Assembly: GCF_021533215.1 (NCBI RefSeq)
Contig: NZ_JAJNKA010000003.1
Location: forward strand, 124,001 to 188,000
DNA: 64,000 nucleotides
Source: Portibacter lacus
Lineage (GTDB): Bacteria > Bacteroidota > Bacteroidia > Chitinophagales > Saprospiraceae
Reading direction: 5' to 3'
Shown: positions 1 to 64,000 of the stretch, one piece after another
Numbering within the stretch: the stretch's first letter is position 1
How the letters are laid out: every line of letters begins with the position of its first letter
Notes under the pieces: generated by a model
What the model saw: the letters and a program-made list of their open reading frames with translations, nothing else
Databases searched by the model: none
What the model was told of the DNA's origin: nothing
Translations under genes and position numbers: made by a program

Positions 1-1958
1 AAAGAGCTACAATCACTGGAATCAGCAATAACATTAACGCAACTGGCTATTCTGCAGATCCTAATAGCCAAGGAGAAGAACGTACGCAAGATGGTCTAAT
101 TAAAACCAATAGTATCGGCGTGCAGTATAGCAATTCCTGGAATTCTGGCTTAGAAATAAGTGGTAATTACAATTACGGAAATAGCAGAAGTGAAGCAGAA
201 GGCATCTTACGTAGGGACTACATCTTACCATCTCAGTCTGATCAATATTATAACGAGGAAAACATAACAACAAGAATCAATAGAGATCATCGGTTTAATA
301 TGAGACTTGAATATCAAGTAACGCCGCAAGATAAATTCATCTTTGTGCCGAGAGTGAAGATAAACAATGACGTGAGTGATAGCTACTTTTTCGGTCGTAC
401 AGAAGAATTAGACAATCCGATTAATCAAACGAAAAATAATTCAAAATCTGACAACATCGATAATGATTACTCAGCGACTTTATTGTACAATCACAGATTT
501 CTAAAAGAAGGTCGTACGATTACCTTAAATGGTAGCACGAGCAATCATGAGAACCGAGATTTAGGATTGAGAAATGCAGAAAATATCTTTTACACAGATC
601 AAGTTGCAGAAATCGAAAATCTAGATCAAAATATCATCAGAGTTAGAAATGGAATTGACTTCGAAGGTGGTGGATCTTATACAGAGCCTGTAGGTGAGCA
701 TGGTCTCATAGAGCTCGAATACAATATCAAAAATAGAGATAATGACTCTGAAAAGTTGAATTACGATATCTCAGATGAAATGTCTCAAGGAGAATTTATT
801 CAAAGGCTAGACACTGCTTTAAGTAATGTTTTCACCAACAACTACCTAACAAATGAGGTCGAGCTAGGTTACCAATTCAAAAATGAAACTGTTAAAGTTC
901 AAGCTGAATTAGAATACCAACATGCGAATCTAATGAACAATCAGGTTTTTCCGAATAGCTCAGAAACGACTCGATCATTTCAGAGTTTGCTTCCATCACT
1001 TAGAATGTCTTATAAGATTTCTAAGCACAGTAACGTAGAGTTCAATTATTATTCATGGACGAGAGAGCCTAGTATCGGGAATTTACAAGAAGTAATAGAT
1101 AATTCTAATCCTCTTCGTCTGATCGTAGGAAATCCTGATCTTAGACAAGAATACAATCAAAGAATTAGAGCGAGATTTAAAGCTAGAAATCCAGGAAAGG
1201 AAAGAACATTTTATTTGGGATTTGCAGCATCTTTGGTGAATAATTCTATTACAAATACAACCTTTATTGCTGATGAGGCTGTCGCACTTAATAGCGATAT
1301 TACCTTACAGAAAGGCGCTCAATTAATAAAGCCAGCGAATGTAGATGGGAACTGGAACATTGGTTCTTTTATCAATTATGGCCTTCCGATCACTACGATT
1401 AAGTCCAATTTTAATGCATGGACAGGCGTAGGATATAGACAAAGACCTGGAATTATTAATGACATCATAAGCAATACTAATTCTACTGACTTCAGATTGG
1501 GACTTCACTTAAGTAGTAACATTAGTGATCACATAGATTTTAATTTATCGACAAGATCGAGTTATAGTTTAGTTGCTAATTCGAATAAGCCGCAGCTTGA
1601 TAACAATTACCTATCTAATAGAACTAGTGCAAAATTCAATGCCATTTTCTGGAAAGGATTAATCTACAGAACGGATATCAATCACCAGTACTTTTCAGGT
1701 CTTGCAGATGATGTAGACAACAGCTTCCTTTTAGTGAACATGAGTATTGGCAAGAAATTATTTCCTAATGAGAGAGGAGAATTGAGTGTAAGGGTTTATG
1801 ATTTATTCGGTCAGAATAACAATATCGACAGAAATGTAACTGAGCTTTATATAGAAGATGTTCAGCGAACGGTATTACAGCGTTACTTCATGTTGTCCTT
1901 CACTTACAATTTGCGTCATTTCAGCATTGGGACGACGATGGAGGATTTTGAGTCGTAA
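1..1958 (+). CDS. Outer-membrane beta-barrel protein (OMP_b-brl_3-like, TonB-receptor class), 5' end missing
   Basis: The reading frame is open from base 3 to the TAA at 1956-1958, so the gene begins outside the window; the GTG at 120 is only an internal codon. About 650 residues are visible. They alternate polar and hydrophobic residues in the way of transmembrane beta strands, and end in an aromatic-rich strand (RYFMLSFTYNLRHF) as barrels often do. The segment around REPSIGNLQEVIDNSNP and GNPDLRQEYN matches the pattern I know from the Bacteroidota outer-membrane barrel family OMP_b-brl_3, which lies C-terminal to a carboxypeptidase-regulatory-like domain and a plug. It probably sits in the outer membrane and takes part in uptake or surface display. 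The substrate cannot be told, because the plug and N-terminal domains are not in the window. Confidence 0.8.
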   Translation, partial: RATITGISNNINATGYSADPNSQGEERTQDGLIKTNSIGVQYSNSWNSGLEISGNYNYGNSRSEAEGILRRDYILPSQSDQYYNEENITTRINRDHRFNMRLEYQVTPQDKFIFVPRVKINNDVSDSYFFGRTEELDNPINQTKNNSKSDNIDNDYSATLLYNHRFLKEGRTITLNGSTSNHENRDLGLRNAENIFYTDQVAEIENLDQNIIRVRNGIDFEGGGSYTEPVGEHGLIELEYNIKNRDNDSEKLNYDISDEMSQGEFIQRLDTALSNVFTNNYLTNEVELGYQFKNETVKVQAELEYQHANLMNNQVFPNSSETTRSFQSLLPSLRMSYKISKHSNVEFNYYSWTREPSIGNLQEVIDNSNPLRLIVGNPDLRQEYNQRIRARFKARNPGKERTFYLGFAASLVNNSITNTTFIADEAVALNSDITLQKGAQLIKPANVDGNWNIGSFINYGLPITTIKSNFNAWTGVGYRQRPGIINDIISNTNSTDFRLGLHLSSNISDHIDFNLSTRSSYSLVANSNKPQLDNNYLSNRTSAKFNAIFWKGLIYRTDINHQYFSGLADDVDNSFLLVNMSIGKKLFPNERGELSVRVYDLFGQNNNIDRNVTELYIEDVQRTVLQRYFMLSFTYNLRHFSIGTTMEDFES

Positions 1959-2161
1959 GAGGCCGTAAATCATTAAAAGATTAATATTGTTGTAGGTCAA
2001 TTTCAATGCTTATCTAAGAAATTAATTACGGTTAATGGATAAGATTCAGGAAACATAGATAATTTGTTTCCCTTACGTTCTATGTCAATGTTTTAGTCCT
2101 TCTGTTATGAAGAAAACAACAAATTCAGTATAGGATACTTAAAAAGTCTTATTTTTCTGCC

Positions 2162-3154
2162 ATGAAAACTTTATTTGCCTTTTTACTTATTAGCTGCTTA
2201 TCGTCTTCCATTTACGCGCAAAAAGTTGAGCGTCCTCTAATCATTTTCGATACGGACATGGGACCAGACTACGATGATGTCGGAGCAATTGCGATCCTCC
2301 ATGCCCTAGAAGCAAATGGTGAATGCGAAATCCTAGCAACTGTTGCCAGTGACGCACATCCAGACATTGCTCCTACTATAGAAGTTTTCAATACTTACTT
2401 TGGCAGAAAAGATATTCCCATTGGAATAGCGCCAAGTTCTGCGCCCAACTTTACCGCTGGAAACAACTGGAATGAAAAACTTATCGATAAGTTCCAACCT
2501 GAAATCAAGAACAAGACTTATCCTGATGCCGTCGATGTATACAGAAAAGTCCTTTCCGAACAGCCTGACCAAAGTGTCACTATAGTGTCTGTTGGTTTCA
2601 TTTCTAACCTAGCAGCTTTATTAGACTCTGAACCAGATGATTATTCCGATCTCAATGGGTTAGAATTGGTGGAGAAAAAAGTTAAAAAATGGGTTGCTAT
2701 GGCTGGCTCTTTCCCTGAAGGAAAAGAATTCAATGTTTTCAAGGATGCGCCTGCATCTTATTCCACCTTTCAAAATTGGCCTACGCCAATACTCTTTAGT
2801 GGATTCGAAATAGGTAGCAAGATTATGACTGGAAATAAAGTTGCAAAAGAGAAAAACATAAACAAAGCCTGTCCTATTCAGTGGGCATATGAATATAACT
2901 TAAAAACATACGCTAAAAAAGAAGTTAAAAATAGAGCATCTTGGGATCAGACGGCTGTACTATGTGCAGTACGGAATCCAAGTGACTATTTCTATGTCAA
3001 TGGTCCAGGCGCATTTCTTATTGAAGAAAATGGATCGAATAACTGGGATCCTGATACTGATAATCAGCACACTTTCTTAGTACATAAATATCCTTACCAA
3101 GTGATCGCAGACGAAATAGAATCGTTAATGCTTTACAAGCCCAGTATGAAATAA
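2162..3154 (+). CDS. Secreted inosine-uridine preferring nucleoside hydrolase family protein
   Basis: A 330-residue protein with an N-terminal signal peptide (about residues 1-19, cleavage near IYA-QK). The mature part opens with IIFDTDMGPDYDDVGAI, the aspartate-rich calcium and ribose binding motif of nucleoside hydrolases (usual form DTDxGxDDA), though with a Tyr between Pro-Asp and Asp-Asp. The middle has the conserved VSVGFISNLAALL segment. The family cleaves the N-glycosidic bond of nucleosides to give a base and ribose. Length fits the family. The signal peptide points to a periplasmic or secreted enzyme, so nucleoside scavenging is the likely role. No lipobox is visible. It stands alone between the barrel gene and a T9SS protein, with no operon partner. 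The substrate (purine, pyrimidine or another ribosyl compound) is not predictable. Confidence 0.85.
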   Translation: MKTLFAFLLISCLSSSIYAQKVERPLIIFDTDMGPDYDDVGAIAILHALEANGECEILATVASDAHPDIAPTIEVFNTYFGRKDIPIGIAPSSAPNFTAGNNWNEKLIDKFQPEIKNKTYPDAVDVYRKVLSEQPDQSVTIVSVGFISNLAALLDSEPDDYSDLNGLELVEKKVKKWVAMAGSFPEGKEFNVFKDAPASYSTFQNWPTPILFSGFEIGSKIMTGNKVAKEKNINKACPIQWAYEYNLKTYAKKEVKNRASWDQTAVLCAVRNPSDYFYVNGPGAFLIEENGSNNWDPDTDNQHTFLVHKYPYQVIADEIESLMLYKPSMK

Positions 3155-3652
3155 GCGAAGTACATATTTCTCAAATTCAAGTGGGATTTTCATTTCCTTT
3201 TTTGGCCCTACCTCATTAGGCGTCCACCATTTTTCCACAACCTAATTTGCAAGGCAGATCATTTTATTTATTCACACAAATAAATATGTTTTTATTAGAT
3301 GACTCTTTCTATAAAATGATTTAATCTGATTTGATAGATGCCTTTATTTTTAGAATTCAAATACCATCAGCCTAATTCACCTGAAAAACTAAATTGATAA
3401 TTCTAAAATTTAGAAAGTTGTTTGTGCTTAAAAAGGAAAATAACTAAGCACTCAGAACATTCATATAAGCAGCTAAAAATCAGATCACAAAGAGAGCCCA
3501 CCTATTTCTGAAATAAGATTAAATTAGAAATACATTCATTCAAAACTTGGTTTGTCCACCCTAATGTCCACCTTAAAAAATAATATAAGTTCTGATATAT
3601 TATAACATTGCATCATATTGACTCAATATATTATTTAATAAAATCCAGTCTT
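3155..3652. other. Intergenic region, 498 bp
   Basis: No convincing gene. A longer version of the downstream frame could start at a TTG at 3608, but the ATG at 3653 is followed directly by a signal peptide. The stretch is AT-rich. It holds GTCCACC three times, once near 3220 and twice near 3553-3570. I see no clear terminator for the upstream gene and no full match to the Bacteroidota promoter. Confidence 0.5.
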
Positions 3653-6619
3653 ATGAAAATCATTTTTAGATTAGTATTAGTTCTTTGCTTGTCATTACAA
3701 GTAGGTATTATTTTAGCCCAGAAAACCAAATCTGATCTTAAAACTAAAATTGACATACAAACTAAAATTTTAGAAAAAGCGGAACCGACTTATCCGAATT
3801 ACCGTCTAATGATGTCAGATCCAAGTTACACCCTTGATGAAATCAGAGCTGCTTTCAACCAGTATTATAAGGATACTAAAATGGAGAAACGCGGAGAATA
3901 CAAACAATTTAAACGTTGGGAGTATTTTGCAATGCTCAAAGCTGATAAGAACGGAAAAATTCCATCTGATTATAGTATACAGAATGAGGTTAGAATCCAC
4001 AAAAAGCAAAACCCAGAAATGTATCGATCAGCTTCTGCCAGTTGGTCTCAAATGGGACCGATCGACTACCCTAGTAATGCGACAACACAACCAACGGGTC
4101 TTGGTAGAATAAATTCGGTAGAAATCGATCCTACAAATGCCAATACGATATATGTAGGTACTTCTTCTGGCGGGCTTTGGAAAAGTACTAATGGCGGCTC
4201 TTCTTGGTCAACAAATACAGATAATCTTGCATCTTTAGGCGTTTCTACGATCGTTGCAAATGGCAATACAGTATGGATTGGGACAGGAGACCGAGATGGA
4301 CACCATTCGAGTGGAGTAGGTATTCTTAAATCTACGAACGGAGGAAACTCTTTCACGTCGATGAATACCGGGATTCCAACTAATTATCCTGGCTTTCTAA
4401 AGATTAATGAAATTCTCATTGAACCCGGGAACAGTTCTAATATGTACATCGGTACAGGTCTAGATGTTTTTAAAAGTACGAATGGAGGAGCTAGTTGGGG
4501 GCCAATTGCTACTACCGTTTATACCAATGTTATAGACATGGCTTTTAAACCATCAGATGCAAATACTGTGTATTGGACTAATGATACTGGAAATTTTTAT
4601 AGAACTACTAATGGAGGTGCAACTGTTTCAGAAACTACACTCCCAGTTCCTGGAGGTGTAACTAATACTAGGTTGTTTATAGCTACTACTCCATTAGACC
4701 CTACCTATGTATATGTTGTAGCTTCTCGTTCAGATAGTCGGTATGGCGGTTTGTATCTATCTACTGATAGTGGTGCAACTTTTACAGCCATGTCCACAAA
4801 TAATGGAAGTAATAATATTTTCGGATATGAATCAGGAACTGATGATGCAGGACAAGGTGGGTATGACTTGTGTATAACTGTTGACCCTAGTAATAAAAAT
4901 ACCATATATGTCGGTTCTATTAACATCTGGAAATCGACCGATGCTGGTGTTAATTGGGTAAAAAAATCACACTGGGGAGGTGTCATTGGTAATATAGATG
5001 GCCTTCATGCTGATCAGCATTTTTTTACTTGGAGTACTGATGGCAGCAAATTATATATCGGAAATGATTCAGGAATCTATTATTCTACCGATAAAGCAAA
5101 TACATATACCAATATTTCCAGTGGATTAGCAATCGCACAAGCTTATAAAATAGGTGCAAGTTACTATACTCCAGGTTTGATTATGGCAGGATTCCAAGAT
5201 AATGGAGCAGCAAGACGTGATGTCAATGGTCAGTGGACTACCGTTATGGGAGGAGATGGAACAGAAAGCGCTATAGACCCGCAAAACGATGCCAATAAAT
5301 TTTTCTGTTATGTACAGGGTGACTTAAGAAGAACGATAAATAATGGATTTGAAGAATCCATAAAAGGTAATATTAATGAAGATGGCCCATGGGTTACTCC
5401 ATATACATTAGATTCTTATACAACAGGACTAATGTATGCTGGATATAAGAATGTATGGCGAACAAGCAATTCTGTAACGCCAGGTGTCGTTCCTACATGG
5501 GTGAAAATTTCCAATGGTATCACTGGATCGGGTTTAGATTTAGAGGTTTCATTAGCAAATGAAAATATTTTATACTATTCCACTTCTGATGGTAAACTGT
5601 ACAGATGTGATGATGCAAAAGCTCAGTTTCCAAGCCAATGGACTACCTTAACATTGCCTGCCCCAGGAGTTACAGTTAACGCTATTCTTCCGGATGCTAC
5701 TAATGCTAATGTAGTATGGATTGCACATAACAACAAAGTATATAAATCAATGAACAAAGGAGGAAGTTGGACAAATATATCATCAGGCTTACCTAATATT
5801 CCAACTAATGCATTAGCACAATACGTCCCAAATCCAGAAACTATTTATGTAGGAATGGAAGCAGGAGTATACATCCTAGAAGCAGGCGCATCGTCGTGGA
5901 CTTCATTTGCAACTAATCTTCCATCGACTCTTAAAATTACAGAATTAGAATTCCAATATTATCCAGCAAGCCTTGGCTCTTCATCAATAGCATCAAGACA
6001 TCCAAATGACAGATTGATTGCAGCGACCTTTGGTAGAGGAATATGGCAATCTCCTCCAGGCGTAGGTGTACTTCCTGTAACCTTTGAATCATTTACAGGA
6101 CGGAAAGAAAGTTACAATTCTGTCAACCTCAATTGGACCACTGGAACAGAGCTTAACAACGAGAAGTTTATAATTGAACGTTCTGTAAATGGCGAAGATT
6201 TTAAAAGTATTGGCGTGGTAAATGGGTCAGGAACAAGTTCTACTGAACTGAATTATTCATTTACTGATAGAAATCCTGATGAAGGATATAATTACTATAG
6301 ATTAAAGCAATTTGATTTCGACGGTCAATTCTTCTACAGTAATATAATCGCTATTAATTTTGCCGCAAATGGATTCAAAGGCGTGAGCATATTTCCGAAT
6401 CCAACTAGTAACGGTGAACTTACGGTAGACATTGATAAGCAATTTGAAGGATCATTCGATATCAAAGTTTATACATTAAATGGAGCTATGGTATATGAAA
6501 AATTAAATGTAGTGAATGGTCAATACAAAATAGATACTAATGGTTTTGCAAATGGCATGTACATCTTAGAAGTTAAGAATCCATTTGTCATCAATACTCA
6601 GAAATTTATCGTAAAGTAA
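3653..6619 (+). CDS. Secreted Asp-box (BNR/VPS10-like) beta-propeller protein with T9SS type A sorting domain
   Basis: A 988-residue protein from the ATG at 3653, chosen because a signal peptide follows at once (MKIIFRLVLVLCLSLQVGII, cleaved near LAQ-K). Asp-box motifs of the form S-T-N-G-G-x-x-W recur at about residues 175, 275, 317, 370, 426, 476 and 697, for example KSTNGGSSW and KSTDAGVNW. Such repeats build the beta-propellers of sialidases, sortilin/VPS10 domains and xyloglucanases. I see no clear catalytic signature, so it may be a binding propeller or an unrecognised glycosidase. After a linker with a fibronectin-like segment (LNWTTGTELNNEKFIIERS), the last 77 residues form a type A sorting domain beginning SIFPNPTSNGELT and ending QKFIVK, which sends proteins through T9SS to the cell surface or medium. 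It stands alone and is followed by a strong terminator. Confidence 0.85.
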   Translation: MKIIFRLVLVLCLSLQVGIILAQKTKSDLKTKIDIQTKILEKAEPTYPNYRLMMSDPSYTLDEIRAAFNQYYKDTKMEKRGEYKQFKRWEYFAMLKADKNGKIPSDYSIQNEVRIHKKQNPEMYRSASASWSQMGPIDYPSNATTQPTGLGRINSVEIDPTNANTIYVGTSSGGLWKSTNGGSSWSTNTDNLASLGVSTIVANGNTVWIGTGDRDGHHSSGVGILKSTNGGNSFTSMNTGIPTNYPGFLKINEILIEPGNSSNMYIGTGLDVFKSTNGGASWGPIATTVYTNVIDMAFKPSDANTVYWTNDTGNFYRTTNGGATVSETTLPVPGGVTNTRLFIATTPLDPTYVYVVASRSDSRYGGLYLSTDSGATFTAMSTNNGSNNIFGYESGTDDAGQGGYDLCITVDPSNKNTIYVGSINIWKSTDAGVNWVKKSHWGGVIGNIDGLHADQHFFTWSTDGSKLYIGNDSGIYYSTDKANTYTNISSGLAIAQAYKIGASYYTPGLIMAGFQDNGAARRDVNGQWTTVMGGDGTESAIDPQNDANKFFCYVQGDLRRTINNGFEESIKGNINEDGPWVTPYTLDSYTTGLMYAGYKNVWRTSNSVTPGVVPTWVKISNGITGSGLDLEVSLANENILYYSTSDGKLYRCDDAKAQFPSQWTTLTLPAPGVTVNAILPDATNANVVWIAHNNKVYKSMNKGGSWTNISSGLPNIPTNALAQYVPNPETIYVGMEAGVYILEAGASSWTSFATNLPSTLKITELEFQYYPASLGSSSIASRHPNDRLIAATFGRGIWQSPPGVGVLPVTFESFTGRKESYNSVNLNWTTGTELNNEKFIIERSVNGEDFKSIGVVNGSGTSSTELNYSFTDRNPDEGYNYYRLKQFDFDGQFFYSNIIAINFAANGFKGVSIFPNPTSNGELTVDIDKQFEGSFDIKVYTLNGAMVYEKLNVVNGQYKIDTNGFANGMYILEVKNPFVINTQKFIVK

Positions 6620-6919
6620 ATCAAAAGTTTCAGCATAAGAAAAGCGTAATCGTTAGGAATCCTGTGCACCCGTAAAAATGTTAGCAAATTAATTTTTACA
6701 AGTGTGCAGGATTTCTTTTTTTTTGATTCTTTCTAAAATTGACCTTGGTTATTTATGTGCTATTGAGAGCTATTATAAAACATGAGAACTTATATACTTA
6801 ATAAATGTTCTTAAATAATAAGATCCCTGCGAATTTACATACAAATCACTTGCTCAAAGTAGATAGTCTTAATTGACACTCATCTACTAACTTATGCTTG
6901 ATTTTACTTTTATAGGTTA
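6620..6919. other. Intergenic region between convergent genes, 300 bp
   Basis: Holds the plus-strand terminator at 6658-6725. The remaining part, about 6730-6919, is AT-rich. I see no gene and no clear minus-strand terminator for the sulfatase. Confidence 0.6.
6658..6725 (+). terminator. Rho-independent terminator
   Basis: A 12-bp outer stem (AATCCTGTGCAC with GTGTGCAGGATT, two G-U pairs) continues, after small unpaired gaps, into an 8-bp inner stem (GTAAAAAT with ATTTTTAC). A T-rich run with one C follows at 6712-6724. It starts 39 bases after the stop of the Asp-box propeller gene. Confidence 0.85.
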
Positions 6920-8293
6920 CTACTTCGGCTGCTCCACTATATATTTCTTATCATAAAGTGATAGTTGCCTTGGTTTCCAGATTGCTCCCTCTAAAAAGAC
7001 AGGATGAGGCAAATTCACATCCCAATCACCTAACTTTTTCATTAACCGTTGGGTAATATCCAAATTTTTCAAGGCGACATCATTTTGCTCTGCAAGATCA
7101 GAAGGAAGGTGGTATAGCACCGGCATTCTATCAGGCAGTCTAATTAATTTCCACTCGCCTTCTCGGATCGCTGCACTTATCGTAAATTTCCATTTCAAGT
7201 TAGCATGTGGATCTTCCATTTCTGGATTATTTACAAAAGGAATTAGATTCACTCCTTCTAAGTTTTCTTTTCCTCCAGCTAATTCAATAAATGTAGGCGC
7301 TAGATCTAATGAGCTAACCGCAGACTCATAAATAGAATTGGGCGATATCTTGCCAGTCCATTTCATGATAAATGGAACATGTATTCCACCTTCTAGTAAT
7401 GTCCCCTTGCTTCCATTATAAGGTGCATTTATCGAAGCATTCGTAGAGGCAGGACCACCATTATCGCTTATAAATACAATCAATGTGTTCTCACTTAGTC
7501 CAGCTTGTTCTATCGCTTCTACGATTCTTCCAACATTGACATCAAGACGATGAACCATGGCAGTATAGGTCCTACGCTTTTTATTTTTGATATGTTTGTA
7601 TAATTCTAAATCGTCCTCAGTGGCTTGCATCGGGGTATGTGGCGCATTAAATGAAGCAAATAGAAAAAATGGTTCTGCCTTATGGCGCTTGATAAAATCT
7701 ACACATTCATCTCCTTTGTCATCTGTCAAGTAGGTAATTGCTTGAGGTTCTTTATAATTACTGATTAATGGCGCACTGTAACCTTTCCCATCAGGCTTCG
7801 CAGAAAAATAATCATGCCCCCCTTTTAAATAACCCCAAAACTCGTGGAAGCCTCGATTCAATGGATGAAATTTATCTGCTTCTCCGAGGTGCCATTTACC
7901 AACTAATCCATTGACATAACCCAAAGAATCTAAATAGTTGGCGATCGTAGGTTGGCTAACTGGCATACCCAAAAATGCTGGATCAAAACCAGGTTGGTTT
8001 TCAGCAAGATTATTATCATGTCCAAATTCAACTTGATTAACTCCAGTTAAAAATCCCGCCCTAGATGGACTGCATACCGCAGACGAAACATAACCATTCT
8101 GAAAGAATACGCCATCTCGAGCCAATTGATCAATATGAGGAGTTTTAATCTGATAACTTCCAGTAATTCCTAGATCGCCATAGCCTAAATCATCTGCAAC
8201 AATGAGAACAAAATTCGGCTGGACTTCTTGGCCATTTAAGAATCCAAAACAGAGTATAAAACTGAAAAAAATTGCAAGATAATTCCTTGTCAT
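6920..8293 (-). CDS. Exported sulfatase (arylsulfatase A family, FGly type)
   Basis: A 457-residue protein with a signal peptide (MTRNYLAIFFSFILCFGFLNG-QE). The mature protein opens with PNFVLIVADDLGYGDLG, whose Asp pair binds the metal. The sulfatase signature is AVCSPSRAGFLTG at about residues 72-84: this is the C-x-P-S-R motif whose Cys is oxidised to formylglycine by an anaerobic or aerobic maturase. GKWHLG and FISDNGGP, conserved metal and sulfate ligand segments, are also present. The family hydrolyses sulfate esters, in marine Bacteroidota often on algal or animal polysaccharides. The N-terminal signal places it in the periplasm or on the surface. It is divergent from der and stands alone; no polysaccharide-utilisation locus is seen around it, so the substrate is open. 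Confidence 0.9.
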   Translation of the reverse strand: MTRNYLAIFFSFILCFGFLNGQEVQPNFVLIVADDLGYGDLGITGSYQIKTPHIDQLARDGVFFQNGYVSSAVCSPSRAGFLTGVNQVEFGHDNNLAENQPGFDPAFLGMPVSQPTIANYLDSLGYVNGLVGKWHLGEADKFHPLNRGFHEFWGYLKGGHDYFSAKPDGKGYSAPLISNYKEPQAITYLTDDKGDECVDFIKRHKAEPFFLFASFNAPHTPMQATEDDLELYKHIKNKKRRTYTAMVHRLDVNVGRIVEAIEQAGLSENTLIVFISDNGGPASTNASINAPYNGSKGTLLEGGIHVPFIMKWTGKISPNSIYESAVSSLDLAPTFIELAGGKENLEGVNLIPFVNNPEMEDPHANLKWKFTISAAIREGEWKLIRLPDRMPVLYHLPSDLAEQNDVALKNLDITQRLMKKLGDWDVNLPHPVFLEGAIWKPRQLSLYDKKYIVEQPK

Positions 8294-8312
8294 TCCTTAA
8301 TTTTATTTTTTC

Positions 8313-8320
8313 CAAATGTA
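8313..8320 (-). promoter_or_regulatory. Candidate Bacteroidota -7 promoter box for the sulfatase
   Basis: Read on the minus strand the sequence is TACATTTG, an exact match to the Bacteroidota -7 consensus TAnnTTTG. It lies 20 bases before the ATG. I see no good TTTG -33 element at the usual distance, so it rests on one box and position only. Confidence 0.4.
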
Positions 8321-8357
8321 ATAATTAAAAAAAGAGTTTTAGAGATAAAACAATACA

Positions 8358-8389
8358 TCTGAAGGATAGGACAACTTTTGTTACCTTTG
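8358..8389 (+). promoter_or_regulatory. Candidate promoter of the der operon
   Basis: TACCTTTG at 8382-8389 matches the Bacteroidota -7 consensus TAnnTTTG exactly. TCTG at 8358-8361, twenty bases upstream, is a 3-of-4 match to the -33 TTTG. The implied transcript starts close to 8395. That leaves a very short leader before the ATG at 8408 and would exclude the TTG at 8378 as the start of der. Confidence 0.5.
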
Positions 8390-8407
8390 CAGATCATAAT
8401 ATACAAT

Positions 8408-9715
8408 ATGTCCAAAATAGTAGCAATTGTCGGAAGGCCCAATGTAGGAAAATCTACCTTTTATAATCGTTTAATCGGAGAACGACAAGCAATCATTGAT
8501 AACGTAAGTGGAGTGACACGAGACCGTATATATGGTACTTGTGAGTGGAATGGTAAGTCATTTACAGTCGTTGATACTGGAGGATTTGTTAAAAATTCAA
8601 GTGACGTTTTCGAATCTGCTATCAGATCTCAAGTACAAATTGCCATAGAAGAAGCAGCAGTTATCGTATTCATAACCGATGTAACTACCGGAATTACCGA
8701 TCTTGATGAAGAAGTAGCTAATCTGCTAAGAAGAGCTAATACACCTATCATTCTTTGTGTCAATAAAGTGGATAACCACACTAGAGAAATTAGTGCGAAC
8801 GAATTCTGGTCTCTAGGATTCGAAGAAACTTACTTCTTAAGCTCCATTTCAGGTTCAGGTACGGGTGAAGTATTAGACGCCATTACTGAAAAGCTGCCAG
8901 AAAATGAAGAAGAGGAAGAAAATTTAATTCCTAAGTTTGCCATCATCGGTCAGCCTAACGTAGGAAAATCATCATTGACTAATTCTCTATTAGGCGAAGA
9001 ACGTAATATTGTAACAGATATCGCTGGAACAACGCGTGATTCTATCCATTCTCATTATAATAAATTTGGTAAGGAATTCTTGCTGATAGATACCGCCGGA
9101 ATTCGGAAGAAGGCGAAAGTTCATGAGGATCTAGAATTTTATTCTGTAATGAGAGCTGTCGGAGCAATCGAGGAATCTGATGTATGTATTCTGATGGTGG
9201 ATGCACAGACAGGAATCGAAGCGCAGGACATGAATCTACTAGGACTCGTTCACAAAAGAAGAAAAGGACTTGTGATTGTCGTGAATAAGTGGGATTTAAT
9301 AGAAAATAAAGAAACAAATACTGCGAAAGAATTTACCGAGAAAATCAAGCGGAAAATTTCACCGTTTAAAGATGTTCCGATTCTTTTTGTTTCCGTATTA
9401 GAAAAGCAAAGAATATTTAAAGTAGTAGAAGCTGCACTAGAAGTAAACGAAAGTAGAAATCAGAAGATTAAAACTTCCGTACTTAACAATCTACTTTTAG
9501 ATGAGATAGATAGAAATCCACCACCAGCGAATAGAGGTAGGATTATCAAAATAAAATACGTTCAGCAATTGCCGACAAAGCATCCAGCGTTTGCTTTTTT
9601 CTGTAACCACCCGAAACACATCAAAGCCAATTATAAAGGTTTTCTTGAGAATTTAATGCGTAAACATTTTGACTTTACGGGTACACCGATAAGCATCGTC
9701 TTTAAAGAAAAGTAG
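8408..9715 (+). CDS. der: Ribosome-associated GTPase Der (EngA)
   Basis: A 435-residue GTPase with two tandem G domains, the hallmark of Der. The first has GRPNVGKS (G1), DTGGF (G3) and NKVD (G4). The second has GQPNVGKS, DTAGIR and NKWD. A KH-like domain follows, ending near residue 435. Der acts in late 50S ribosomal subunit assembly and is essential in most bacteria. The ATG at 8408 is chosen over the in-frame TTG at 8378 because MSKIVAIVGRPNVGKS is the family's usual N terminus and a promoter -7 box overlaps the region after 8378. It is the first gene of a run with rfbC, rfbD, a T9SS protein and ribE; rfbC starts three bases after its stop. Confidence 0.97.
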   Translation: MSKIVAIVGRPNVGKSTFYNRLIGERQAIIDNVSGVTRDRIYGTCEWNGKSFTVVDTGGFVKNSSDVFESAIRSQVQIAIEEAAVIVFITDVTTGITDLDEEVANLLRRANTPIILCVNKVDNHTREISANEFWSLGFEETYFLSSISGSGTGEVLDAITEKLPENEEEEENLIPKFAIIGQPNVGKSSLTNSLLGEERNIVTDIAGTTRDSIHSHYNKFGKEFLLIDTAGIRKKAKVHEDLEFYSVMRAVGAIEESDVCILMVDAQTGIEAQDMNLLGLVHKRRKGLVIVVNKWDLIENKETNTAKEFTEKIKRKISPFKDVPILFVSVLEKQRIFKVVEAALEVNESRNQKIKTSVLNNLLLDEIDRNPPPANRGRIIKIKYVQQLPTKHPAFAFFCNHPKHIKANYKGFLENLMRKHFDFTGTPISIVFKEK

Positions 9716-9718
9716 GGA

Positions 9719-10267
9719 ATGAATATTATAGAAACAGGGATCGAAGGATTATTGATTCTAGAGCCAAAGGTATTTGGTGATCAAAGAGGTTATTTCTTCG
9801 AAAGTTACAATAGTCGATTGTTAAGTGAACATGGGATAGACATTCATTTCATTCAAGATAATGAAGCTTGTTCTGCTAAGCACATTTTCAGAGGATTTCA
9901 CTACCAGTTGCCACCATTCGCACAGACTAAATTAGTCCGTGTAATTCGAGGATGCGTATTAGACATTGTTATCGACATTCGGCCCGAATCAAAAACATAC
10001 GGTAAAGTTTATTCGATCGAATTAAGCGCTGAAAATAAGCGCCAACTTCTAGTTCCTCAGGGATTTGCCCATGGATATTTGTCTCTGGAGGATGATACCA
10101 TCTTTAGTTATAAGGTCGATCAATTTTATAGTAGAGAACACGAAAATGGTATTTCTTATCTCGATACGAGCCTTGGAATCGAATGGCCTATTCCTCCTGC
10201 TGCTTTTAAGACATCAGACAAGGATAAAGTGTTACCTCCTTTCGGATCACATGTTACATATGAATAA
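9719..10267 (+). CDS. rfbC: dTDP-4-dehydrorhamnose 3,5-epimerase
   Basis: A 182-residue cupin-fold epimerase of usual length. It shows the family pattern GDQRGYFFESYN, the catalytic His in RGFHYQ, the Lys in TKLVRVIRG, and VPQGFAHGYLSL. It converts dTDP-4-dehydro-6-deoxyglucose to dTDP-4-dehydro-L-rhamnose, the third step of dTDP-rhamnose synthesis in the cytoplasm, feeding cell-surface polysaccharide. It begins three bases after der and its last 8 bases overlap rfbD, so translation of the two is probably coupled. rfbA and rfbB are not in the window, so the first two steps must be encoded elsewhere. Confidence 0.95.
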   Translation: MNIIETGIEGLLILEPKVFGDQRGYFFESYNSRLLSEHGIDIHFIQDNEACSAKHIFRGFHYQLPPFAQTKLVRVIRGCVLDIVIDIRPESKTYGKVYSIELSAENKRQLLVPQGFAHGYLSLEDDTIFSYKVDQFYSREHENGISYLDTSLGIEWPIPPAAFKTSDKDKVLPPFGSHVTYE

Positions 10268-11111
10268 TAATTACAATATATTAATTACTGGTTGTGAAGG
10301 CCAGGTAGGGAAAGAATTTCAGAAAATAGGAGATTCGGATTTCACATTTGTAAGTCGAGAAACACTTGACATTACCGATAGCGATGCGGTTCAGGCATTC
10401 CTTCGAAATTCTAATTTCACCCATATCATTAACTGTGCTGCTTACACTGCAGTAGATAAAGCAGAAACAGAAAAGGATTTGTGTTTTCAAGTCAATGCAG
10501 AAGCCGTAAAAAATCTAGCATTGGCATGTGAAAAGTATAATGTTGTCTTAGTTCATATTTCTTCTGATTATGTCTATCATCCAAACAATGATCTGCCTAT
10601 CGATGAAGCTTCAACTTGTCATCCTAAAGGAGTCTATGCTGAATCTAAATTAGCTGGAGAAAATCACATTCGTCAGATTATAAAGCGGCATATCATCCTT
10701 CGCACTTCATGGGTTTATTCAAGTTTCGGAAATAATTTTGTTAAAACCATGCTTCGCTTAGGTAAGGAGAAAGACTCCTTGAATGTTGTTAATGATCAAA
10801 TAGGAAGTCCCACTTACGCCGCTGATATTGCAAGTGTAATTCTAGAAATGATTCAAAATGGAGAAAAATGGGGCACCTATAATTTCAGTAACCTAGGTTT
10901 TATATCATGGGCGGAATTCGCGAAGGAAATTTTCAAGCAACGAAAATTAGAAGTTATTGTCAATGAGATTCCTACCTCAGACTATCCTACTCCAGCAAGT
11001 CGTCCGCTTAATTCCAGGCTGATAAAATCTAAAATTACGGATAAATTTAATGTAGAATTATCATACTGGAAAACTAGTTTAAAAAAATGTCTTAAAGAAT
11101 TAGACAACTGA
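10260..11111 (+). CDS. rfbD: dTDP-4-dehydrorhamnose reductase
   Basis: A 283-residue short-chain dehydrogenase-like reductase. The ATG at 10260 is chosen because the Rossmann nucleotide-binding strand NILITGCEGQVGKEF follows directly; an open frame extending further upstream is just the shadow of rfbC. Other family marks are HIINCAAYTAVDKAE, ISSDYVY and the catalytic YAESKLAGE (Tyr-x-x-x-Lys). It reduces dTDP-4-dehydro-L-rhamnose to dTDP-L-rhamnose with NAD(P)H, the last step of the pathway. It overlaps rfbC by 8 bases. Confidence 0.95.
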   Translation: MNNNYNILITGCEGQVGKEFQKIGDSDFTFVSRETLDITDSDAVQAFLRNSNFTHIINCAAYTAVDKAETEKDLCFQVNAEAVKNLALACEKYNVVLVHISSDYVYHPNNDLPIDEASTCHPKGVYAESKLAGENHIRQIIKRHIILRTSWVYSSFGNNFVKTMLRLGKEKDSLNVVNDQIGSPTYAADIASVILEMIQNGEKWGTYNFSNLGFISWAEFAKEIFKQRKLEVIVNEIPTSDYPTPASRPLNSRLIKSKITDKFNVELSYWKTSLKKCLKELDN

Positions 11112-11158
11112 ATTGCCTAATTCAACGTTTATTATTTAACTTCATCTAATAAACTTTC

Positions 11159-13903
11159 TTGGGTATCAAAGTACTTTATAAATCAACGCTAACAATACTA
11201 CTTTTCCTGGTTTTTCTAGGGAGTGTAAGCGCGACGCATAATCGTGCTGGGGAAATTATTTATACACAGATCAGCGACTTAACGATCAGAGCCACGATTA
11301 TTACTTATACAAAAACGAGTAGTATCGATGCAGATAGAGACAGTCTTCTCCTTTTCTGGGGAGATGGAACTAGCCAGCAAGTCTATAGGAGCAATGGATT
11401 CGGTGAAGAATTACAAGGTGATATAAAGCGAAATGAATACATCGCCGACCATACCTACCCTGGCCGAGGAACCTATACCATGGGTTTTACAGACCCTAAT
11501 CGGGTAGCTAATATTTTAAATGTTAACGCACCTAACTCGATAGAAATACCATTTTATGTAGAGACGACATTCACCTTTCTGAATCCTCAGTTTCAGGGAT
11601 CTAATAGTTCAGTGCAGTTACTTTCAGAACCCATAGACTTTGGTTGTGTGGGTGAAAAATTTGTGCATAATCCGAATGCATTCGATGTAGATGGTGATAG
11701 TATTTCATATGAATTTGTGATTCCCCAAGAAGGTGAAGATGTGGATGTACCAAAATATAAATTTCCAGATGAAATCGTAGCTGGACCATTTAATCAGATT
11801 TCCCTCGATCCAATTACAGGAAATTTTGAATGGATATCACCACAAGTTGTAGGTGAATATAATATAGCTATACGAATCAATGAATATAGAGGCGGTGTGC
11901 TCATCGGTAGTGTTATTCGTGATATGCAAATTTTCGTATCCGACTGTGAAAATTCACCTCCTGAAATAGAGAGCATCGAAGAAATCTGCGTTGTTGCAGG
12001 TGAATTTTTAGAGATTCCAATTTCAATTAGTGATCCAGATGTAGGGCAGCAAGTGCGAGTTTCTGCAACTGGAGGTCCATTCGAAATGGAAATTTCTCCG
12101 GCAATCATCTCACTAGAAGAAGATTATGTAGACTCTCCTACTGAAGTTGTTTTCCAATGGCAAACTGAATGCGATCACATTTCAGAAACCTACTACCAGA
12201 TCGTCATAAAAGCTGTCGATAACTTTTTCGTGAATCAAAATAGCGGACTGGCGGCTCTTAAGACCATTAGGATCAAAGTTGTCGGGCCAGCACCACAAAA
12301 TCTTAGTACAGAAACTTTTCCAGAAGAAATTAAATTGACCTGGGATAGTCCGTATGAGTGTGAGTTTGCTGAAAACGATTATTTTCAGGGCTTTTCCGTT
12401 TGGCGAAAATTAAAAAGCACACAATTTGAAATAGATACTTGTACTCCAGGGTTAGAAGATCGTGGCTATCAAAAAATAGAGTTTATTACTAAAGAAAAAG
12501 AAGGTGATAAGTATTTTTATTTTGATGATGATGTCATGAAAGGCAATACCTATTGCTATAGAGTTCTAAGTGAATTTGCACGATTATCGTCGCAGGGATT
12601 TCCATTTAATCCTGTATCGAGTCTACCTTCTAATGAATCCTGTGGTATATTAATAAGAGATATTCCATTATTGACGGAGGTCTCTGTCGTAGAGACTGAT
12701 GCCGTTAATGGAGCGATAGATGTTTCATGGATTAGACCTAAATTACCCGACCTAGATACACTTCTTTTTCCAGGACCATATACTTATCAATTATATAGAG
12801 GTCGAGGTATCAATGCTCAGGATTTCGAACTGATACCAGATGCAACATTTACCTCTACATTTTTTGATAGTGATATAGACACAAGCTATACGGACATGTC
12901 ATTGAATACAAGTGCAGAACCATATTCATACAGAGTAGATTTCTTAACTGGACCACAGCAAGTATTTTATGGTTCCTCTTCAGTTGCTTCATCAGTTTTT
13001 CTAGGAGCAACGTCTAATGATAATTTAATTGATTTGATTTGGCTAGAAAATACACCATGGGAAAATTATAATTACACCATTTTCGAAGTTGATCCTAATA
13101 CGGGAAGCCTTGATTCGATAACCGACGTAACCACTTTTTCATATCGAGTTCAAGGTCTTGAAAATGGAGAAGAGTTCTGTTATGTTGTCAGGAGTGAAGG
13201 CACTTATGGTATACCAGGAATTATCGATCCGCTCTATAATTTCAGTCAAGAAGTATGTGAAATTCCTAAAGACTCACTTGCGCCATGTATTCCAGATTTA
13301 ATCGTCATGAATTTATGTGATGATGAAGATTTGATCGGGCCTAATGGTGAGTTTGTTAATAGACTACTATGGACAGAGCCTTCAGAAGGCTGTTTGCTAG
13401 ATTCGGATTTGGAATCATTTAATATTTATTTTTCAAATGATAGTGTTGAATTCGAACTGATTGCTAATGTTTCAGGAGATGCAGAATTCACATATGATGA
13501 TCTATTGGATAATTCAGTATCTGGATGTTATGCTATTACTTCTATAGATAGTTCGGGTAATGAATCAAAATTAAGTTCTATCGTCTGTTCTGCAAACTGT
13601 CCATTATATGAATTACCGAATGTGTTCACTCCGAATGGCGATAATGCGAATGACCTTTTTGTACCAAGAGATAATCGGTTTGTGTCAGAAGTAGACATGA
13701 AAATATATAATCGTTGGGGTGAATTAGTTTTTCAGACATCGGATCCAGAAATAAATTGGGACGGAACAAATTTTAAAGGAAAAGAACTTGCTGAAGGAGT
13801 TTATTATTACAAATGTGATGTAATAGAATCATCAGTGGATGGGAGTCAAGAAAGATCAATCGGAATTCTTTCAGGCTCCATAACAATCATAAGATCAAGA
13901 TAA
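11159..13903 (+). CDS. Large secreted protein with T9SS type B (gliding motility-associated) C-terminal domain, TTG start
   Basis: A 914-residue protein. The only start that keeps the signal peptide is a TTG at 11159 (MGIKVLYKSTLTILLFLVFL, cleavage near SVSA-TH): a stop codon lies three codons upstream and the first internal ATG is near residue 108. The body looks like tandem Ig-like and fibronectin type III-like beta domains (for example PQNLSTETFPEEIKLTWDS), with several Cys residues. From about residue 817 comes LPNVFTPNGDNANDLFVP, then KIYNRWGELVF and WDGTNFKGKELAEGVYYY, the classic gliding motility-associated C-terminal domain that serves as a type B T9SS signal. It is probably a cell-surface adhesin or structural protein. 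It sits 47 bases after rfbD and 2 bases before ribE, odd company for a surface protein. Confidence 0.85.
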   Translation: MGIKVLYKSTLTILLFLVFLGSVSATHNRAGEIIYTQISDLTIRATIITYTKTSSIDADRDSLLLFWGDGTSQQVYRSNGFGEELQGDIKRNEYIADHTYPGRGTYTMGFTDPNRVANILNVNAPNSIEIPFYVETTFTFLNPQFQGSNSSVQLLSEPIDFGCVGEKFVHNPNAFDVDGDSISYEFVIPQEGEDVDVPKYKFPDEIVAGPFNQISLDPITGNFEWISPQVVGEYNIAIRINEYRGGVLIGSVIRDMQIFVSDCENSPPEIESIEEICVVAGEFLEIPISISDPDVGQQVRVSATGGPFEMEISPAIISLEEDYVDSPTEVVFQWQTECDHISETYYQIVIKAVDNFFVNQNSGLAALKTIRIKVVGPAPQNLSTETFPEEIKLTWDSPYECEFAENDYFQGFSVWRKLKSTQFEIDTCTPGLEDRGYQKIEFITKEKEGDKYFYFDDDVMKGNTYCYRVLSEFARLSSQGFPFNPVSSLPSNESCGILIRDIPLLTEVSVVETDAVNGAIDVSWIRPKLPDLDTLLFPGPYTYQLYRGRGINAQDFELIPDATFTSTFFDSDIDTSYTDMSLNTSAEPYSYRVDFLTGPQQVFYGSSSVASSVFLGATSNDNLIDLIWLENTPWENYNYTIFEVDPNTGSLDSITDVTTFSYRVQGLENGEEFCYVVRSEGTYGIPGIIDPLYNFSQEVCEIPKDSLAPCIPDLIVMNLCDDEDLIGPNGEFVNRLLWTEPSEGCLLDSDLESFNIYFSNDSVEFELIANVSGDAEFTYDDLLDNSVSGCYAITSIDSSGNESKLSSIVCSANCPLYELPNVFTPNGDNANDLFVPRDNRFVSEVDMKIYNRWGELVFQTSDPEINWDGTNFKGKELAEGVYYYKCDVIESSVDGSQERSIGILSGSITIIRSR

Positions 13904-13905
13904 AT

Positions 13906-14505
13906 ATGTTTACAGGGATAGTAGAGCATTTAGGCGAAGTAATAGATGTAAAAGAAGAAGGAACAAATAAGCATTTTACCATAAAATCTGGGATTACCCA
14001 CGAGTTACAAATTGACCAAAGTGTATCTCATAATGGCGTATGCTTAACTGTTGTAAGCATAAAAGATGAAAACTACGTGGTTACTGCAATCGATGAAACA
14101 TTACAAAAGACAAATTTAGGATCACTAAAGATTGGAGATAAAGTAAACTTGGAACGATCCTTAACCTTGGATAAAAGAATAGATGGTCATATGGTCCAAG
14201 GTCACGTGGATACCACCGCAAACTGTATCAAAATGGAGGCGCAAGATGGTAGTTGGTTATACCGCTTCTCTTTGGATGAGCAGTTCTCAGAACTTATGGT
14301 CGAAAAAGGATCGATCTGTGTAAGTGGAACTAGTCTTACGATCTTTGATGTCAATAAAGGTGAATTTTCAGTCGCTATTATTCCATACACTTATGAGCAT
14401 ACCATTTTCCATCAGTTAAAAGAAGGGTCTGTAGTTAATATCGAATTTGATATGATGGGTAAGTACATCTTAAAATATCTAAAGAAGATGAATATATCTG
14501 GCTAG
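13906..14505 (+). CDS. ribE: Riboflavin synthase, alpha chain
   Basis: A 199-residue protein beginning MFTGIVEHLGEV, the invariant start of riboflavin synthase. Two lumazine-binding barrels follow: the first with SVSHNGVCLTVV (about residues 40-52), the second with GHMVQGHVDTTA (about 93-105) and GSICVSGTSLTIFDV. The enzyme converts two molecules of 6,7-dimethyl-8-ribityllumazine to riboflavin plus a pyrimidine, the last step of vitamin B2 synthesis. It starts two bases after the T9SS type B gene, so it is probably co-transcribed and perhaps translationally coupled with it. No FMN riboswitch is visible upstream and no other rib gene is in the window. The symbol is ribE in E. coli usage; Bacillus calls the same function ribE or ribB. 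Confidence 0.95.
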   Translation: MFTGIVEHLGEVIDVKEEGTNKHFTIKSGITHELQIDQSVSHNGVCLTVVSIKDENYVVTAIDETLQKTNLGSLKIGDKVNLERSLTLDKRIDGHMVQGHVDTTANCIKMEAQDGSWLYRFSLDEQFSELMVEKGSICVSGTSLTIFDVNKGEFSVAIIPYTYEHTIFHQLKEGSVVNIEFDMMGKYILKYLKKMNISG

Positions 14506-14887
14506 ATTTCTATTACTTTTTACACAATTTGCTGCCTTGAGCCAATCACATCAATTGGTATGCCTTTGCATGATCTGGGCGTTTAATTACTCCATCGCGT
14601 TCAAAATGGCTTTATATATAAGTTTGAAATAGCTCCAAAGTACGAGTATACATTGTTAGTATCGATGCTTGAAAATTTATAGAACTGACCTTTCAGACAG
14701 AAGCTGTCTCCAACTTAGGAATTGATTAACTTTATAATTTACCGTTCCATGCTTTGTTAAAATATATATACATCTTTTTTGAAATCAAGATCAATACGCA
14801 TAATAGAACAATTAGATTACTTTATTAATTTTGAATTGTGATTTATTTTTAGATATTTGTTAAAATTTAACACACAATAAGAAATAA
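14506..14887. other. Intergenic region, 382 bp
   Basis: No gene is seen. Apart from the inverted repeat at 14858-14872, the stretch is AT-rich and shows no clear terminator for the der-ribE run. Confidence 0.5.
14858..14872. promoter_or_regulatory. Perfect inverted repeat before the IPTL-CTERM gene
   Basis: TGTTAAA-A-TTTAACA is a perfect 7+7 inverted repeat with a one-base spacer, ending 15 bases before the ATG at 14888. The position and form suit an operator for a dimeric regulator overlapping the promoter or leader. It could also be chance in such AT-rich DNA. Confidence 0.3.
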
Positions 14888-15754
14888 ATGCGAAAGACTT
14901 ACTCCTTAGTTATCCTATTATTAACATTTTTCATCACTTCTGAGGCACTAGGCCAAGGTGTAGTTGTTAGTCCAACATCTTTGACTACCTCTGAAGATGG
15001 AAGTCCTGTTCAATATTCTGTGGTTCTTACTTCGGAGCCAGATGCAGGAGAAACAGTAACTATCACACCATCATCTACTGACGTGACAGAAGGCATAGTT
15101 TCAGGCGCTCTAATGTTTACTGATGCCACTTGGAATATCCGCCAATTTGTTACGGTAACACCTGGCTCTTCAGGAGATGGTAATGACGGAACTGTTTCTT
15201 ACAATATAGGAAACAATGTTTCTACTACAAGTGGATCCTATAATGGAATAACTGCTTCTGACGTTTCGGTTGAAAATCAGAATGTGGATGGGGTTTCTGC
15301 TATTGTTTTGGATCCTTCTAGTGGAATATTAATTGAGGAAGAAGATCCTATGTCACATGTAGTAACATTTAGGACTACAAATACTCCTACAAATGATGTC
15401 GAAATTTCTCTTATAAATAATAATCCAACAGACATTCAACTATCTACTACGACCATTTCATTAAATGCAGGTAATGGATTTACTAGTTCGGTTAGCATCA
15501 CACCTATAGACGATTCAGATGATGAAGGGCCCGAAACTTTCTCAATTACAACCAGTGCATCTACATCAGCAGATGCTAATTATAATGGATTACAACTATT
15601 TGATATTATTGGCGAAATTTCAGATGATGATGCAACAGTAGTTGCTCCAGTCCCAACAATGGGACAATGGGGATTAATCGTTTTATTCCTGCTGATGCTA
15701 ATTTTCAGTGTCAGCATTCTACAATCAAGTAAGTCCAAATCAGCTGTTGCCTAG
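14888..15754 (+). CDS. Surface protein with IPTLxxWG-CTERM-like sorting domain
   Basis: A 288-residue protein with a signal peptide (MRKTYSLVILLLTFFITSEALG-QG). Two to three acidic, Ser/Thr-rich beta domains follow. Repeats such as VSPTSLTTSEDGSPVQYSV and FSITTSASTSADANYNGL resemble Calx-beta-like domains. The C terminus is VPTMGQWGLIVLFLLMLIF plus a short tail with Lys. This is the layout of the IPTLxxWG-CTERM signal (V for I and M for L here): a short motif, one membrane segment, then basic residues. Known IPTLxxWG-CTERM proteins are processed by exosortase H. No exosortase gene is in the window, so the processing enzyme is inferred. It is the only protein here with this tag; the others use T9SS. 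It is monocistronic. Confidence 0.7.
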   Translation: MRKTYSLVILLLTFFITSEALGQGVVVSPTSLTTSEDGSPVQYSVVLTSEPDAGETVTITPSSTDVTEGIVSGALMFTDATWNIRQFVTVTPGSSGDGNDGTVSYNIGNNVSTTSGSYNGITASDVSVENQNVDGVSAIVLDPSSGILIEEEDPMSHVVTFRTTNTPTNDVEISLINNNPTDIQLSTTTISLNAGNGFTSSVSITPIDDSDDEGPETFSITTSASTSADANYNGLQLFDIIGEISDDDATVVAPVPTMGQWGLIVLFLLMLIFSVSILQSSKSKSAVA

Positions 15755-16128
15755 ATACTTGGGTCTTAATTCTCGAGTTTAAAGTGATCTGCTGCAGGAA
15801 TAGCCGTATTTATTTCTTTACCTATTGTTGACTTAAAATTCAACTATTAAAGTCATTTTAGATATAGCTAATATTAAAAATTAAGCACTCTATCCATCAT
15901 ACTTGACATAAGAAGATGCTGCACTTATTTTAATCATTTGAGATCGCTATTAAGAATCTTAGGTAATAGCTCTTTCTATAATATTAGTAAGAAAGACGGC
16001 ATCTTCCGTTAAAATAATTTTCAGTTCAAAACACACCTTTCCTACCATTGACGTTGTTTAAAATTTACATTCAATTATTCATTGAACGGAGTACACGATA
16101 CTTTTATCTGTTTTTAAATATTTTCATC
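15755..16128. other. Intergenic region between convergent genes, 374 bp
   Basis: No gene is seen. GAAGATGC near 15910 and GCATCTTC near 15996 could pair as the 8-bp base of a long-range stem with a loop of about 80 bases; this is too weak to call an RNA. No strong terminator is visible for either neighbour. Confidence 0.4.
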
Positions 16129-16914
16129 TTACGCTTCTTCTTTTTCCAAGGCCACTTTCGTACCTACGCTTCTACCTTCTATGATGTCAATAATGGTGTT
16201 ATCTCTTTTCCCGTTTGCAATAAAAGTTGGAATATTATTGGCTGCTGTTATTTGGGCATATTTCAGTTTCGATCCCATACCACCACGGCCTTTTTTATTT
16301 TCAATGTTACCATCGTCTATATAACTATTCAGATTTTCACTTGGCTTTACATTTTTCACAACGTCACTATCTTCATCTTGAGGGTGGCCGTCATAAAGAC
16401 CATCTATATCTGTCAGAATGATCAATTTATCCGCATCCAGCATTTGGGCGATCAAACTTGCTAATTCATCATTATCTGAAAACATGGACATGGTAACAGA
16501 AACAGCGTCGTCTTCATTCGCAATCGGAATGACACCCTCTGATAAAAGTCCTTCGCAGCAATTTATCATGTTTTGTCGATGGATTCCAGGGCTAAAGTCT
16601 CGCTTGGTCGGCAATACTTGAGCGCATTTCATACCATACTCATGAAATATATTGTAGTATAAACGCATCATTCTAGGTTGTCCTATCGCAGAGTAAACCT
16701 GACGTCTTTGAGTTTTGTCTTTGATATCACAATTTCCTAAAACTTCCTTACCAGCGATCACCGAACCAGATGAAACAAGCACGGTAATAATGTCACGCTC
16801 ATACAGTTCAGCGATCTGCCTCACTAATCTTCGCAGAACAGGACGTACAATTCTGTTATCTTTATTCGTCATTACATTGGTACCAACTTTAATGACTATC
16901 TTTTCTTTATACAT
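16129..16914 (-). CDS. proB: Glutamate 5-kinase without PUA domain
   Basis: A 261-residue amino-acid kinase from the ATG at 16914 (MYKEKIVIKVGTNVMT); an ATG at 16935 would add seven Lys-rich residues and overlap proC further. Family marks are VSSGSVIAGKEVLG, ANEDDAVSV, LTDIDGLYDGHP and GRGGMGSKLKYAQ. It phosphorylates glutamate to gamma-glutamyl phosphate, the first step of proline synthesis. E. coli ProB has an extra C-terminal PUA domain (about 367 residues in all); this one ends after the kinase domain, as short family members do. It overlaps the 3' end of proC by 8 bases, which indicates an operon. proA, which encodes the second enzyme, is not in the window. Confidence 0.93.
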   Translation of the reverse strand: MYKEKIVIKVGTNVMTNKDNRIVRPVLRRLVRQIAELYERDIITVLVSSGSVIAGKEVLGNCDIKDKTQRRQVYSAIGQPRMMRLYYNIFHEYGMKCAQVLPTKRDFSPGIHRQNMINCCEGLLSEGVIPIANEDDAVSVTMSMFSDNDELASLIAQMLDADKLIILTDIDGLYDGHPQDEDSDVVKNVKPSENLNSYIDDGNIENKKGRGGMGSKLKYAQITAANNIPTFIANGKRDNTIIDIIEGRSVGTKVALEKEEA

Positions 16915-17728
16915 TTTGCTTATCTTTTTCTTCACCTAATTCTACAGCTCTATCGAATGCCGCAAATGCCGCTTCTTTAATTAACTCTCCTACTCTATTA
17001 TTATGCATAGAATCTAGTGCCGCTTGAGTGGTCCCACCCTTACTTGCAACTTTCTCCATCCATGAATTCGGTGACAGATTACTTTGATTAAATAATTCAA
17101 TTGCCCCTGTAAATGTCTGACTCACTAATAGTTTCGAGACACTAGGCGAAAACCCCATCTGTAAGGCTGCTTCCATCATGCTTTGCATAAAATAAAATAC
17201 ATAAGCAGGTCCGCTTCCTGAAATTCCAGTAGAAGCATCTATAAAGTTTTCATCACTTACATGGATCGATCTTCCGGTGGTATCTAGCAAACTTTCGATG
17301 GTCAATAATTCTATCTTAGAAACTGCATCTGATGCAACATAAGATGTAAGCCCCTTCCCTATTTGTGCTGGTAGATTAGGCATTGCTCGAACAACTTTCG
17401 TTAAACCGGTCCATTCTTTAATGGAATCAATTTTCACACCTGCCATGATGGAAACTAAAATTTGATCATTATTGACCATCGATTTTAACCTATTGCATAA
17501 ATCTTCCGCGTGATAAGGCTTCACAGCGATGAATAAGATATCTGCCTCAGGTGCACACTTCACTAAATCGCTGTATCCATCGAAGTGCTTAATCTTATCT
17601 ATCTGCCTCATTTTTTCTTCGGAGGTATCTAGCACCATTATGTTTTTCTTCTTTAATAGCTTAGATTTAGACATTCCCTCAGCGTAGGTAAGTCCCATAT
17701 TACCCGCGCCAATTACAAGTACTTTCAT
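16907..17728 (-). CDS. proC: Pyrroline-5-carboxylate reductase
   Basis: A 273-residue protein with an N-terminal Rossmann motif (VLVIGAGNMGLTYAEGM), the segment VKPYHAEDL, and the family signature near residues 156-180 (DASTGISGSGPAYVFYFM), followed by the dimerisation helices with SKGGTTQAALD. It reduces pyrroline-5-carboxylate to L-proline, the last step of proline synthesis. It is the first gene of the proC-proB pair. No promoter with an exact -7 box is seen in the long region upstream. Confidence 0.95.
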   Translation of the reverse strand: MKVLVIGAGNMGLTYAEGMSKSKLLKKKNIMVLDTSEEKMRQIDKIKHFDGYSDLVKCAPEADILFIAVKPYHAEDLCNRLKSMVNNDQILVSIMAGVKIDSIKEWTGLTKVVRAMPNLPAQIGKGLTSYVASDAVSKIELLTIESLLDTTGRSIHVSDENFIDASTGISGSGPAYVFYFMQSMMEAALQMGFSPSVSKLLVSQTFTGAIELFNQSNLSPNSWMEKVASKGGTTQAALDSMHNNRVGELIKEAAFAAFDRAVELGEEKDKQNV

Positions 17729-18620
17729 ATTATTTTTTTGTTTTTATTTTTCCCTTATTGCCCTAAATTGAGCAACAATAGAACACATTAGTCATTATTG
17801 ATTATGTTGTAATTCTACTCTACTGAGCAATAGCGAAATTCTTAATCATTCGAATTTATCTCATAAGTCTTTTTTTAATACCAATTCAGCATTAATCAAA
17901 ACATACTATTTCTTTACTTCTTTCATATTCATTAAAATTTGCTCACATGATATCCGGTTGATTGATTAAAAAGCATTCTGAATAATGGCCTTTTTTGCAT
18001 TTAAATCAATCAAAAAGTACATTCCAAGATGTATGTACTGATGAGCTTTGAGAGCGATAGATCTTGATCAGATGGTATCGCGATGACTGTAATCCAGACT
18101 TAGAAAATTCTAACGGTTACAGAATGTTTATTCTTTAAAAGTTAAAACAACGATAAAGAAAAACAACATCTCAGGAAGAAATCAGTTAAGTTTTCTCCCT
18201 TGCATTTTTGCATATATGTGCAATATTACTAATATAATTAGCAATTTCCTTTATTACTACACGAATACTAGTTAAAAAGTTCAGGTGGGCAACTAAGAAT
18301 ACATTTCATCTTTATTTTTGGAGGTGAATATGATGCTTTCTGAATATTCTAGAATCCAGGTTGATGGTTTATTTGTCGCTCAAGAGGTCATAAAAGACGT
18401 TTGAAAAAACCGACAACTCTGTAAATAAGTCAACTAAATATTGAAATTTTTAATATAATTTATTAGCTTTATTGTACTAAATACCTAATTTTTTAACCTA
18501 ATTAACCTAAATAAACCCTTACACTAAACCTTAACTAATTTCAATTTAACCCAAGTCCGTTCATTTATAATAATTTATTCTTTCAGGTTCATGTAAGAGT
18601 TTAGGTATAAACTCTATCTT
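17729..18620. other. Long gene-free region between divergent genes, 892 bp
   Basis: No convincing gene is seen. A 24-codon frame at 18330-18404 (ATGATGCTTTCT to TGA) is preceded by GGAGGTG, an unusually good Shine-Dalgarno sequence for this genome, but it is too short to call. Close to 18480-18540 the motif ACCTAA recurs three times. A 7-bp hairpin at 18597-18614 lies just before the downstream ATG. The region is large enough to hold promoters or a small RNA that I cannot identify. Confidence 0.4.
18597..18614 (+). promoter_or_regulatory. Leader hairpin directly before the start codon at 18621
   Basis: GAGTTTA-GGTA-TAAACTC forms a perfect 7-bp stem with a 4-base loop, ending six bases before the ATG. 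In the transcript it would fold where the ribosome loads. Function is inference. Confidence 0.35.
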
Positions 18621-20018
18621 ATGAAAAGTTTATCTAAAATTACTCAGCGTTTTTTTATTCCTTTATTTTTCTTTTTTTTAATGTTCAATTTTGCTTTTAG
18701 TCAAGGGAATCCTCCTTGTTTAGATCCGGATGCAACCGTTGCAGGTGAATGTGGTGTCTCATTTGACTTATGCATTGATTATCAAGCACTACCTCAATCA
18801 GGGATTGTGGATATTGACGTAACTTCGAATGACATTCTCGGCTTATTCAACTCTTGCGATCTTGAGCTTATTTCAGACAATCCTGAATACATGGCAGAGC
18901 ATGGTGTTGTTACTAAAATTAATGACAACGGGAATTGCAAATTCAGATATGCATTAACCGACCTTAACTATGTTGGAACGGATACATTTTCTTACCTTCT
19001 AAACTACATTAATCCTTGTGAACCATTGCCAACAGATTGTAATGGACAAGGTAAAATTTGGACAATGACTTCTAATTACTATGGTCCAGATAATGCGGCT
19101 GTAATTGTTAAAGCGAAACAAGGTCCTAATCTTGTTCCAGTTGATACCGTATTTAATTTAATGTATGGGACCTCATTTTTTGTGGATGGTACACATTTAG
19201 GGCCGAATCAAACTGAATGGGCTTTTGGATTCTATGGAAATGGAGACTTAAATAGTCCAATTTTCGAATATGCAAGAGTTCATACTTCATGCTCCGTTTG
19301 GATTTTTGGTCAAGATTTTGGGATTTTCCGGCCAATAAGTGGCTGCATTGCATCTAAAAATGATAAATCTGATTGCGTCATTTATGAAAATAAAGAAGCA
19401 TACCAAAATACAGGTAAGAGAGCAGAACAGGTAAACCAGTTCACAGTTGATACAACAGATGTAATTGTTTATATACTTCCATTCGGAAACTTACCAATTG
19501 ATTTCACTTATATGTGGGGAAGAGCGCAAGAAACCAATAATCTTATCGCTTGGGAAATTGCTACTGTAATTAATGAGGAATATATGTTTTTGCAATATTC
19601 AAATGATGGAATCAACTGGGAAAATCTTACTAAGTACAGAGATTTGAAAGCAGGTAACTTTGATTTCCTTCATGAAAACATAGAAAGTGCAACTACTTAT
19701 TATCGATTCAAAATGATTTCTACAGAAGGAGGTGAATCTTTTAGTCGTTCTATAAATGTTCACAATAAGAATATGAAGACTAAAGATGTAGATATCTACC
19801 CTAATCCAACTGCTGATGTCATTCATTTTGCTTCTGAAGAAAAAATAGAATATATAGAAATTTATGATTTATCAGGACGGTTGATCTCGCTTAAAAATAT
19901 CGGAGCAAATTCTGTACAATTGTCTAAAAGTGAATTAGAAGTATCAGGTGGTATTTTTATTGCAGCTGTTTATCTGGAAAATAACTTTAAAGTTCTTAGA
20001 AAAGTTACTTTTCTATAA
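18621..20018 (+). CDS. Secreted protein with T9SS type A sorting domain, function unknown
   Basis: A 465-residue protein with a signal peptide (hydrophobic FIPLFFFFLMFNFAFS, cleavage before QG). The N-terminal 270 residues are Cys-rich (PPCLDPDATVAGECG, CIDYQALP, PINPCEPLPTDCNG-like spacing) and resemble cadherin-like or Ig-like secreted domains (DVTSNDILGLF recalls the VLxNDxD pattern). A fibronectin-like segment follows (AWEIATVINEEYMFLQYSNDG). From about residue 389 the T9SS domain reads VDIYPNPTADVIHF and ends LRKVTFL. I do not recognise a catalytic domain. It is monocistronic with its own terminator. It may be an adhesin or matrix component. Confidence 0.75.
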   Translation: MKSLSKITQRFFIPLFFFFLMFNFAFSQGNPPCLDPDATVAGECGVSFDLCIDYQALPQSGIVDIDVTSNDILGLFNSCDLELISDNPEYMAEHGVVTKINDNGNCKFRYALTDLNYVGTDTFSYLLNYINPCEPLPTDCNGQGKIWTMTSNYYGPDNAAVIVKAKQGPNLVPVDTVFNLMYGTSFFVDGTHLGPNQTEWAFGFYGNGDLNSPIFEYARVHTSCSVWIFGQDFGIFRPISGCIASKNDKSDCVIYENKEAYQNTGKRAEQVNQFTVDTTDVIVYILPFGNLPIDFTYMWGRAQETNNLIAWEIATVINEEYMFLQYSNDGINWENLTKYRDLKAGNFDFLHENIESATTYYRFKMISTEGGESFSRSINVHNKNMKTKDVDIYPNPTADVIHFASEEKIEYIEIYDLSGRLISLKNIGANSVQLSKSELEVSGGIFIAAVYLENNFKVLRKVTFL

Positions 20019-20072
20019 GCTAAACCAAATTAAACGGAATCTTTTTCTATAATTGATTGTGGACTGTAACTG

Positions 20073-20108
20073 AAAAAGCTGAACAATAAAACATTGTTCA
20101 GCTTTTTT
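20073..20108 (+). terminator. Rho-independent terminator
   Basis: AAAAGCTGAACAAT pairs perfectly with ATTGTTCAGCTTTT over 14 bp around a 5-base loop and runs into a T tract. It lies 55 bases after the stop of the T9SS gene at 18621-20018. Confidence 0.9.
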
Positions 20109-20228
20109 CATGTATGCGAATACCTTGCTTAGATTAAAATGTAATTTGTAATAATTAGGGTGCTAACTTAATTCCTGAATACATTCTACTTCCAATTTTC
20201 AACGTCTAATAAGTGTCAAGAACTTAAT

Positions 20229-20258
20229 CAATAAAATTCAGAGTAATAGACTCTGAAT
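20229..20258 (-). terminator. Probable terminator of the cohesin-dockerin cluster
   Basis: On the minus strand ATTCAGAGT and ACTCTGAAT form a perfect 9-bp stem with a 5-base loop, followed by a short T-rich tail (TTTATT). It is about 90 bases after the stop of the last cluster gene. The stem is low in GC, so strength is uncertain. Confidence 0.55.
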
Positions 20259-20350
20259 ATGCTATCATGCTGAAAAAAAATGGCAATAAACAACATTGTT
20301 AAACTCCCCATTAAGCAATGAACCCAGTAAATGACAGTCTACAGTTATTT

Positions 20351-21841
20351 TTATTTAATAATTACAGATTCATTGATTAATACTTCTCTCCCTTTAACAA
20401 TCTGAATGAAATAAAAGCCAGGGGTAAAATTCGCAACATTCAGTTTTGCTATCGAATTATGATCAGAAGAGTTTATTTCAGTTTTCTGGCCTAAGGCATT
20501 CACTAAGTATATAGAAATATCAAATCTGTCTAAATCTGTAATATCAATATATAAAATGTCAGATGTTGGGTTAGGATAAACAGAGAAGTCCTTTACAGAG
20601 TTGTTTCTTGTCAAGCTGACAATTTCTGAAAATTCTACGTGACCATTATAATCTACCATTTTAAGTCTATAATAAGTGATTTTTCCAGATTCAAGAGAAC
20701 GATCTCTAAATTCATTCTGTTCACTTCCCCCATTCACTATCCCAATATTTTTCCAAGAACTTTTAGTCAGACTTTTCTGTACTTCATAGTGACTAAATCC
20801 AACCTCTGCATAACTTTCCCAATTTAGTAATCCATCTCCATTTTCTAATCTTGCTCTAAAAGAGATCAGCTCTACAGGAACTACTGCTAATGGTTCTGAA
20901 TAAGTCAAGCAAATTCCAGAAATCAACGGTTCTAAAACACTATTAGCCGATTTCTGAAAATCAAGGTTAAGTGTATCATCTTCCACATTAATAAAAAGTG
21001 TATCAATAAAAGCCGTCCTAGAAACTACTGCCTCTGAGAGGATATCGAATTCAGAACGTAAAAGTTGTCCCTCACCACGGATATCCATCAATCTGCTATC
21101 TGTATTGTCTTTAATTTCAGAATAGAATAATTGAGTCTGGTATCTACCATTAGGCAAAGCTATATCGTATTGAAATTCACCTTCTCTTGCGGTTTGGAAG
21201 AGTTCATCATCCTCTGTATTTTCAATTTCCTGCAATTGGACAACACCTGATCCACCTTTAAAACTTCCATCCGAAACGAAAAATGTACTGTCTAAGGTTC
21301 GATAGAAAGAACCATTAGAATTGAAACAAATCCCCATTGTGGAGAGTATTGCGGGAGACGTTTTGTTCAAAGAAGCAAATCCACCACTTTGAGCGACTTC
21401 CGAAGACTTTCCTTCTTCATCATGATCAATGGTAAATCCAGAGTTCTCAATAAAACTTTTAGATCTTACTCTTATTTTTAGCAAATCAGCATCCTGACTT
21501 ATTGGTTGTGATGTTAATATTCCAGCAGCAAATCTAATTCTACCACCAAGTGTATCATTCAACAATTCAAATTGAAATCCATAAATATCTTCCACCTCGA
21601 TGATTTCAAAAGCAGAAGTGTCAAAATCTATATATACTTCTACTCCATCTACTGCATTATCACCTCCATGTAGATCTAATTTCAATATCAGATCAGTAGT
21701 ATCACCTACATTCATCATCAAGGTATCTGGGCTTAAAATTAAATCCGAAGTCAAGTCTCCTTGTGTAAATGATATTTGCTGACTTATAATGAATACAAAA
21801 CAAGTAGCAATGATTTGAAAAAATGTTCTCATGTTATTCAT
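20351..21841 (-). CDS. Secreted cohesin-malectin protein with T9SS type A sorting domain (cluster gene 5)
   Basis: A 496-residue protein from the ATG at 21841 (MNNMRTFFQIIATCFVFIIS, cleavage near FTQG); a longer frame would overlap the gene before it. Residues about 25-150 form a cohesin-like beta sandwich, with the pattern VDGVEVYIDFDTSAFEIIEV and GGRIRFAAG. A malectin-like segment follows (EDDELFQTAREGEFQYDIAL, then GRYQTQLFYSEI), then a fibronectin-like linker (GLLNWESYAEVGFSHYEVQ), and a T9SS sorting domain from about residue 415 (FSVYPNPTSDILYIDI to ESVIIK). It is the last gene of the five-gene cluster, 11 bases after the previous one. It has a cohesin and a surface tag but no dockerin, so it could be the anchor that holds dockerin-bearing partners; that role is inference. 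Confidence 0.75.
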   Translation of the reverse strand: MNNMRTFFQIIATCFVFIISQQISFTQGDLTSDLILSPDTLMMNVGDTTDLILKLDLHGGDNAVDGVEVYIDFDTSAFEIIEVEDIYGFQFELLNDTLGGRIRFAAGILTSQPISQDADLLKIRVRSKSFIENSGFTIDHDEEGKSSEVAQSGGFASLNKTSPAILSTMGICFNSNGSFYRTLDSTFFVSDGSFKGGSGVVQLQEIENTEDDELFQTAREGEFQYDIALPNGRYQTQLFYSEIKDNTDSRLMDIRGEGQLLRSEFDILSEAVVSRTAFIDTLFINVEDDTLNLDFQKSANSVLEPLISGICLTYSEPLAVVPVELISFRARLENGDGLLNWESYAEVGFSHYEVQKSLTKSSWKNIGIVNGGSEQNEFRDRSLESGKITYYRLKMVDYNGHVEFSEIVSLTRNNSVKDFSVYPNPTSDILYIDITDLDRFDISIYLVNALGQKTEINSSDHNSIAKLNVANFTPGFYFIQIVKGREVLINESVIIK

Positions 21842-21852
21842 ATTTAGCAATT

Positions 21853-22575
21853 TTATAAACCTTGACTTATACAATGATTAGGAGTTATTCTTAGCTCTGT
21901 ACCTGGATCCAATTCTAAGGATTCAGGAATTTGCGCATTTTGACAATGCAAAACAGCAGTATTTAGTATTTCTAAATTATTAGACATAATGATGCTTGTC
22001 CCTGCAGAAAAAACACCATCAATTATTGGTGAATGCGCTAATATTCTTATCTCTGGGCATTCTTCTATAATCTGAATAGACAATGATGTAGATTGGTCAA
22101 GTATACCGAAACCGTCTGCAGCAACTTCACATTGTCTTGGAGAAACTCTATCAAAATCAAAATTAAAGGTAGAAGGAAGTGCGCTGGACTTAACTTTAAC
22201 TTTTATTTTTAGAAGTGTCAAAGATGAACTAGGTGCGTTTTGCAAATTACCTCCTGAATAAGCGACGATACCAGCCAAATCATCCACCTGATTATTTAAA
22301 TCTAAAGCCCAATCGAAGACTTCTTGAACTTCTAATATTTCAAGACTTAAAGGATCGAAATTCATATATATATCTACCCCATCTACTTCTGTATTATCAG
22401 GATTGTCCATCATAATATAAAATGAAGATTCCTCATTTGGCGCTAATACCATATTAGCAGGTATTGTATATAAATTCACCAAACCTTGACCATAACATAG
22501 TCTAGGCAAGTACAAGCCTACTAATATAACAAGGCGAATAAGCTTAGAAATTTTGTTTGGTTTTAGTAAATTCAT
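21853..22575 (-). CDS. Small secreted cohesin-like protein without sorting domain (cluster gene 4)
   Basis: A 240-residue protein from the ATG at 22575 (signal peptide MNLLKPNKISKLIRLVILVG, cleavage near CYG-QG). An earlier start would lie inside the giant gene upstream. Residues about 35-160 are cohesin-like: NLYTIPANMVLAPNEESSFY, EVDGVDIYMNFDPLSLEILE and LAGIVAYSGGNL. The tail has four Cys and the phrase DGVFSAGTSIIMSNNLEIL with ESLELDPGTELRI, a motif I know from the C termini of Bacteroidota surface proteins. There is no T9SS tag and no dockerin. Its ATG is one base after the TAG of the 2401-residue protein, so the pair is probably translationally coupled. Confidence 0.7.
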   Translation of the reverse strand: MNLLKPNKISKLIRLVILVGLYLPRLCYGQGLVNLYTIPANMVLAPNEESSFYIMMDNPDNTEVDGVDIYMNFDPLSLEILEVQEVFDWALDLNNQVDDLAGIVAYSGGNLQNAPSSSLTLLKIKVKVKSSALPSTFNFDFDRVSPRQCEVAADGFGILDQSTSLSIQIIEECPEIRILAHSPIIDGVFSAGTSIIMSNNLEILNTAVLHCQNAQIPESLELDPGTELRITPNHCISQGL

Positions 22576-22576
22576 A

Positions 22577-25500
22577 CTATTTAGCTTTAGTCTTAATGGA
22601 CTTTGATTTAAAGGCATTATTACCCACCACCATCACATTAGTAGAAGATGCTTTTTTCATTCTAAATGATACGATAACTATATCCTCTATTTCATTTCCT
22701 GACAGTGCTTTCGTCATCTCGAAAGTGATAACCCCATTTTTACTATCTACAATATCACTGATGCCATCGGAAATTAATTGATTATAGGTTATATCAATAA
22801 CCTCAAGAATTTCTTCATTGAAAACAAGATGAAACTGAGATGCTGTATTCACAATATTGACTTCGTCTACACTTACCGATACATCTATTATGTCATCTAC
22901 TGTTGGGTTATGATCACTGAGTGCAACTGAAAATTCAGCATCAGCCATACTTAAACTAGTCTGATCGTCATTTTTAGTTTTCCCTGATACACCTGAGATT
23001 CCAGCACCGATCATTCCATATCCATTAGCGAATAAAGAAAAATCAATAATATCAACTGAGTTGTTGAAATTAAAATCTGCTTGGCTACTATAACCAGGAT
23101 CTCCTGATACCAAACCGTATGAATTAGCGTATCCTGAGAAATCGATAATATCTACGTCGTTATCGTCTTGAAAATCACCTGATACCATCCCACCAAAATC
23201 AATCGAATTTGAACCAGGATTAAGTGTTCCATTAACTAGTACTGCTAGTGTCTTAGAATTTTTAACCCAAAAATCATAATTCCCAGGAAGTATACCAGGA
23301 ATTAAAAATTCACCACTGGAGTTTGTTGTTACTTGATAGGAGTTAATTAAACTGCTTCCTTGATACAAACTTATTGTTGCGTCAAAAGATTGCGAGAGTG
23401 CATTTATCACAGTAACCGTTCCAGTCAAGTCAGATAAGACTGGATCATCAACATATAGGAGCAAAATTGGATCTGAAGTACTACTGACTGCTGTATTAAC
23501 TGCATAGGGTTGATCAGACTGAACAGCCATAAAATAATTTAGACCTCCATCTGGTTCTCCTCCTGTACCAGCAGTTAATAATAAAGGCACAATTATAGTT
23601 GCTTTTCCTTGACTGTCGAATTGACCATTATAAACTACTTTATCAACTAATTCATTCGCATAAAAAGTTGGATCAGGAACATTGTATGGTGGAGCTCCTG
23701 AAGCAATATGTAACCTTGCATCAATCTGCAACAAAGAGTAATATGCATTGGCTTGACCACAAATGATAATTTCTTGAGACGCATTATAGGCTGTTGATGG
23801 ATTAGTGATAGTTCCAGAAGCTTGAAGTGTTGGCGCTGGTAAATTACTAGGGCCAATGACTTGTGCACCTCCAAAACTTCCATCTTCATACAAATTAGAA
23901 ACGATCGTATATCCATTTTCAAATTCAACCGTTATTGTCGCACCTACAAGTTCAAGTCCTGAGACCGCGCCAGCAAATCCAGCTCCAGGAACACCTTGAA
24001 TACTATTCGGATCTATATCAACGGAAAAACTAAAGTTTTCTGCTGGATTAAAATCTGTAAAATCCATTGTTACAATATCAAATCCACCTTCTCGAGGAGC
24101 TAGGAAAGGATCAATACATGGATCTGCCAAAGGAGTTAGCCCAACGGTTGTAGCCTTTGTAGGGTCTGGATTAAAGCACTGAGCAGTTGCATCTCCACCT
24201 GCACCAACTGGATCAAAAACCATATCTGGTAAAATTGCAGTACTTAAATCTATTGTGAATTTGGTTATTCTAACTGAGCCTGTTGATTGGTTCGTAATCT
24301 GAAATTTATCCGTTGAACCATAAGTTGTTCCACCGATCGGTGTTCCTGGTGTAATTTCAAATAACACTTGAGGAATTCCATCTAAAGCACTAACATTAAC
24401 AGTTCTAACTACTTCATCAGCTTCATTACCTTCAGCATCTTCAACATTGTAAGTAATAGCATACGAACCTGCTGTATTCATATCTAGAGCTGAATCATCT
24501 ATGATAATATTAGCCGAAATATCACCGTCAAAATCATCTGTTGCATTAGCTCCTGCTTCTATATAAGTATCTCCTATCTGAAGTTCTAATGGATTATCGC
24601 CTAACAGCGTGATAACAGGAATAGTATTATCCACCACATCAAAGGTAACGGTATCTGAAGCTTCCGCATTACTAAACTGATTATGAAATTGATCTGCAGC
24701 AAACACTACGACCGTATTACTTCCTGAAGTGATTCCATTTCCAGGAATATTGACCGATAACGAACCACTATTCTCATCAAAAACAAAGCTGGTTTGAAAT
24801 GGATCACTGGCCGTTGAAATTCGCTTATCCTCATCCAGATCATTAATATCATTAGGGTTCAAATAAAAGTGATAATGCTCGACATTATCAGGAATTACAC
24901 CCACAGGATTAATCTCGAATGTCACTGTTCTTGAGTTTAATATAGCACCATCTAATGGCTGGAGCAAACTAATTTCTGGAGCAGAAACATTCAGGGTTAT
25001 CGTTTCTGTTACCATATTATTATCCGTATCCGTAATTGTTGCTGTAACTATTGTTGTTCCTGGTCTAACCAATAATAGATCAACGGTATTTCCTATTCCT
25101 GAAACAGGGGCGAATAGTTCACCTGTATCATCCGTCGTCCAAGCAATCATGTGGGAAATATCTCCATCTTCATTATCCGATGCAGTTGCCGTTAAGCTAA
25201 ATGAACTTCCTCTTGTAACATTGCTACCATCAATTGGGCTATCAATTGTTAAAACAGGAGGCGTATTAGTATTAGAAATGATCAAGTTAATACTTGCTTC
25301 TCCAACTAGGCCACCTGCATCAGTTACTGAAGCTGTAATTACGTGAGCTCCTAGTGATAACCCTGCAAAATCAAAAGTGCCGCCTGTTCCTATTACTCCT
25401 TCTATATCCGAAGTCCACAAAAGGTTTGATGTAATTGTATTATCATCGTCCTCCACGTCCGTTACCGAACCTGTAAAGGTCAGCAAAGAATTAATAATTT

Positions 25501-28500
25501 CAGTTCCATTATCACTTGGGCTGCTAATCGATACGACTGGAGCATTATTCGCTGGTCCACTAACAAAGCAAATGTCGATTCCTTTTAACGATGGATTCTG
25601 ATTCACTTGTAATAGATCAATATTTAAAATACCATCCGTAACCGTTACGGAATATGTTTCAACCTTTGCAATAAAAGCTCCTCCAGCTACAACGGAAGGT
25701 CGATAATCATCTGCGACTAAATTTCCTTCTATTACAATATCGAATATCCTATTATTAGCCGCTGTACTATTTTCATTTGCCCAATTCTCATTAAATAACA
25801 AGCGAACTTCGTAAGTTCCATTTGCTGGAAATGACCAATTTTGATCACCTTCCTGATATCTTTCCGTCTTAAAAATATCATCTGGATAGCCAGTATTATT
25901 TAAGAAAGCACTATTGCTGCCATAAGTATTGTCGCCATTAGAAATATCAAAATAAGGTGACGGTGTTCCAGTTACAGCTGTCCCTCCCGTAGCACTAGTC
26001 GCTTGGTCTTCTTCAAAAGTACCATTAGCACCAAATCCTGTAGGTCCACCACAATTCACTCTAAATCCACCAAGCGAATTAGCACAACTAGGTTCAGGTA
26101 TAGCCGAAACATTAACTGTTCTGCTTACTTGAATTGCTGCATTTAAAGCAGCATCGGATACATTATAAGTTACCATATATGAACCAATTGTATTCATATC
26201 AAGAGCTGAAATATCTATGACAATATTTCCTGAAATATCACCATCTATATTGTCTAAAGCGGTGGCTCCTGGTTCTACATAAGTTTCACCTACTATAAAG
26301 TCTAAAGGATTATCTCCAAGAAGCGTAATAACTGGTGCTTCAGAATCAGCTGGATCTGTCACATTCACTGTTCTTATTACTTGGTCTGCAGGAACTCCAT
26401 TACTATCATTTACATCATAGGTAATAAAGAAAGTACCAACACTACTGGTGTTCACAACATCACCACCAATTACTATATTACTTGGATCAATAACTCCGTC
26501 TTCATCATCAAAAGCTGTAGCTTCTGGTTCTGTGTAAGTATCACCCACTTCAATATTCATTGGGTTATCACCATTTAAAGTAATCACTGGTTTCATATTT
26601 TCAATAACCGTAAAGTCGAAGGTCGTACTTCCAACATCTTGTCCATCAAAAGCTAATACAGTTACTGAATATGTGCCTACATCAGGTAGCGTGGTAGGAA
26701 AAAGTAGATGAAATTCTGATGCACTAATTTGATTTATAGAATAACTAGCTTCTGGAACAGCTGTTCCAGACTCAACAATCTCTACAATCAATTCGGTGAC
26801 GGGTTCGCTTACAATTAAGGCAGCTTCTGCATTGTCACCTGCAGTCACTTGAAAATTAGTGACTGGTGTTAGTATAGGCGCAGTATTTACTGAACCATCA
26901 TCTGCCCTTATGCAGATCGCAGACAATTTTGCATTATCTACTGATTTTGTGGTTTCTATCGTTAAGAATCCGTCAGAAACATTGACCACAAAAGATTTTA
27001 CAAGCCCCGTTGTCGGTGAAAGTACTCCACCTTGTTCAGGATTAAGAAGATCAAGGTCATCAAGCACAGTAGTTCCTTCTACTTCCACATCAAAAATTCT
27101 CTTTCCAGGCACTGCGTTCGAAGCAGCATTTAAAACTCCTTGATATATTTCTGCGATATATAAATCTACGATATAAGATCCATTAGGAACATTAAAATCA
27201 TATGTATAATCACCATATCTCTCCGTTCTAAAAAGTTCATCATCAGTGGTATTAGCGAAATCAATCCCCGCAAGTGTTGTTGCAGCAGCAGAGCCTAAAT
27301 TTGGATATGGAGTTCCTGCACTTGATCCAAAGTCAGCACTAAAATCAATTCCTCCTGTACTGAGGGCTGGACCTCCACAATTCACATAGAAAGCATCGAA
27401 TTCAAATGTCGCTGCAATTGTTGCATTAGCGTTCACATTCATAAAATCATAAGAACTAACACTCCCTACTGAAATTCCATCAACTAATACATCGGCAATT
27501 TTAAATCCGAAATCTGGCGTAATCGTGTAAGACTGACTTCCATTTTCTAGAACAGTTGTAACTCCGATCGGATCAATGTTACCGTTCGGACCAGCTGAAG
27601 ACATGATGTCGTAGGTTACACCTGAGGTAGCTTTGAAAGTAACATCTATTGTATGATCACCCGTTACGTTAAAAAAGGTGTATTGGGTGTTATTTGAGAC
27701 TAAATTTCCATCTATCGTTAATTCATCAATTTCAAAACCTAGATCAGGTGTAATATCAAATATAGCATCATCTCCTTCCTCAACCTCAATGTTTCCAATA
27801 GGAGAAATTGCACCATTCGCACCTGCTGTAGCAGTTATGGTATGAATTTTCATGAAACTGAAATAATCTACATTCACTCCTCCATCAAAGTCAAGCCGGA
27901 TGGTCTGAATTCCACCTGATGCAAAATTAACATCAACTGTAAAATCCAAAAAATTTGTCCAATCTGTTTTAGGAACATCAATACTTCCTATTTCACTAAA
28001 CCCTCCACCATTTTCTTCCGAAAGGCTAATATTAGTTGACGAACCGTTGGTGCCACTTCCATTAGCAGCATTAATGCTAAATTGATATGTGCCAGCTGGT
28101 ACATTAACTAAATATTCCACGTACTCTCCTGCTCCTATATATCCAATATTTTGTTCTGTATTTGATTCGATGGCTACAGAATAACCAGCTCCTGGATTAC
28201 TACTTCCATACCACGGAAGGGGCTCACTGAAGGTATTAGCTTGCACTGTACCTGGCAGATCTGCTGCTACATCGATATCAAATACTTCTATTACTTCTGG
28301 ATTAGCACCATCATTTGCTGTGACTACTGCTTGATATGCTTTCGCATCACCAAGATTTGTAGTCCAACTTAGGGTATAGCTTCCACCAGTATTATCCGTA
28401 AAAGTATAGTTAGAAGGATTAATCGCCGTTCCAAAAGAAGGGTTTCCAGATCCATTAGATATATCATAAATCTTAATGGTCGCTGATGGGTTCATGTCAT

Positions 28501-29782
28501 CATTTACCTGAATATTAACAGTCGCTGTCCCTGTTTCAGCTATCTCAATGTCTGAAATTGGATCTATTGAAGGCGGGTTATCGATTGTTGGTACTACTAC
28601 CCATTGAAAAGTTGTAGTCCCGCTTTCCATCGGACTTCCATCGTCTGTTGCAGTGATCACAACAGTAAATGGTGAAGAAGCAGATGCGTTAGCATCAATT
28701 GTTCCTGTTATTTCTCCACTTATGCCATTAATGCTAAGACCTGTAGGAAGTGTCCCGCCATCACTATAAGTAATATTATGGTTTTCAATATCATTAGCAA
28801 CTGCAAACAGTCCTGAAATAACATCTTCATTTGCATTTGTTTGTTCTGTAATTTCTTCGATTGTTGGCGCTTGATTAGGCAGCAATTCTACTGTGAAATT
28901 ATCAATATTAAAAAAGTAATTGCCTGACCCTGTCCAATCAAATCTTACAACTTGTTGTCCTGCAGATAAAAAAACAGAAGCTTTTTTCGAAACAAATGTT
29001 GTCCAACCTCCTGTAGGTTCTATATCAGCAAATACCTCTTCTCCATTTATATCAAAACCATAGGTCACGGGACCGGAACCTTTGGAAATCTGAAAATCAA
29101 ATTCATATGCACCATCTTGAGGAATATCCAATAAATATTCTACAAAGTCTCCAGCAGTAGTAAAACCAATATTAGTGAATCCCAAAGGATCAATTTCTAC
29201 TCCTATACCATTATTCCCTGAACCAGAATTTACTGGTCCTTGATTAAAAAAAGACTCTGCTTCAATTAAGGTTTTTCCAGTTGCGGCAATGATTTTATAC
29301 GAAGCAACAACTGTAATCTCGAACGTCTCTGTAACCGAACCAACATTATCAGTTGCAGTTACGGTAACAGTATAAGATCCAGTTCCTGATGCATCCATAC
29401 CACCTGCTCCGAAAGGAGCAAGAATTGTCAAATCAGCATCATAATTATTAGCATCAGACAAAACGATATTTTCGCTAATGAAATCATCAGCAGTCTTTGG
29501 AAATGGATCCACTTGCTTCCCTGAATTCGATGAATTAAGGGTTTGTGTTTCATTCGAGACCGAAGTGATCACTACACTCACAAGTGTCCCTGAACTACTA
29601 ACGTCTATTGCTCCTAGCAGATCTATACTCGTTTCCTCATTAACTGTAATATCACTAATAGAAGCAATGGTTGGCTGAGCATAAAGGTCAGCAATCGTAA
29701 GGAAGGTGAGCATACAAATAATTGAAAACTGAGCAATCATTCTTTGGAAGCTACTGGTAATATTGGGTATTATATTTCTCAT
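22577..29782 (-). CDS. Giant secreted CBM/malectin/Ig protein with dockerin-like and cohesin-like modules (cluster gene 3)
   Basis: A 2401-residue protein with a signal peptide (cleavage near LYA-QP). Visible modules in order: Ig-like; CBM6-like (KTLIEAESFF); Ig-like; a second CBM6-like domain (EYVEYLVNVPAGTYQF); two repeats beginning YTITA or YDIMSSAGPNGNI of the InlB-B or Flg_new type; malectin (FYVNCGGPALSTGG, ELFRTERYGDYTYDF); two DUF5011-type Ig domains (VITLNGDNPMNIEVG); a second malectin (FRVNCGGPTGFGANG); PKD or Ig-like domains; a third DUF5011; a long unassigned stretch; a beta-sandwich linker (about 2110-2195); a dockerin-like EF-hand pair at about 2200-2259 (DFQDDNDVDIIDFS and DFNFNNSVDIIDFS); and a terminal cohesin-like domain (about 2279-2401). 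No T9SS tag follows, unlike its two giant relatives. The malectin and CBM6 modules suggest carbohydrate binding; no catalytic domain is seen. Confidence 0.8.
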   Translation of the reverse strand: MRNIIPNITSSFQRMIAQFSIICMLTFLTIADLYAQPTIASISDITVNEETSIDLLGAIDVSSSGTLVSVVITSVSNETQTLNSSNSGKQVDPFPKTADDFISENIVLSDANNYDADLTILAPFGAGGMDASGTGSYTVTVTATDNVGSVTETFEITVVASYKIIAATGKTLIEAESFFNQGPVNSGSGNNGIGVEIDPLGFTNIGFTTAGDFVEYLLDIPQDGAYEFDFQISKGSGPVTYGFDINGEEVFADIEPTGGWTTFVSKKASVFLSAGQQVVRFDWTGSGNYFFNIDNFTVELLPNQAPTIEEITEQTNANEDVISGLFAVANDIENHNITYSDGGTLPTGLSINGISGEITGTIDANASASSPFTVVITATDDGSPMESGTTTFQWVVVPTIDNPPSIDPISDIEIAETGTATVNIQVNDDMNPSATIKIYDISNGSGNPSFGTAINPSNYTFTDNTGGSYTLSWTTNLGDAKAYQAVVTANDGANPEVIEVFDIDVAADLPGTVQANTFSEPLPWYGSSNPGAGYSVAIESNTEQNIGYIGAGEYVEYLVNVPAGTYQFSINAANGSGTNGSSTNISLSEENGGGFSEIGSIDVPKTDWTNFLDFTVDVNFASGGIQTIRLDFDGGVNVDYFSFMKIHTITATAGANGAISPIGNIEVEEGDDAIFDITPDLGFEIDELTIDGNLVSNNTQYTFFNVTGDHTIDVTFKATSGVTYDIMSSAGPNGNIDPIGVTTVLENGSQSYTITPDFGFKIADVLVDGISVGSVSSYDFMNVNANATIAATFEFDAFYVNCGGPALSTGGIDFSADFGSSAGTPYPNLGSAAATTLAGIDFANTTDDELFRTERYGDYTYDFNVPNGSYIVDLYIAEIYQGVLNAASNAVPGKRIFDVEVEGTTVLDDLDLLNPEQGGVLSPTTGLVKSFVVNVSDGFLTIETTKSVDNAKLSAICIRADDGSVNTAPILTPVTNFQVTAGDNAEAALIVSEPVTELIVEIVESGTAVPEASYSINQISASEFHLLFPTTLPDVGTYSVTVLAFDGQDVGSTTFDFTVIENMKPVITLNGDNPMNIEVGDTYTEPEATAFDDEDGVIDPSNIVIGGDVVNTSSVGTFFITYDVNDSNGVPADQVIRTVNVTDPADSEAPVITLLGDNPLDFIVGETYVEPGATALDNIDGDISGNIVIDISALDMNTIGSYMVTYNVSDAALNAAIQVSRTVNVSAIPEPSCANSLGGFRVNCGGPTGFGANGTFEEDQATSATGGTAVTGTPSPYFDISNGDNTYGSNSAFLNNTGYPDDIFKTERYQEGDQNWSFPANGTYEVRLLFNENWANENSTAANNRIFDIVIEGNLVADDYRPSVVAGGAFIAKVETYSVTVTDGILNIDLLQVNQNPSLKGIDICFVSGPANNAPVVSISSPSDNGTEIINSLLTFTGSVTDVEDDDNTITSNLLWTSDIEGVIGTGGTFDFAGLSLGAHVITASVTDAGGLVGEASINLIISNTNTPPVLTIDSPIDGSNVTRGSSFSLTATASDNEDGDISHMIAWTTDDTGELFAPVSGIGNTVDLLLVRPGTTIVTATITDTDNNMVTETITLNVSAPEISLLQPLDGAILNSRTVTFEINPVGVIPDNVEHYHFYLNPNDINDLDEDKRISTASDPFQTSFVFDENSGSLSVNIPGNGITSGSNTVVVFAADQFHNQFSNAEASDTVTFDVVDNTIPVITLLGDNPLELQIGDTYIEAGANATDDFDGDISANIIIDDSALDMNTAGSYAITYNVEDAEGNEADEVVRTVNVSALDGIPQVLFEITPGTPIGGTTYGSTDKFQITNQSTGSVRITKFTIDLSTAILPDMVFDPVGAGGDATAQCFNPDPTKATTVGLTPLADPCIDPFLAPREGGFDIVTMDFTDFNPAENFSFSVDIDPNSIQGVPGAGFAGAVSGLELVGATITVEFENGYTIVSNLYEDGSFGGAQVIGPSNLPAPTLQASGTITNPSTAYNASQEIIICGQANAYYSLLQIDARLHIASGAPPYNVPDPTFYANELVDKVVYNGQFDSQGKATIIVPLLLTAGTGGEPDGGLNYFMAVQSDQPYAVNTAVSSTSDPILLLYVDDPVLSDLTGTVTVINALSQSFDATISLYQGSSLINSYQVTTNSSGEFLIPGILPGNYDFWVKNSKTLAVLVNGTLNPGSNSIDFGGMVSGDFQDDNDVDIIDFSGYANSYGLVSGDPGYSSQADFNFNNSVDIIDFSLFANGYGMIGAGISGVSGKTKNDDQTSLSMADAEFSVALSDHNPTVDDIIDVSVSVDEVNIVNTASQFHLVFNEEILEVIDITYNQLISDGISDIVDSKNGVITFEMTKALSGNEIEDIVIVSFRMKKASSTNVMVVGNNAFKSKSIKTKAK

Positions 29783-29829
29783 TTTAAATTGGGTAAGGGT
29801 TTAAAAAGGATATTAGGTATAGTCTCTCT

Positions 29830-32800
29830 TTAGTTTTTCACAATTTTGAATCTTTTTTGATATCCTGTTGATGAACTGGTAATACTTATGTAGTAAATAC
29901 CATCCACCATATCTGTGTTATTAAATTCCAGCATCTGTTTTTGTAGATTGCTTACATGAAATTGATCATTTCTTTCCCATATTCTTCCTAGGTTATCGAT
30001 GATTTCAATTGTAATTTGCTCAGAGGGTTCGAATCCTTCTAATTCCAGCCAAAATTTTTGTCTAAACGGATTAGGATATATATTCACCTTTCTTTCACTG
30101 TAGGTCTCCCTACTTTCAATTCTAAAATTATCCTCAAATCCTTTAAAGACAGAATGCCCTACACTAGATACTTCTGTTTTGTTGTTACTTTCAGAACTGT
30201 AAAAAACACCTCCACTAAATTCACGTTTTGTGACTATTTCAATCTCAGCAAGAAGAAAATCTTCTGAAGAATGTATTTGATCTAAACTACCAGTCGCGAA
30301 GTATAGCTTCCCATTATTATTGTCAAGATCTTCTTTGATAACAAAAGGCAAATTTTCTGAAAAGATTACATCAACAACCTCTATGTTCTTCACATCAAAA
30401 GCCAAGTCAAGTTCAACTCCATCTACTGCTATATCGGCTGTACTCACATAAATTGGAACTTTGATATGCTCTCCTGGTGCTGTGTAGACTAATTTGTTTT
30501 CTGTTGCAATTTCAACATCTCTAGATAGATGCACGTCATCTTCGACTATTTCATTTAGAACGGCAAGTGGTGGTACATCTCCATCTTCTAGGTAATTACT
30601 ACTTAGCAATCCAAAATCAAGGATCGTAATTTCATTATCTTCATTAAAATCTGCTCGGCCATCATAACCAAGGTCACCTTCAATCTTTGTAAACGTGCTA
30701 CTCAAAATTGAAAAATCCAAAATTTCTATTCTATTATTATTATTTGCATCTCCTTCACTTAAAGCTGTCAAGAAATCGTGCACCGTATTAGGTGGAGTAA
30801 TTTCTACCCCTTGAAACATTTTCTGAAGGGTATGCCCATTTTTAATGGCAATATCGAAAATACCTACTGGTACTTCACTTACTGAAAATTCAGCACTATT
30901 ATTTGTCAAAATAGAGCTGGCAGAGAATACTTCTATTTCAGTTCCTTGCTCATATAATTTAATGGATAGCGGAACAGAAAACGCAGGGTCAGGTTGAGCA
31001 ACTGCGCCTCTTTCTAAATTTACACTTCCTGATAACACTGCAATATTTTCTATGACAACTTGTCCTCCACTAACTGCATCTAATACTGGATTTCCAGCTA
31101 GTCCTATAACATTGGATCTCATCGGATTATTCATGGTAAAAGTCAGTGACGTACCTGCGGTTGGAACCAAAGCATAAAATTTCAAATAACACAACACAAA
31201 GTTTCCAGAAGGAGAAGATGTAAGATCACTATCTAGATCAATTGCGCTAAAACTTATCTGTCCAGGGACATCAATTTTCTGATAAAACTCATCTAGAACT
31301 CCTCCCTCAATTACCTCAACGATTTGAAGAAAAGCTGGATCGTAATCAATATTAATCTCTGCAGCATCCACTTCTTGGCTTCCGGTATTTAACATCACAG
31401 GAACTTGGAATTCTGTCAGAACAGCAGCTTCAGAAATTGCAGGTACATAAAGGCTTACATTATCTACTTGAATAAAGAGATCCTGTCCATCACAATCTTG
31501 ATCAATATTGTCATTAGGAATTTCTGGAGCTCCTGGATAAATGGTAGGGTTATTTGGCTGACAATCACAAGCGTCACCATAATCATCTGTGTCACTATTT
31601 AGCTGATCAATATTAACCACAGTAGGACAATTATCAACATCTCCACAAATGCCATCTCCATCGATATCATTATCTGGATCATTAGGACAAGTATCCATAT
31701 CATCACATATTCCATCGCCATCTGAGTCTCCAGTCAAATCATTTCCGCTGCATATATCACAATCTAATCCAATACCATCGCCATCAATATCTGGAGAAAA
31801 TACAAGAGGATTAGGATCATCGCCATCAAGGCACCCATCATTATCATCGTCATCATCATTACAATCAAATATTAAATCACCATCACTATCAATATCTACC
31901 ACTCCACATCCACATTCACCTGCTAGAATTTTATTTGGATCATTTGGACATTCATCATTACAGTCAGGGGTAGAATCATTATCACTGTCAATATCCTCCT
32001 CCCCACATCCACAGATTCCAGGAGCCGTCTTGTTAGGATCTAAAGGACATAAATCACTAAGATCACAAATTCCATCTCCATCCATATCTGTACCATCATT
32101 AGTAGTATTGTTATCCGCAAGTGGTCCAAAACCATCAGTGCCTATAGCACAATCATCACATCCATCACCATCTAGATCTTGACAAATATTAGGATTAAGG
32201 GGATCTAAATCGTCTATATCTAATACACCATCATTATCATCATCATCGTCACAATAATTTCCGATCAGGTCTCCATCTGTATCTGGAGAAGCGACAAAAA
32301 TATCATCGTCATTGTTATCATCACATCCATCGCCATCTGTATCAAGATCTCCTGAATCACAAATCCCATCGCCATCTGTATCTGTTCCATCATTTGCTAT
32401 ATCAAAGTCTGGGAGTGGACCGAAATCATCTGTTCCAACTGAACAATCATCACATCCATCGCCATCTAAATCTTGACAAATATTGGGATTTAATGGATCT
32501 GAATCATTTACATCTAATACTCCATCATTATCGTCATCATCATCTCCAGAATCACAGAGTCCATCACCATCCGTATCTGTTCCATCATTCGCTACATCAT
32601 TATTGGCTAGCGGTCCAAAGCCATCTCCTCCTCCTGAACAATCATCACATCCATCTCCATCTAAATCTTGACATACATTTGGATTTAATGGATTTGTATC
32701 ATTTACATCTAATACTCCATCATTATCGTCATCATCATCTCCAAAATCACAAATTCCATCACCATCCGTATCTGTTCCATCATTCGCTACATCATTATTG

Positions 32801-34194
32801 GCTAGCGGTCCAAAGCCATCTCCTCCTCCTGAACAATCATCACATCCATCGCCATCTAAATCTTGACATACATTTGGATCTAATGGATCTGTATCATTTA
32901 CATCTAATACTCCATCATTATCGTCATCATCATCTCCAAAATCACAAATTCCATCGCCATCCGTATCTGTTCCATCATTTGCAACATCATTATTAGCTAG
33001 CGGTCCAAAGCCATCTCCTCCTCCTGAACAATCATCACATCCATCGCCATCTAAATCTTGACATACATTTGGATTTAATGGATCTGTATCATTTACATCT
33101 AACACTCCATCATTATCGTCATCATCATCGCAGACATCACCAACTAAATCCCCATCGGTATCTAGTTGGTCTGTATTAGCAATGCTAGGGCAATTATCAA
33201 CATCATCATTCACACCGTCACCATCCGTATCATTCACTTCTACTACGAATGTTGCCCCAAAGGCATCTGTCCCAGGATCATCAAGAACATTCTGAGTGTT
33301 ACTAACTACTTGCGTTTCCGATCCATTTGCAAAAGAAAAAGCTATATCTGTTGAATTTGATAAGGCAGTCGCTTCAAATTCTATAGAGAAAATTTTAAAA
33401 GTATTCATCGGAAAGGGAGGAAGAGCTCCTGCGGCATAATTGATTATACCATTTATATTATCAACAATTATAGGATCAGTTAATACAATATTCAATTCAC
33501 TATTATCTATCGTCTGCCCCACCACTTGAAGCACTGCAGGATCAAAAGTTAGGTATACTTCCGCTGCATCTATACTTGCAGTACCAGCAATAATGTTAAC
33601 ATCAACAGAAAATTGTTCATTTAATCCAACTGACGTAGTCCCTACAGGAATAACAGCAATATCCACATCTATAGGATTAACAGTTATGCTTAATGGATTC
33701 GTATTATTGGGATTTTCATCAATAAAATTTGTCGCTTCAGAAGTAACTGAAGTTGTGGTCACTTCATTCCCTGTTAAGTTAAACCCAATCTCACTGCTAA
33801 CAGCGGCGGAAAGTGCTTTGAAGGTTATTTGCATCACTTCAGCAGATCCAGAAACTGGAGTAAAGTTTCCTCTCGCATGAATTACACTTCCATTAATATT
33901 ATCGACAGTGGGTCCAGTAAAAGCTGTCCCAAAAGAAGTTGCAATTGGTGTAACATTAACAACTTCGAAAACTGCCGGATCGAAACTTACATTGGCCTTG
34001 ACACCAGTTACTCCTGTTCCATCAGTTTCTACAGAAACGATGGCAACAAATGTATCGTCTATATCAATAGTAGAAGCTGTAGAGTTAATATCAATCGTTA
34101 CGGCTTGCGCACTAGAATTCACACTAAAGCAAAGTATAAAAAGCAGAAAACTTATAAATAGGGAGATGTTTATTCTTGGTTTTAAAGCAGTCAT
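29830..34194 (-). CDS. Giant secreted cohesin/thrombospondin-type-3/dockerin protein with T9SS sorting domain (cluster gene 2)
   Basis: A 1454-residue protein with a signal peptide (cleavage near SSA-QA). Two cohesin-like domains come first (about 30-160 and 180-300; TGVTGVKANVSFDPAVFEV and DAAEVYLTFDPAVLQV). About residues 320-906 are thrombospondin type 3 repeats rich in DxDxDG and DDDDDNDGVLD, expected to bind many calcium ions. A third cohesin follows (about 908-1050, DAAEINIDYDPAFLQIV), then a beta-sandwich, then a dockerin-like EF-hand pair (about 1147-1201, DANNNNRIEILDFS and DFNEDNEITILDFG), a fourth cohesin (about 1225-1340, AVDGVELDLAFD), and a T9SS tag (VNIYPNPFRQKFWLEL to KRFKIVKN). 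Four cohesins make this the most scaffold-like member. Part of the type 3 region is encoded by a 195-bp tandem DNA repeat. Confidence 0.82.
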   Translation of the reverse strand: MTALKPRINISLFISFLLFILCFSVNSSAQAVTIDINSTASTIDIDDTFVAIVSVETDGTGVTGVKANVSFDPAVFEVVNVTPIATSFGTAFTGPTVDNINGSVIHARGNFTPVSGSAEVMQITFKALSAAVSSEIGFNLTGNEVTTTSVTSEATNFIDENPNNTNPLSITVNPIDVDIAVIPVGTTSVGLNEQFSVDVNIIAGTASIDAAEVYLTFDPAVLQVVGQTIDNSELNIVLTDPIIVDNINGIINYAAGALPPFPMNTFKIFSIEFEATALSNSTDIAFSFANGSETQVVSNTQNVLDDPGTDAFGATFVVEVNDTDGDGVNDDVDNCPSIANTDQLDTDGDLVGDVCDDDDDNDGVLDVNDTDPLNPNVCQDLDGDGCDDCSGGGDGFGPLANNDVANDGTDTDGDGICDFGDDDDDNDGVLDVNDTDPLDPNVCQDLDGDGCDDCSGGGDGFGPLANNDVANDGTDTDGDGICDFGDDDDDNDGVLDVNDTNPLNPNVCQDLDGDGCDDCSGGGDGFGPLANNDVANDGTDTDGDGLCDSGDDDDDNDGVLDVNDSDPLNPNICQDLDGDGCDDCSVGTDDFGPLPDFDIANDGTDTDGDGICDSGDLDTDGDGCDDNNDDDIFVASPDTDGDLIGNYCDDDDDNDGVLDIDDLDPLNPNICQDLDGDGCDDCAIGTDGFGPLADNNTTNDGTDMDGDGICDLSDLCPLDPNKTAPGICGCGEEDIDSDNDSTPDCNDECPNDPNKILAGECGCGVVDIDSDGDLIFDCNDDDDDNDGCLDGDDPNPLVFSPDIDGDGIGLDCDICSGNDLTGDSDGDGICDDMDTCPNDPDNDIDGDGICGDVDNCPTVVNIDQLNSDTDDYGDACDCQPNNPTIYPGAPEIPNDNIDQDCDGQDLFIQVDNVSLYVPAISEAAVLTEFQVPVMLNTGSQEVDAAEINIDYDPAFLQIVEVIEGGVLDEFYQKIDVPGQISFSAIDLDSDLTSSPSGNFVLCYLKFYALVPTAGTSLTFTMNNPMRSNVIGLAGNPVLDAVSGGQVVIENIAVLSGSVNLERGAVAQPDPAFSVPLSIKLYEQGTEIEVFSASSILTNNSAEFSVSEVPVGIFDIAIKNGHTLQKMFQGVEITPPNTVHDFLTALSEGDANNNNRIEILDFSILSSTFTKIEGDLGYDGRADFNEDNEITILDFGLLSSNYLEDGDVPPLAVLNEIVEDDVHLSRDVEIATENKLVYTAPGEHIKVPIYVSTADIAVDGVELDLAFDVKNIEVVDVIFSENLPFVIKEDLDNNNGKLYFATGSLDQIHSSEDFLLAEIEIVTKREFSGGVFYSSESNNKTEVSSVGHSVFKGFEDNFRIESRETYSERKVNIYPNPFRQKFWLELEGFEPSEQITIEIIDNLGRIWERNDQFHVSNLQKQMLEFNNTDMVDGIYYISITSSSTGYQKRFKIVKN
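32385..33130 (-). repeat. 195-bp tandem repeat coding for thrombospondin type 3 units
   Basis: The segment CATCTAATACTCC recurs at 32511, 32706 and 32901, and with one change at 33096, each step exactly 195 bases. The units encode 65 residues (NVCQDLDGDGCDDCSGGGDG through DDDDDNDGVLDVND). Copies near 32582-32660 and 32777-32855 agree base for base over about 75 bases. About 3.5 copies are present, with the outer copies more diverged. Period 195 keeps the reading frame. Confidence 0.95.
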
Positions 34195-34227
34195 ATTATT
34201 AGGTATTTTAGGTTAGTTTTTTTTGGG

Positions 34228-37200
34228 TTATTCCACTATAAATTTCTTATTGTAATTGGACTCAGAATTTTTCGCCCTAACAAAATATATTCCCGGTGGG
34301 AAGCTTCTTACTTTAATCATTTTGGAATGACCAGCTTGAATCTGATCTATCATCAAAATTTGTCCTTGACTATTGTACAATTCTAGGGTGTATTCTTCAT
34401 GATCATAAACTTTACCGATTGAAACGGTGACTATATCGGAAGCTGGATTCGGATATACTTTTAACTCAGGTACTGGAGCAATTATCGTTGCAATGTGTTC
34501 ATTATCATTTCTGCTCAAAATAAAACCGCCTGAAGTAGCTTCTGAAACATCATCAATTTTAATTTTGAATTGGCCAGGCTGAACAGCTCTGAATCTTATT
34601 TTACCTAGATCTATATCTCCAGTTGGAACATTAGAAATACTACCAAGACTAATCCTAATAAAACCTTCTTGCTCATTGATCTCTTTTTTTAATACAATTC
34701 CGAAGTCAATCTCATCTAAATTTACATCTACTACTTCCACCGTTTTAGGACTATATTTCAGAAGTAAATCTGAACCATCTACTGCAAGTTCTTCTGCTAG
34801 TAATGTAAGCGTTACACTAAATTCATCCTGAATATTTATTTTATTAGCAGCTGAAAGAATATAATTAACCTGATCCTCTGGCGCTTCTCGTAACTTAACC
34901 TCATTTGTTCTTACTTGTACAGAACCAACTGCCATAGGCGGTACACAAATATCGTCTCCGCTGTTTTCAAAATTGGAAGCTAAGAGTGAAAAATCACCGA
35001 TAGTCACTCCTCCACTCCCATTAAAATCAGCGTTAGGATTATATCCAGCATCTCCACTAATTTTATCAAAAGATGAAGCTAGAATCGAGAAATCTGTAAT
35101 GGTAACTGCTCCACTATTGTTTGCATCTCCAGCGCGCAACTCATTTGCAGACAGAACATTAAAGACCAAAGAATTTGCTCCTGCTGACAATTTTACTCCA
35201 GCTTCTGCCTTAGATAGATAAGTATTATACGATACAAGTACATCATAATTGCCAACTGGGGTATTTAAGATTGTCATTGTTCCACTAGCATTTGCTGTGA
35301 AATAATCATCTAGAACAGACTGACCATTAGATGGGTCGCAAATTTGAACATGATATGTTCCTGAATGATCTGTTCTTCCTTGAAGTTCGCAAGTAATTTC
35401 TAAGGAATTAGAGCCTGCTTCGAATACATTCCAATCAAAAACCACTTGAGTAGAAGCTGAAGGGTTACAACCATCTGTAACAATTACAGTTACAGAATAT
35501 GGGCTTCCATCTGCTGCTCCAGGCGCACTCTTTGTGGATGGTGCTCCATTTAAAGTCCCTGTCGGTACACCAGTCGAAACATCATCAATATGAAGGAGAG
35601 CAAATCGATCAATTTTATGACCGGCAGATCTTTCTGACATTTGAATGGTATATGTTCCAGCGTTAGGAAAGTAAGCGTACACAGGGAATCCATTATTATC
35701 TATCGTTTTCGCATCCCATTTATTTCCACCACTACCACTTCGATAAATCTTGAAAAAACCACTATTCCCTGGATTTTCACTGCCATGATCAGGGCGTCCT
35801 TGTCCATTACCTTTAGGATAGTAGATCGTTTTCGTTGATGTTCCACCCGATAGAATATTTTCAAATTCGGTCGTACTTGATAATCCTCCACCTTGGACAG
35901 TGAAGAAATGAACATCAGGCGTATTTGCTACTTTAAACCATGTGTCATTCTCTTCGGTAGCGATGGTTCCTGTAAATTCACTTTTCATGTGTAACCTATA
36001 AACCCCAGGTGTTGAAATATTCAAATCATAATCGATCGTCTGCCCATTGGTATTTCCGAAGTGATCTGTACTTGCAGCTAAGAATGAAGGTGTACCTGAA
36101 ATTAGATTCCATCCTCCTGCCCCATCTACAAAATCAGTTTCTGCTTCTATGATTAAAACACCATTCGTTTCATCAAAAGCTCCGCCTGAAGTAGATTCAC
36201 TTATTGTGCCTGATATCAAACCAGTTGCAGGATCAATAGATAATGTAGGAGGTAGTCCTGAAGCTGAATAGTTTAATCCAAAACACGGATCAACATCTGT
36301 CGCTACAATTTGAAGACTGATTACATCCCCTTCCGCACTATTCTGAATGCCCGGGCTAGTTACAATTGGCGGATCATTTGGTATGACAGCGCCAGAAATA
36401 ATTTCTATTCCTTTTATACTTGGATTCTGTAAATTTTTAATAAAATCAATATCAAGATTGCCATCTGAAACACTAATATTAAAGCTTTCTACTCCAGCAA
36501 CATTATGTCCATAAGTATCTGTTTGATCAAAATTAGCAAGGACTGTATTTCCTTCTATTTCTACATCAAATACTCTGACACCTGCCTCTGTCGCACCAGA
36601 CCAAACCTCAGCAAAGAGCAAATTAACTATATAGTCTCCATTCGCAACCGGAAAATCCCATTGCATATTATTTGGATTCGCCGCATCACTATATCTTTCT
36701 GTTGAAAATAAAGCATCTGGATAACCAGTTGAATTTGTTCCTGAAAACGCTATTCCATAAGACTTATCAAATGCTGGAGGTGTTATATTTACATAAGGAG
36801 AAGGTGTTCCAGCAACTGCAGATCCGCCAACGGTTCCTGAGGCTTGGTCGCTAGACCAATCTATATTAGGCGCATCGTTAGCTGATACTATTGCACCACC
36901 CGCATTAATTCTGTATAAAGTGACAGCACTTGATGTTCCTGTTGATATAGGTATCGTTACACTACCTGAAACATCATAGGTAATGGTCAGATTTGCAAAT
37001 TTGCCTTCGGTCGAACCAGTATGTATAACATTTATACTTCTAGTCGCACCTGAGGCAAGTAACCCATAATCTATCGATTCACTTAGTATAAATTCGCTTG
37101 CATCCGGACCTGAAATTGTTGTACCAGTAATGATGATACCAACATTACCTGCCTGATTCGATAGAGAAACTGGTGCACTTCCACCCGCACTAATTACAAC

Positions 37201-40200
37201 AGATGTTGGAACATTCAACTGTCCTGATACTGAAGGAGACCCAGTAGGATTATCCAATCCATAGTACTCCATACTCTTCATTTTACCGCCTCCTCCTAAA
37301 CTATTCGAACCAGCTGCTACATGAATGCCATCGCCTGATGCAATAGCTTGAGTTCCATGTCTTTCTGTAACTAAGTCCGGGCCAGAAGTCCAGGTGCCAG
37401 ATACCGGGTCTAGTATCTCTGTAGTTTTAACCGCATCTCCTACCGTATTTCCATTGAGATCCGTTTGTATCTCTCCACCGATCACGTATAGTTTATTTTG
37501 TAACACAGCTACAGATGGAGCAGCTCTAGGAGTAGGAATGTCTTGAGGTAAAGTACTCCATGAATCGGTATTAAAATCAAACACATCTACTTCTGCAATA
37601 AGCGGCGCAAAGGTTCCTCCATCTCCACCAGATAATCGTCCACCAGCTAGGTAAATTTTATCGCCTACGATTCCTGCATGAAAGTGATCTCTAGATCTTG
37701 GAGCATCCAGATTAGTTAATGCCGTCCATATTCCAGTAGCCGGATCAAACTCGTCAAACCACGGTACATACTGCCCGTTATGTCCTAATTGATTCCCGCC
37801 AATAATATAGAATTTGTCATTATACATCACAACTCCTGCAGATCCTCTTTGTCTTGCAGCTGGTATTTCAGGACCCATAGTCCATTCATTTGTAGCTGGA
37901 TTATAAGTGTATATATTTTCGGCAGGCATCTCATTTGGAAAGCCATTATCCATAAAAGCACTAATAACCCAAATTAACCCTTGATATTCAATCGCTTGGA
38001 AGTGATTAAAGGGCATCGGCGCTGAATTTGGTATAGAGGTCCACGTTTTTGTATCATAACTATAAACATCTAATGTGGTAGGGTTCTCACGACCGCCAAA
38101 CAAGTAGAATTTGTTACCAGCTTGTACAAATGAACATTCGTGTCTTGCTGTGTAATTCTCGTCATCAGATTGGTCGTTCCAAGCACTTGGAACACTTCCA
38201 TTGATAAGCCATGAGAAGGAAGCTGTTCCAGAAATACTATTGCTTTTAGAGACCGTAACTTCTACATTATAAGGACTGCCTACCAAAGCGGAGGAAGCTA
38301 CCGTTCCAAAAATTAATCCTGTAGTAGGTTCTATTTGCAATCCATCCGGTAGACCAGTTGCAGAATATGTATATGGCCCACTTGCACCTCCACTGGCTAA
38401 TACTGTTAGATTTACGACTTCATCTACATTGCTGGTTTGATCTGCAATTGTCTCAACAACAATTGGAAAACCTAGAATTTCAATTGCATTTATCAGCGGA
38501 TTTTCAACGTCATGCTCGAAGAGAATATTTAATTCATTATCCGTTACTGTCGCAGAATGTTGAATCATTCCACCAGTTTGATGCCCAAATTGAGCAACCG
38601 CATCAAATTTGTATTCTTTTTGTAAGCCTTCTATCAGTATATTAAATTGTCTATCCCCTTCTGAATCTGTTCCTGCATACCCATTTCCTAGATATAATCT
38701 AATGGTGTAATCACCATTTGGAACATCGAATGTCCACTCCATTTCAGGTTCCACAGGAGGATCCCATCTTTCACTTGCAAAGAGAGCGGTAGGGGCGTAT
38801 GATGGCAAGGAAGCATGTCTTTGAGTAATATTATGGGTAGAATGATTACCTGTATTGACTGCATAATCAATTCCATTAAATGTGCCCGACTGTGCTCCTG
38901 TAGCTGTAATTCCCAACCAATTCGGATTCGGAGCATCTGTAGCAGTAATGGTCGCACCATTAGCTCTAATTCTTAGAATCGGAACTGGATCTTCATTTAC
39001 ATTCACATCAAATTGTTGTTCAATGAAAAGTCCACCTTGATCTGTAGCTCTGATCGTTACTGAAGAGGACGCAGCTGATGACGTAAAACTGATCGTTAAT
39101 TGATCATTTGATATGGAGGCGCCAATACTGCTATTTGTATTTTCTTCAATGGTATAAGTGAGGTTAACATCTCCATCATTATCTTCAAAATAATTATTCA
39201 GATCGAAAGATTGGCTTGGAGCATTTAATGTGACATTGATATCATTAAGGGTTTGTTCGATCGTAGGTTGACTTCCTATGACATTCAGGTAGTCCCAAGT
39301 ACACTCTAATTCTTGATTACTAGCATTAGAAGTACCTATCAAACCTACGGCTAACGGAATATTGCTATTTTTTATCGCTGATAGAACGCTCCCCTGTGCA
39401 GTTAATGTTCCTACTGTTTGAAATATTTCTCCTTCTCCATAAGCATAAAGTGCTGTCACATTTCCGCTAACTGGGTCGATCGACATTCTGAAAACAACAT
39501 CATTTAGAGGTCTATTCTGAGTTGTAATATTGATAGTAATTGGCGTTTGTGGAGAATCATTGATTTCTTGTTGGAAAGTAATTCCACTTTTAGTCAATAC
39601 TAGTTTCATGTAATTGGACTGTGTCCCATCTCCTAAGAAAATTCCAACTTCTCCATTTGGAGTGTTTGCGTTTCCATAAAGTTGGAGCGGCGCATCAAAA
39701 TTCTGAGTTCTCCCTTCTACAATGAAACCTCCAGTACTTTCACTTACATTAACCCCATATTGAAATGCTTTACGTTGATTATTCGAGTTTCCTAATGCTG
39801 TGCCTTCTCCCATCTGCATGGTCATTGCTTCGATAGCACCACCTAATAAGTCATCCGGATTAGGGCCATCACCTTGAATATCAATCCACTCTATCCAATT
39901 AGGACCTGCACTTCCATTATTCATTAATCCTGTAAAACCAAGGCCTAAATATCCATTTAGCTCCGTATTTCCAGAGGCCAGTTCATTGATCACAGGTAAG
40001 TTAAAAGCATCAGATCCTCCGCTATGAAAATCACCAATCTGAAATGGATCATCTTTATCTAAGATTCCATCATTGTCATCATCATCGTCATTCAGATCAG
40101 ATACTAAATTACCGCCAGCATCTCGATCAAAATCGTTAGGCTGACTTCCTGCACTACAAATCACATCTTCATCTGCAACAGCAATCCCCTTATTATCTAT

Positions 40201-41973
40201 TTCATCTCCGTTCGTATATCCATCAAAATCGTAGTCCAAGTTTTCGTTATATAGTGGATCATTTGAGTCATAGCATTCAGCAACTGCATCAACTGGTTCT
40301 AGAATTTTCACATTTCCGTTGTAGGTTGCTACCCAGATCGTGCCTGGAAATGGATCATCATCTCCGTTACAGGTAATTCCTAGAGCATTTCCTCCTAAGT
40401 TAGTAACGAATGTTTCATCTAGATCTTCTAGACCTCCACCTGAAGTGAGCTGTACGCGTTTTATCACACCTCCATTCTTTCCAGCGATCAGATCCCCCTT
40501 CATAGCATTCCCGAAATTAGAAGCGGTATATTCATCTATACCATTTGTATTGTTACTCCATGTTGTCACCAAAACATCATCAGGACCATCTGGATTACTT
40601 CCACCTGGAGCCCTCCAATCTCCTTGTTCTGGCTGTGCTAGACTTACGGGTACAGGAGGCCAGTTAGCAGGTAAAGCAATACTAGCATCATTTGTAGAAC
40701 CAGGTGTAGAGCCATCTGGATCATAAACTTGTGTTCTAAAGACAGAATTTGTATTGGCATTTTCTGTTGGATTTGTAAATAAGCCTGCACCTGCCGGATT
40801 CGCTCTTACTGGACAAGGATGCCCTCCGTAAAAACTACCTAAAGCATAACTATGGATATCATTTGTAATCATTGTTAAATGATCCTTATTATTCACTTGC
40901 TCTCCTCCAATTGAACTAGAACTTCCTGGTTCAGAGGGGAGGTAATTATTGGTTACTGTTCCATCTATTCCTTCATTCTCAGGTAATCCTCCCCAACCGC
41001 CATTCGCTCCATTGTCTGTGGCAAAAACTTTCCCAAGTTCTGTTATGACTAGGTCATAGCTATTTCGGTAACCTGGTGAAAATATCTGCACTGGTCCATT
41101 GATCACAATCATTCCTTGATTAAGACCATCATTACCTCCCCACGGATCACCTATATCTATCGGTGAATAATTCGCATCATTTGGATCTTCAGAAGCTGGG
41201 CTACCGTTTGAAAAAACATTATCTCTAGTCGGATCGTCTAAAGTGGGTATATCATAAATGTATTGCCTACTTCCATCTGTCTTTATAGGCATTCCCTCGA
41301 GCTGAGTTAAATTAATTGATAAGAGAGCTGCAGACAAAGCATATTCTGTTGTCCAAGCAAAATTATCAGATGGAGCACCTGCATTCGCATGGCCACCTGA
41401 GCAAACGATCAAGTAATCTGTACTTCCTATTGTTACAAACTCTAATCCATTCGTAGCATGATTTTCTTCCGATCTAGACAGCCCTCGAACGATATCTACT
41501 ACATCCCAAGAATTCCCATTCTTTGTAAGTCGTGTGATGACTCCAGAATTTGTATCAAGGTTTTTATCGCCGCTAGGACCACCTACTCTAGAATCACTAG
41601 AGGTGACATATATGATTGGTGTTGCAGGAGTGCCGACAACTGTTAGTCCAGTGGCTTCTCTGCTGTTTCCAGTATGGCTGGAACCATCGTCATTGTGGTT
41701 TGGAATGTTTTTGACAAATAATAGTTCTTCTTCACTTGTCACTTCATAGTCATTCGGACCGTTCTTCACAACAGTAAAAATGTCGATGGTTCCATTCAGA
41801 TTCAAGACATATAGTCTATCATCAGGACCGAACATAAGTGACGTTCCGTTATTAACATCTTCATTTCCGTCAAAATTAAGATTCGATTGAGAAAAGTCTT
41901 GACTAACAAGAGAAGTCGATACAAGACATAGCAGTATAGCTACCGCATGGGTAATTGGTTTTAGGTGTTGCAC
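34228..41973 (-). CDS. Giant secreted multi-propeller/malectin protein with dockerin, cohesin and T9SS sorting domain (cluster gene 1)
   Basis: A 2581-residue protein with a signal peptide (cleavage near SLVS-QD). Residues to about 560 form a propeller recalling the glucose/sorbosone dehydrogenase fold (LMFGPDDRLYVLNLNGTI, VFATDNGANGGWGG). Next comes a short Asp-rich calcium segment (NDDDDDNDGILDKDD), a lectin-like or laminin-G-like domain, and Ig-like domains. Then malectin (LRIRANGATITATDAPN), a kelch propeller of about six blades (about 1290-1600; NKFYLFGGREN, DKFYIIGGNQ, NKLYVIGGEI), a second malectin (YRINAGGAIVSANDAPN), Ig-like and CBM-like domains (IIEAETDFVDGAGGW). The C-terminal set is a beta sandwich, a dockerin-like EF-hand pair (about 2279-2333; DANNSGAVTITDFS, DFNGSGGVTIGDFS), a cohesin (about 2361-2487), and a T9SS tag (LKVYPNPASDIVTVSI to NKKFIVE). 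It is the first gene of the five-gene cluster. Confidence 0.8.
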   Translation of the reverse strand: MQHLKPITHAVAILLCLVSTSLVSQDFSQSNLNFDGNEDVNNGTSLMFGPDDRLYVLNLNGTIDIFTVVKNGPNDYEVTSEEELLFVKNIPNHNDDGSSHTGNSREATGLTVVGTPATPIIYVTSSDSRVGGPSGDKNLDTNSGVITRLTKNGNSWDVVDIVRGLSRSEENHATNGLEFVTIGSTDYLIVCSGGHANAGAPSDNFAWTTEYALSAALLSINLTQLEGMPIKTDGSRQYIYDIPTLDDPTRDNVFSNGSPASEDPNDANYSPIDIGDPWGGNDGLNQGMIVINGPVQIFSPGYRNSYDLVITELGKVFATDNGANGGWGGLPENEGIDGTVTNNYLPSEPGSSSSIGGEQVNNKDHLTMITNDIHSYALGSFYGGHPCPVRANPAGAGLFTNPTENANTNSVFRTQVYDPDGSTPGSTNDASIALPANWPPVPVSLAQPEQGDWRAPGGSNPDGPDDVLVTTWSNNTNGIDEYTASNFGNAMKGDLIAGKNGGVIKRVQLTSGGGLEDLDETFVTNLGGNALGITCNGDDDPFPGTIWVATYNGNVKILEPVDAVAECYDSNDPLYNENLDYDFDGYTNGDEIDNKGIAVADEDVICSAGSQPNDFDRDAGGNLVSDLNDDDDDNDGILDKDDPFQIGDFHSGGSDAFNLPVINELASGNTELNGYLGLGFTGLMNNGSAGPNWIEWIDIQGDGPNPDDLLGGAIEAMTMQMGEGTALGNSNNQRKAFQYGVNVSESTGGFIVEGRTQNFDAPLQLYGNANTPNGEVGIFLGDGTQSNYMKLVLTKSGITFQQEINDSPQTPITINITTQNRPLNDVVFRMSIDPVSGNVTALYAYGEGEIFQTVGTLTAQGSVLSAIKNSNIPLAVGLIGTSNASNQELECTWDYLNVIGSQPTIEQTLNDINVTLNAPSQSFDLNNYFEDNDGDVNLTYTIEENTNSSIGASISNDQLTISFTSSAASSSVTIRATDQGGLFIEQQFDVNVNEDPVPILRIRANGATITATDAPNPNWLGITATGAQSGTFNGIDYAVNTGNHSTHNITQRHASLPSYAPTALFASERWDPPVEPEMEWTFDVPNGDYTIRLYLGNGYAGTDSEGDRQFNILIEGLQKEYKFDAVAQFGHQTGGMIQHSATVTDNELNILFEHDVENPLINAIEILGFPIVVETIADQTSNVDEVVNLTVLASGGASGPYTYSATGLPDGLQIEPTTGLIFGTVASSALVGSPYNVEVTVSKSNSISGTASFSWLINGSVPSAWNDQSDDENYTARHECSFVQAGNKFYLFGGRENPTTLDVYSYDTKTWTSIPNSAPMPFNHFQAIEYQGLIWVISAFMDNGFPNEMPAENIYTYNPATNEWTMGPEIPAARQRGSAGVVMYNDKFYIIGGNQLGHNGQYVPWFDEFDPATGIWTALTNLDAPRSRDHFHAGIVGDKIYLAGGRLSGGDGGTFAPLIAEVDVFDFNTDSWSTLPQDIPTPRAAPSVAVLQNKLYVIGGEIQTDLNGNTVGDAVKTTEILDPVSGTWTSGPDLVTERHGTQAIASGDGIHVAAGSNSLGGGGKMKSMEYYGLDNPTGSPSVSGQLNVPTSVVISAGGSAPVSLSNQAGNVGIIITGTTISGPDASEFILSESIDYGLLASGATRSINVIHTGSTEGKFANLTITYDVSGSVTIPISTGTSSAVTLYRINAGGAIVSANDAPNIDWSSDQASGTVGGSAVAGTPSPYVNITPPAFDKSYGIAFSGTNSTGYPDALFSTERYSDAANPNNMQWDFPVANGDYIVNLLFAEVWSGATEAGVRVFDVEIEGNTVLANFDQTDTYGHNVAGVESFNISVSDGNLDIDFIKNLQNPSIKGIEIISGAVIPNDPPIVTSPGIQNSAEGDVISLQIVATDVDPCFGLNYSASGLPPTLSIDPATGLISGTISESTSGGAFDETNGVLIIEAETDFVDGAGGWNLISGTPSFLAASTDHFGNTNGQTIDYDLNISTPGVYRLHMKSEFTGTIATEENDTWFKVANTPDVHFFTVQGGGLSSTTEFENILSGGTSTKTIYYPKGNGQGRPDHGSENPGNSGFFKIYRSGSGGNKWDAKTIDNNGFPVYAYFPNAGTYTIQMSERSAGHKIDRFALLHIDDVSTGVPTGTLNGAPSTKSAPGAADGSPYSVTVIVTDGCNPSASTQVVFDWNVFEAGSNSLEITCELQGRTDHSGTYHVQICDPSNGQSVLDDYFTANASGTMTILNTPVGNYDVLVSYNTYLSKAEAGVKLSAGANSLVFNVLSANELRAGDANNSGAVTITDFSILASSFDKISGDAGYNPNADFNGSGGVTIGDFSLLASNFENSGDDICVPPMAVGSVQVRTNEVKLREAPEDQVNYILSAANKINIQDEFSVTLTLLAEELAVDGSDLLLKYSPKTVEVVDVNLDEIDFGIVLKKEINEQEGFIRISLGSISNVPTGDIDLGKIRFRAVQPGQFKIKIDDVSEATSGGFILSRNDNEHIATIIAPVPELKVYPNPASDIVTVSIGKVYDHEEYTLELYNSQGQILMIDQIQAGHSKMIKVRSFPPGIYFVRAKNSESNYNKKFIVE

Positions 41974-42463
41974 AGGTCTTAAGGTTATGGTTTTTTAAAG
42001 TTGAAGTTAAGACTGGGGAAATCGAAACCTCTTGAACAATATTAGATAAATTACCGCAATATGGTGAAATAATAAATGTTAAATAATAACATATTTATTA
42101 TTCATATCTATAATATCTTGAAAACAAACAATTTAAAAATTAAAAAAATCAATATTTAATTTGTCCAACATGCGACCAAATCAAATATTTTACCGCTTTT
42201 ATTTGAATTTTACGATAACTCAATTGTGTAATTATTGAATTACTCACTCTATTTTACTTAGGAATGTACCTTTGATAACCTTTTAAAAAATCGAGGGACT
42301 AACTCGATTTTCTTTTAAATAAAGCCTAAATAACATCAGAAATAATACCCAAGATGCAACTTTTAATGCCTAAAATAGTTTGATTTTCACCTGAATTGAT
42401 ACAAAATTAACTAGATATAATTTCAGAAATACCATTAATAAGCGATTAGATAACCAAGGTCTT
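41974..42463. other. Divergent promoter region of the giant-protein cluster, 490 bp
   Basis: Very AT-rich. GTTA-AATAA-TAAC near 42078-42090 sits inside a longer imperfect inverted repeat (AATAAATGTTA facing TAACATATTTATT) at about 42070-42100; it could be an operator or simply AT-rich DNA. For the plus-strand gene at 42464, TTTG at 42379-42382 is followed 17 bases later by TACAAAAT, a good -33 box with only a partial -7 box. No exact promoter is seen for the minus-strand cluster and no gene is seen. Confidence 0.4.
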
Positions 42464-43297
42464 ATGAAGAAAATCATTTTATATTCAATATTAGGAGTAC
42501 TTGCAATCAGCCTTGGATGGTTAACGGTAGACTTAAGTCCTTCTATGCGTAGTTTTATCAAGTTAAGGGTCATTGAACAAGGGCCAAACATTACTTATTA
42601 TTTAGGTAATGGAGGAAATTCAGGCCTTATAATAGGCGCCAATGAAGCTGTTTTAATTGATACTAAGTTTGGGAGTTTCTCGAAAAAACTTCATAAAAGC
42701 GTCATCAAAAAAATAGGAGCTAAAAAATTGACCATTATTAATACCCACTACCATACCGATCATACTGGTGGAAATGCACTTTATGACGGTTCAGCTATCC
42801 TATCAGGTAATTATGGCGAATCATCATGGTTATTAGAAAATGACGTTAATACTCTACCAAGTCAATGGATTAAGACAGATACAACGCTAGATCTTGGAGG
42901 AATCAGCATTGAAATTATTCCAGTCGGTGCCAACCATACCAAACAAGATTTATTCGTCTATATTCCAGAAGAAAATGTGTTATTCACAGGTGACGTGTAT
43001 TCTCATCAAACGCATCCTGTTATCAAAGAAGGCAGTGAGCCGAATATTGAAAATTGGGAAAACACATTGAAAAAATTCGCAAATTCGGATCGTAGTATTG
43101 AGCAAGTTGTACCAGGACATGGAGACTTAGCAACAAAAACTGATCTATACACTGCTGCTGCTTACTTCGCTGATCTAAACCTTTTATCTAAAAAAGCATT
43201 TAAAAGAAAATATAAGCGATGGTACAAACTGCCATTTATGGCTACATCAGAGAAAAACTGGATTTATATTCAAAATCACAATGTTAAAAATCCTTAA
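42464..43297 (+). CDS. MBL-fold metallo-hydrolase, membrane-anchored or exported
   Basis: A 277-residue protein beginning with a single hydrophobic segment (KIILYSILGVLAISLGWLTV), either an uncleaved anchor or a signal. The metal motif HxHxDH is NTHYHTDHTGGN at about residues 91-102. Later ligands are in PVGANHTKQD, LFTGDVYSH and VPGHGD, as in glyoxalase II and class B beta-lactamase relatives. The fold binds one or two zinc ions and hydrolyses esters, amides or thioesters. The sequence gives no exact substrate and nothing here marks it as an antibiotic-resistance enzyme. It converges with the next gene, two bases between stops. Confidence 0.85.
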   Translation: MKKIILYSILGVLAISLGWLTVDLSPSMRSFIKLRVIEQGPNITYYLGNGGNSGLIIGANEAVLIDTKFGSFSKKLHKSVIKKIGAKKLTIINTHYHTDHTGGNALYDGSAILSGNYGESSWLLENDVNTLPSQWIKTDTTLDLGGISIEIIPVGANHTKQDLFVYIPEENVLFTGDVYSHQTHPVIKEGSEPNIENWENTLKKFANSDRSIEQVVPGHGDLATKTDLYTAAAYFADLNLLSKKAFKRKYKRWYKLPFMATSEKNWIYIQNHNVKNP

Positions 43298-43299
43298 GC

Positions 43300-45678
43300 C
43301 TAATCTATGGTTAATTTTAGAATCTGACTAGCACTTTTTGCTGACACAATAAGAACTTCGAAATTGCCTTTATCTACAATAAATGGACTTGCCAAAGTAT
43401 CCGTATAATTAGTAGGAGACGAAGGTATATTATTATCGCTGACTGATAAGAGTGTATAATAAATACCATTTGAAAGATTTCTAGCCAATACCCTAATGTT
43501 CATCCCTTGGTGATTTAAAGGGTCATGTGGAATAACTGTAACACTTATGGTGGAAATGGTGTCGCCATCTTCGAGGTAATTATTTAGGCCAACGGCTGTT
43601 TCTACATTACTTAAGTAGTCATCCCAATTGTGGAAATCGCCAGAATGAAACGTCCAAGATGATGGTCTGGGTTCAGCGATAACTTGTCCTCTATAATCCA
43701 ATGCAAGATTTTGAGTTGCTCTGTTTATTGCATTATCATGTTTAAGTTCAGGAAGGTAGAGTCTTCCGTTAATTCCTGCATAATCATATTCAAAATCTCC
43801 ATAAATAAGAGGTTTATCTGAATCAGAATTTTCAATAGAAAGTTTATTGCTTCCAGCTTCATTTCTCCCAGACATATAACCTATAAAAACATTACCATCA
43901 CCTGTATTATTATATCCAGCATAATACCCTACCATTGTGTTCTTATCTCCACCTTCATTCGAGTAACCGGCATAGGCACCAAGATTCGTATTCCACTTTC
44001 CGTACTGCAATAGATGCCCTGTCCAGAATCCAATGTTGGTATTCGCAACACCGCTATACATGAATGGAGTGGACAGCCATCCTAAAGAAGTATTTCCAGA
44101 ATTATTGTTAGCATCCAATCCTGTCGTTCGGTGACCTATATATGTATTTCCATTTTTACCTAAAGACAGCGCATGACCATTAAATGACATCACTTCATCT
44201 CCATTCACCGTAAAAATTAATGAATCTTCTGAAACATCTTCTTTGAATTCAATGTATGAATCACCATCATCATCCATTGGCAATGCACCGAATTGCTGCC
44301 ACTTAGCACCATTGTATCCCTCGAAAAAACCACTTCCGGAATTGTATCTTAGCACTCCAGCTGTTGCCTCCAGGTCATTATACCCAATTTTGATACGTCC
44401 CCCGACATCCAATACTTCATCAATACTATAAATACTTTTATTGATTCCCACTCTTCTATCAACTGTCATTTCAAGGGTCGGAAATCGAAATGAAGGGAAA
44501 GATACTTCTGGTTGGCTGTAGAACTGCAATTTGGAATTCGTCCATCTCATCTCTGCCTTTGATGCGCCATCTTTCATCATTCTAATCGTCGATCCCAGCT
44601 CACCTTCAAAATCTAATACACTTATATTATTACCCGAATAAATTCTGACATGACTCGTATCATTCTGGTTTTCGACTACCAATTCTTCGTTGGGATTGAG
44701 GGTACCTATTCCAATTCTTTCATTAGCAATAAATTCTTCTCCTAACATTTTATCGGTAGCCTTGATATTTCCGTTCACTTCCAGTTTTTCACTTGGAAGA
44801 TTACCCTCCACACCCACATTTACACCGATATTCCCATTTTTCAATATTAAAAGGGCATCATTCCCTTCTTCCTCATTTCCATTACCAATTTGGAACAAAG
44901 ATTCCTCTTCTTTCCATGAATCAGGAGTTTCTTCTCGGTGAACGTTGTATTGTCCTAGGACTGTAGATAAAAAAGACTGTGTCCATGTATTCCTACCCCA
45001 CAATGTGCTAAATTCTCCTCTACTATAATTCTGAAAACCCCATATTGTATTGAGTTTAGCAAGTGCGGTATTATGACTTCCCCAAACGGTTGATGTATCA
45101 CCTGATACCAAATTCGATATTCCCCACGTTGAAGAAACTTGTCCAGAAACATTGTTGTTAAATCCCCACACCGCACCACCTCCGCTAGACATTTCATTTC
45201 CTGCTCCCCAAGCTGCGGAACTCCCTCCTGATAAAGTATTGCCTCCTCCCCACACCATAGAATATGCACCGCTCACAAGATTATCCTTTCCACTAGCTGT
45301 TGAATAAATACCAGAAGCTGTTGTTGATCCACCCCATGAAGTTGCATGAGAAGCTAAAGCTTTCGTTCTATAACCAAAAGCTGTAGTATTCCAAGATGAT
45401 GCTTCATTCTCTCGTCCCCATGCTGTAGCCTGATTCTCAGAGGCAATGTTTTGCCTTCCCCAAGTTGTTGAGTAATCACCAATAGGTGAATTTGTTTCAA
45501 CTTCTCCCCAATTCATTTTGTGGTTATTAAAACTAGTGCTGTCTATACTTTGGTACAAAACCGTATTATTGTCAATAACAAGCTTTACATTTTCTGTATG
45601 ATTTTGTCCATATAATGTTGTCATATAGCACAGAAAAAAAATTGTAGTTAGTGCAAGGTAAGTTTTAAGTTTGCTCAT
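43300..45678 (-). CDS. Secreted protein with YadA-head-like WG repeats (tail-fibre/adhesin type)
   Basis: A 792-residue protein with a signal peptide (cleavage near TLYG-QN). Residues about 72-236 hold some ten 14-residue repeats with a WG pair and a following Asn or Thr, such as SMVWGGGNTLSG, SAAWGAGNEMSS, SSTWGISNLVSG and STVWGSHNTALA. These resemble the left-handed beta-roll head of YadA-type trimeric adhesins. The middle carries phrases known from Bacteroidota tail-fibre-like proteins (GNIGVNVGVEG, ERIGIGTLNPNEEL, SGNTSLGW, GDGNVFIGYMSGRNEAGSN, KPLIYGDFEYDYAGING). The C-terminal 150 residues are a separate beta domain. I see neither a T9SS tag nor an S74 peptidase. It is probably a trimeric surface or phage-tail-like fibre; which cannot be decided. 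Confidence 0.7.
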   Translation of the reverse strand: MSKLKTYLALTTIFFLCYMTTLYGQNHTENVKLVIDNNTVLYQSIDSTSFNNHKMNWGEVETNSPIGDYSTTWGRQNIASENQATAWGRENEASSWNTTAFGYRTKALASHATSWGGSTTASGIYSTASGKDNLVSGAYSMVWGGGNTLSGGSSAAWGAGNEMSSGGGAVWGFNNNVSGQVSSTWGISNLVSGDTSTVWGSHNTALAKLNTIWGFQNYSRGEFSTLWGRNTWTQSFLSTVLGQYNVHREETPDSWKEEESLFQIGNGNEEEGNDALLILKNGNIGVNVGVEGNLPSEKLEVNGNIKATDKMLGEEFIANERIGIGTLNPNEELVVENQNDTSHVRIYSGNNISVLDFEGELGSTIRMMKDGASKAEMRWTNSKLQFYSQPEVSFPSFRFPTLEMTVDRRVGINKSIYSIDEVLDVGGRIKIGYNDLEATAGVLRYNSGSGFFEGYNGAKWQQFGALPMDDDGDSYIEFKEDVSEDSLIFTVNGDEVMSFNGHALSLGKNGNTYIGHRTTGLDANNNSGNTSLGWLSTPFMYSGVANTNIGFWTGHLLQYGKWNTNLGAYAGYSNEGGDKNTMVGYYAGYNNTGDGNVFIGYMSGRNEAGSNKLSIENSDSDKPLIYGDFEYDYAGINGRLYLPELKHDNAINRATQNLALDYRGQVIAEPRPSSWTFHSGDFHNWDDYLSNVETAVGLNNYLEDGDTISTISVTVIPHDPLNHQGMNIRVLARNLSNGIYYTLLSVSDNNIPSSPTNYTDTLASPFIVDKGNFEVLIVSAKSASQILKLTID

Positions 45679-46205
45679 GATCAGTTCTATTTTATTAATG
45701 TATGAATCAGTGAAAAGTTAAAAGGCTTGACTTCAGAGGAATACTCTAATTTGGTGTGCATTTCTGGATATCTATTCCCCATACTATTTAGGAATTTGGT
45801 AAAACCTCAGCAGTAGTAATTCGCATATCTCGACTGATTTAATCTTGCGAGATTAATAAGACTAAAAACAAGATTTGAAAAATGATATCTAACGAGCTTT
45901 TCTTGGTATTCATATGAAGGAGTTCTTTTTGCTTATCTCCTTCAATATAAGTCGTAATTCATGTCCAAAAAATCAGCAATGTACAGTTGGCAACTATGAA
46001 TTCTTAATCTGATTTTTTCTTCATTTATTCGGAAAAGTATGTAGTGACCGGTGCACAGAACAGAACTGTTCAATCTGATTTAATATCTAAAACAATTAAG
46101 AACGACTAATCTTAAAGAAAAGAAAAAAAAAGCCATCCAATTTCCATTGGATGGCTTTAATATTTTCAAGAATTATCTTCTTTAATAATAAAGAAGTTCT
46201 TTCTT
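45679..46205. other. Intergenic region, 527 bp
   Basis: Contains the rpoC terminator at its right end. GAACAG-AA-CTGTTC at 46058-46071 is a perfect 6+6 inverted repeat that could be an operator, but no regulator is known for it and its spacing does not fit the LexA box GAAC-N4-GTTC. No gene is seen. Confidence 0.45.
46120..46158 (-). terminator. Terminator of the rpoBC operon
   Basis: On the minus strand, AGCCATCCAAT and ATTGGATGGCT form a perfect 11-bp stem with a 4-base loop, extended by A-T pairs, and a run of eight or more T follows. It lies about 50 bases after the rpoC stop and probably ends the secE-to-rpoC transcript. Confidence 0.93.
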
Positions 46206-49200
46206 TTAATCTAATAAACCTACTTCCTCAGCTTCTTCTAACTCCTCTACTTTCTTAGGTTGTACAAAGATGTCTCTGTACTTTTTAAGACCTGTACCTG
46301 CTGGTATTTTCTTACCTACAATTACATTCTCTTTAAGTCCATCTAGTCCATCTCGTTTCGCTCCTATTGCAGCTGTACTAAGTACTTTAGTTGTCTCCTG
46401 GAATGATGCAGCTGAAATCCAACTGAATACACCTAATGAAGACTTCGTAATACCTTGAAGAACTGGTTTAGAAGTTGCAGGAATAGCATCTCTGAATTCT
46501 ACAATTTTCTGGTCATTTCTTTTCAGCATTGAATTCTCTTCTCTCAACTGTCTCAATGTTACTAATTGACCAGCTTTAAGATTTGTAGAATCGTTTGCTT
46601 CTGTAATGAATTTCTTATCATAGATCCAATCATTCTGTTCAAGGAAATCATGTCTTTCGACTGCTTCTCCTTCTAAGAATACGGTATCCCCAGCATCTTC
46701 GATCTGTAATCTCTTCATCATCTGACGAACGATTACCTCGATGTGCTTATCATTAATGTCAATACCTTGTGACCGATAAACTTCTTGTATTTCATTCACT
46801 AAGTAATACTGAACAGCGAATGGTCCTTTTATCTTTAAGATGTCTGCAGGAGAGATCGAACCATCAGATAAAGGCATTCCTGCTCTTACGAAGTCACCTT
46901 CTTGAACAAGGATGTGCTTAGAAAGACCAATAAGGTATTTCTTTTTCTGATTCGTTTTCTCATCTTCTACGAAAACCTCTCTGTTACCTCTCTTAATCTT
47001 ACCGAAAGAAACAATACCGTCTATTTCAGCTGTCGATGCAGGATTCGAAGGGTTTCTTGCTTCGAAAAGCTCCGTTACCCTTGGAAGACCACCGGTAATA
47101 TCCTGAACTCCTCCAATTTTTCTTGGAATCTTCACGATCTTATCACCCGCTCTTACTTCTGCACCATCTTCGATAGATATATATGCTCCTACTGGTAAGT
47201 TGTAACTTTTCAACTCTTCACCAGAAGTAGAAATAATCTTAATCGTAGGAATCTTTTTCTTATTCTTAGATTCAACTACAACTTTCTCTGCGAAACCTGT
47301 TTGATCATCTCTCTCAATTCTAAATGTTTGACCTTCTTCGATCGCTTCAAATTGAGCTATTCCTGGGAATTCAGTGATAATCATATTGTTAAATGGATCC
47401 CAATTACAGATCACATCTCCTTTCTCAACTACTTGCTTGTCTTTAACAAATAAAGACGCACCGTATGGAATAAATAAGGTAACATATAGCTTACCTGTTT
47501 CAGGATTTACAATTCTTACTTCTCCTGATCTTGAAAGTACAACATTTACTTTCTTGCCATTTTCTTCAGAAGCAACCGTCTTAATATTATCAAATTCTAA
47601 CTTACCATGGAACTTAGAAATCAATTCAGACTCTTGTTTTGTAACAGATGCGATACCCCCAACGTGGAATGTACGTAATGTCAACTGTGTTCCCGGCTCA
47701 CCAATACTCTGAGCAGCGATAATTCCTACAGCATCTCCTTCTTCTGCAATTCTACCAGAAGCAAGGTTTTTACCATAACATTTCACACATACTCCATATT
47801 TAGTCTCACAAGTCAATACTGATCTGATGGTAACCATCTCGATTCCAGCATCTTCTATTCTAGCTGCAGCTTCAGGACTGATGTATTCTCCTGCTTTTAA
47901 CAATACTTCGTCAGTTACTGGATCTTCTACATCATATAATGTATAACGACCAATAATTCTAGCAGCAAGAGTTTCGATTACTTTTTCATTCTCTTTAAGA
48001 GCATATGTCTCTATTCCTCTTAAAGTATCACAATCCTCTTCTGTAATAATTACATCTTGAGATACATCCACAAGTCTTCTTGTAAGGTAACCCGCATCCG
48101 CAGTTTTTAATGCCGTATCGGCAAGACCTTTTCTCGCACCGTGAGTAGATATAAAGTACTCTAATACTGAAAGTCCTTCTAGGAAGTTGGAAAGAATCGG
48201 ATTCTCAATAATAGATCCTCCAGTATCTCCTGATTTCCTTGGCTTAGCCATCAGTCCTCTCAGTCCACATAACTGCTTAATCTGCTGTTGTGATCCCCTT
48301 GCACCTGAGTGAAGCATCATATAAACAGAGTTAAATCCGTCTTTATGTTCCGCTAACTCAGTCATTAGGTTTTCAGTGATCTTATTATCTGCCATGGTCC
48401 ACTTATCAATGATCTGACTATATCTCTCATTGTTAGTAATTAGACCCATGTTATAGTTTTCCCAAACTTCATCTACTTCTTGATTCGCATCTAATAGCGT
48501 ACTTTCTCTTTTCGTTGGGTTTATTAAATCTCCCAAGTTAAATGATAATCCACCTTTAAATGACCACAAGAATCCTAATTCCTTAATTTTATCTAAGAAA
48601 ACAGCTGTTTCTTTGAAACTAGTAAGATCAATGATTTTACTGATCTCTTTCTTCAAGTTCTTCTTAGTCAATAACTCATTGATATAAGGAACTGAATCAG
48701 GAACTGCTTCATTGAAAATAACTCTTCCTACACTAGATTCAATCACTTCAGGAACTAGTTGTCCAAGTTCATTTTTTACATTAACCCTAACTTTAATAGT
48801 TGCATGAAGATTAACTTTACCTTCGTTGTATGCAATCAATACTTCTTCTGGGCTGTAAAATGTCATTCCCTCACCGTCAACTTTAGTCTCTTTTGTAGAA
48901 GTTCTCAACTTCGTAAGATAGTAAAGTCCTAATACCATATCCTGTGATGGAAGGGTAATAGGTGATCCATTCTGTGGATTCAACATGTTGTGACAAGCAA
49001 GCATTAAAACTTGTGCTTCTAGAATCGCAGCATGTCCTAAAGGAACGTGAACTGCCATCTGGTCACCATCAAAATCCGCATTAAACGCACCACAAACAAG
49101 TGGGTGAAGTTGAATTGCTTTTCCTTCTACTAATTTTGGCTGGAATGCTTGAATAGAAAGTCTGTGAAGCGTTGGAGCCCTGTTTAATAGAACCGGGTGT

Positions 49201-50498
49201 CCTTTCAAGATATTCTCTAATATCTCCCAAATCACTGGATCTTTACGATCTACTAATTTCTTAGCTGACTTTACAGTTTTTACAATTCCTCTCTCAATTA
49301 ATTTCCTAATAATAAAAGGTTTGAATAACTCAGATGCCATTCCTTTTGGAATACCACACTCATGCAATTTCAATGTAGGTCCTACTACAATTACAGATCT
49401 TCCTGAATAATCCACCCTTTTTCCTAAAAGATTCTGACGGAAACGACCTTGCTTACCTTTAAGAATATCACTTAAAGATTTCAACGCTCTTCCACCTTCT
49501 GCTTTTACTGCATTTGATTTACGTGAGTTATCAAATAATGAATCGACTGCCTCTTGAAGCATTCTTTTCTCATTTCTCAAGATTACTTCTGGAGCTTTAA
49601 TCTCTAAAAGTCTCTTAAGACGATTGTTTCTAATAATAACTCTTCTATAAAGATCATTAAGATCTGAAGATGCAAATCGTCCACCATCTAAAGGAACTAA
49701 TGGTCTCAATTCTGGTGGAATAATAGGTAAGTATTGGATAATAGCCCATTCAGGTCTGTTATCGATTCTTGTTTGTCCGTCTCTAAATGCTTCTACAACT
49801 CTTAATCTCTTAAGTGCTTCAGATTTCCGTTGTTGAGAAGTCTCATTTGCAGCTTGATATCTAAGTGCAGCTGATAATTCATCAAGCTCTAATCTTTCTA
49901 ATAGCATTTTCACAGCTTCAGCACCCATGTAGGCGATGAATTTCTGTGGATCACTATCATCAAGCATTTGATTTTCTTTCGGAAGACCATCTAACACTTC
50001 GAAATACTCCTCTTCCGTTAATAAATCTTGCTTAGCAATTCCATCTTCTTCTTTCACTCCAGCTTGGATAACTACATATCTTTCGTAGTAAATGATTGAT
50101 TCTAATTTCTTAGAAGACAATCCTAGTAAGTATCCTATCTTGTTTGGTAGCGATTTAAAGAACCAAATGTGAACTACAGGAACAACTAATTTAATGTGTC
50201 CCATTCTCTCTCTTCTCACTTTCTTCTCAGTGACCTCTACCCCACATCTATCACATACAATTCCTTTATATCTAATTCTTTTATATTTCCCGCAGTAACA
50301 TTCGTAATCCTTTACAGGCCCGAATATTCTTTCACAGAAAAGCCCATCTCTTTCCGGCTTGTAAGAACGGTAATTGATCGTCTCTGGCTTAAGTACTTCA
50401 CCAAATGATCTCTCTAAAATATCATCCGGCGAACACAGGCTGATCGTGATCGACTCGAATGGAGCTCTTGTCTGCGTATTGTTCTTTCTAAAAGGCAT
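46206..50498 (-). CDS. rpoC: DNA-directed RNA polymerase subunit beta'
   Basis: A 1430-residue protein, usual for the phylum. The N-terminal zinc ribbon is [20 protein letters not shown] (about residues 67-86). The catalytic magnesium loop is [12 protein letters not shown], near residue 470. A second zinc site is in [15 protein letters not shown] (about 895-910), followed by [18 protein letters not shown] of the trigger-loop region. With RpoB it forms the catalytic cleft of RNA polymerase. It begins 31 bases after rpoB. It ends in an acidic tail ([14 protein letters not shown]). I see no inteins or lineage-unusual truncation. Confidence 0.99.
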
Positions 50499-50529
50499 AA
50501 TACTCTTTTTATTTAAATTGGTGAATTAA

Positions 50530-53500
50530 TTAGTCAAATTTGATATCTAATGCTAAACCTTTCAACTCGTGAACAAGTACATTAAAGGATTCCGGAACGT
50601 TTGGTTCTGGTAAATTATCCCCTTTAACGATTGCTTCGTAAGCCTTAGCTCTACCGATAATATCATCTGACTTAATAGTTAACAACTCCCTAAGGATGTT
50701 AGAAGCACCAAATGCCTCAAGTGCCCAAACTTCCATCTCACCAAATCTCTGCCCTCCAAATTGAGCCTTACCACCTAATGGTTGTTGTGTAATCAACGAG
50801 TACGGTCCGATTGATCTTGCGTGCATCTTATCATCCACCATGTGAGATAACTTAAGCATGTAGATCACACCTACTGTTGCTTGCTGGTGGAATCTGTCTC
50901 CAGTTTCACCATCATACAAATAAGTTTGTCCTAAAGAAGGTAAATTTGCAGCTTGAATTTGCTCTTCGATTTCATCCGTCGAAGCTCCATCAAATATTGG
51001 TGTTGCAAATTTTAAGTCCATTTTCTTTCCAGCCCAACCAAGAACTGTTTCGAAAATCTGTCCCAGGTTCATCCTAGAAGGTACACCTAATGGATTCAGT
51101 ACGATATCCACTGGAGTTCCATCAGCTAAGAAAGGCATATCTTCGTGTCTTACGATTCTTGATACAATTCCCTTATTACCGTGTCTTCCTGCTAACTTAT
51201 CTCCTACTTTAAGCTTTCTTTTCTTAGCCATGTAAACTTTAGCAAGCTTTAAAACACCTGCTGGAAGCTCATCTCCAATGCTAATATTAAACTTCTCTCT
51301 TTTGTATTTTCCAACTTCCTCGTTTACCTTGATGCTATAGTTATGAAGCGTTCTCGCAATCATACTATTCACATGCTCATCTTTCGTCCAGTTAGAATAA
51401 TCAACTTCGTTGTAGTTAATTTCCTTAAGTACTTTCGGTGAAAATTTAGTTCCTTTCGAAATTAACTCTTCGTTGTAAATACTTCTTACTCCTTCAGAAG
51501 ACATTCCACTTGCCATCTTCATTAGCTTATCGACTAATGTAGTCTGCAATTCATTCAATGCCACTGCGTGCTTATCTTCCAATTTCGATAAAAGATCTTT
51601 TTCCTGAACTTTCTGGAATTTATCTTTTTTCGCTCTTGCAAATAATCTTTTATCAATGATGATACCTTTCGTAGATGGAGGTGCTTTTAATGAAGCATCT
51701 TTTACATCTCCTGCTTTATCACCGAAGATCGCTCTAAGTAATTTCTCTTCAGGTGTTGGATCCGACTCTCCTTTTGGAGTAATCTTTCCAATCAAAATAT
51801 CACCTTCTTTTACCCAAGCACCAACTCTGATAATACCGTTCTCATCAAGATCTTTCGTCGCTTCTTCAGAAACGTTAGGAATATCATTTGTCAATTCTTC
51901 TTCACCTAATTTCGTATCTCTGATATCTAAATCAAAGTTTTCAATGTGAAGTGAAGTAAAGATATCTTCTCTTACTACTCTTTCAGAAAGTACGATTGCA
52001 TCCTCATAGTTATACCCTTTCCAAGGCATGAATGATACCATCAAGTTCTGCCCTAATGCTAATTCACCTTTTTCAGTTGCATAACCATCACAAAGGATAC
52101 TTCCTTTTATAACTCTATCTCCCTTAGCTACAATTGGCTGAAGGTTAATACAAGTTCCTTGATTCGTTCTTCTAAACTTAGTTAAAGGATAAGATTTCAC
52201 ATTGCTTTCAAATGAAACCAATTGCTCATCTTCACTCATATCATATCTGATGACGATTTCATTCGCATCCACATATTCAACAACTCCTTCACCCTCTGCA
52301 TTGATTAACATTCTAGAGTCTCTCGCTACCTTTCCTTCTAGTCCAGTTCCTACAATAGGAGACGAAGGCTTAATTAAAGGCACCGCTTGACGTTGCATGT
52401 TAGATCCCATCAAGGCTCTATTCGCATCATCATTCTCTAAGAAAGGAATCAATGATGCCGAAACACCAACAATTTGATTCGGAGCAACATCCATGAATTC
52501 AACTTCCGAAGGAGTTAAAACAGGGAAATCACCGTGTTCTCTACATTTAATTCTATCAGAAACAAATGCTCCTTCTTCATTCAAGATTGAATTGGCTTGT
52601 GCCACTTTCTTGAAATCCTCTCCTTCTGCTGATAAATATTGACCATTTCCTGTAAGATCAACTACTCCATCATGAACCGGACGGTATGGTGTTTCAAGGA
52701 AACCCATTTTATTTACTTTCGCATGCACACAAAGTGTAGAAATCAATCCAATATTCGGTCCCTCTGGTGTTTCAATGGTACATAATCTACCATAGTGAGA
52801 ATAGTGAACATCCCTTACCTCAAAACCTGCTCTTTCTCTGGATAAACCTCCAGGTCCTAGAGCTGAAATTCTTCTTTTGTGCGTAATCTCAGAAAGTGGA
52901 TTCGTTTGATCCAGGAATTGAGATAACTGCGACGTTCCGAAGAATGAATTAATTACAGAGGAAAGTGTTCTTGCGTTGATCAAATCCACAGGAGTAAAAA
53001 CTTCATTATCTCTAACGTTCATTCTTTCTCTGATCGTTCTTGCCATTCTTGCAAGACCAACACCGAACTGAGCATATAATTGCTCTCCTACTGTTCTAAC
53101 TCTTCTGTTTGACAAGTGATCGATATCATCTAACTCCGCTCTTTGGTTAATTAGACTAACCAAGTAGTGAATGATATTAATGATATCATCTTTAGTCAAA
53201 ACTAAAGTTTCTTTATCTGTATCAAGCTTAAGCTTTCTATTGATTTTATATCTTCCTACTTCTCCAAGATTATATCTCTTATCTGAGAAGAATAATTTAT
53301 CGATAATTCCTCTTGCTGTTTCTTCATCTGGTGGATCAGTACCTCTTAGTTGTCTGTATATATACTGTACAGCTTCAATTTCTGAACTAGATGGATCTTT
53401 CTGAAGTGTATTATAGATAATTGAGAAATCTTCCGCGATATCATCCTTTTGAAGAATGATGCTATCGATATCAGCGTCAAGAATCAACTTAACATTCTCT

Positions 53501-54351
53501 TCATCTAAAATTACATCTCTTTCAAGGATAATTTCATTTCTCTCAATGGTAACCACCTCTCCAGTATCTTCATCCACGAAATCCTCAGACCATTTTCTTA
53601 AAACTCTCGCTGCTAATTTTCTACCAATCGCTTTTTTAATCTCTTTTTGGGTAACCTTAATCTCCTCAGCTAATCCAAAAATATCCAGAATCTCTTTATC
53701 AGAATCAAAACCAATGGCTCTTAATAAAGTAGTAACTGGGAATTTTTTCTTTCTGTCAATGTACGCATACATTACAGTATTAATATCTGTAGCAAACTCC
53801 ATCCAAGCTCCTTTGAAAGGAATTACTCTAGCAGAGTAAATCTTAGTTCCATTCGGGTGGAAACTTTGACTAAAGAATACTCCAGGAGATCTGTGTAGTT
53901 GAGAAACAATAATACGTTCTGCACCATTGATCACGAAAGTCCCCTTAGGTGTCATGTACGGAATGTTTCCAAGAAAAACATCTTGAACGATCGTCTGAAA
54001 ATCTACATGCTCTTCATCATTACAAGATAATCTTAGTTTAGCTTTAAGTGGAACACTATAAGTTAAACCTCTCTGCATACATTCTGCAATACTATATCTT
54101 GGAGGATCGATAAAGTAATCTAAAAATTCTAATACGAAAATATTTCTGGCATCCGTTATAGGGAAGTTTTCCTGAAAAACCCTATAAAGTCCTTCACTAT
54201 TCCTATTTTCGGGTGTTGTACCTAATTGGAAAAACTCCATAAAGGAATCAAGCTGAATGTCCAATAAGTTTGGTGTTTCAGAAGGAAGTTTAATTTTCCC
54301 AAAATTTACTCTTGCTTCTTCAGCAAGAATCGCGGTGGTATTGGAAGACAT
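50530..54351 (-). CDS. rpoB: DNA-directed RNA polymerase subunit beta
   Basis: A 1273-residue protein from the ATG at 54351 ([20 protein letters not shown]). An upstream in-frame start at 54417 would place the start at the foot of the leader hairpin and add atypical residues. The rifampicin region has the usual residues ([20 protein letters not shown], then [13 protein letters not shown]), consistent with a sensitive enzyme. The C terminus has [11 protein letters not shown] and the [18 protein letters not shown] segment. It forms half of the polymerase cleft and is co-transcribed with rpoC. A short hairpin (CCGGT-CAAT-ACCGG, 54373-54386) lies about 20 bases before its start. Confidence 0.99.
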
Positions 54352-54419
54352 AATTGAGATATTTATAATGAACCGGTCAATACCGGAATAATCTTCAAAA
54401 CAAAAAAAATAATACAAGT

Positions 54420-54472
54420 AAACGACGATAGGCTTAGATCAAGTCTCCTTGATTTAAGCCCTATCGCCGTTT
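54420..54472 (-). promoter_or_regulatory. Long hairpin in the rplL-rpoB gap (attenuator or RNase III site)
   Basis: The arms 54420-54443 and 54448-54472 pair over about 24 bp with one bulged base, one A-C mismatch and a G-U pair, around a 4-base loop. On the minus strand a T-rich stretch (ACTTGTATTATTTTTTTTG) follows. The place is that of the known attenuator and RNase III processing site between rplL and rpoB in E. coli. Here it could trim rpoBC expression below that of the ribosomal proteins. The role is inferred from position and fold. Confidence 0.75.
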
Positions 54473-54503
54473 AATATGTATTGGATCTTAATTCGATCAT
54501 TAA

Positions 54504-54884
54504 CTACTTCAACTCTACTTGAGCGCCAGCAGCCTCGAGTTCAGATTTAATAGATTCAGCGTCAGCTTTAGGAACTCCTTCCTTAATTACTGCTGGTGCA
54601 CCGTCTACTAAGTCTTTAGCATCTTTAAGTCCTACTCCTAAAAGGTTTTTAACTGCTTTTACAACAGCAAGTTTAGCACTTCCAGCGGAAGTTAACTCGA
54701 TGTCAAATTCAGTTTTTTCCTCAGCAGCGTCGTCTCCTCCGCCACCAGCAGGTCCAGCAGCAACAGCTACAGCTGCAGCAGCAGGCTCAATACCGTACTC
54801 GTCTTTTAAAATGTCAGCTAATTCACTTACGTCTTTTACTGTAAGATTTACTAACTGTTCTGCAATTGCTTTTAAATCAGCCAT
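54504..54884 (-). CDS. rplL: 50S ribosomal protein L7/L12
   Basis: A 126-residue acidic protein with an N-terminal dimerisation helix ([22 protein letters not shown]), an Ala/Gly-rich hinge (about residues 37-52), and a globular domain with [27 protein letters not shown]. It forms the mobile stalk that recruits translation factors to the ribosome. It lies downstream of rplJ with a gap of 61 bases, and upstream of the long hairpin and rpoB. Confidence 0.98.
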
Positions 54885-54945
54885 TTTAATTATGGTTTTA
54901 AATTTTTTAACAATAGTTGCGTATAATAAATGCTTGGAAGCCTAT

Positions 54946-55482
54946 TTATTCAGCACCAGGTCTTTCCTGAAGTGCTTTTACTAATCCAGCGATCGTATTT
55001 CCTCCAGACTGTAAAGAGCCCAAAACGTTTTTGATCGGTGATTGTAATAACGTAACAATTTCTCCTAATAAATCTTCTTTAGATTTCAAGTTAGCTAACG
55101 CCTCGATCTGATCATCACCGATGAAAACATCTTGGTCTATGTAAGCTGCTTTAAGAATTGGTCTTTCACCTTTCTTACCTCTAAATTCTTTGATTACTTT
55201 AGCAGGATCATTTGCTACATCTGTAAACATTAAAGCGGTTGGCCCTTTTAAGATATCAAAAAGTGGAGCGTATCCCTTTTCTTCACCAAAAGTTTCTAAT
55301 GCTTTTTTTGCTAATGTATTTTTGACAACTTTCATTTCTATGCCTTTATCATAGCATAGTCCACGAAGTTTATTTACTTGTTCTACTGTAAGTTGAGAAG
55401 AATCAGTTAAGTAAAAGAAATCACTATTACTGAACTTTTCTTTTAACTCCTCTATTGCAGCAGTTTTTTCAGTTCTATTCAT
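54946..55482 (-). CDS. rplJ: 50S ribosomal protein L10
   Basis: A 178-residue protein with the L10 N-terminal domain (EKTAAIEELKEKFSNSDFFY, KVVKNTLAKKAL) and the C-terminal helix that carries L7/L12 dimers. Only 17 bases separate it from rplA, so there is no room for a structured L10 leader like the one in E. coli. Any autoregulation would have to act elsewhere. Confidence 0.97.
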   Translation of the reverse strand: MNRTEKTAAIEELKEKFSNSDFFYLTDSSQLTVEQVNKLRGLCYDKGIEMKVVKNTLAKKALETFGEEKGYAPLFDILKGPTALMFTDVANDPAKVIKEFRGKKGERPILKAAYIDQDVFIGDDQIEALANLKSKEDLLGEIVTLLQSPIKNVLGSLQSGGNTIAGLVKALQERPGAE

Positions 55483-55499
55483 TTTTATTAGTTATATCT

Positions 55500-56192
55500 T
55501 TACTTAATAGATTTTGGATCAATACTTATACCAGGACTCATAGAACTTGCTATACTAACAGATTTCAAGTAAGTTCCTTTAGCAGTAGAAGGTTTCATCT
55601 TATTAATAAGACTAAGTAATTCATGTGCATTCTCCGTTAATTTCTCAGAACTAAAAGACACTCTTCCGATAGAAGAATGAATAATTCCATATTTATCAAC
55701 TCTAAATGCAATCTTACCACCTTTAACATCTGTAACTGCACTTGCTACATCCATAGTAACGGTTCCAGATTTAGGATTAGGCATTAAACCTCTAGGTCCT
55801 AATATTCTACCGATTCTACCAACTTGTGCCATTACTGTAGGCATTGCAATTACAACGTCTACATCAGTCCATCCACCTTGGATTTTAGTTACATACTCAT
55901 CTAGACCAACATAATCAGCACCTGCTTCTTTAGCTTCTGCTTCTTTGTCTGGAGTACATAATACCAATACAGATTTTGATTTTCCTGTTCCATTTGGTAA
56001 TGAAACGGTACCTCTGATAGCTTGGTCAGCTTTTCGAGGGTCTACGCCTAATCTTACGTGAACATCAACAGAAGCATCAAACTTCGTAATGTTAACTTCT
56101 TTGACTAGCGCCATTGCTTCATCTAAAGGGTATAGCTTATCGCTATCGACTTTAGCTGCAGCAACTTTCCACTTTTTGGTTACTTTTGCCAT
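55500..56192 (-). CDS. rplA: 50S ribosomal protein L1
   Basis: A 230-residue protein from the ATG at 56192 ([16 protein letters not shown]); a frame beginning six codons earlier is less likely. It has the family segments [38 protein letters not shown] and [19 protein letters not shown]1 forms the L1 stalk at the ribosomal E site and in some bacteria represses the rplK-rplA mRNA. It lies 65 bases after rplK. Confidence 0.98.
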
Positions 56193-56257
56193 AATTAATC
56201 TAAGGTCCAAACGTATATAACAAAATATATACTCCCTTGTTTTAAAATGTTAAATAA

Positions 56258-56701
56258 TTAATTTTCCCAAGGAGGGGTACCTTTGACCACTAATCCCATA
56301 CTTCTTGCAGTTCCAGCTACCATTTTCATAGCAGATTCTATTGCATGAGCATTAAGATCCTCCATTTTGTTTTCTGCTATACCCTTCACCTGATCCCAGG
56401 TTACAGTACCAACTTTCTGTCTATTAGATTCAGGAGATCCCTTTTTCAATTTTGCTACTTCCATAAGCTGAGTTGCAGCAGGTGGAGTTTTCACAACAAA
56501 ATCAAAAGATTTATCTTTGAATACAGTAATTACAACAGGAAGTAATTTACCTGCAGATTCTTGAGTCTTAGCATTAAAACGCTTACAAAACTCCATGATA
56601 TTTACCCCTTTTGCACCTAATGCAGGTCCAACTGGCGGTGAAGGATTCGCTGATCCTCCTCTAACCTGGAGTTTAATAAAGCCGTCAATCTCTTTAGCCA
56701 T
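56258..56701 (-). CDS. rplK: 50S ribosomal protein L11
   Basis: A 147-residue protein with the classic N terminus [20 protein letters not shown] and [18 protein letters not shown], and the C-terminal rRNA-binding half ([12 protein letters not shown]). It binds 23S rRNA at the GTPase centre and is needed for the stringent response and for thiostrepton action. It follows nusG after 26 bases. Confidence 0.98.
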
Positions 56702-56727
56702 TTTGAAATATTATTTTATATTCTTAA

Positions 56728-57276
56728 TTAAGATTGTTTTTCTACCTGCATGAAGTTCAACTCTACTTCAGTTCCTCTACCGAAAATCTTAACAATTACT
56801 GTTAATTTCTTCTTCTCTTCATTTACCTCTTTGATGTCACCCACAAAATCTTTAAATGGACCATCGATAATTTTAATTGTTTCACCTTCAATGTAAGGCT
56901 CAATCATTGCTTCTCCGATTTCTTGAGAATCATCTACTCTTCCTAGCATTCTATTCGCCTCTGAAGGCTGCATTGGAATTGGATTATTTTTTCCTAAGAA
57001 ATGAATAACATTAGGCATATTAGCAATGGTAGTAATAATTTCTCCTGATAGTTTCTTTGGATCAGCTTCAATTAAAATATAACCAGGAAGTATGTTTCTT
57101 TCCAGAATGACTTTTTTACCATTACGGATTTTATACACTTTTTCTGATGGAACTAAGATTTGAGTAACAAAATCAGTCCATTTGTTACGCTGTAATTCTA
57201 GTTCGATTCTTTCTTTAATTTTACGTTCCTTACCGCTAATTACTCGAAGAGAATACCATTTTTTTACTTCATCCAT
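56728..57276 (-). CDS. nusG: Transcription termination/antitermination factor NusG
   Basis: A 182-residue protein with the NGN domain (KKWYSLRVISGKERKIKERI, LPGYILIEADP) and a C-terminal KOW domain (GETIKIIDGPFKDFVGDIKEV). It binds RNA polymerase and links it to the ribosome or Rho. It is the second gene of the secE operon, 21 bases after secE. Confidence 0.97.
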   Translation of the reverse strand: MDEVKKWYSLRVISGKERKIKERIELELQRNKWTDFVTQILVPSEKVYKIRNGKKVILERNILPGYILIEADPKKLSGEIITTIANMPNVIHFLGKNNPIPMQPSEANRMLGRVDDSQEIGEAMIEPYIEGETIKIIDGPFKDFVGDIKEVNEEKKKLTVIVKIFGRGTEVELNFMQVEKQS

Positions 57277-57297
57277 GGAAATTATTATTATTGTTTC

Positions 57298-57495
57298 TTA
57301 AAACTTAATTTTATAAAGATTCTGTAACAGTAAACCATTAAATACCAAATCCATGACAAATATGATAAGAGCAATAATAACAGAAGCTACAAGAACTAAT
57401 CTAGTACTACTAAGTAAACTAGGCCATGAAGGCCATGTAACTTTGTGTACCAGTTCATTGTAACTTTCTTTTACGTATAAAACTAAACTTTCCAT
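57298..57495 (-). CDS. secE: Preprotein translocase subunit SecE
   Basis: A 65-residue protein with an amphipathic start (YVKESYNELVHKVTWPSWPS) and one membrane segment (LVLVASVIIALIIFVMDLVF). The single-helix short form is usual outside the gamma-proteobacteria. It stabilises SecY in the inner membrane. It lies between tRNA-Trp and nusG. Confidence 0.95.
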   Translation of the reverse strand: MESLVLYVKESYNELVHKVTWPSWPSLLSSTRLVLVASVIIALIIFVMDLVFNGLLLQNLYKIKF

Positions 57496-57575
57496 TATTT
57501 CTTTTCTGGTTTAAGAATTCTTGAAAATTCTTATGATAGATTTTGAAAAATTAAATCCTAACTTCCCAAATTTTG

Positions 57576-57648
<73 letters not shown>

Positions 57649-57725
57649 AAAACATCAATTTCAAAATAAAATTCCTCTTTAGAAATATAATTTGAAACCG
57701 ACTTAAAATACCTACTTTTCAAATG

Positions 57726-57758
57726 AGAAAAATTAAGCACCCAACCGGATGCTTAATT
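57726..57758 (-). terminator. Terminator after tuf
   Basis: On the minus strand AATTAAGCA and TGCTTAATT form a 9-bp stem with a 10-base loop, followed by TTTCTC. It begins about 35 bases after the tuf stop and would separate tRNA-tuf transcripts from tRNA-Trp-secE; read-through is possible. Confidence 0.7.
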
Positions 57759-57792
57759 ATCTCAATAAATTGTATTTTCTAAGAATATTTTA

Positions 57793-58989
57793 CTATTCTA
57801 TAATCTCAGTAACTTGACCTGCACCTACAGTTCTTCCACCTTCTCTTATCGCAAATCTTAATCCTTTTTCCATTGCAATTGTATTGATCAATTCAACTTC
57901 CAAAGTAACGTTATCACCAGGCATAACCATTTCTACACCTGCTGGTAAAGAACAATCTCCAGTTACGTCAGTAGTTCTAAAGTAGAATTGAGGTCTGTAA
58001 CCATTAAAGAATGGTGTGTGACGTCCTCCTTCATCTTTTCCTAGAACATAAACCTCACATTTGAATTTCTTGTGTGGGTTTACTGATCCTGGAGCACAAA
58101 TAACTTGTCCTCTCTTGATATTATCTTTTTCTATACCTCTTAAAAGAAGTCCTGCATTATCTCCAGCTTCTCCTCTTGCTAAGATCTTTCTAAACATCTC
58201 AACTCCAGTTACAGTAGAAGTAAGTGGCTTCTCATCTGGTTTTTGCATTCCAATAATCTGAACTGAATCTCCAGTGTTAATAACACCTCTTTCGATTCTA
58301 CCAGTTGCAACTGTTCCTCTACCTGTAATAGAGAAAACATCCTCTACCGGCATTAAGAAAGGCTGATCAACTAATCTTTCTGGTTCAGGAATGTCAGCAT
58401 CAACAGCAGCCATTAATTTCTTAATTGCTTCTGTACCAGCTGGATCATCTTCTAAAGCTTTAAGTGCAGAACCTTGAATAACAGAAATATTATCTCCGTC
58501 AAACTCATATTGATCTAATAGTTCTCTAACTTCCATCTCTACCAATTCTAACATTTCCTCATCGTCTACAAGGTCTACCTTGTTCATAAATACAACGATC
58601 TGAGGAACACCAACTTGTCTTGCAAGTAGGATGTGTTCTCTGGTTTGTGGCATAGGACCATCAGTAGCAGCAACTACAAGAATTGCACCATCCATCTGAG
58701 CAGCTCCCGTAACCATGTTTTTCACGTAATCGGCGTGACCTGGACAGTCAACATGCGCATAGTGTCTATTTGCTGTTTCGTACTCCACGTGTGCAGTATT
58801 AATAGTGATACCCCTTTCTTTCTCTTCTGGAGCAGCATCTATCGAATCATAATCTTGCTTTGCAGCTAGACCATCTTTAGAAAGCACGTATGTGATAGCA
58901 GCGGTCAATGTAGTCTTACCGTGGTCTACGTGACCGATTGTACCCACGTTCAAGTGAGGTTTATTCCGTTCAAAAGTTTCTTTAGCCAT
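57793..58989 (-). CDS. tuf: Elongation factor Tu
   Basis: A 398-residue GTPase. G1 is [10 protein letters not shown]2 is in [16 protein letters not shown]3 DCPGHADY, G4 NKVD. Domains II and III follow ([30 protein letters not shown]). It brings aminoacyl-tRNA to the ribosome. It is preceded by four tRNA genes and followed by a terminator and tRNA-Trp. Only one tuf copy is in the window. Confidence 0.99.
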
Positions 58990-59047
58990 CGGTCAAAGTT
59001 TTTTTTTAAATGTACTTTAGTTAAATAATTAATATAAATAATTTCAG

Positions 59048-59119
<72 letters not shown>

Positions 59120-59201
59120 AGAACGCTTTTTAGGCAAAATAAAGGTCTAAAAAACATCTTCTCATCCATTTAAGTCCGCAAAGATAGCAAAAATTAATTA
59201 G

Positions 59202-59274
59202 AGCGGGAGACGAGACTCGAACCCGCGACCCTCAGCTTGGAAGGCTGATGCTCTACCAACTGAGCTACTCCCGC
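59202..59274 (-). tRNA. tRNA-Gly (TCC)
   Basis: A 73-base cloverleaf: acceptor GCGGGAG with CTCCCGC, anticodon stem TCAGC/GCTGA around CTTCCAA (anticodon TCC), T loop TTCGAGT, discriminator T. CCA is not encoded. Confidence 0.97.
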
Positions 59275-59302
59275 TTATATTATCTTTATGTATCTTTTCA
59301 AG

Positions 59303-59385
59303 TGGGAGTGATAGGAATCGAACCTATTCAGACGTAGTCACCAGATTTACAGTCTGGCCCGGCTCTCCAACTCCGGCGCACTCCC
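59303..59385 (-). tRNA. tRNA-Tyr (GTA)
   Basis: An 83-base class II tRNA: acceptor GGGAGTG with CACTCCC, anticodon stem CCAGA/TCTGG around CTGTAAA (anticodon GTA), a long variable arm, T loop TTCGATT, discriminator A. CCA is not encoded. Confidence 0.97.
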
Positions 59386-59398
59386 TTTAACAATATTG

Positions 59399-59472
59399 AG
59401 CCGATGGAGGGATTCGAACCCCCGACCCGCTGATTACAAATCAGCTGCTCTGGCCAACTGAGCTACATCGGC
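59399..59472 (-). tRNA. tRNA-Thr (TGT)
   Basis: A 74-base cloverleaf: acceptor GCCGATG with CATCGGC, anticodon stem GCTGA/TCAGC around TTTGTAA (anticodon TGT), T loop TTCGAAT, discriminator T. CCA is not encoded. It is the first tRNA of the four before tuf. Confidence 0.97.
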
Positions 59473-59521
59473 AATACTATTATTTAAACGCTTCAATCGA
59501 ACATTTTCTTGAAAGCGACTG

Positions 59522-59529
59522 CAAAAATA
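59522..59529 (-). promoter_or_regulatory. Candidate -7 promoter box of the tRNA-tuf unit
   Basis: On the minus strand TATTTTTG is an exact TAnnTTTG match, 49 bases before tRNA-Thr(TGT). No clear TTTG -33 partner is seen; the surrounding A/T tracts are strong. Confidence 0.4.
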
Positions 59530-59613
59530 GAAGATTTTCTAGAAAAAGAAAATATTAAATATTATTTTTTTCAAGATGTTGCAAAATAATTTTTTTCGAC
59601 CGCCATTTTAGGA

Positions 59614-59925
59614 TCAATTTGATCGCTTTCTTGATACCAGTTTTTCCTTGTGCCTTTTGATTTGTCTTTTGAGTGAGTCAACAGCTTGATCGCACGATGC
59701 TTCAAAGGTTTTGCTGTCTTCTACACTTATAAATGTCTCCTTTGGAATACGTATAATAACCTCAACAATCTTGTCTTTAATCTGGCCACTATTCTCTAAT
59801 TTCATTATCACCTTGGCATCCAAAATATTATCGTTAAATTTTAACAACTTTTCTATTTTAGAGGTGATATAGTTCTTTAATTTGTCATCTGCCGTAAAAT
59901 GAATGGATTGAAATTGTATATTCAT
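59614..59925 (-). CDS. hpf: Ribosome hibernation promoting factor / RaiA family protein
   Basis: A 103-residue protein with the short HPF fold: FQSIHFTADDKLKNYITSKIEKLLKF, then alternating strands (DAKVIMKLE, KIVEVIIRIP) and a last basic helix (AVDSLKRQIKRHKEKL). It binds the 30S decoding region in stationary phase and silences ribosomes. There is no C-terminal long-HPF dimerisation domain. It follows xerC after 41 bases and precedes the tRNA-tuf block. Confidence 0.9.
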   Translation of the reverse strand: MNIQFQSIHFTADDKLKNYITSKIEKLLKFNDNILDAKVIMKLENSGQIKDKIVEVIIRIPKETFISVEDSKTFEASCDQAVDSLKRQIKRHKEKLVSRKRSN

Positions 59926-59966
59926 ATTGCTCTAATATTTGTTTTCCCTAAGTTAATTATTGTCAT

Positions 59967-60839
59967 TTACTTTTCTGCTTTAGGGTGCGCTTTTTTGTAA
60001 ATATCTTTTAGCCGTTCTATTGTATTATGCGTATAGATCTGCGTTGCTGCTAAACTAGAATGCCCCAGTAGCGTTTTTATCGCATTCAGATCAGCTCCAT
60101 CGTTAGATAAGTGTGTTGCGAAGCTATGCCTTAAGATATGCGGACTACGCTTATCCAAGCTGCTAACTTGACTTATTTCAGCTCGAACTAAGTTATATAT
60201 ATACTTTGGGTAAATGCTTTTCCCTTTTTCATTCTGAAAGAGAAAGCCATTTGATGTGATCTCATTATCTTTCTTTAACTTGATAAAGTCTTTTATTTTC
60301 AAATAAAGTTTTTCTGTAATAGGAATGATACGCTCCTTACTACCCTTCCCGATCACTTTGATCTGGCCTGCTTCACAATTAGACTCTTGCAATTCGATGC
60401 ATTCTGCTCTTCTTAATCCACAAGTATAAATCAATTCGACTATTAATCCATCTAATATTGACTTGTAATCACCTGCATTTTCACTTTGATGCTCAATTAA
60501 TTTTTCTATTTGACCTTCTTCCAAGTATTGTGGTAATTTCTTCGCCACCTTCATTGAAATTATTTTTGCAACAGGATTACTAGCAATGAGACCACATTTT
60601 TTCTGATAACGATAGAAACTTTTTAAAGATGAAATCTTTCTATTGATCGATTTAGCCTCATACTTTCGTGTTACCATATCTACCATCCATGATCTAACAG
60701 TATGGTGGCTAACTTCTTCTACCTCCTGTAATTCACAAAACTCAAAAAAGGACTGGACATCCTTAAGATAAGCAATTATAGTATGATCAGAATACCGCTT
60801 CTCATATCTTAAGTAATTTCCATATCTCTCCAGGTCCAT
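59967..60839 (-). CDS. xerC: Tyrosine recombinase XerC/XerD family
   Basis: A 290-residue protein. The N-terminal SAM-like DNA-binding domain (YLRYEKRYSDHTIIAYLKDV, SWMVDMVTRKYEAKSINRKI) is followed by the catalytic domain with Arg in TCGLRRAEC, Lys in VIGKGSKERIIP, HILRHSFATHL (His-x-x-Arg), LGHSSLAATQIYTH (His and the nucleophile Tyr). It probably resolves chromosome dimers at dif with a partner recombinase. The fixed place next to hpf and tuf in this phylum argues against a mobile-element integrase. XerC against XerD cannot be settled by eye. Confidence 0.88.
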   Translation of the reverse strand: MDLERYGNYLRYEKRYSDHTIIAYLKDVQSFFEFCELQEVEEVSHHTVRSWMVDMVTRKYEAKSINRKISSLKSFYRYQKKCGLIASNPVAKIISMKVAKKLPQYLEEGQIEKLIEHQSENAGDYKSILDGLIVELIYTCGLRRAECIELQESNCEAGQIKVIGKGSKERIIPITEKLYLKIKDFIKLKKDNEITSNGFLFQNEKGKSIYPKYIYNLVRAEISQVSSLDKRSPHILRHSFATHLSNDGADLNAIKTLLGHSSLAATQIYTHNTIERLKDIYKKAHPKAEK

Positions 60840-60965
60840 ATCATATGATTATTAATTATAATATATACAAATATTATACCTATTCATAACTCTAAAAAAC
60901 CGGTTTTTCGTATTTCCTTTTCGTGAAGTGACAGATAGATTCAAATAAAGTGTATCAAATTCGTT

Positions 60966-62621
60966 TTAGAGCTTGATAAATTTCTTTGTAATACCTTTAC
61001 TATCCCTTATCAAATAAACTCCAAATGAAATCCCCGATAGATCTATTTGACTCATTTCAGATCTCACAGTAAAAGATTTAACTTGCCTTCCGCTGAGATC
61101 TAGCATTACAAAATCTAGGCTTTGCTCATTTAAATTTCTAATTTCTAAATGACTCGAAACAGGATTTTTAACGATTTCCCAAGATGCAGAAAACTCAATT
61201 GGAATATTATTAGATAAAAGGCAAGGGTTCTCATCGTCACCAATCTGTAAAGTTCCAGTTGAGGTTAATTCTTTACCTATAAAAGCAGGATAGTCAGTTG
61301 GAAACCTTTTGATTCTAAATAAATTATTATCACTAATTTCAAGATTTGTTCCTTGTTCTACTGGCATCCCTGCTTTCAACGGCAACTTATATTCCCAAAC
61401 TATCTCATCATCAGGAGTAATCTCGAAAGCATATCCAATTCGTCCTGCTAAAATTAAAAAGTTTCCGTTGGGTAGATACTGAGCACTTGAAAGCCCTGAA
61501 GAATACAGCTTTTCTTTGACAGGATGAAGAATCGTCTTAGTAAAGTCTTCAGGTAAGAACTTCCCTTCTGATATCTTATAGTTTAAAGAATCACTATCCA
61601 TTACTGGACGAATAACATTTGCAGAACTATAGTTCTCACCAGCTCGATTATTAAATAAAAGAATTTGATTATAAAGCGAATCATTTGCCAGAAAATCATC
61701 ATCTATCCAATGAGCATGATGCTGAAAAAACAGGGATTGGTCAGACTGGTCTCCCGCTTGATAGGTGAGTGGATTCCCCCATCGAAAAAGTAAATCACCT
61801 CCCTTCCCCGAATTTCCGCCAGAACTTGTGCGCGCCTCTGCTAAAGTTGTAGAGTGATCTATGATCCAAATTTCATCAAAGAAAGGTACACTAAGTAAAA
61901 TTTGATCTAAGTCAGCATTATAATCAATGGAGTTTATATGGTTCCAATCAGGGTTTCCTAGATTGTTTTCATAGTTAATATCTACCCGTCCTGAGTTTTC
62001 CGATATTTCTCCAAAATTATTTTTACTTACATCATAATCCTGAATTAAATGATCCCAGACATGCCATTCCCACACCACTGAATCCAGCGATGGATTATAC
62101 TCTAGGATATAATCTGGCCAAAGTTTATCTTGAAATAATTTTTCAGGATCTCTTCCAGCCTCAATGCATTCTTCTAAGTTTTTCAATTCCCAAGAAATCA
62201 TGAGTACATTTCCATTAGGCAATACTTCAATGTCATGATGCAACCTCCGAAGAGAATCATTCTGCTCAAACGACCACAACTTATTCCCTTCCCAGTCGTA
62301 AGCTTCTACATGCGCTCCACCACCTCCAGCCCAAATACTCCCTACATTTACTTTATTATTAGAGCATTTAACTATTGATCCATCTTTTAAAAGATAAACT
62401 GAATTACCTGGAACTTTGTCATCTTCTAATTGCCAACGATGAACGATTTCACCACAATTATTTAAAAGAAAAACATCTGACTGATGATGAGGATAAATGA
62501 GATTATAACCATTAAAAGATCTTTCTTCATCTATTGATAACAATCCAACAGTGGGATCTTGGCCATATAATAGACTACATGTCAAGAATAAAAGCATTAA
62601 TAAATGCGAAACTTTAATCAT
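60966..62621 (-). CDS. Secreted arylsulfotransferase-like protein with T9SS type A sorting domain
   Basis: A 551-residue protein from the ATG at 62621 (MIKVSHLLMLLFLTCSLLYG-QD); a longer frame would run through the upstream terminator. The body matches the aryl-sulfate sulfotransferase (ASST) propeller pattern: NGYNLIYPHHQSDVFLLNNCG, GNKLWSFEQNDSLRRLHHDIE, LPNGNVLMISWE, WNHINSIDYN, FFQHHAHWIDD and YLPNGNFLILAGR. The conserved His residues of the family lie in HHDI, NHIN and HHAH. ASST moves sulfate from a phenolic sulfate to an acceptor phenol. The last 75 residues are a type A T9SS tag (FVMLDLSGRQVKSF, ITKKFIKL). An ASST-fold protein carried by T9SS is unusual and could be a binding protein instead. 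Confidence 0.75.
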   Translation of the reverse strand: MIKVSHLLMLLFLTCSLLYGQDPTVGLLSIDEERSFNGYNLIYPHHQSDVFLLNNCGEIVHRWQLEDDKVPGNSVYLLKDGSIVKCSNNKVNVGSIWAGGGGAHVEAYDWEGNKLWSFEQNDSLRRLHHDIEVLPNGNVLMISWELKNLEECIEAGRDPEKLFQDKLWPDYILEYNPSLDSVVWEWHVWDHLIQDYDVSKNNFGEISENSGRVDINYENNLGNPDWNHINSIDYNADLDQILLSVPFFDEIWIIDHSTTLAEARTSSGGNSGKGGDLLFRWGNPLTYQAGDQSDQSLFFQHHAHWIDDDFLANDSLYNQILLFNNRAGENYSSANVIRPVMDSDSLNYKISEGKFLPEDFTKTILHPVKEKLYSSGLSSAQYLPNGNFLILAGRIGYAFEITPDDEIVWEYKLPLKAGMPVEQGTNLEISDNNLFRIKRFPTDYPAFIGKELTSTGTLQIGDDENPCLLSNNIPIEFSASWEIVKNPVSSHLEIRNLNEQSLDFVMLDLSGRQVKSFTVRSEMSQIDLSGISFGVYLIRDSKGITKKFIKL

Positions 62622-62643
62622 GCTGCAAGATATATATTGAAAC

Positions 62644-62674
62644 AAAAAAAGGCGACACATTCGTGTCACCTTTT
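62644..62674 (-). terminator. Rho-independent terminator after the lipoprotein gene
   Basis: On the minus strand AAAGGTGACAC and GTGTCGCCTTT pair over 11 bp (one U-G) around a 4-base loop and are followed by T residues. It starts 28 bases after the lipoprotein stop and lies between that gene and the ASST-like gene, which makes the latter a separate unit. Confidence 0.9.
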
Positions 62675-62701
62675 ATCAAAAACATTATAATTTTCTTATT
62701 C

Positions 62702-63559
62702 TTACATAGGAGTTAATACAACAGTTGCTGTATCATCATAACCAGTAACCCATGAGAATGTTATCACACCTGAATCTGCATCAACTGATCCAGTTAAAGT
62801 TGTTGCAGTACCAAATGGTTCAGTAAACTCAGCTGAAATCACATCACATACATCCTTTATTGTTGTACTTACACCACCTGCGGCAACATATGCAGCGTCT
62901 ACTCCATATACTTCATACCACGCTTGATAAATACCACCTGACCAATCAGAAATAGTATAAACTCCACCGCCTGCATCTGTTAGTTCTACTGTGCTTGTAA
63001 CCGTTACTGTTCCAGGACAACAAGAATCTGTAGATTGTCCAGAAGTCGCTGCAGTATATGTACCACCTAAATCAGAAGGACAACTTACATTAACAACTAA
63101 ACTTTCTCCAGAAGGGAAAGAACCATCGGCTGTTGCTATATCAAATGTATAAACAAATTGATCTAAAAGTTTCACACTTCCTAAATCAATCAAACCATCA
63201 GCTGCTTCAGCTAAAGTTGTATTAATAGTAGATGGAAAAGAATTAAGTGTTTTAAACAACACCGGTGCTCCTCCATTAAGGCTTTTGTAAACATTAACAG
63301 CAGTTGCATTCCCCCCAAAATCATCAACGGTGAATCCTATAGCTGCATCTCCTCCGTCAGCAAAATTATAGAATCCATTTACAATATCTGAAATGATTAC
63401 TAGTGCACCTTTTTGCTCCCAATCTACATGATAGTTAGAAAACTTAATTTCCTTATCATCTAATTGAAAAACATCGTCATCGGTACAAGAAACAACAACT
63501 CCGAAGAGGATAATTCCCATCACGAAAAACAATCCTTTATTTATAAATTTAAAATTCAT
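62702..63559 (-). CDS. Exported lipoprotein, function unknown
   Basis: A 285-residue protein with a type II signal peptide: GLFFVMGIILFGVVVSC with the lipid-modified Cys at residue 25, then CTDDDVF, acidic residues that suit surface lipoproteins of this phylum. The mature part is mostly beta (VDWEQKGALVIISDIVNGFY, GGAPVLFKTLNSFPSTINTT) with two adjacent Cys in STDSCCPGTV and one in IKDVCDV. The shape is that of a SusE/SusF-like or other DUF surface lipoprotein; no family is certain. It begins two bases after the stop of the gene at the window edge, so the pair is co-transcribed, and it ends at a strong terminator. Confidence 0.75.
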   Translation of the reverse strand: MNFKFINKGLFFVMGIILFGVVVSCTDDDVFQLDDKEIKFSNYHVDWEQKGALVIISDIVNGFYNFADGGDAAIGFTVDDFGGNATAVNVYKSLNGGAPVLFKTLNSFPSTINTTLAEAADGLIDLGSVKLLDQFVYTFDIATADGSFPSGESLVVNVSCPSDLGGTYTAATSGQSTDSCCPGTVTVTSTVELTDAGGGVYTISDWSGGIYQAWYEVYGVDAAYVAAGGVSTTIKDVCDVISAEFTEPFGTATTLTGSVDADSGVITFSWVTGYDDTATVVLTPM

Positions 63560-63560
63560 T

Positions 63561-64000
63561 TTATTTAATTTTATTTAATTCAATTAAAGCATTCTGAACT
63601 TCATCAGTTTTCTTGAAGTTCACTTTATTTTGCTTGAAATATGAAACTATATCTTTAATTTTTTCTGTTTCACTATATTTATCTAGAAACTTCTTGCGTT
63701 TCTTAGGCACTTCGTATAAGTCTCCGTCTCTATATATGTAAAGACTTTCAACTAATGACATTCTGGGTTTTAGACTTCCAACATCAAGGGCTGTATTGTA
63801 AAATTGTTTACTTAATTCTACATCTTTCTTTCCTAAGAAGCTAAAATTATCAGAATCCAATATGATTTCGTACAAATCATAAACTCCAGTTTTATTTTGA
63901 AGCGTTACAAATTTTTGTTCGAATTCAAAATTTGAATTTAGTGAAAGTGTGTCCACCATTTTCAAATCCACATTATACTCAGTAGTACCTAATTTTAAAT
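63561..64000 (-). CDS. Unrecognised protein, 3' end only
   Basis: The frame is open from the right edge to the TAA at 63561, so the gene starts outside the window; about 146 residues are visible. A GTG at 63969-63971 could be read as a start, but the frame continues upstream (KLGTTEYNV), so the gene is longer. The C terminus is basic and helical (KKRKKFLDKYSETEKIKDI, VNFKKTDEVQNALIELN). Such an ending is common in uncharacterised exported Bacteroidota proteins. I do not know its function. The next gene begins one base beyond its stop. Confidence 0.7.
   Translation of the reverse strand, partial: LKLGTTEYNVDLKMVDTLSLNSNFEFEQKFVTLQNKTGVYDLYEIILDSDNFSFLGKKDVELSKQFYNTALDVGSLKPRMSLVESLYIYRDGDLYEVPKKRKKFLDKYSETEKIKDIVSYFKQNKVNFKKTDEVQNALIELNKIK

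Follow-up and report, generated by a model that had tools for sequence, protein, structure and literature searches.

Five genes lie on the minus strand of the window, the whole 64,000-nucleotide stretch of Portibacter lacus DNA analysed here, and form one cluster as the initial annotation described. Gene A (34228..41973) encodes a protein of 2581 aa and is followed by gene B (29830..34194; 1454 aa), the multi-cohesin member, gene C (22577..29782; 2401 aa), gene D (21853..22575) and gene E (20351..21841), the last two counted from internal ATGs. The intergenic gaps first given as 33 and 47 bases hold, and those of 1 and 11 bases hold with the internal ATGs at 22575 (D) and 21841 (E); the D and E open reading frames as listed have upstream starts that overlap the preceding gene. 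Close to the cluster are the genes for the beta-prime and beta subunits of RNA polymerase (window 46206-54417). A secreted-looking protein of 792 aa with many short WG..N..SG-type repeats is encoded at 43300-45678 and has weak, below-cut-off matches to beta-roll and YadA head models.

Protein A consists, in order, of a secretion signal, a conserved N-terminal region that has no Pfam match, malectin, kelch and malectin modules, an X module with a dockerin (X-dockerin or X-Doc), a cohesin and a T9SS type A tag. Protein B carries two cohesins, TSP3 repeats, a third cohesin, an X-dockerin, a fourth cohesin and a T9SS tag, and with its four cohesins it constitutes a multi-cohesin scaffold. Protein C combines CBM6, malectin and Ig modules with an X-dockerin and has no T9SS tag. 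Protein D, which has zero Pfam or NCBIfam matches, comprises a secretion signal, a cohesin and a C-terminal tail, again with no T9SS tag, and E comprises a cohesin, a malectin and a T9SS type A tag. Signal peptides of the cluster proteins, including those of A and D, were judged by eye. The tail of D resembles that of a paralogue of A in the same genome, paralogue K (L029:4575-10661, contig C22), which has an X-Doc, a cohesin and this D-like tail instead of a T9SS tag. The division into three tagged and two untagged proteins is borne out by PF18962 and likewise by TIGR04183. The tags lie at 34234..34458 in A (PF18962 4.8e-13; TIGR04183), 29845..30081 in B (PF18962 7.7e-9) and 20360..20581 in E (PF18962 1.9e-10), all on the minus strand, and the PF18962/TIGR04183 domain is absent from the C-termini of C and D. 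The malectin, CBM6, kelch and Ig modules were said to occur with no visible glycoside hydrolase, and Pfam indeed matched no GH family in the five proteins.

To place the binding modules we relied on models made from 20 cohesins and 21 X-dockerins of other genomes, with the P. lacus genome left out; their sequences had been gathered with models having own-genome seeds, so that these models are free of the genome's own letters, not of that search. None of 1200 shuffled decoys matched them at E<1. In A, the X module and dockerin occupy 34948..35388 (residues 2196-2342, E 3e-39) and the cohesin 34543..34854 (residues 2374-2477, E 1e-13). The cohesins of B are at 33712..34098 (E 9.5e-17), 33280..33666 (E 8e-25), 31051..31446 (E 1e-16; also matched by Pfam Cohesin) and 30136..30498 (E 9e-14), with the X-dockerin at 30571..30981 (E 2e-30). 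The X-dockerin of C lies at 22994..23392 (E 1.3e-27), the cohesin of D at 22069..22479 (E 2e-15) and that of E at 21350..21745 (E 6e-12); all of these features are on the minus strand. Dockerins in three of the genes, as originally claimed, are therefore recovered by models from other genomes, and the EF-hand Asp/Asn pattern is seen in the alignments. The accompanying claim of cohesin-like domains in all five proteins stands for A, B (four), D and E but fails for C, whose C-terminal 120 aa (22580..22939, minus strand), the claimed cohesin, gave no match to the other-genomes model at E<1. Pfam alone, the check proposed at the outset, gives a patchy picture of these modules. In a genome scan with PF00404, A (28.9 bits) and B (28.8) exceeded the cut-off of 22.9 but C (20.4) fell under it; by hmmscan A was just over the cut-off, C appeared at E 0.041 and B was unlisted. 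With PF00963, hmmscan passed the cut-off in B only (four stretches), with protein E below it (0.0029) and A, C and D unmatched.

Comparison with known structures identifies the modules further. With E up to 0.1 as the limit, an X-Doc profile matched 33 PDB sequences, among which type II XDocs from A. cellulolyticus and C. thermocellum scored best (4wi0_B, 5e-18; 4u3s_B, 2e-17; 2b59_B, 8.5e-16); the best PDB dockerin with no X module was 2y3n_B (1.9e-10), and the weak end of the matches (E 0.01-0.1) included a T cell receptor, a sarcoplasmic calcium-binding protein and other unrelated chains. The cohesin profile matched nine PDB sequences, every one a cohesin chain, with weak scores, the best being 3l8q_A (8.6e-5 over two stretches) and 5g5d_A (1.6e-4). 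An AlphaFold2 model of the X-Doc-Coh part of A (22 alignment rows, five spanning the cohesin; pLDDT 77) matched chains with type II XDocs in rows 1-8 (Z 14.3 to 12.8) and cohesins in rows 9-45 (Z 11.8 to 9.0), the first cohesin aligning over 125 residues at 2.6 A; a zonadhesin entry, GPI-T and adaptin followed in rows 46, 49 and 50. Similarly, a model of the first cohesin of B (12 rows, pLDDT 72; residues 112-134 under 50) matched cohesins best in Foldseek, with a pilin domain and an integrin lower in the top 50, and diphtheria toxin and integrin were among the lower matches in another fold search of the predicted models. The sequences of A, B and C and the predicted fold of A show an X module followed by two EF-hand repeats. 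Another beta-sandwich or EF-hand family can be rejected for these modules since the PDB profile matches and predicted folds are those of cohesins and XDocs; structure prediction for the two modelled stretches revealed no beta-sandwich family that fits better, and the identity first proposed has held outside the last stretch of C. By sequence and predicted fold, the cluster modules are cohesins and dockerins, and the X-dockerin is closest to the clostridial type II XDocs.

The two repeat halves of each dockerin may carry information on binding. We compared them in 27 distinct dockerins (L125 was unparsed and left out), 20 after dereplication, using a parsing pattern that fixes the residue class at position 1 and Asp at position 12. 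The halves agree at position 10 in 17 of 20 dockerins, against a cross-protein rate of 0.23; at position 11 in 12 (0.17 across proteins), at position 17 in 14 (0.22) and at position 18 in 10 (0.21). The within-protein excess has a permutation p of 0.0011 or less at positions 7, 9, 10, 11, 17, 18, 20 and 21 and is mild at 13, 14 and 16 (p 0.005 to 0.021), and there is no excess at p 0.1 at positions 2, 3, 4, 5, 6, 8, 15, 19 and 22. A recent duplication of the repeat is disfavoured, as it would also raise agreement at positions 2, 4 and 6, where none is seen. By hand count on the profile alignment, Leu167 and Glu168 of 4u3s_B fall at positions 10 and 11; this pair is reported to make central contacts at the cohesin interface in a complex with evidence of dual binding (PMC5141474). 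The halves of the B and C dockerins agree at 10, 11, 17 and 18 and those of A at 10, 17 and 18, differing at 11, while the dockerin of paralogue K lies outside this pattern, its first half lacking the usual agreement. In Arenibacter (L138, L139, L141), as in ScaA, each repeat has Leu-Glu at positions 10-11. As far as sequence goes, the dockerin halves match at cohesin-contact positions beyond chance, as they do in the dual-binding type.

The relatives of A place the cluster in context. Alignment of its N-terminal region gave 177 relatives in named genomes, of which the best 80 were taken, representing 78 loci. At 22 of these the A homologue runs off the stretch, and 56 homologues reach the C-terminus; three (L164, L167, L190) were dropped for runs of N that break the frame, leaving 53. 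A T9SS tag alone is present in 32, a dockerin alone in 20 and both in a single N. persica protein (L146). Fisher's test for this exclusivity gives p 1e-13, or 4e-11 with the three N-run loci kept, figures that overstate the case because the tag/dockerin state changes only twice on the tree and the 53 homologues are far from independent. On this quick tree, made with no bootstrap, one change separates two large groups and the other falls in N. maritima, whose A homologue is tagged and lacks a dockerin and whose genome lacks Coh1; the state with both arises twice. Proteins A and B of the window, with dockerin and tag together, are unlike these near-exclusive relatives and, like paralogue K, which ends in neither, count against the division of labour proposed below. 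The A homologue at L097 (G016:C160) is split into three open frames and is thus decayed or misassembled.

In the 20 dockerin-only homologues the protein ends 0-5 residues past the dockerin, and the N-termini look like signal peptides. For one of them (L138), Pfam and NCBIfam scans found no sorting domain, the Pfam dockerin model scored under its cut-off, and a Pfam scan of this single dockerin and cohesin pair matched no GH family. A weak tag model is an improbable cause of the missing tags, as the same model, whose 24 seeds were picked by motif from the homologue loci, detects the tag in 32 of 32 dockerin-less homologues, the three N-run loci aside. We also considered that these proteins might be lipoproteins: a lipobox regular expression matched once (L134), before the hydrophobic core and hence in the wrong place. 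As the X-Doc occupies the place of the tag, it might itself be a new T9SS sorting signal, read by the translocon and not by a cohesin. We think this unlikely, given that in A, B and two N. persica proteins the X-Doc has a cohesin and a tag after it, that the fold and the contact positions match dockerins that bind cohesins and that a cohesin gene adjoins in 18 of 20 cases.

At 18 of the 20 dockerin-only loci a neighbouring same-strand gene has a cohesin near its start; at L125 and L143 the contig ends early and only the T9SS tag of the neighbour is visible. The cohesin gene is upstream of the dockerin gene, with its own T9SS tag visible, at 12 of the 18, and intergenic gaps in Flavobacteriaceae are 24-33 nt, with the exceptions of L216 (19 nt) and L140, where the called start overlaps the neighbour. 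Six loci have a downstream cohesin gene, with gaps of 16-102 nt. What follows is a cohesin-tag protein at L128 and, at L127, a tagged protein that has two cohesins and a class 2 dockerin. At L126, L130 and L134 an adaptor with a cohesin at one end and a dockerin at the other comes first and then a cohesin-tag protein; at L133 the adaptor precedes two frames that overlap, of which one has cohesins and the other the tag. In the neighbour at L142 the cohesin begins at residue 136 of the frame as called. The seeds of the neighbour cohesin model were 14 domains of these loci and 9 of the P. lacus genome, and six neighbours outside the seeds (L128, L129, L132, L135, L137, L142) scored 2e-16 to 4e-40.

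A four-gene run in N. persica (L208; G498:C52) encodes a dockerin-cohesin-tag protein whose 5' end is cut, an untagged protein that ends in a dockerin, an untagged protein with four cohesins that also ends in a dockerin (2754 aa), and a protein with two cohesins and a tag, and it resembles primary and anchoring scaffoldins. A common catabolic context was sought for the loci and led nowhere. The G016 locus has GH43 and a sugar transporter nearby, that of N. aquimaris has galactonate enzymes and a sulfatase, and that of Maribacter arcticus a DNA primase; since the neighbouring genes vary between genomes, no shared substrate is indicated.

In A and B of the window a short linker leads from the dockerin to a cohesin, and the dockerin might simply fold back onto this cohesin in cis, with no assembly between proteins. 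In the model of A, residues 154-171 of the linker have pLDDT under 50, so that the model does not inform the relative placement of dockerin and cohesin. We regard this arrangement as unlikely, because the dockerin forms the C-terminus in 20 homologues, with the cohesin on an adjacent protein in 18, and because D and E have cohesins with no dockerin to accompany them.

Dockerin and cohesin also keep company at the level of whole genomes. The search covered 17 dockerin-bearing genomes, those of 18 loci less L137, at thresholds of E up to 1e-6 for X-Doc and up to 1e-3 for Coh1. In 12 of the 17, X-Doc and Coh1 each match exactly once, and the other five have 1+2, 2+2, 2+2, 2+3 and 4+8; in G496 the two are on separate contigs. 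The reverse test was one-sided, a search for Coh1 only, and took in 25 loci showing no dockerin (L147, L160, L164 and L198 being without a readable C-terminus) in 23 genomes. Coh1 was absent in 21 of the 23, and the exceptions, G503 and G514, have a dockerin-ended untagged protein beside a cohesin-tag protein. Among 345 phylum genomes, with up to 11 candidates per genome scored in the phylum samples, Coh1 was found in the same two (G000, G008) as strong X-Docs. The X-Doc reached E up to 1e-8 in six of the 345, four of them weakly, and weak X-Doc matches with no Coh1 were in G155, G176, G271 and G482. The window-class X-Doc-Coh profile is likewise rare in the family (6 of 120 genomes, E up to 1e-6). 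At E up to 10 the P. lacus genome itself yields 13 matches for cohesin and 26 for dockerin, the better dockerins falling into two classes.

The untagged dockerin proteins could instead be periplasmic or exported otherwise, their pairing with cohesin genes reflecting shared regulation only. We give this little credence. T9SS tags on close homologues speak against it, and one dockerin with one cohesin in 12 of 17 genomes and the agreement at contact positions speak for binding.

We propose a model where a type II-like X-Doc:cohesin pair links a sugar-binding protein that lacks a tag to a partner that has the T9SS tag, and where the window cluster is an elaborated form of this pair; we would put the probability of this at roughly 0.78. 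Its observed basis is the domains, the gene pairing, the near-exclusive tag and dockerin, the co-occurrence and the contact-position agreement. In the simplest form, seen in Flavobacteriaceae, one partner is a secreted sugar-binding protein whose cohesin is close to the N-terminus and whose C-terminus is a T9SS tag; the other, encoded next to it, is an A homologue with a Sec signal and an X-dockerin at its C-terminal end in the place of the tag. The dockerin would bind the cohesin of its partner in calcium, and the untagged protein would be held at the cell surface by the tagged one. Some Lewinellaceae add adaptors, with a cohesin at one end and a dockerin at the other, and N. persica has a four-cohesin scaffold with a two-cohesin tagged anchor. 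Within the window, the dockerin of C could dock on the cohesins of B or E, and the cohesin of D could take the dockerins of A or B, and the outcome would be an enzyme-free sugar-binding surface assembly. Binding, calcium dependence, surface location, export route and the order of export and assembly are what we infer from these sequences.

It is tempting to speculate on how the untagged protein would reach the surface, and co-export through the T9SS is possible. The X-Doc protein may bind the cohesin in the periplasm, and the complex may then cross the outer membrane by the T9SS on the single tag of the partner. This is a stronger form of the anchoring pair we favour, which leaves the route open, and the odds of the two overlap; we hold it to be a plausible minority view. 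In its favour, the dockerin forms the C-terminus in the 20 dockerin-only homologues, L138 has no sorting domain in Pfam and NCBIfam scans, the signal-peptide-like N-termini have one lipobox match, which is misplaced, the dockerin-less homologues each have their own tag (32 of 32, N-run loci aside), and SprA is present in 21 of 21 genomes searched. Hitch-hiking is known for the Tat system, from the title of a work cited in PMC9251779. T9SS substrates are thought to leave CTD-first (PMC10994853), and a cohesin near the N-terminus would then pass last with its cargo, which is compatible with such a route. Against it, T9SS co-export is unreported in the titles and abstract openings of the literature surveyed, the complexes would be very large (about 2700 + 2800 aa in Arenibacter), and extracellular assembly would leave the same genomic pattern. 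Cautiously, and with rather more doubt than belief, we suggest that the cohesin-dockerin pair may serve as a detachable T9SS passport, the untagged dockerin protein binding a tagged cohesin protein in the periplasm and crossing the outer membrane in complex with it, and that the window may represent an expansion of this to a multi-protein surface array. If true, this would be a T9SS hitch-hiker system, of a kind unreported in those titles and abstract openings.

Clostridial type II XDocs tether cellulosomes to cells, and cohesin-dockerin assemblies outside cellulosomes are known; Peer et al. in 2009 reportedly described cohesin and dockerin modules outside cellulosomes. The pair described here resembles the clostridial type II XDoc-cohesin pairs (C. 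thermocellum CipA; the A. cellulolyticus ScaA XDoc with the ScaB cohesin) in its X module and dockerin. The clostridial XDoc pair is the best match in sequence and fold, and it joins one protein to an anchored one, as the pair here would. Unlike the clostridial pair, ours has a Bacteroidota host, a tagged partner that uses a T9SS type A tag and a sugar-binding cargo instead of an enzyme scaffold, and in most dockerin-bearing genomes consists of one dockerin and one cohesin. The absence of any GH family match in the five cluster proteins likewise sets the cluster apart from a cellulosome. Ca. Stygibacter (Cloacimonadota) was proposed, in the part of the account available, to have a cellulosome-like complex with a CTD-anchored cohesin scaffold and dockerin partners (PMC8542988). 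That portion also describes signal-peptide proteins with C-terminal dockerins, a likeness, and hydrolases and peptidases in the complex, a difference, and it describes no gene pair, tag-for-dockerin exchange or untagged-partner route (PMC8542988). The titles and abstract openings of the open-licence PMC literature gave no account of a dockerin replacing a T9SS tag or of cohesin-dockerin T9SS co-export. The assembly had initially been put forward as a new kind; the cluster is real and the pairing recurs in related genomes, but Flavobacteriaceae and Lewinellaceae have a simpler pair of two genes, of which the cluster is an elaborated version, and a scaffold anchored by a CTD had been proposed earlier.

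What these genomes add is a branch of homologues that are tagless and dockerin-ended, the tag being on the cohesin protein next door or on the product of the gene after it. This suggests that in some marine Bacteroidota a partner protein carries the untagged dockerin protein or holds it at the cell surface. With single defined pairs it can be tested if non-covalent complexes are able to pass through the T9SS and by what means Bacteroidota construct large surface assemblies without enzymes, and a natural binding pair present once per genome is a clean one to study.

A second cohesin system came to light alongside. It comprises 12 proteins with 3 to 10 cohesins each by the cohesin model used here, at L100, L102-L108 and L110-L112 in family genomes and at L018 in the P. 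lacus genome (C11:549817-552879). Pfam scans of L100 and L018 detected SprB repeats and a CHU_C type B T9SS domain. At 10 of the 12 loci the same stretch also encodes a T9SS-tagged cohesin protein of 256-327 aa, in most cases as the immediate neighbour. A second dockerin class, of the STLDLVLIQRHILG...SPYK.IAADIN type, occurs at L018-L028 in the P. lacus genome and at L099, L102, L104, L106, L107, L109, L110 and L113 in relatives; others in this class have no detected cohesin, and many have a cohesin ~80 residues later and a T9SS tag.
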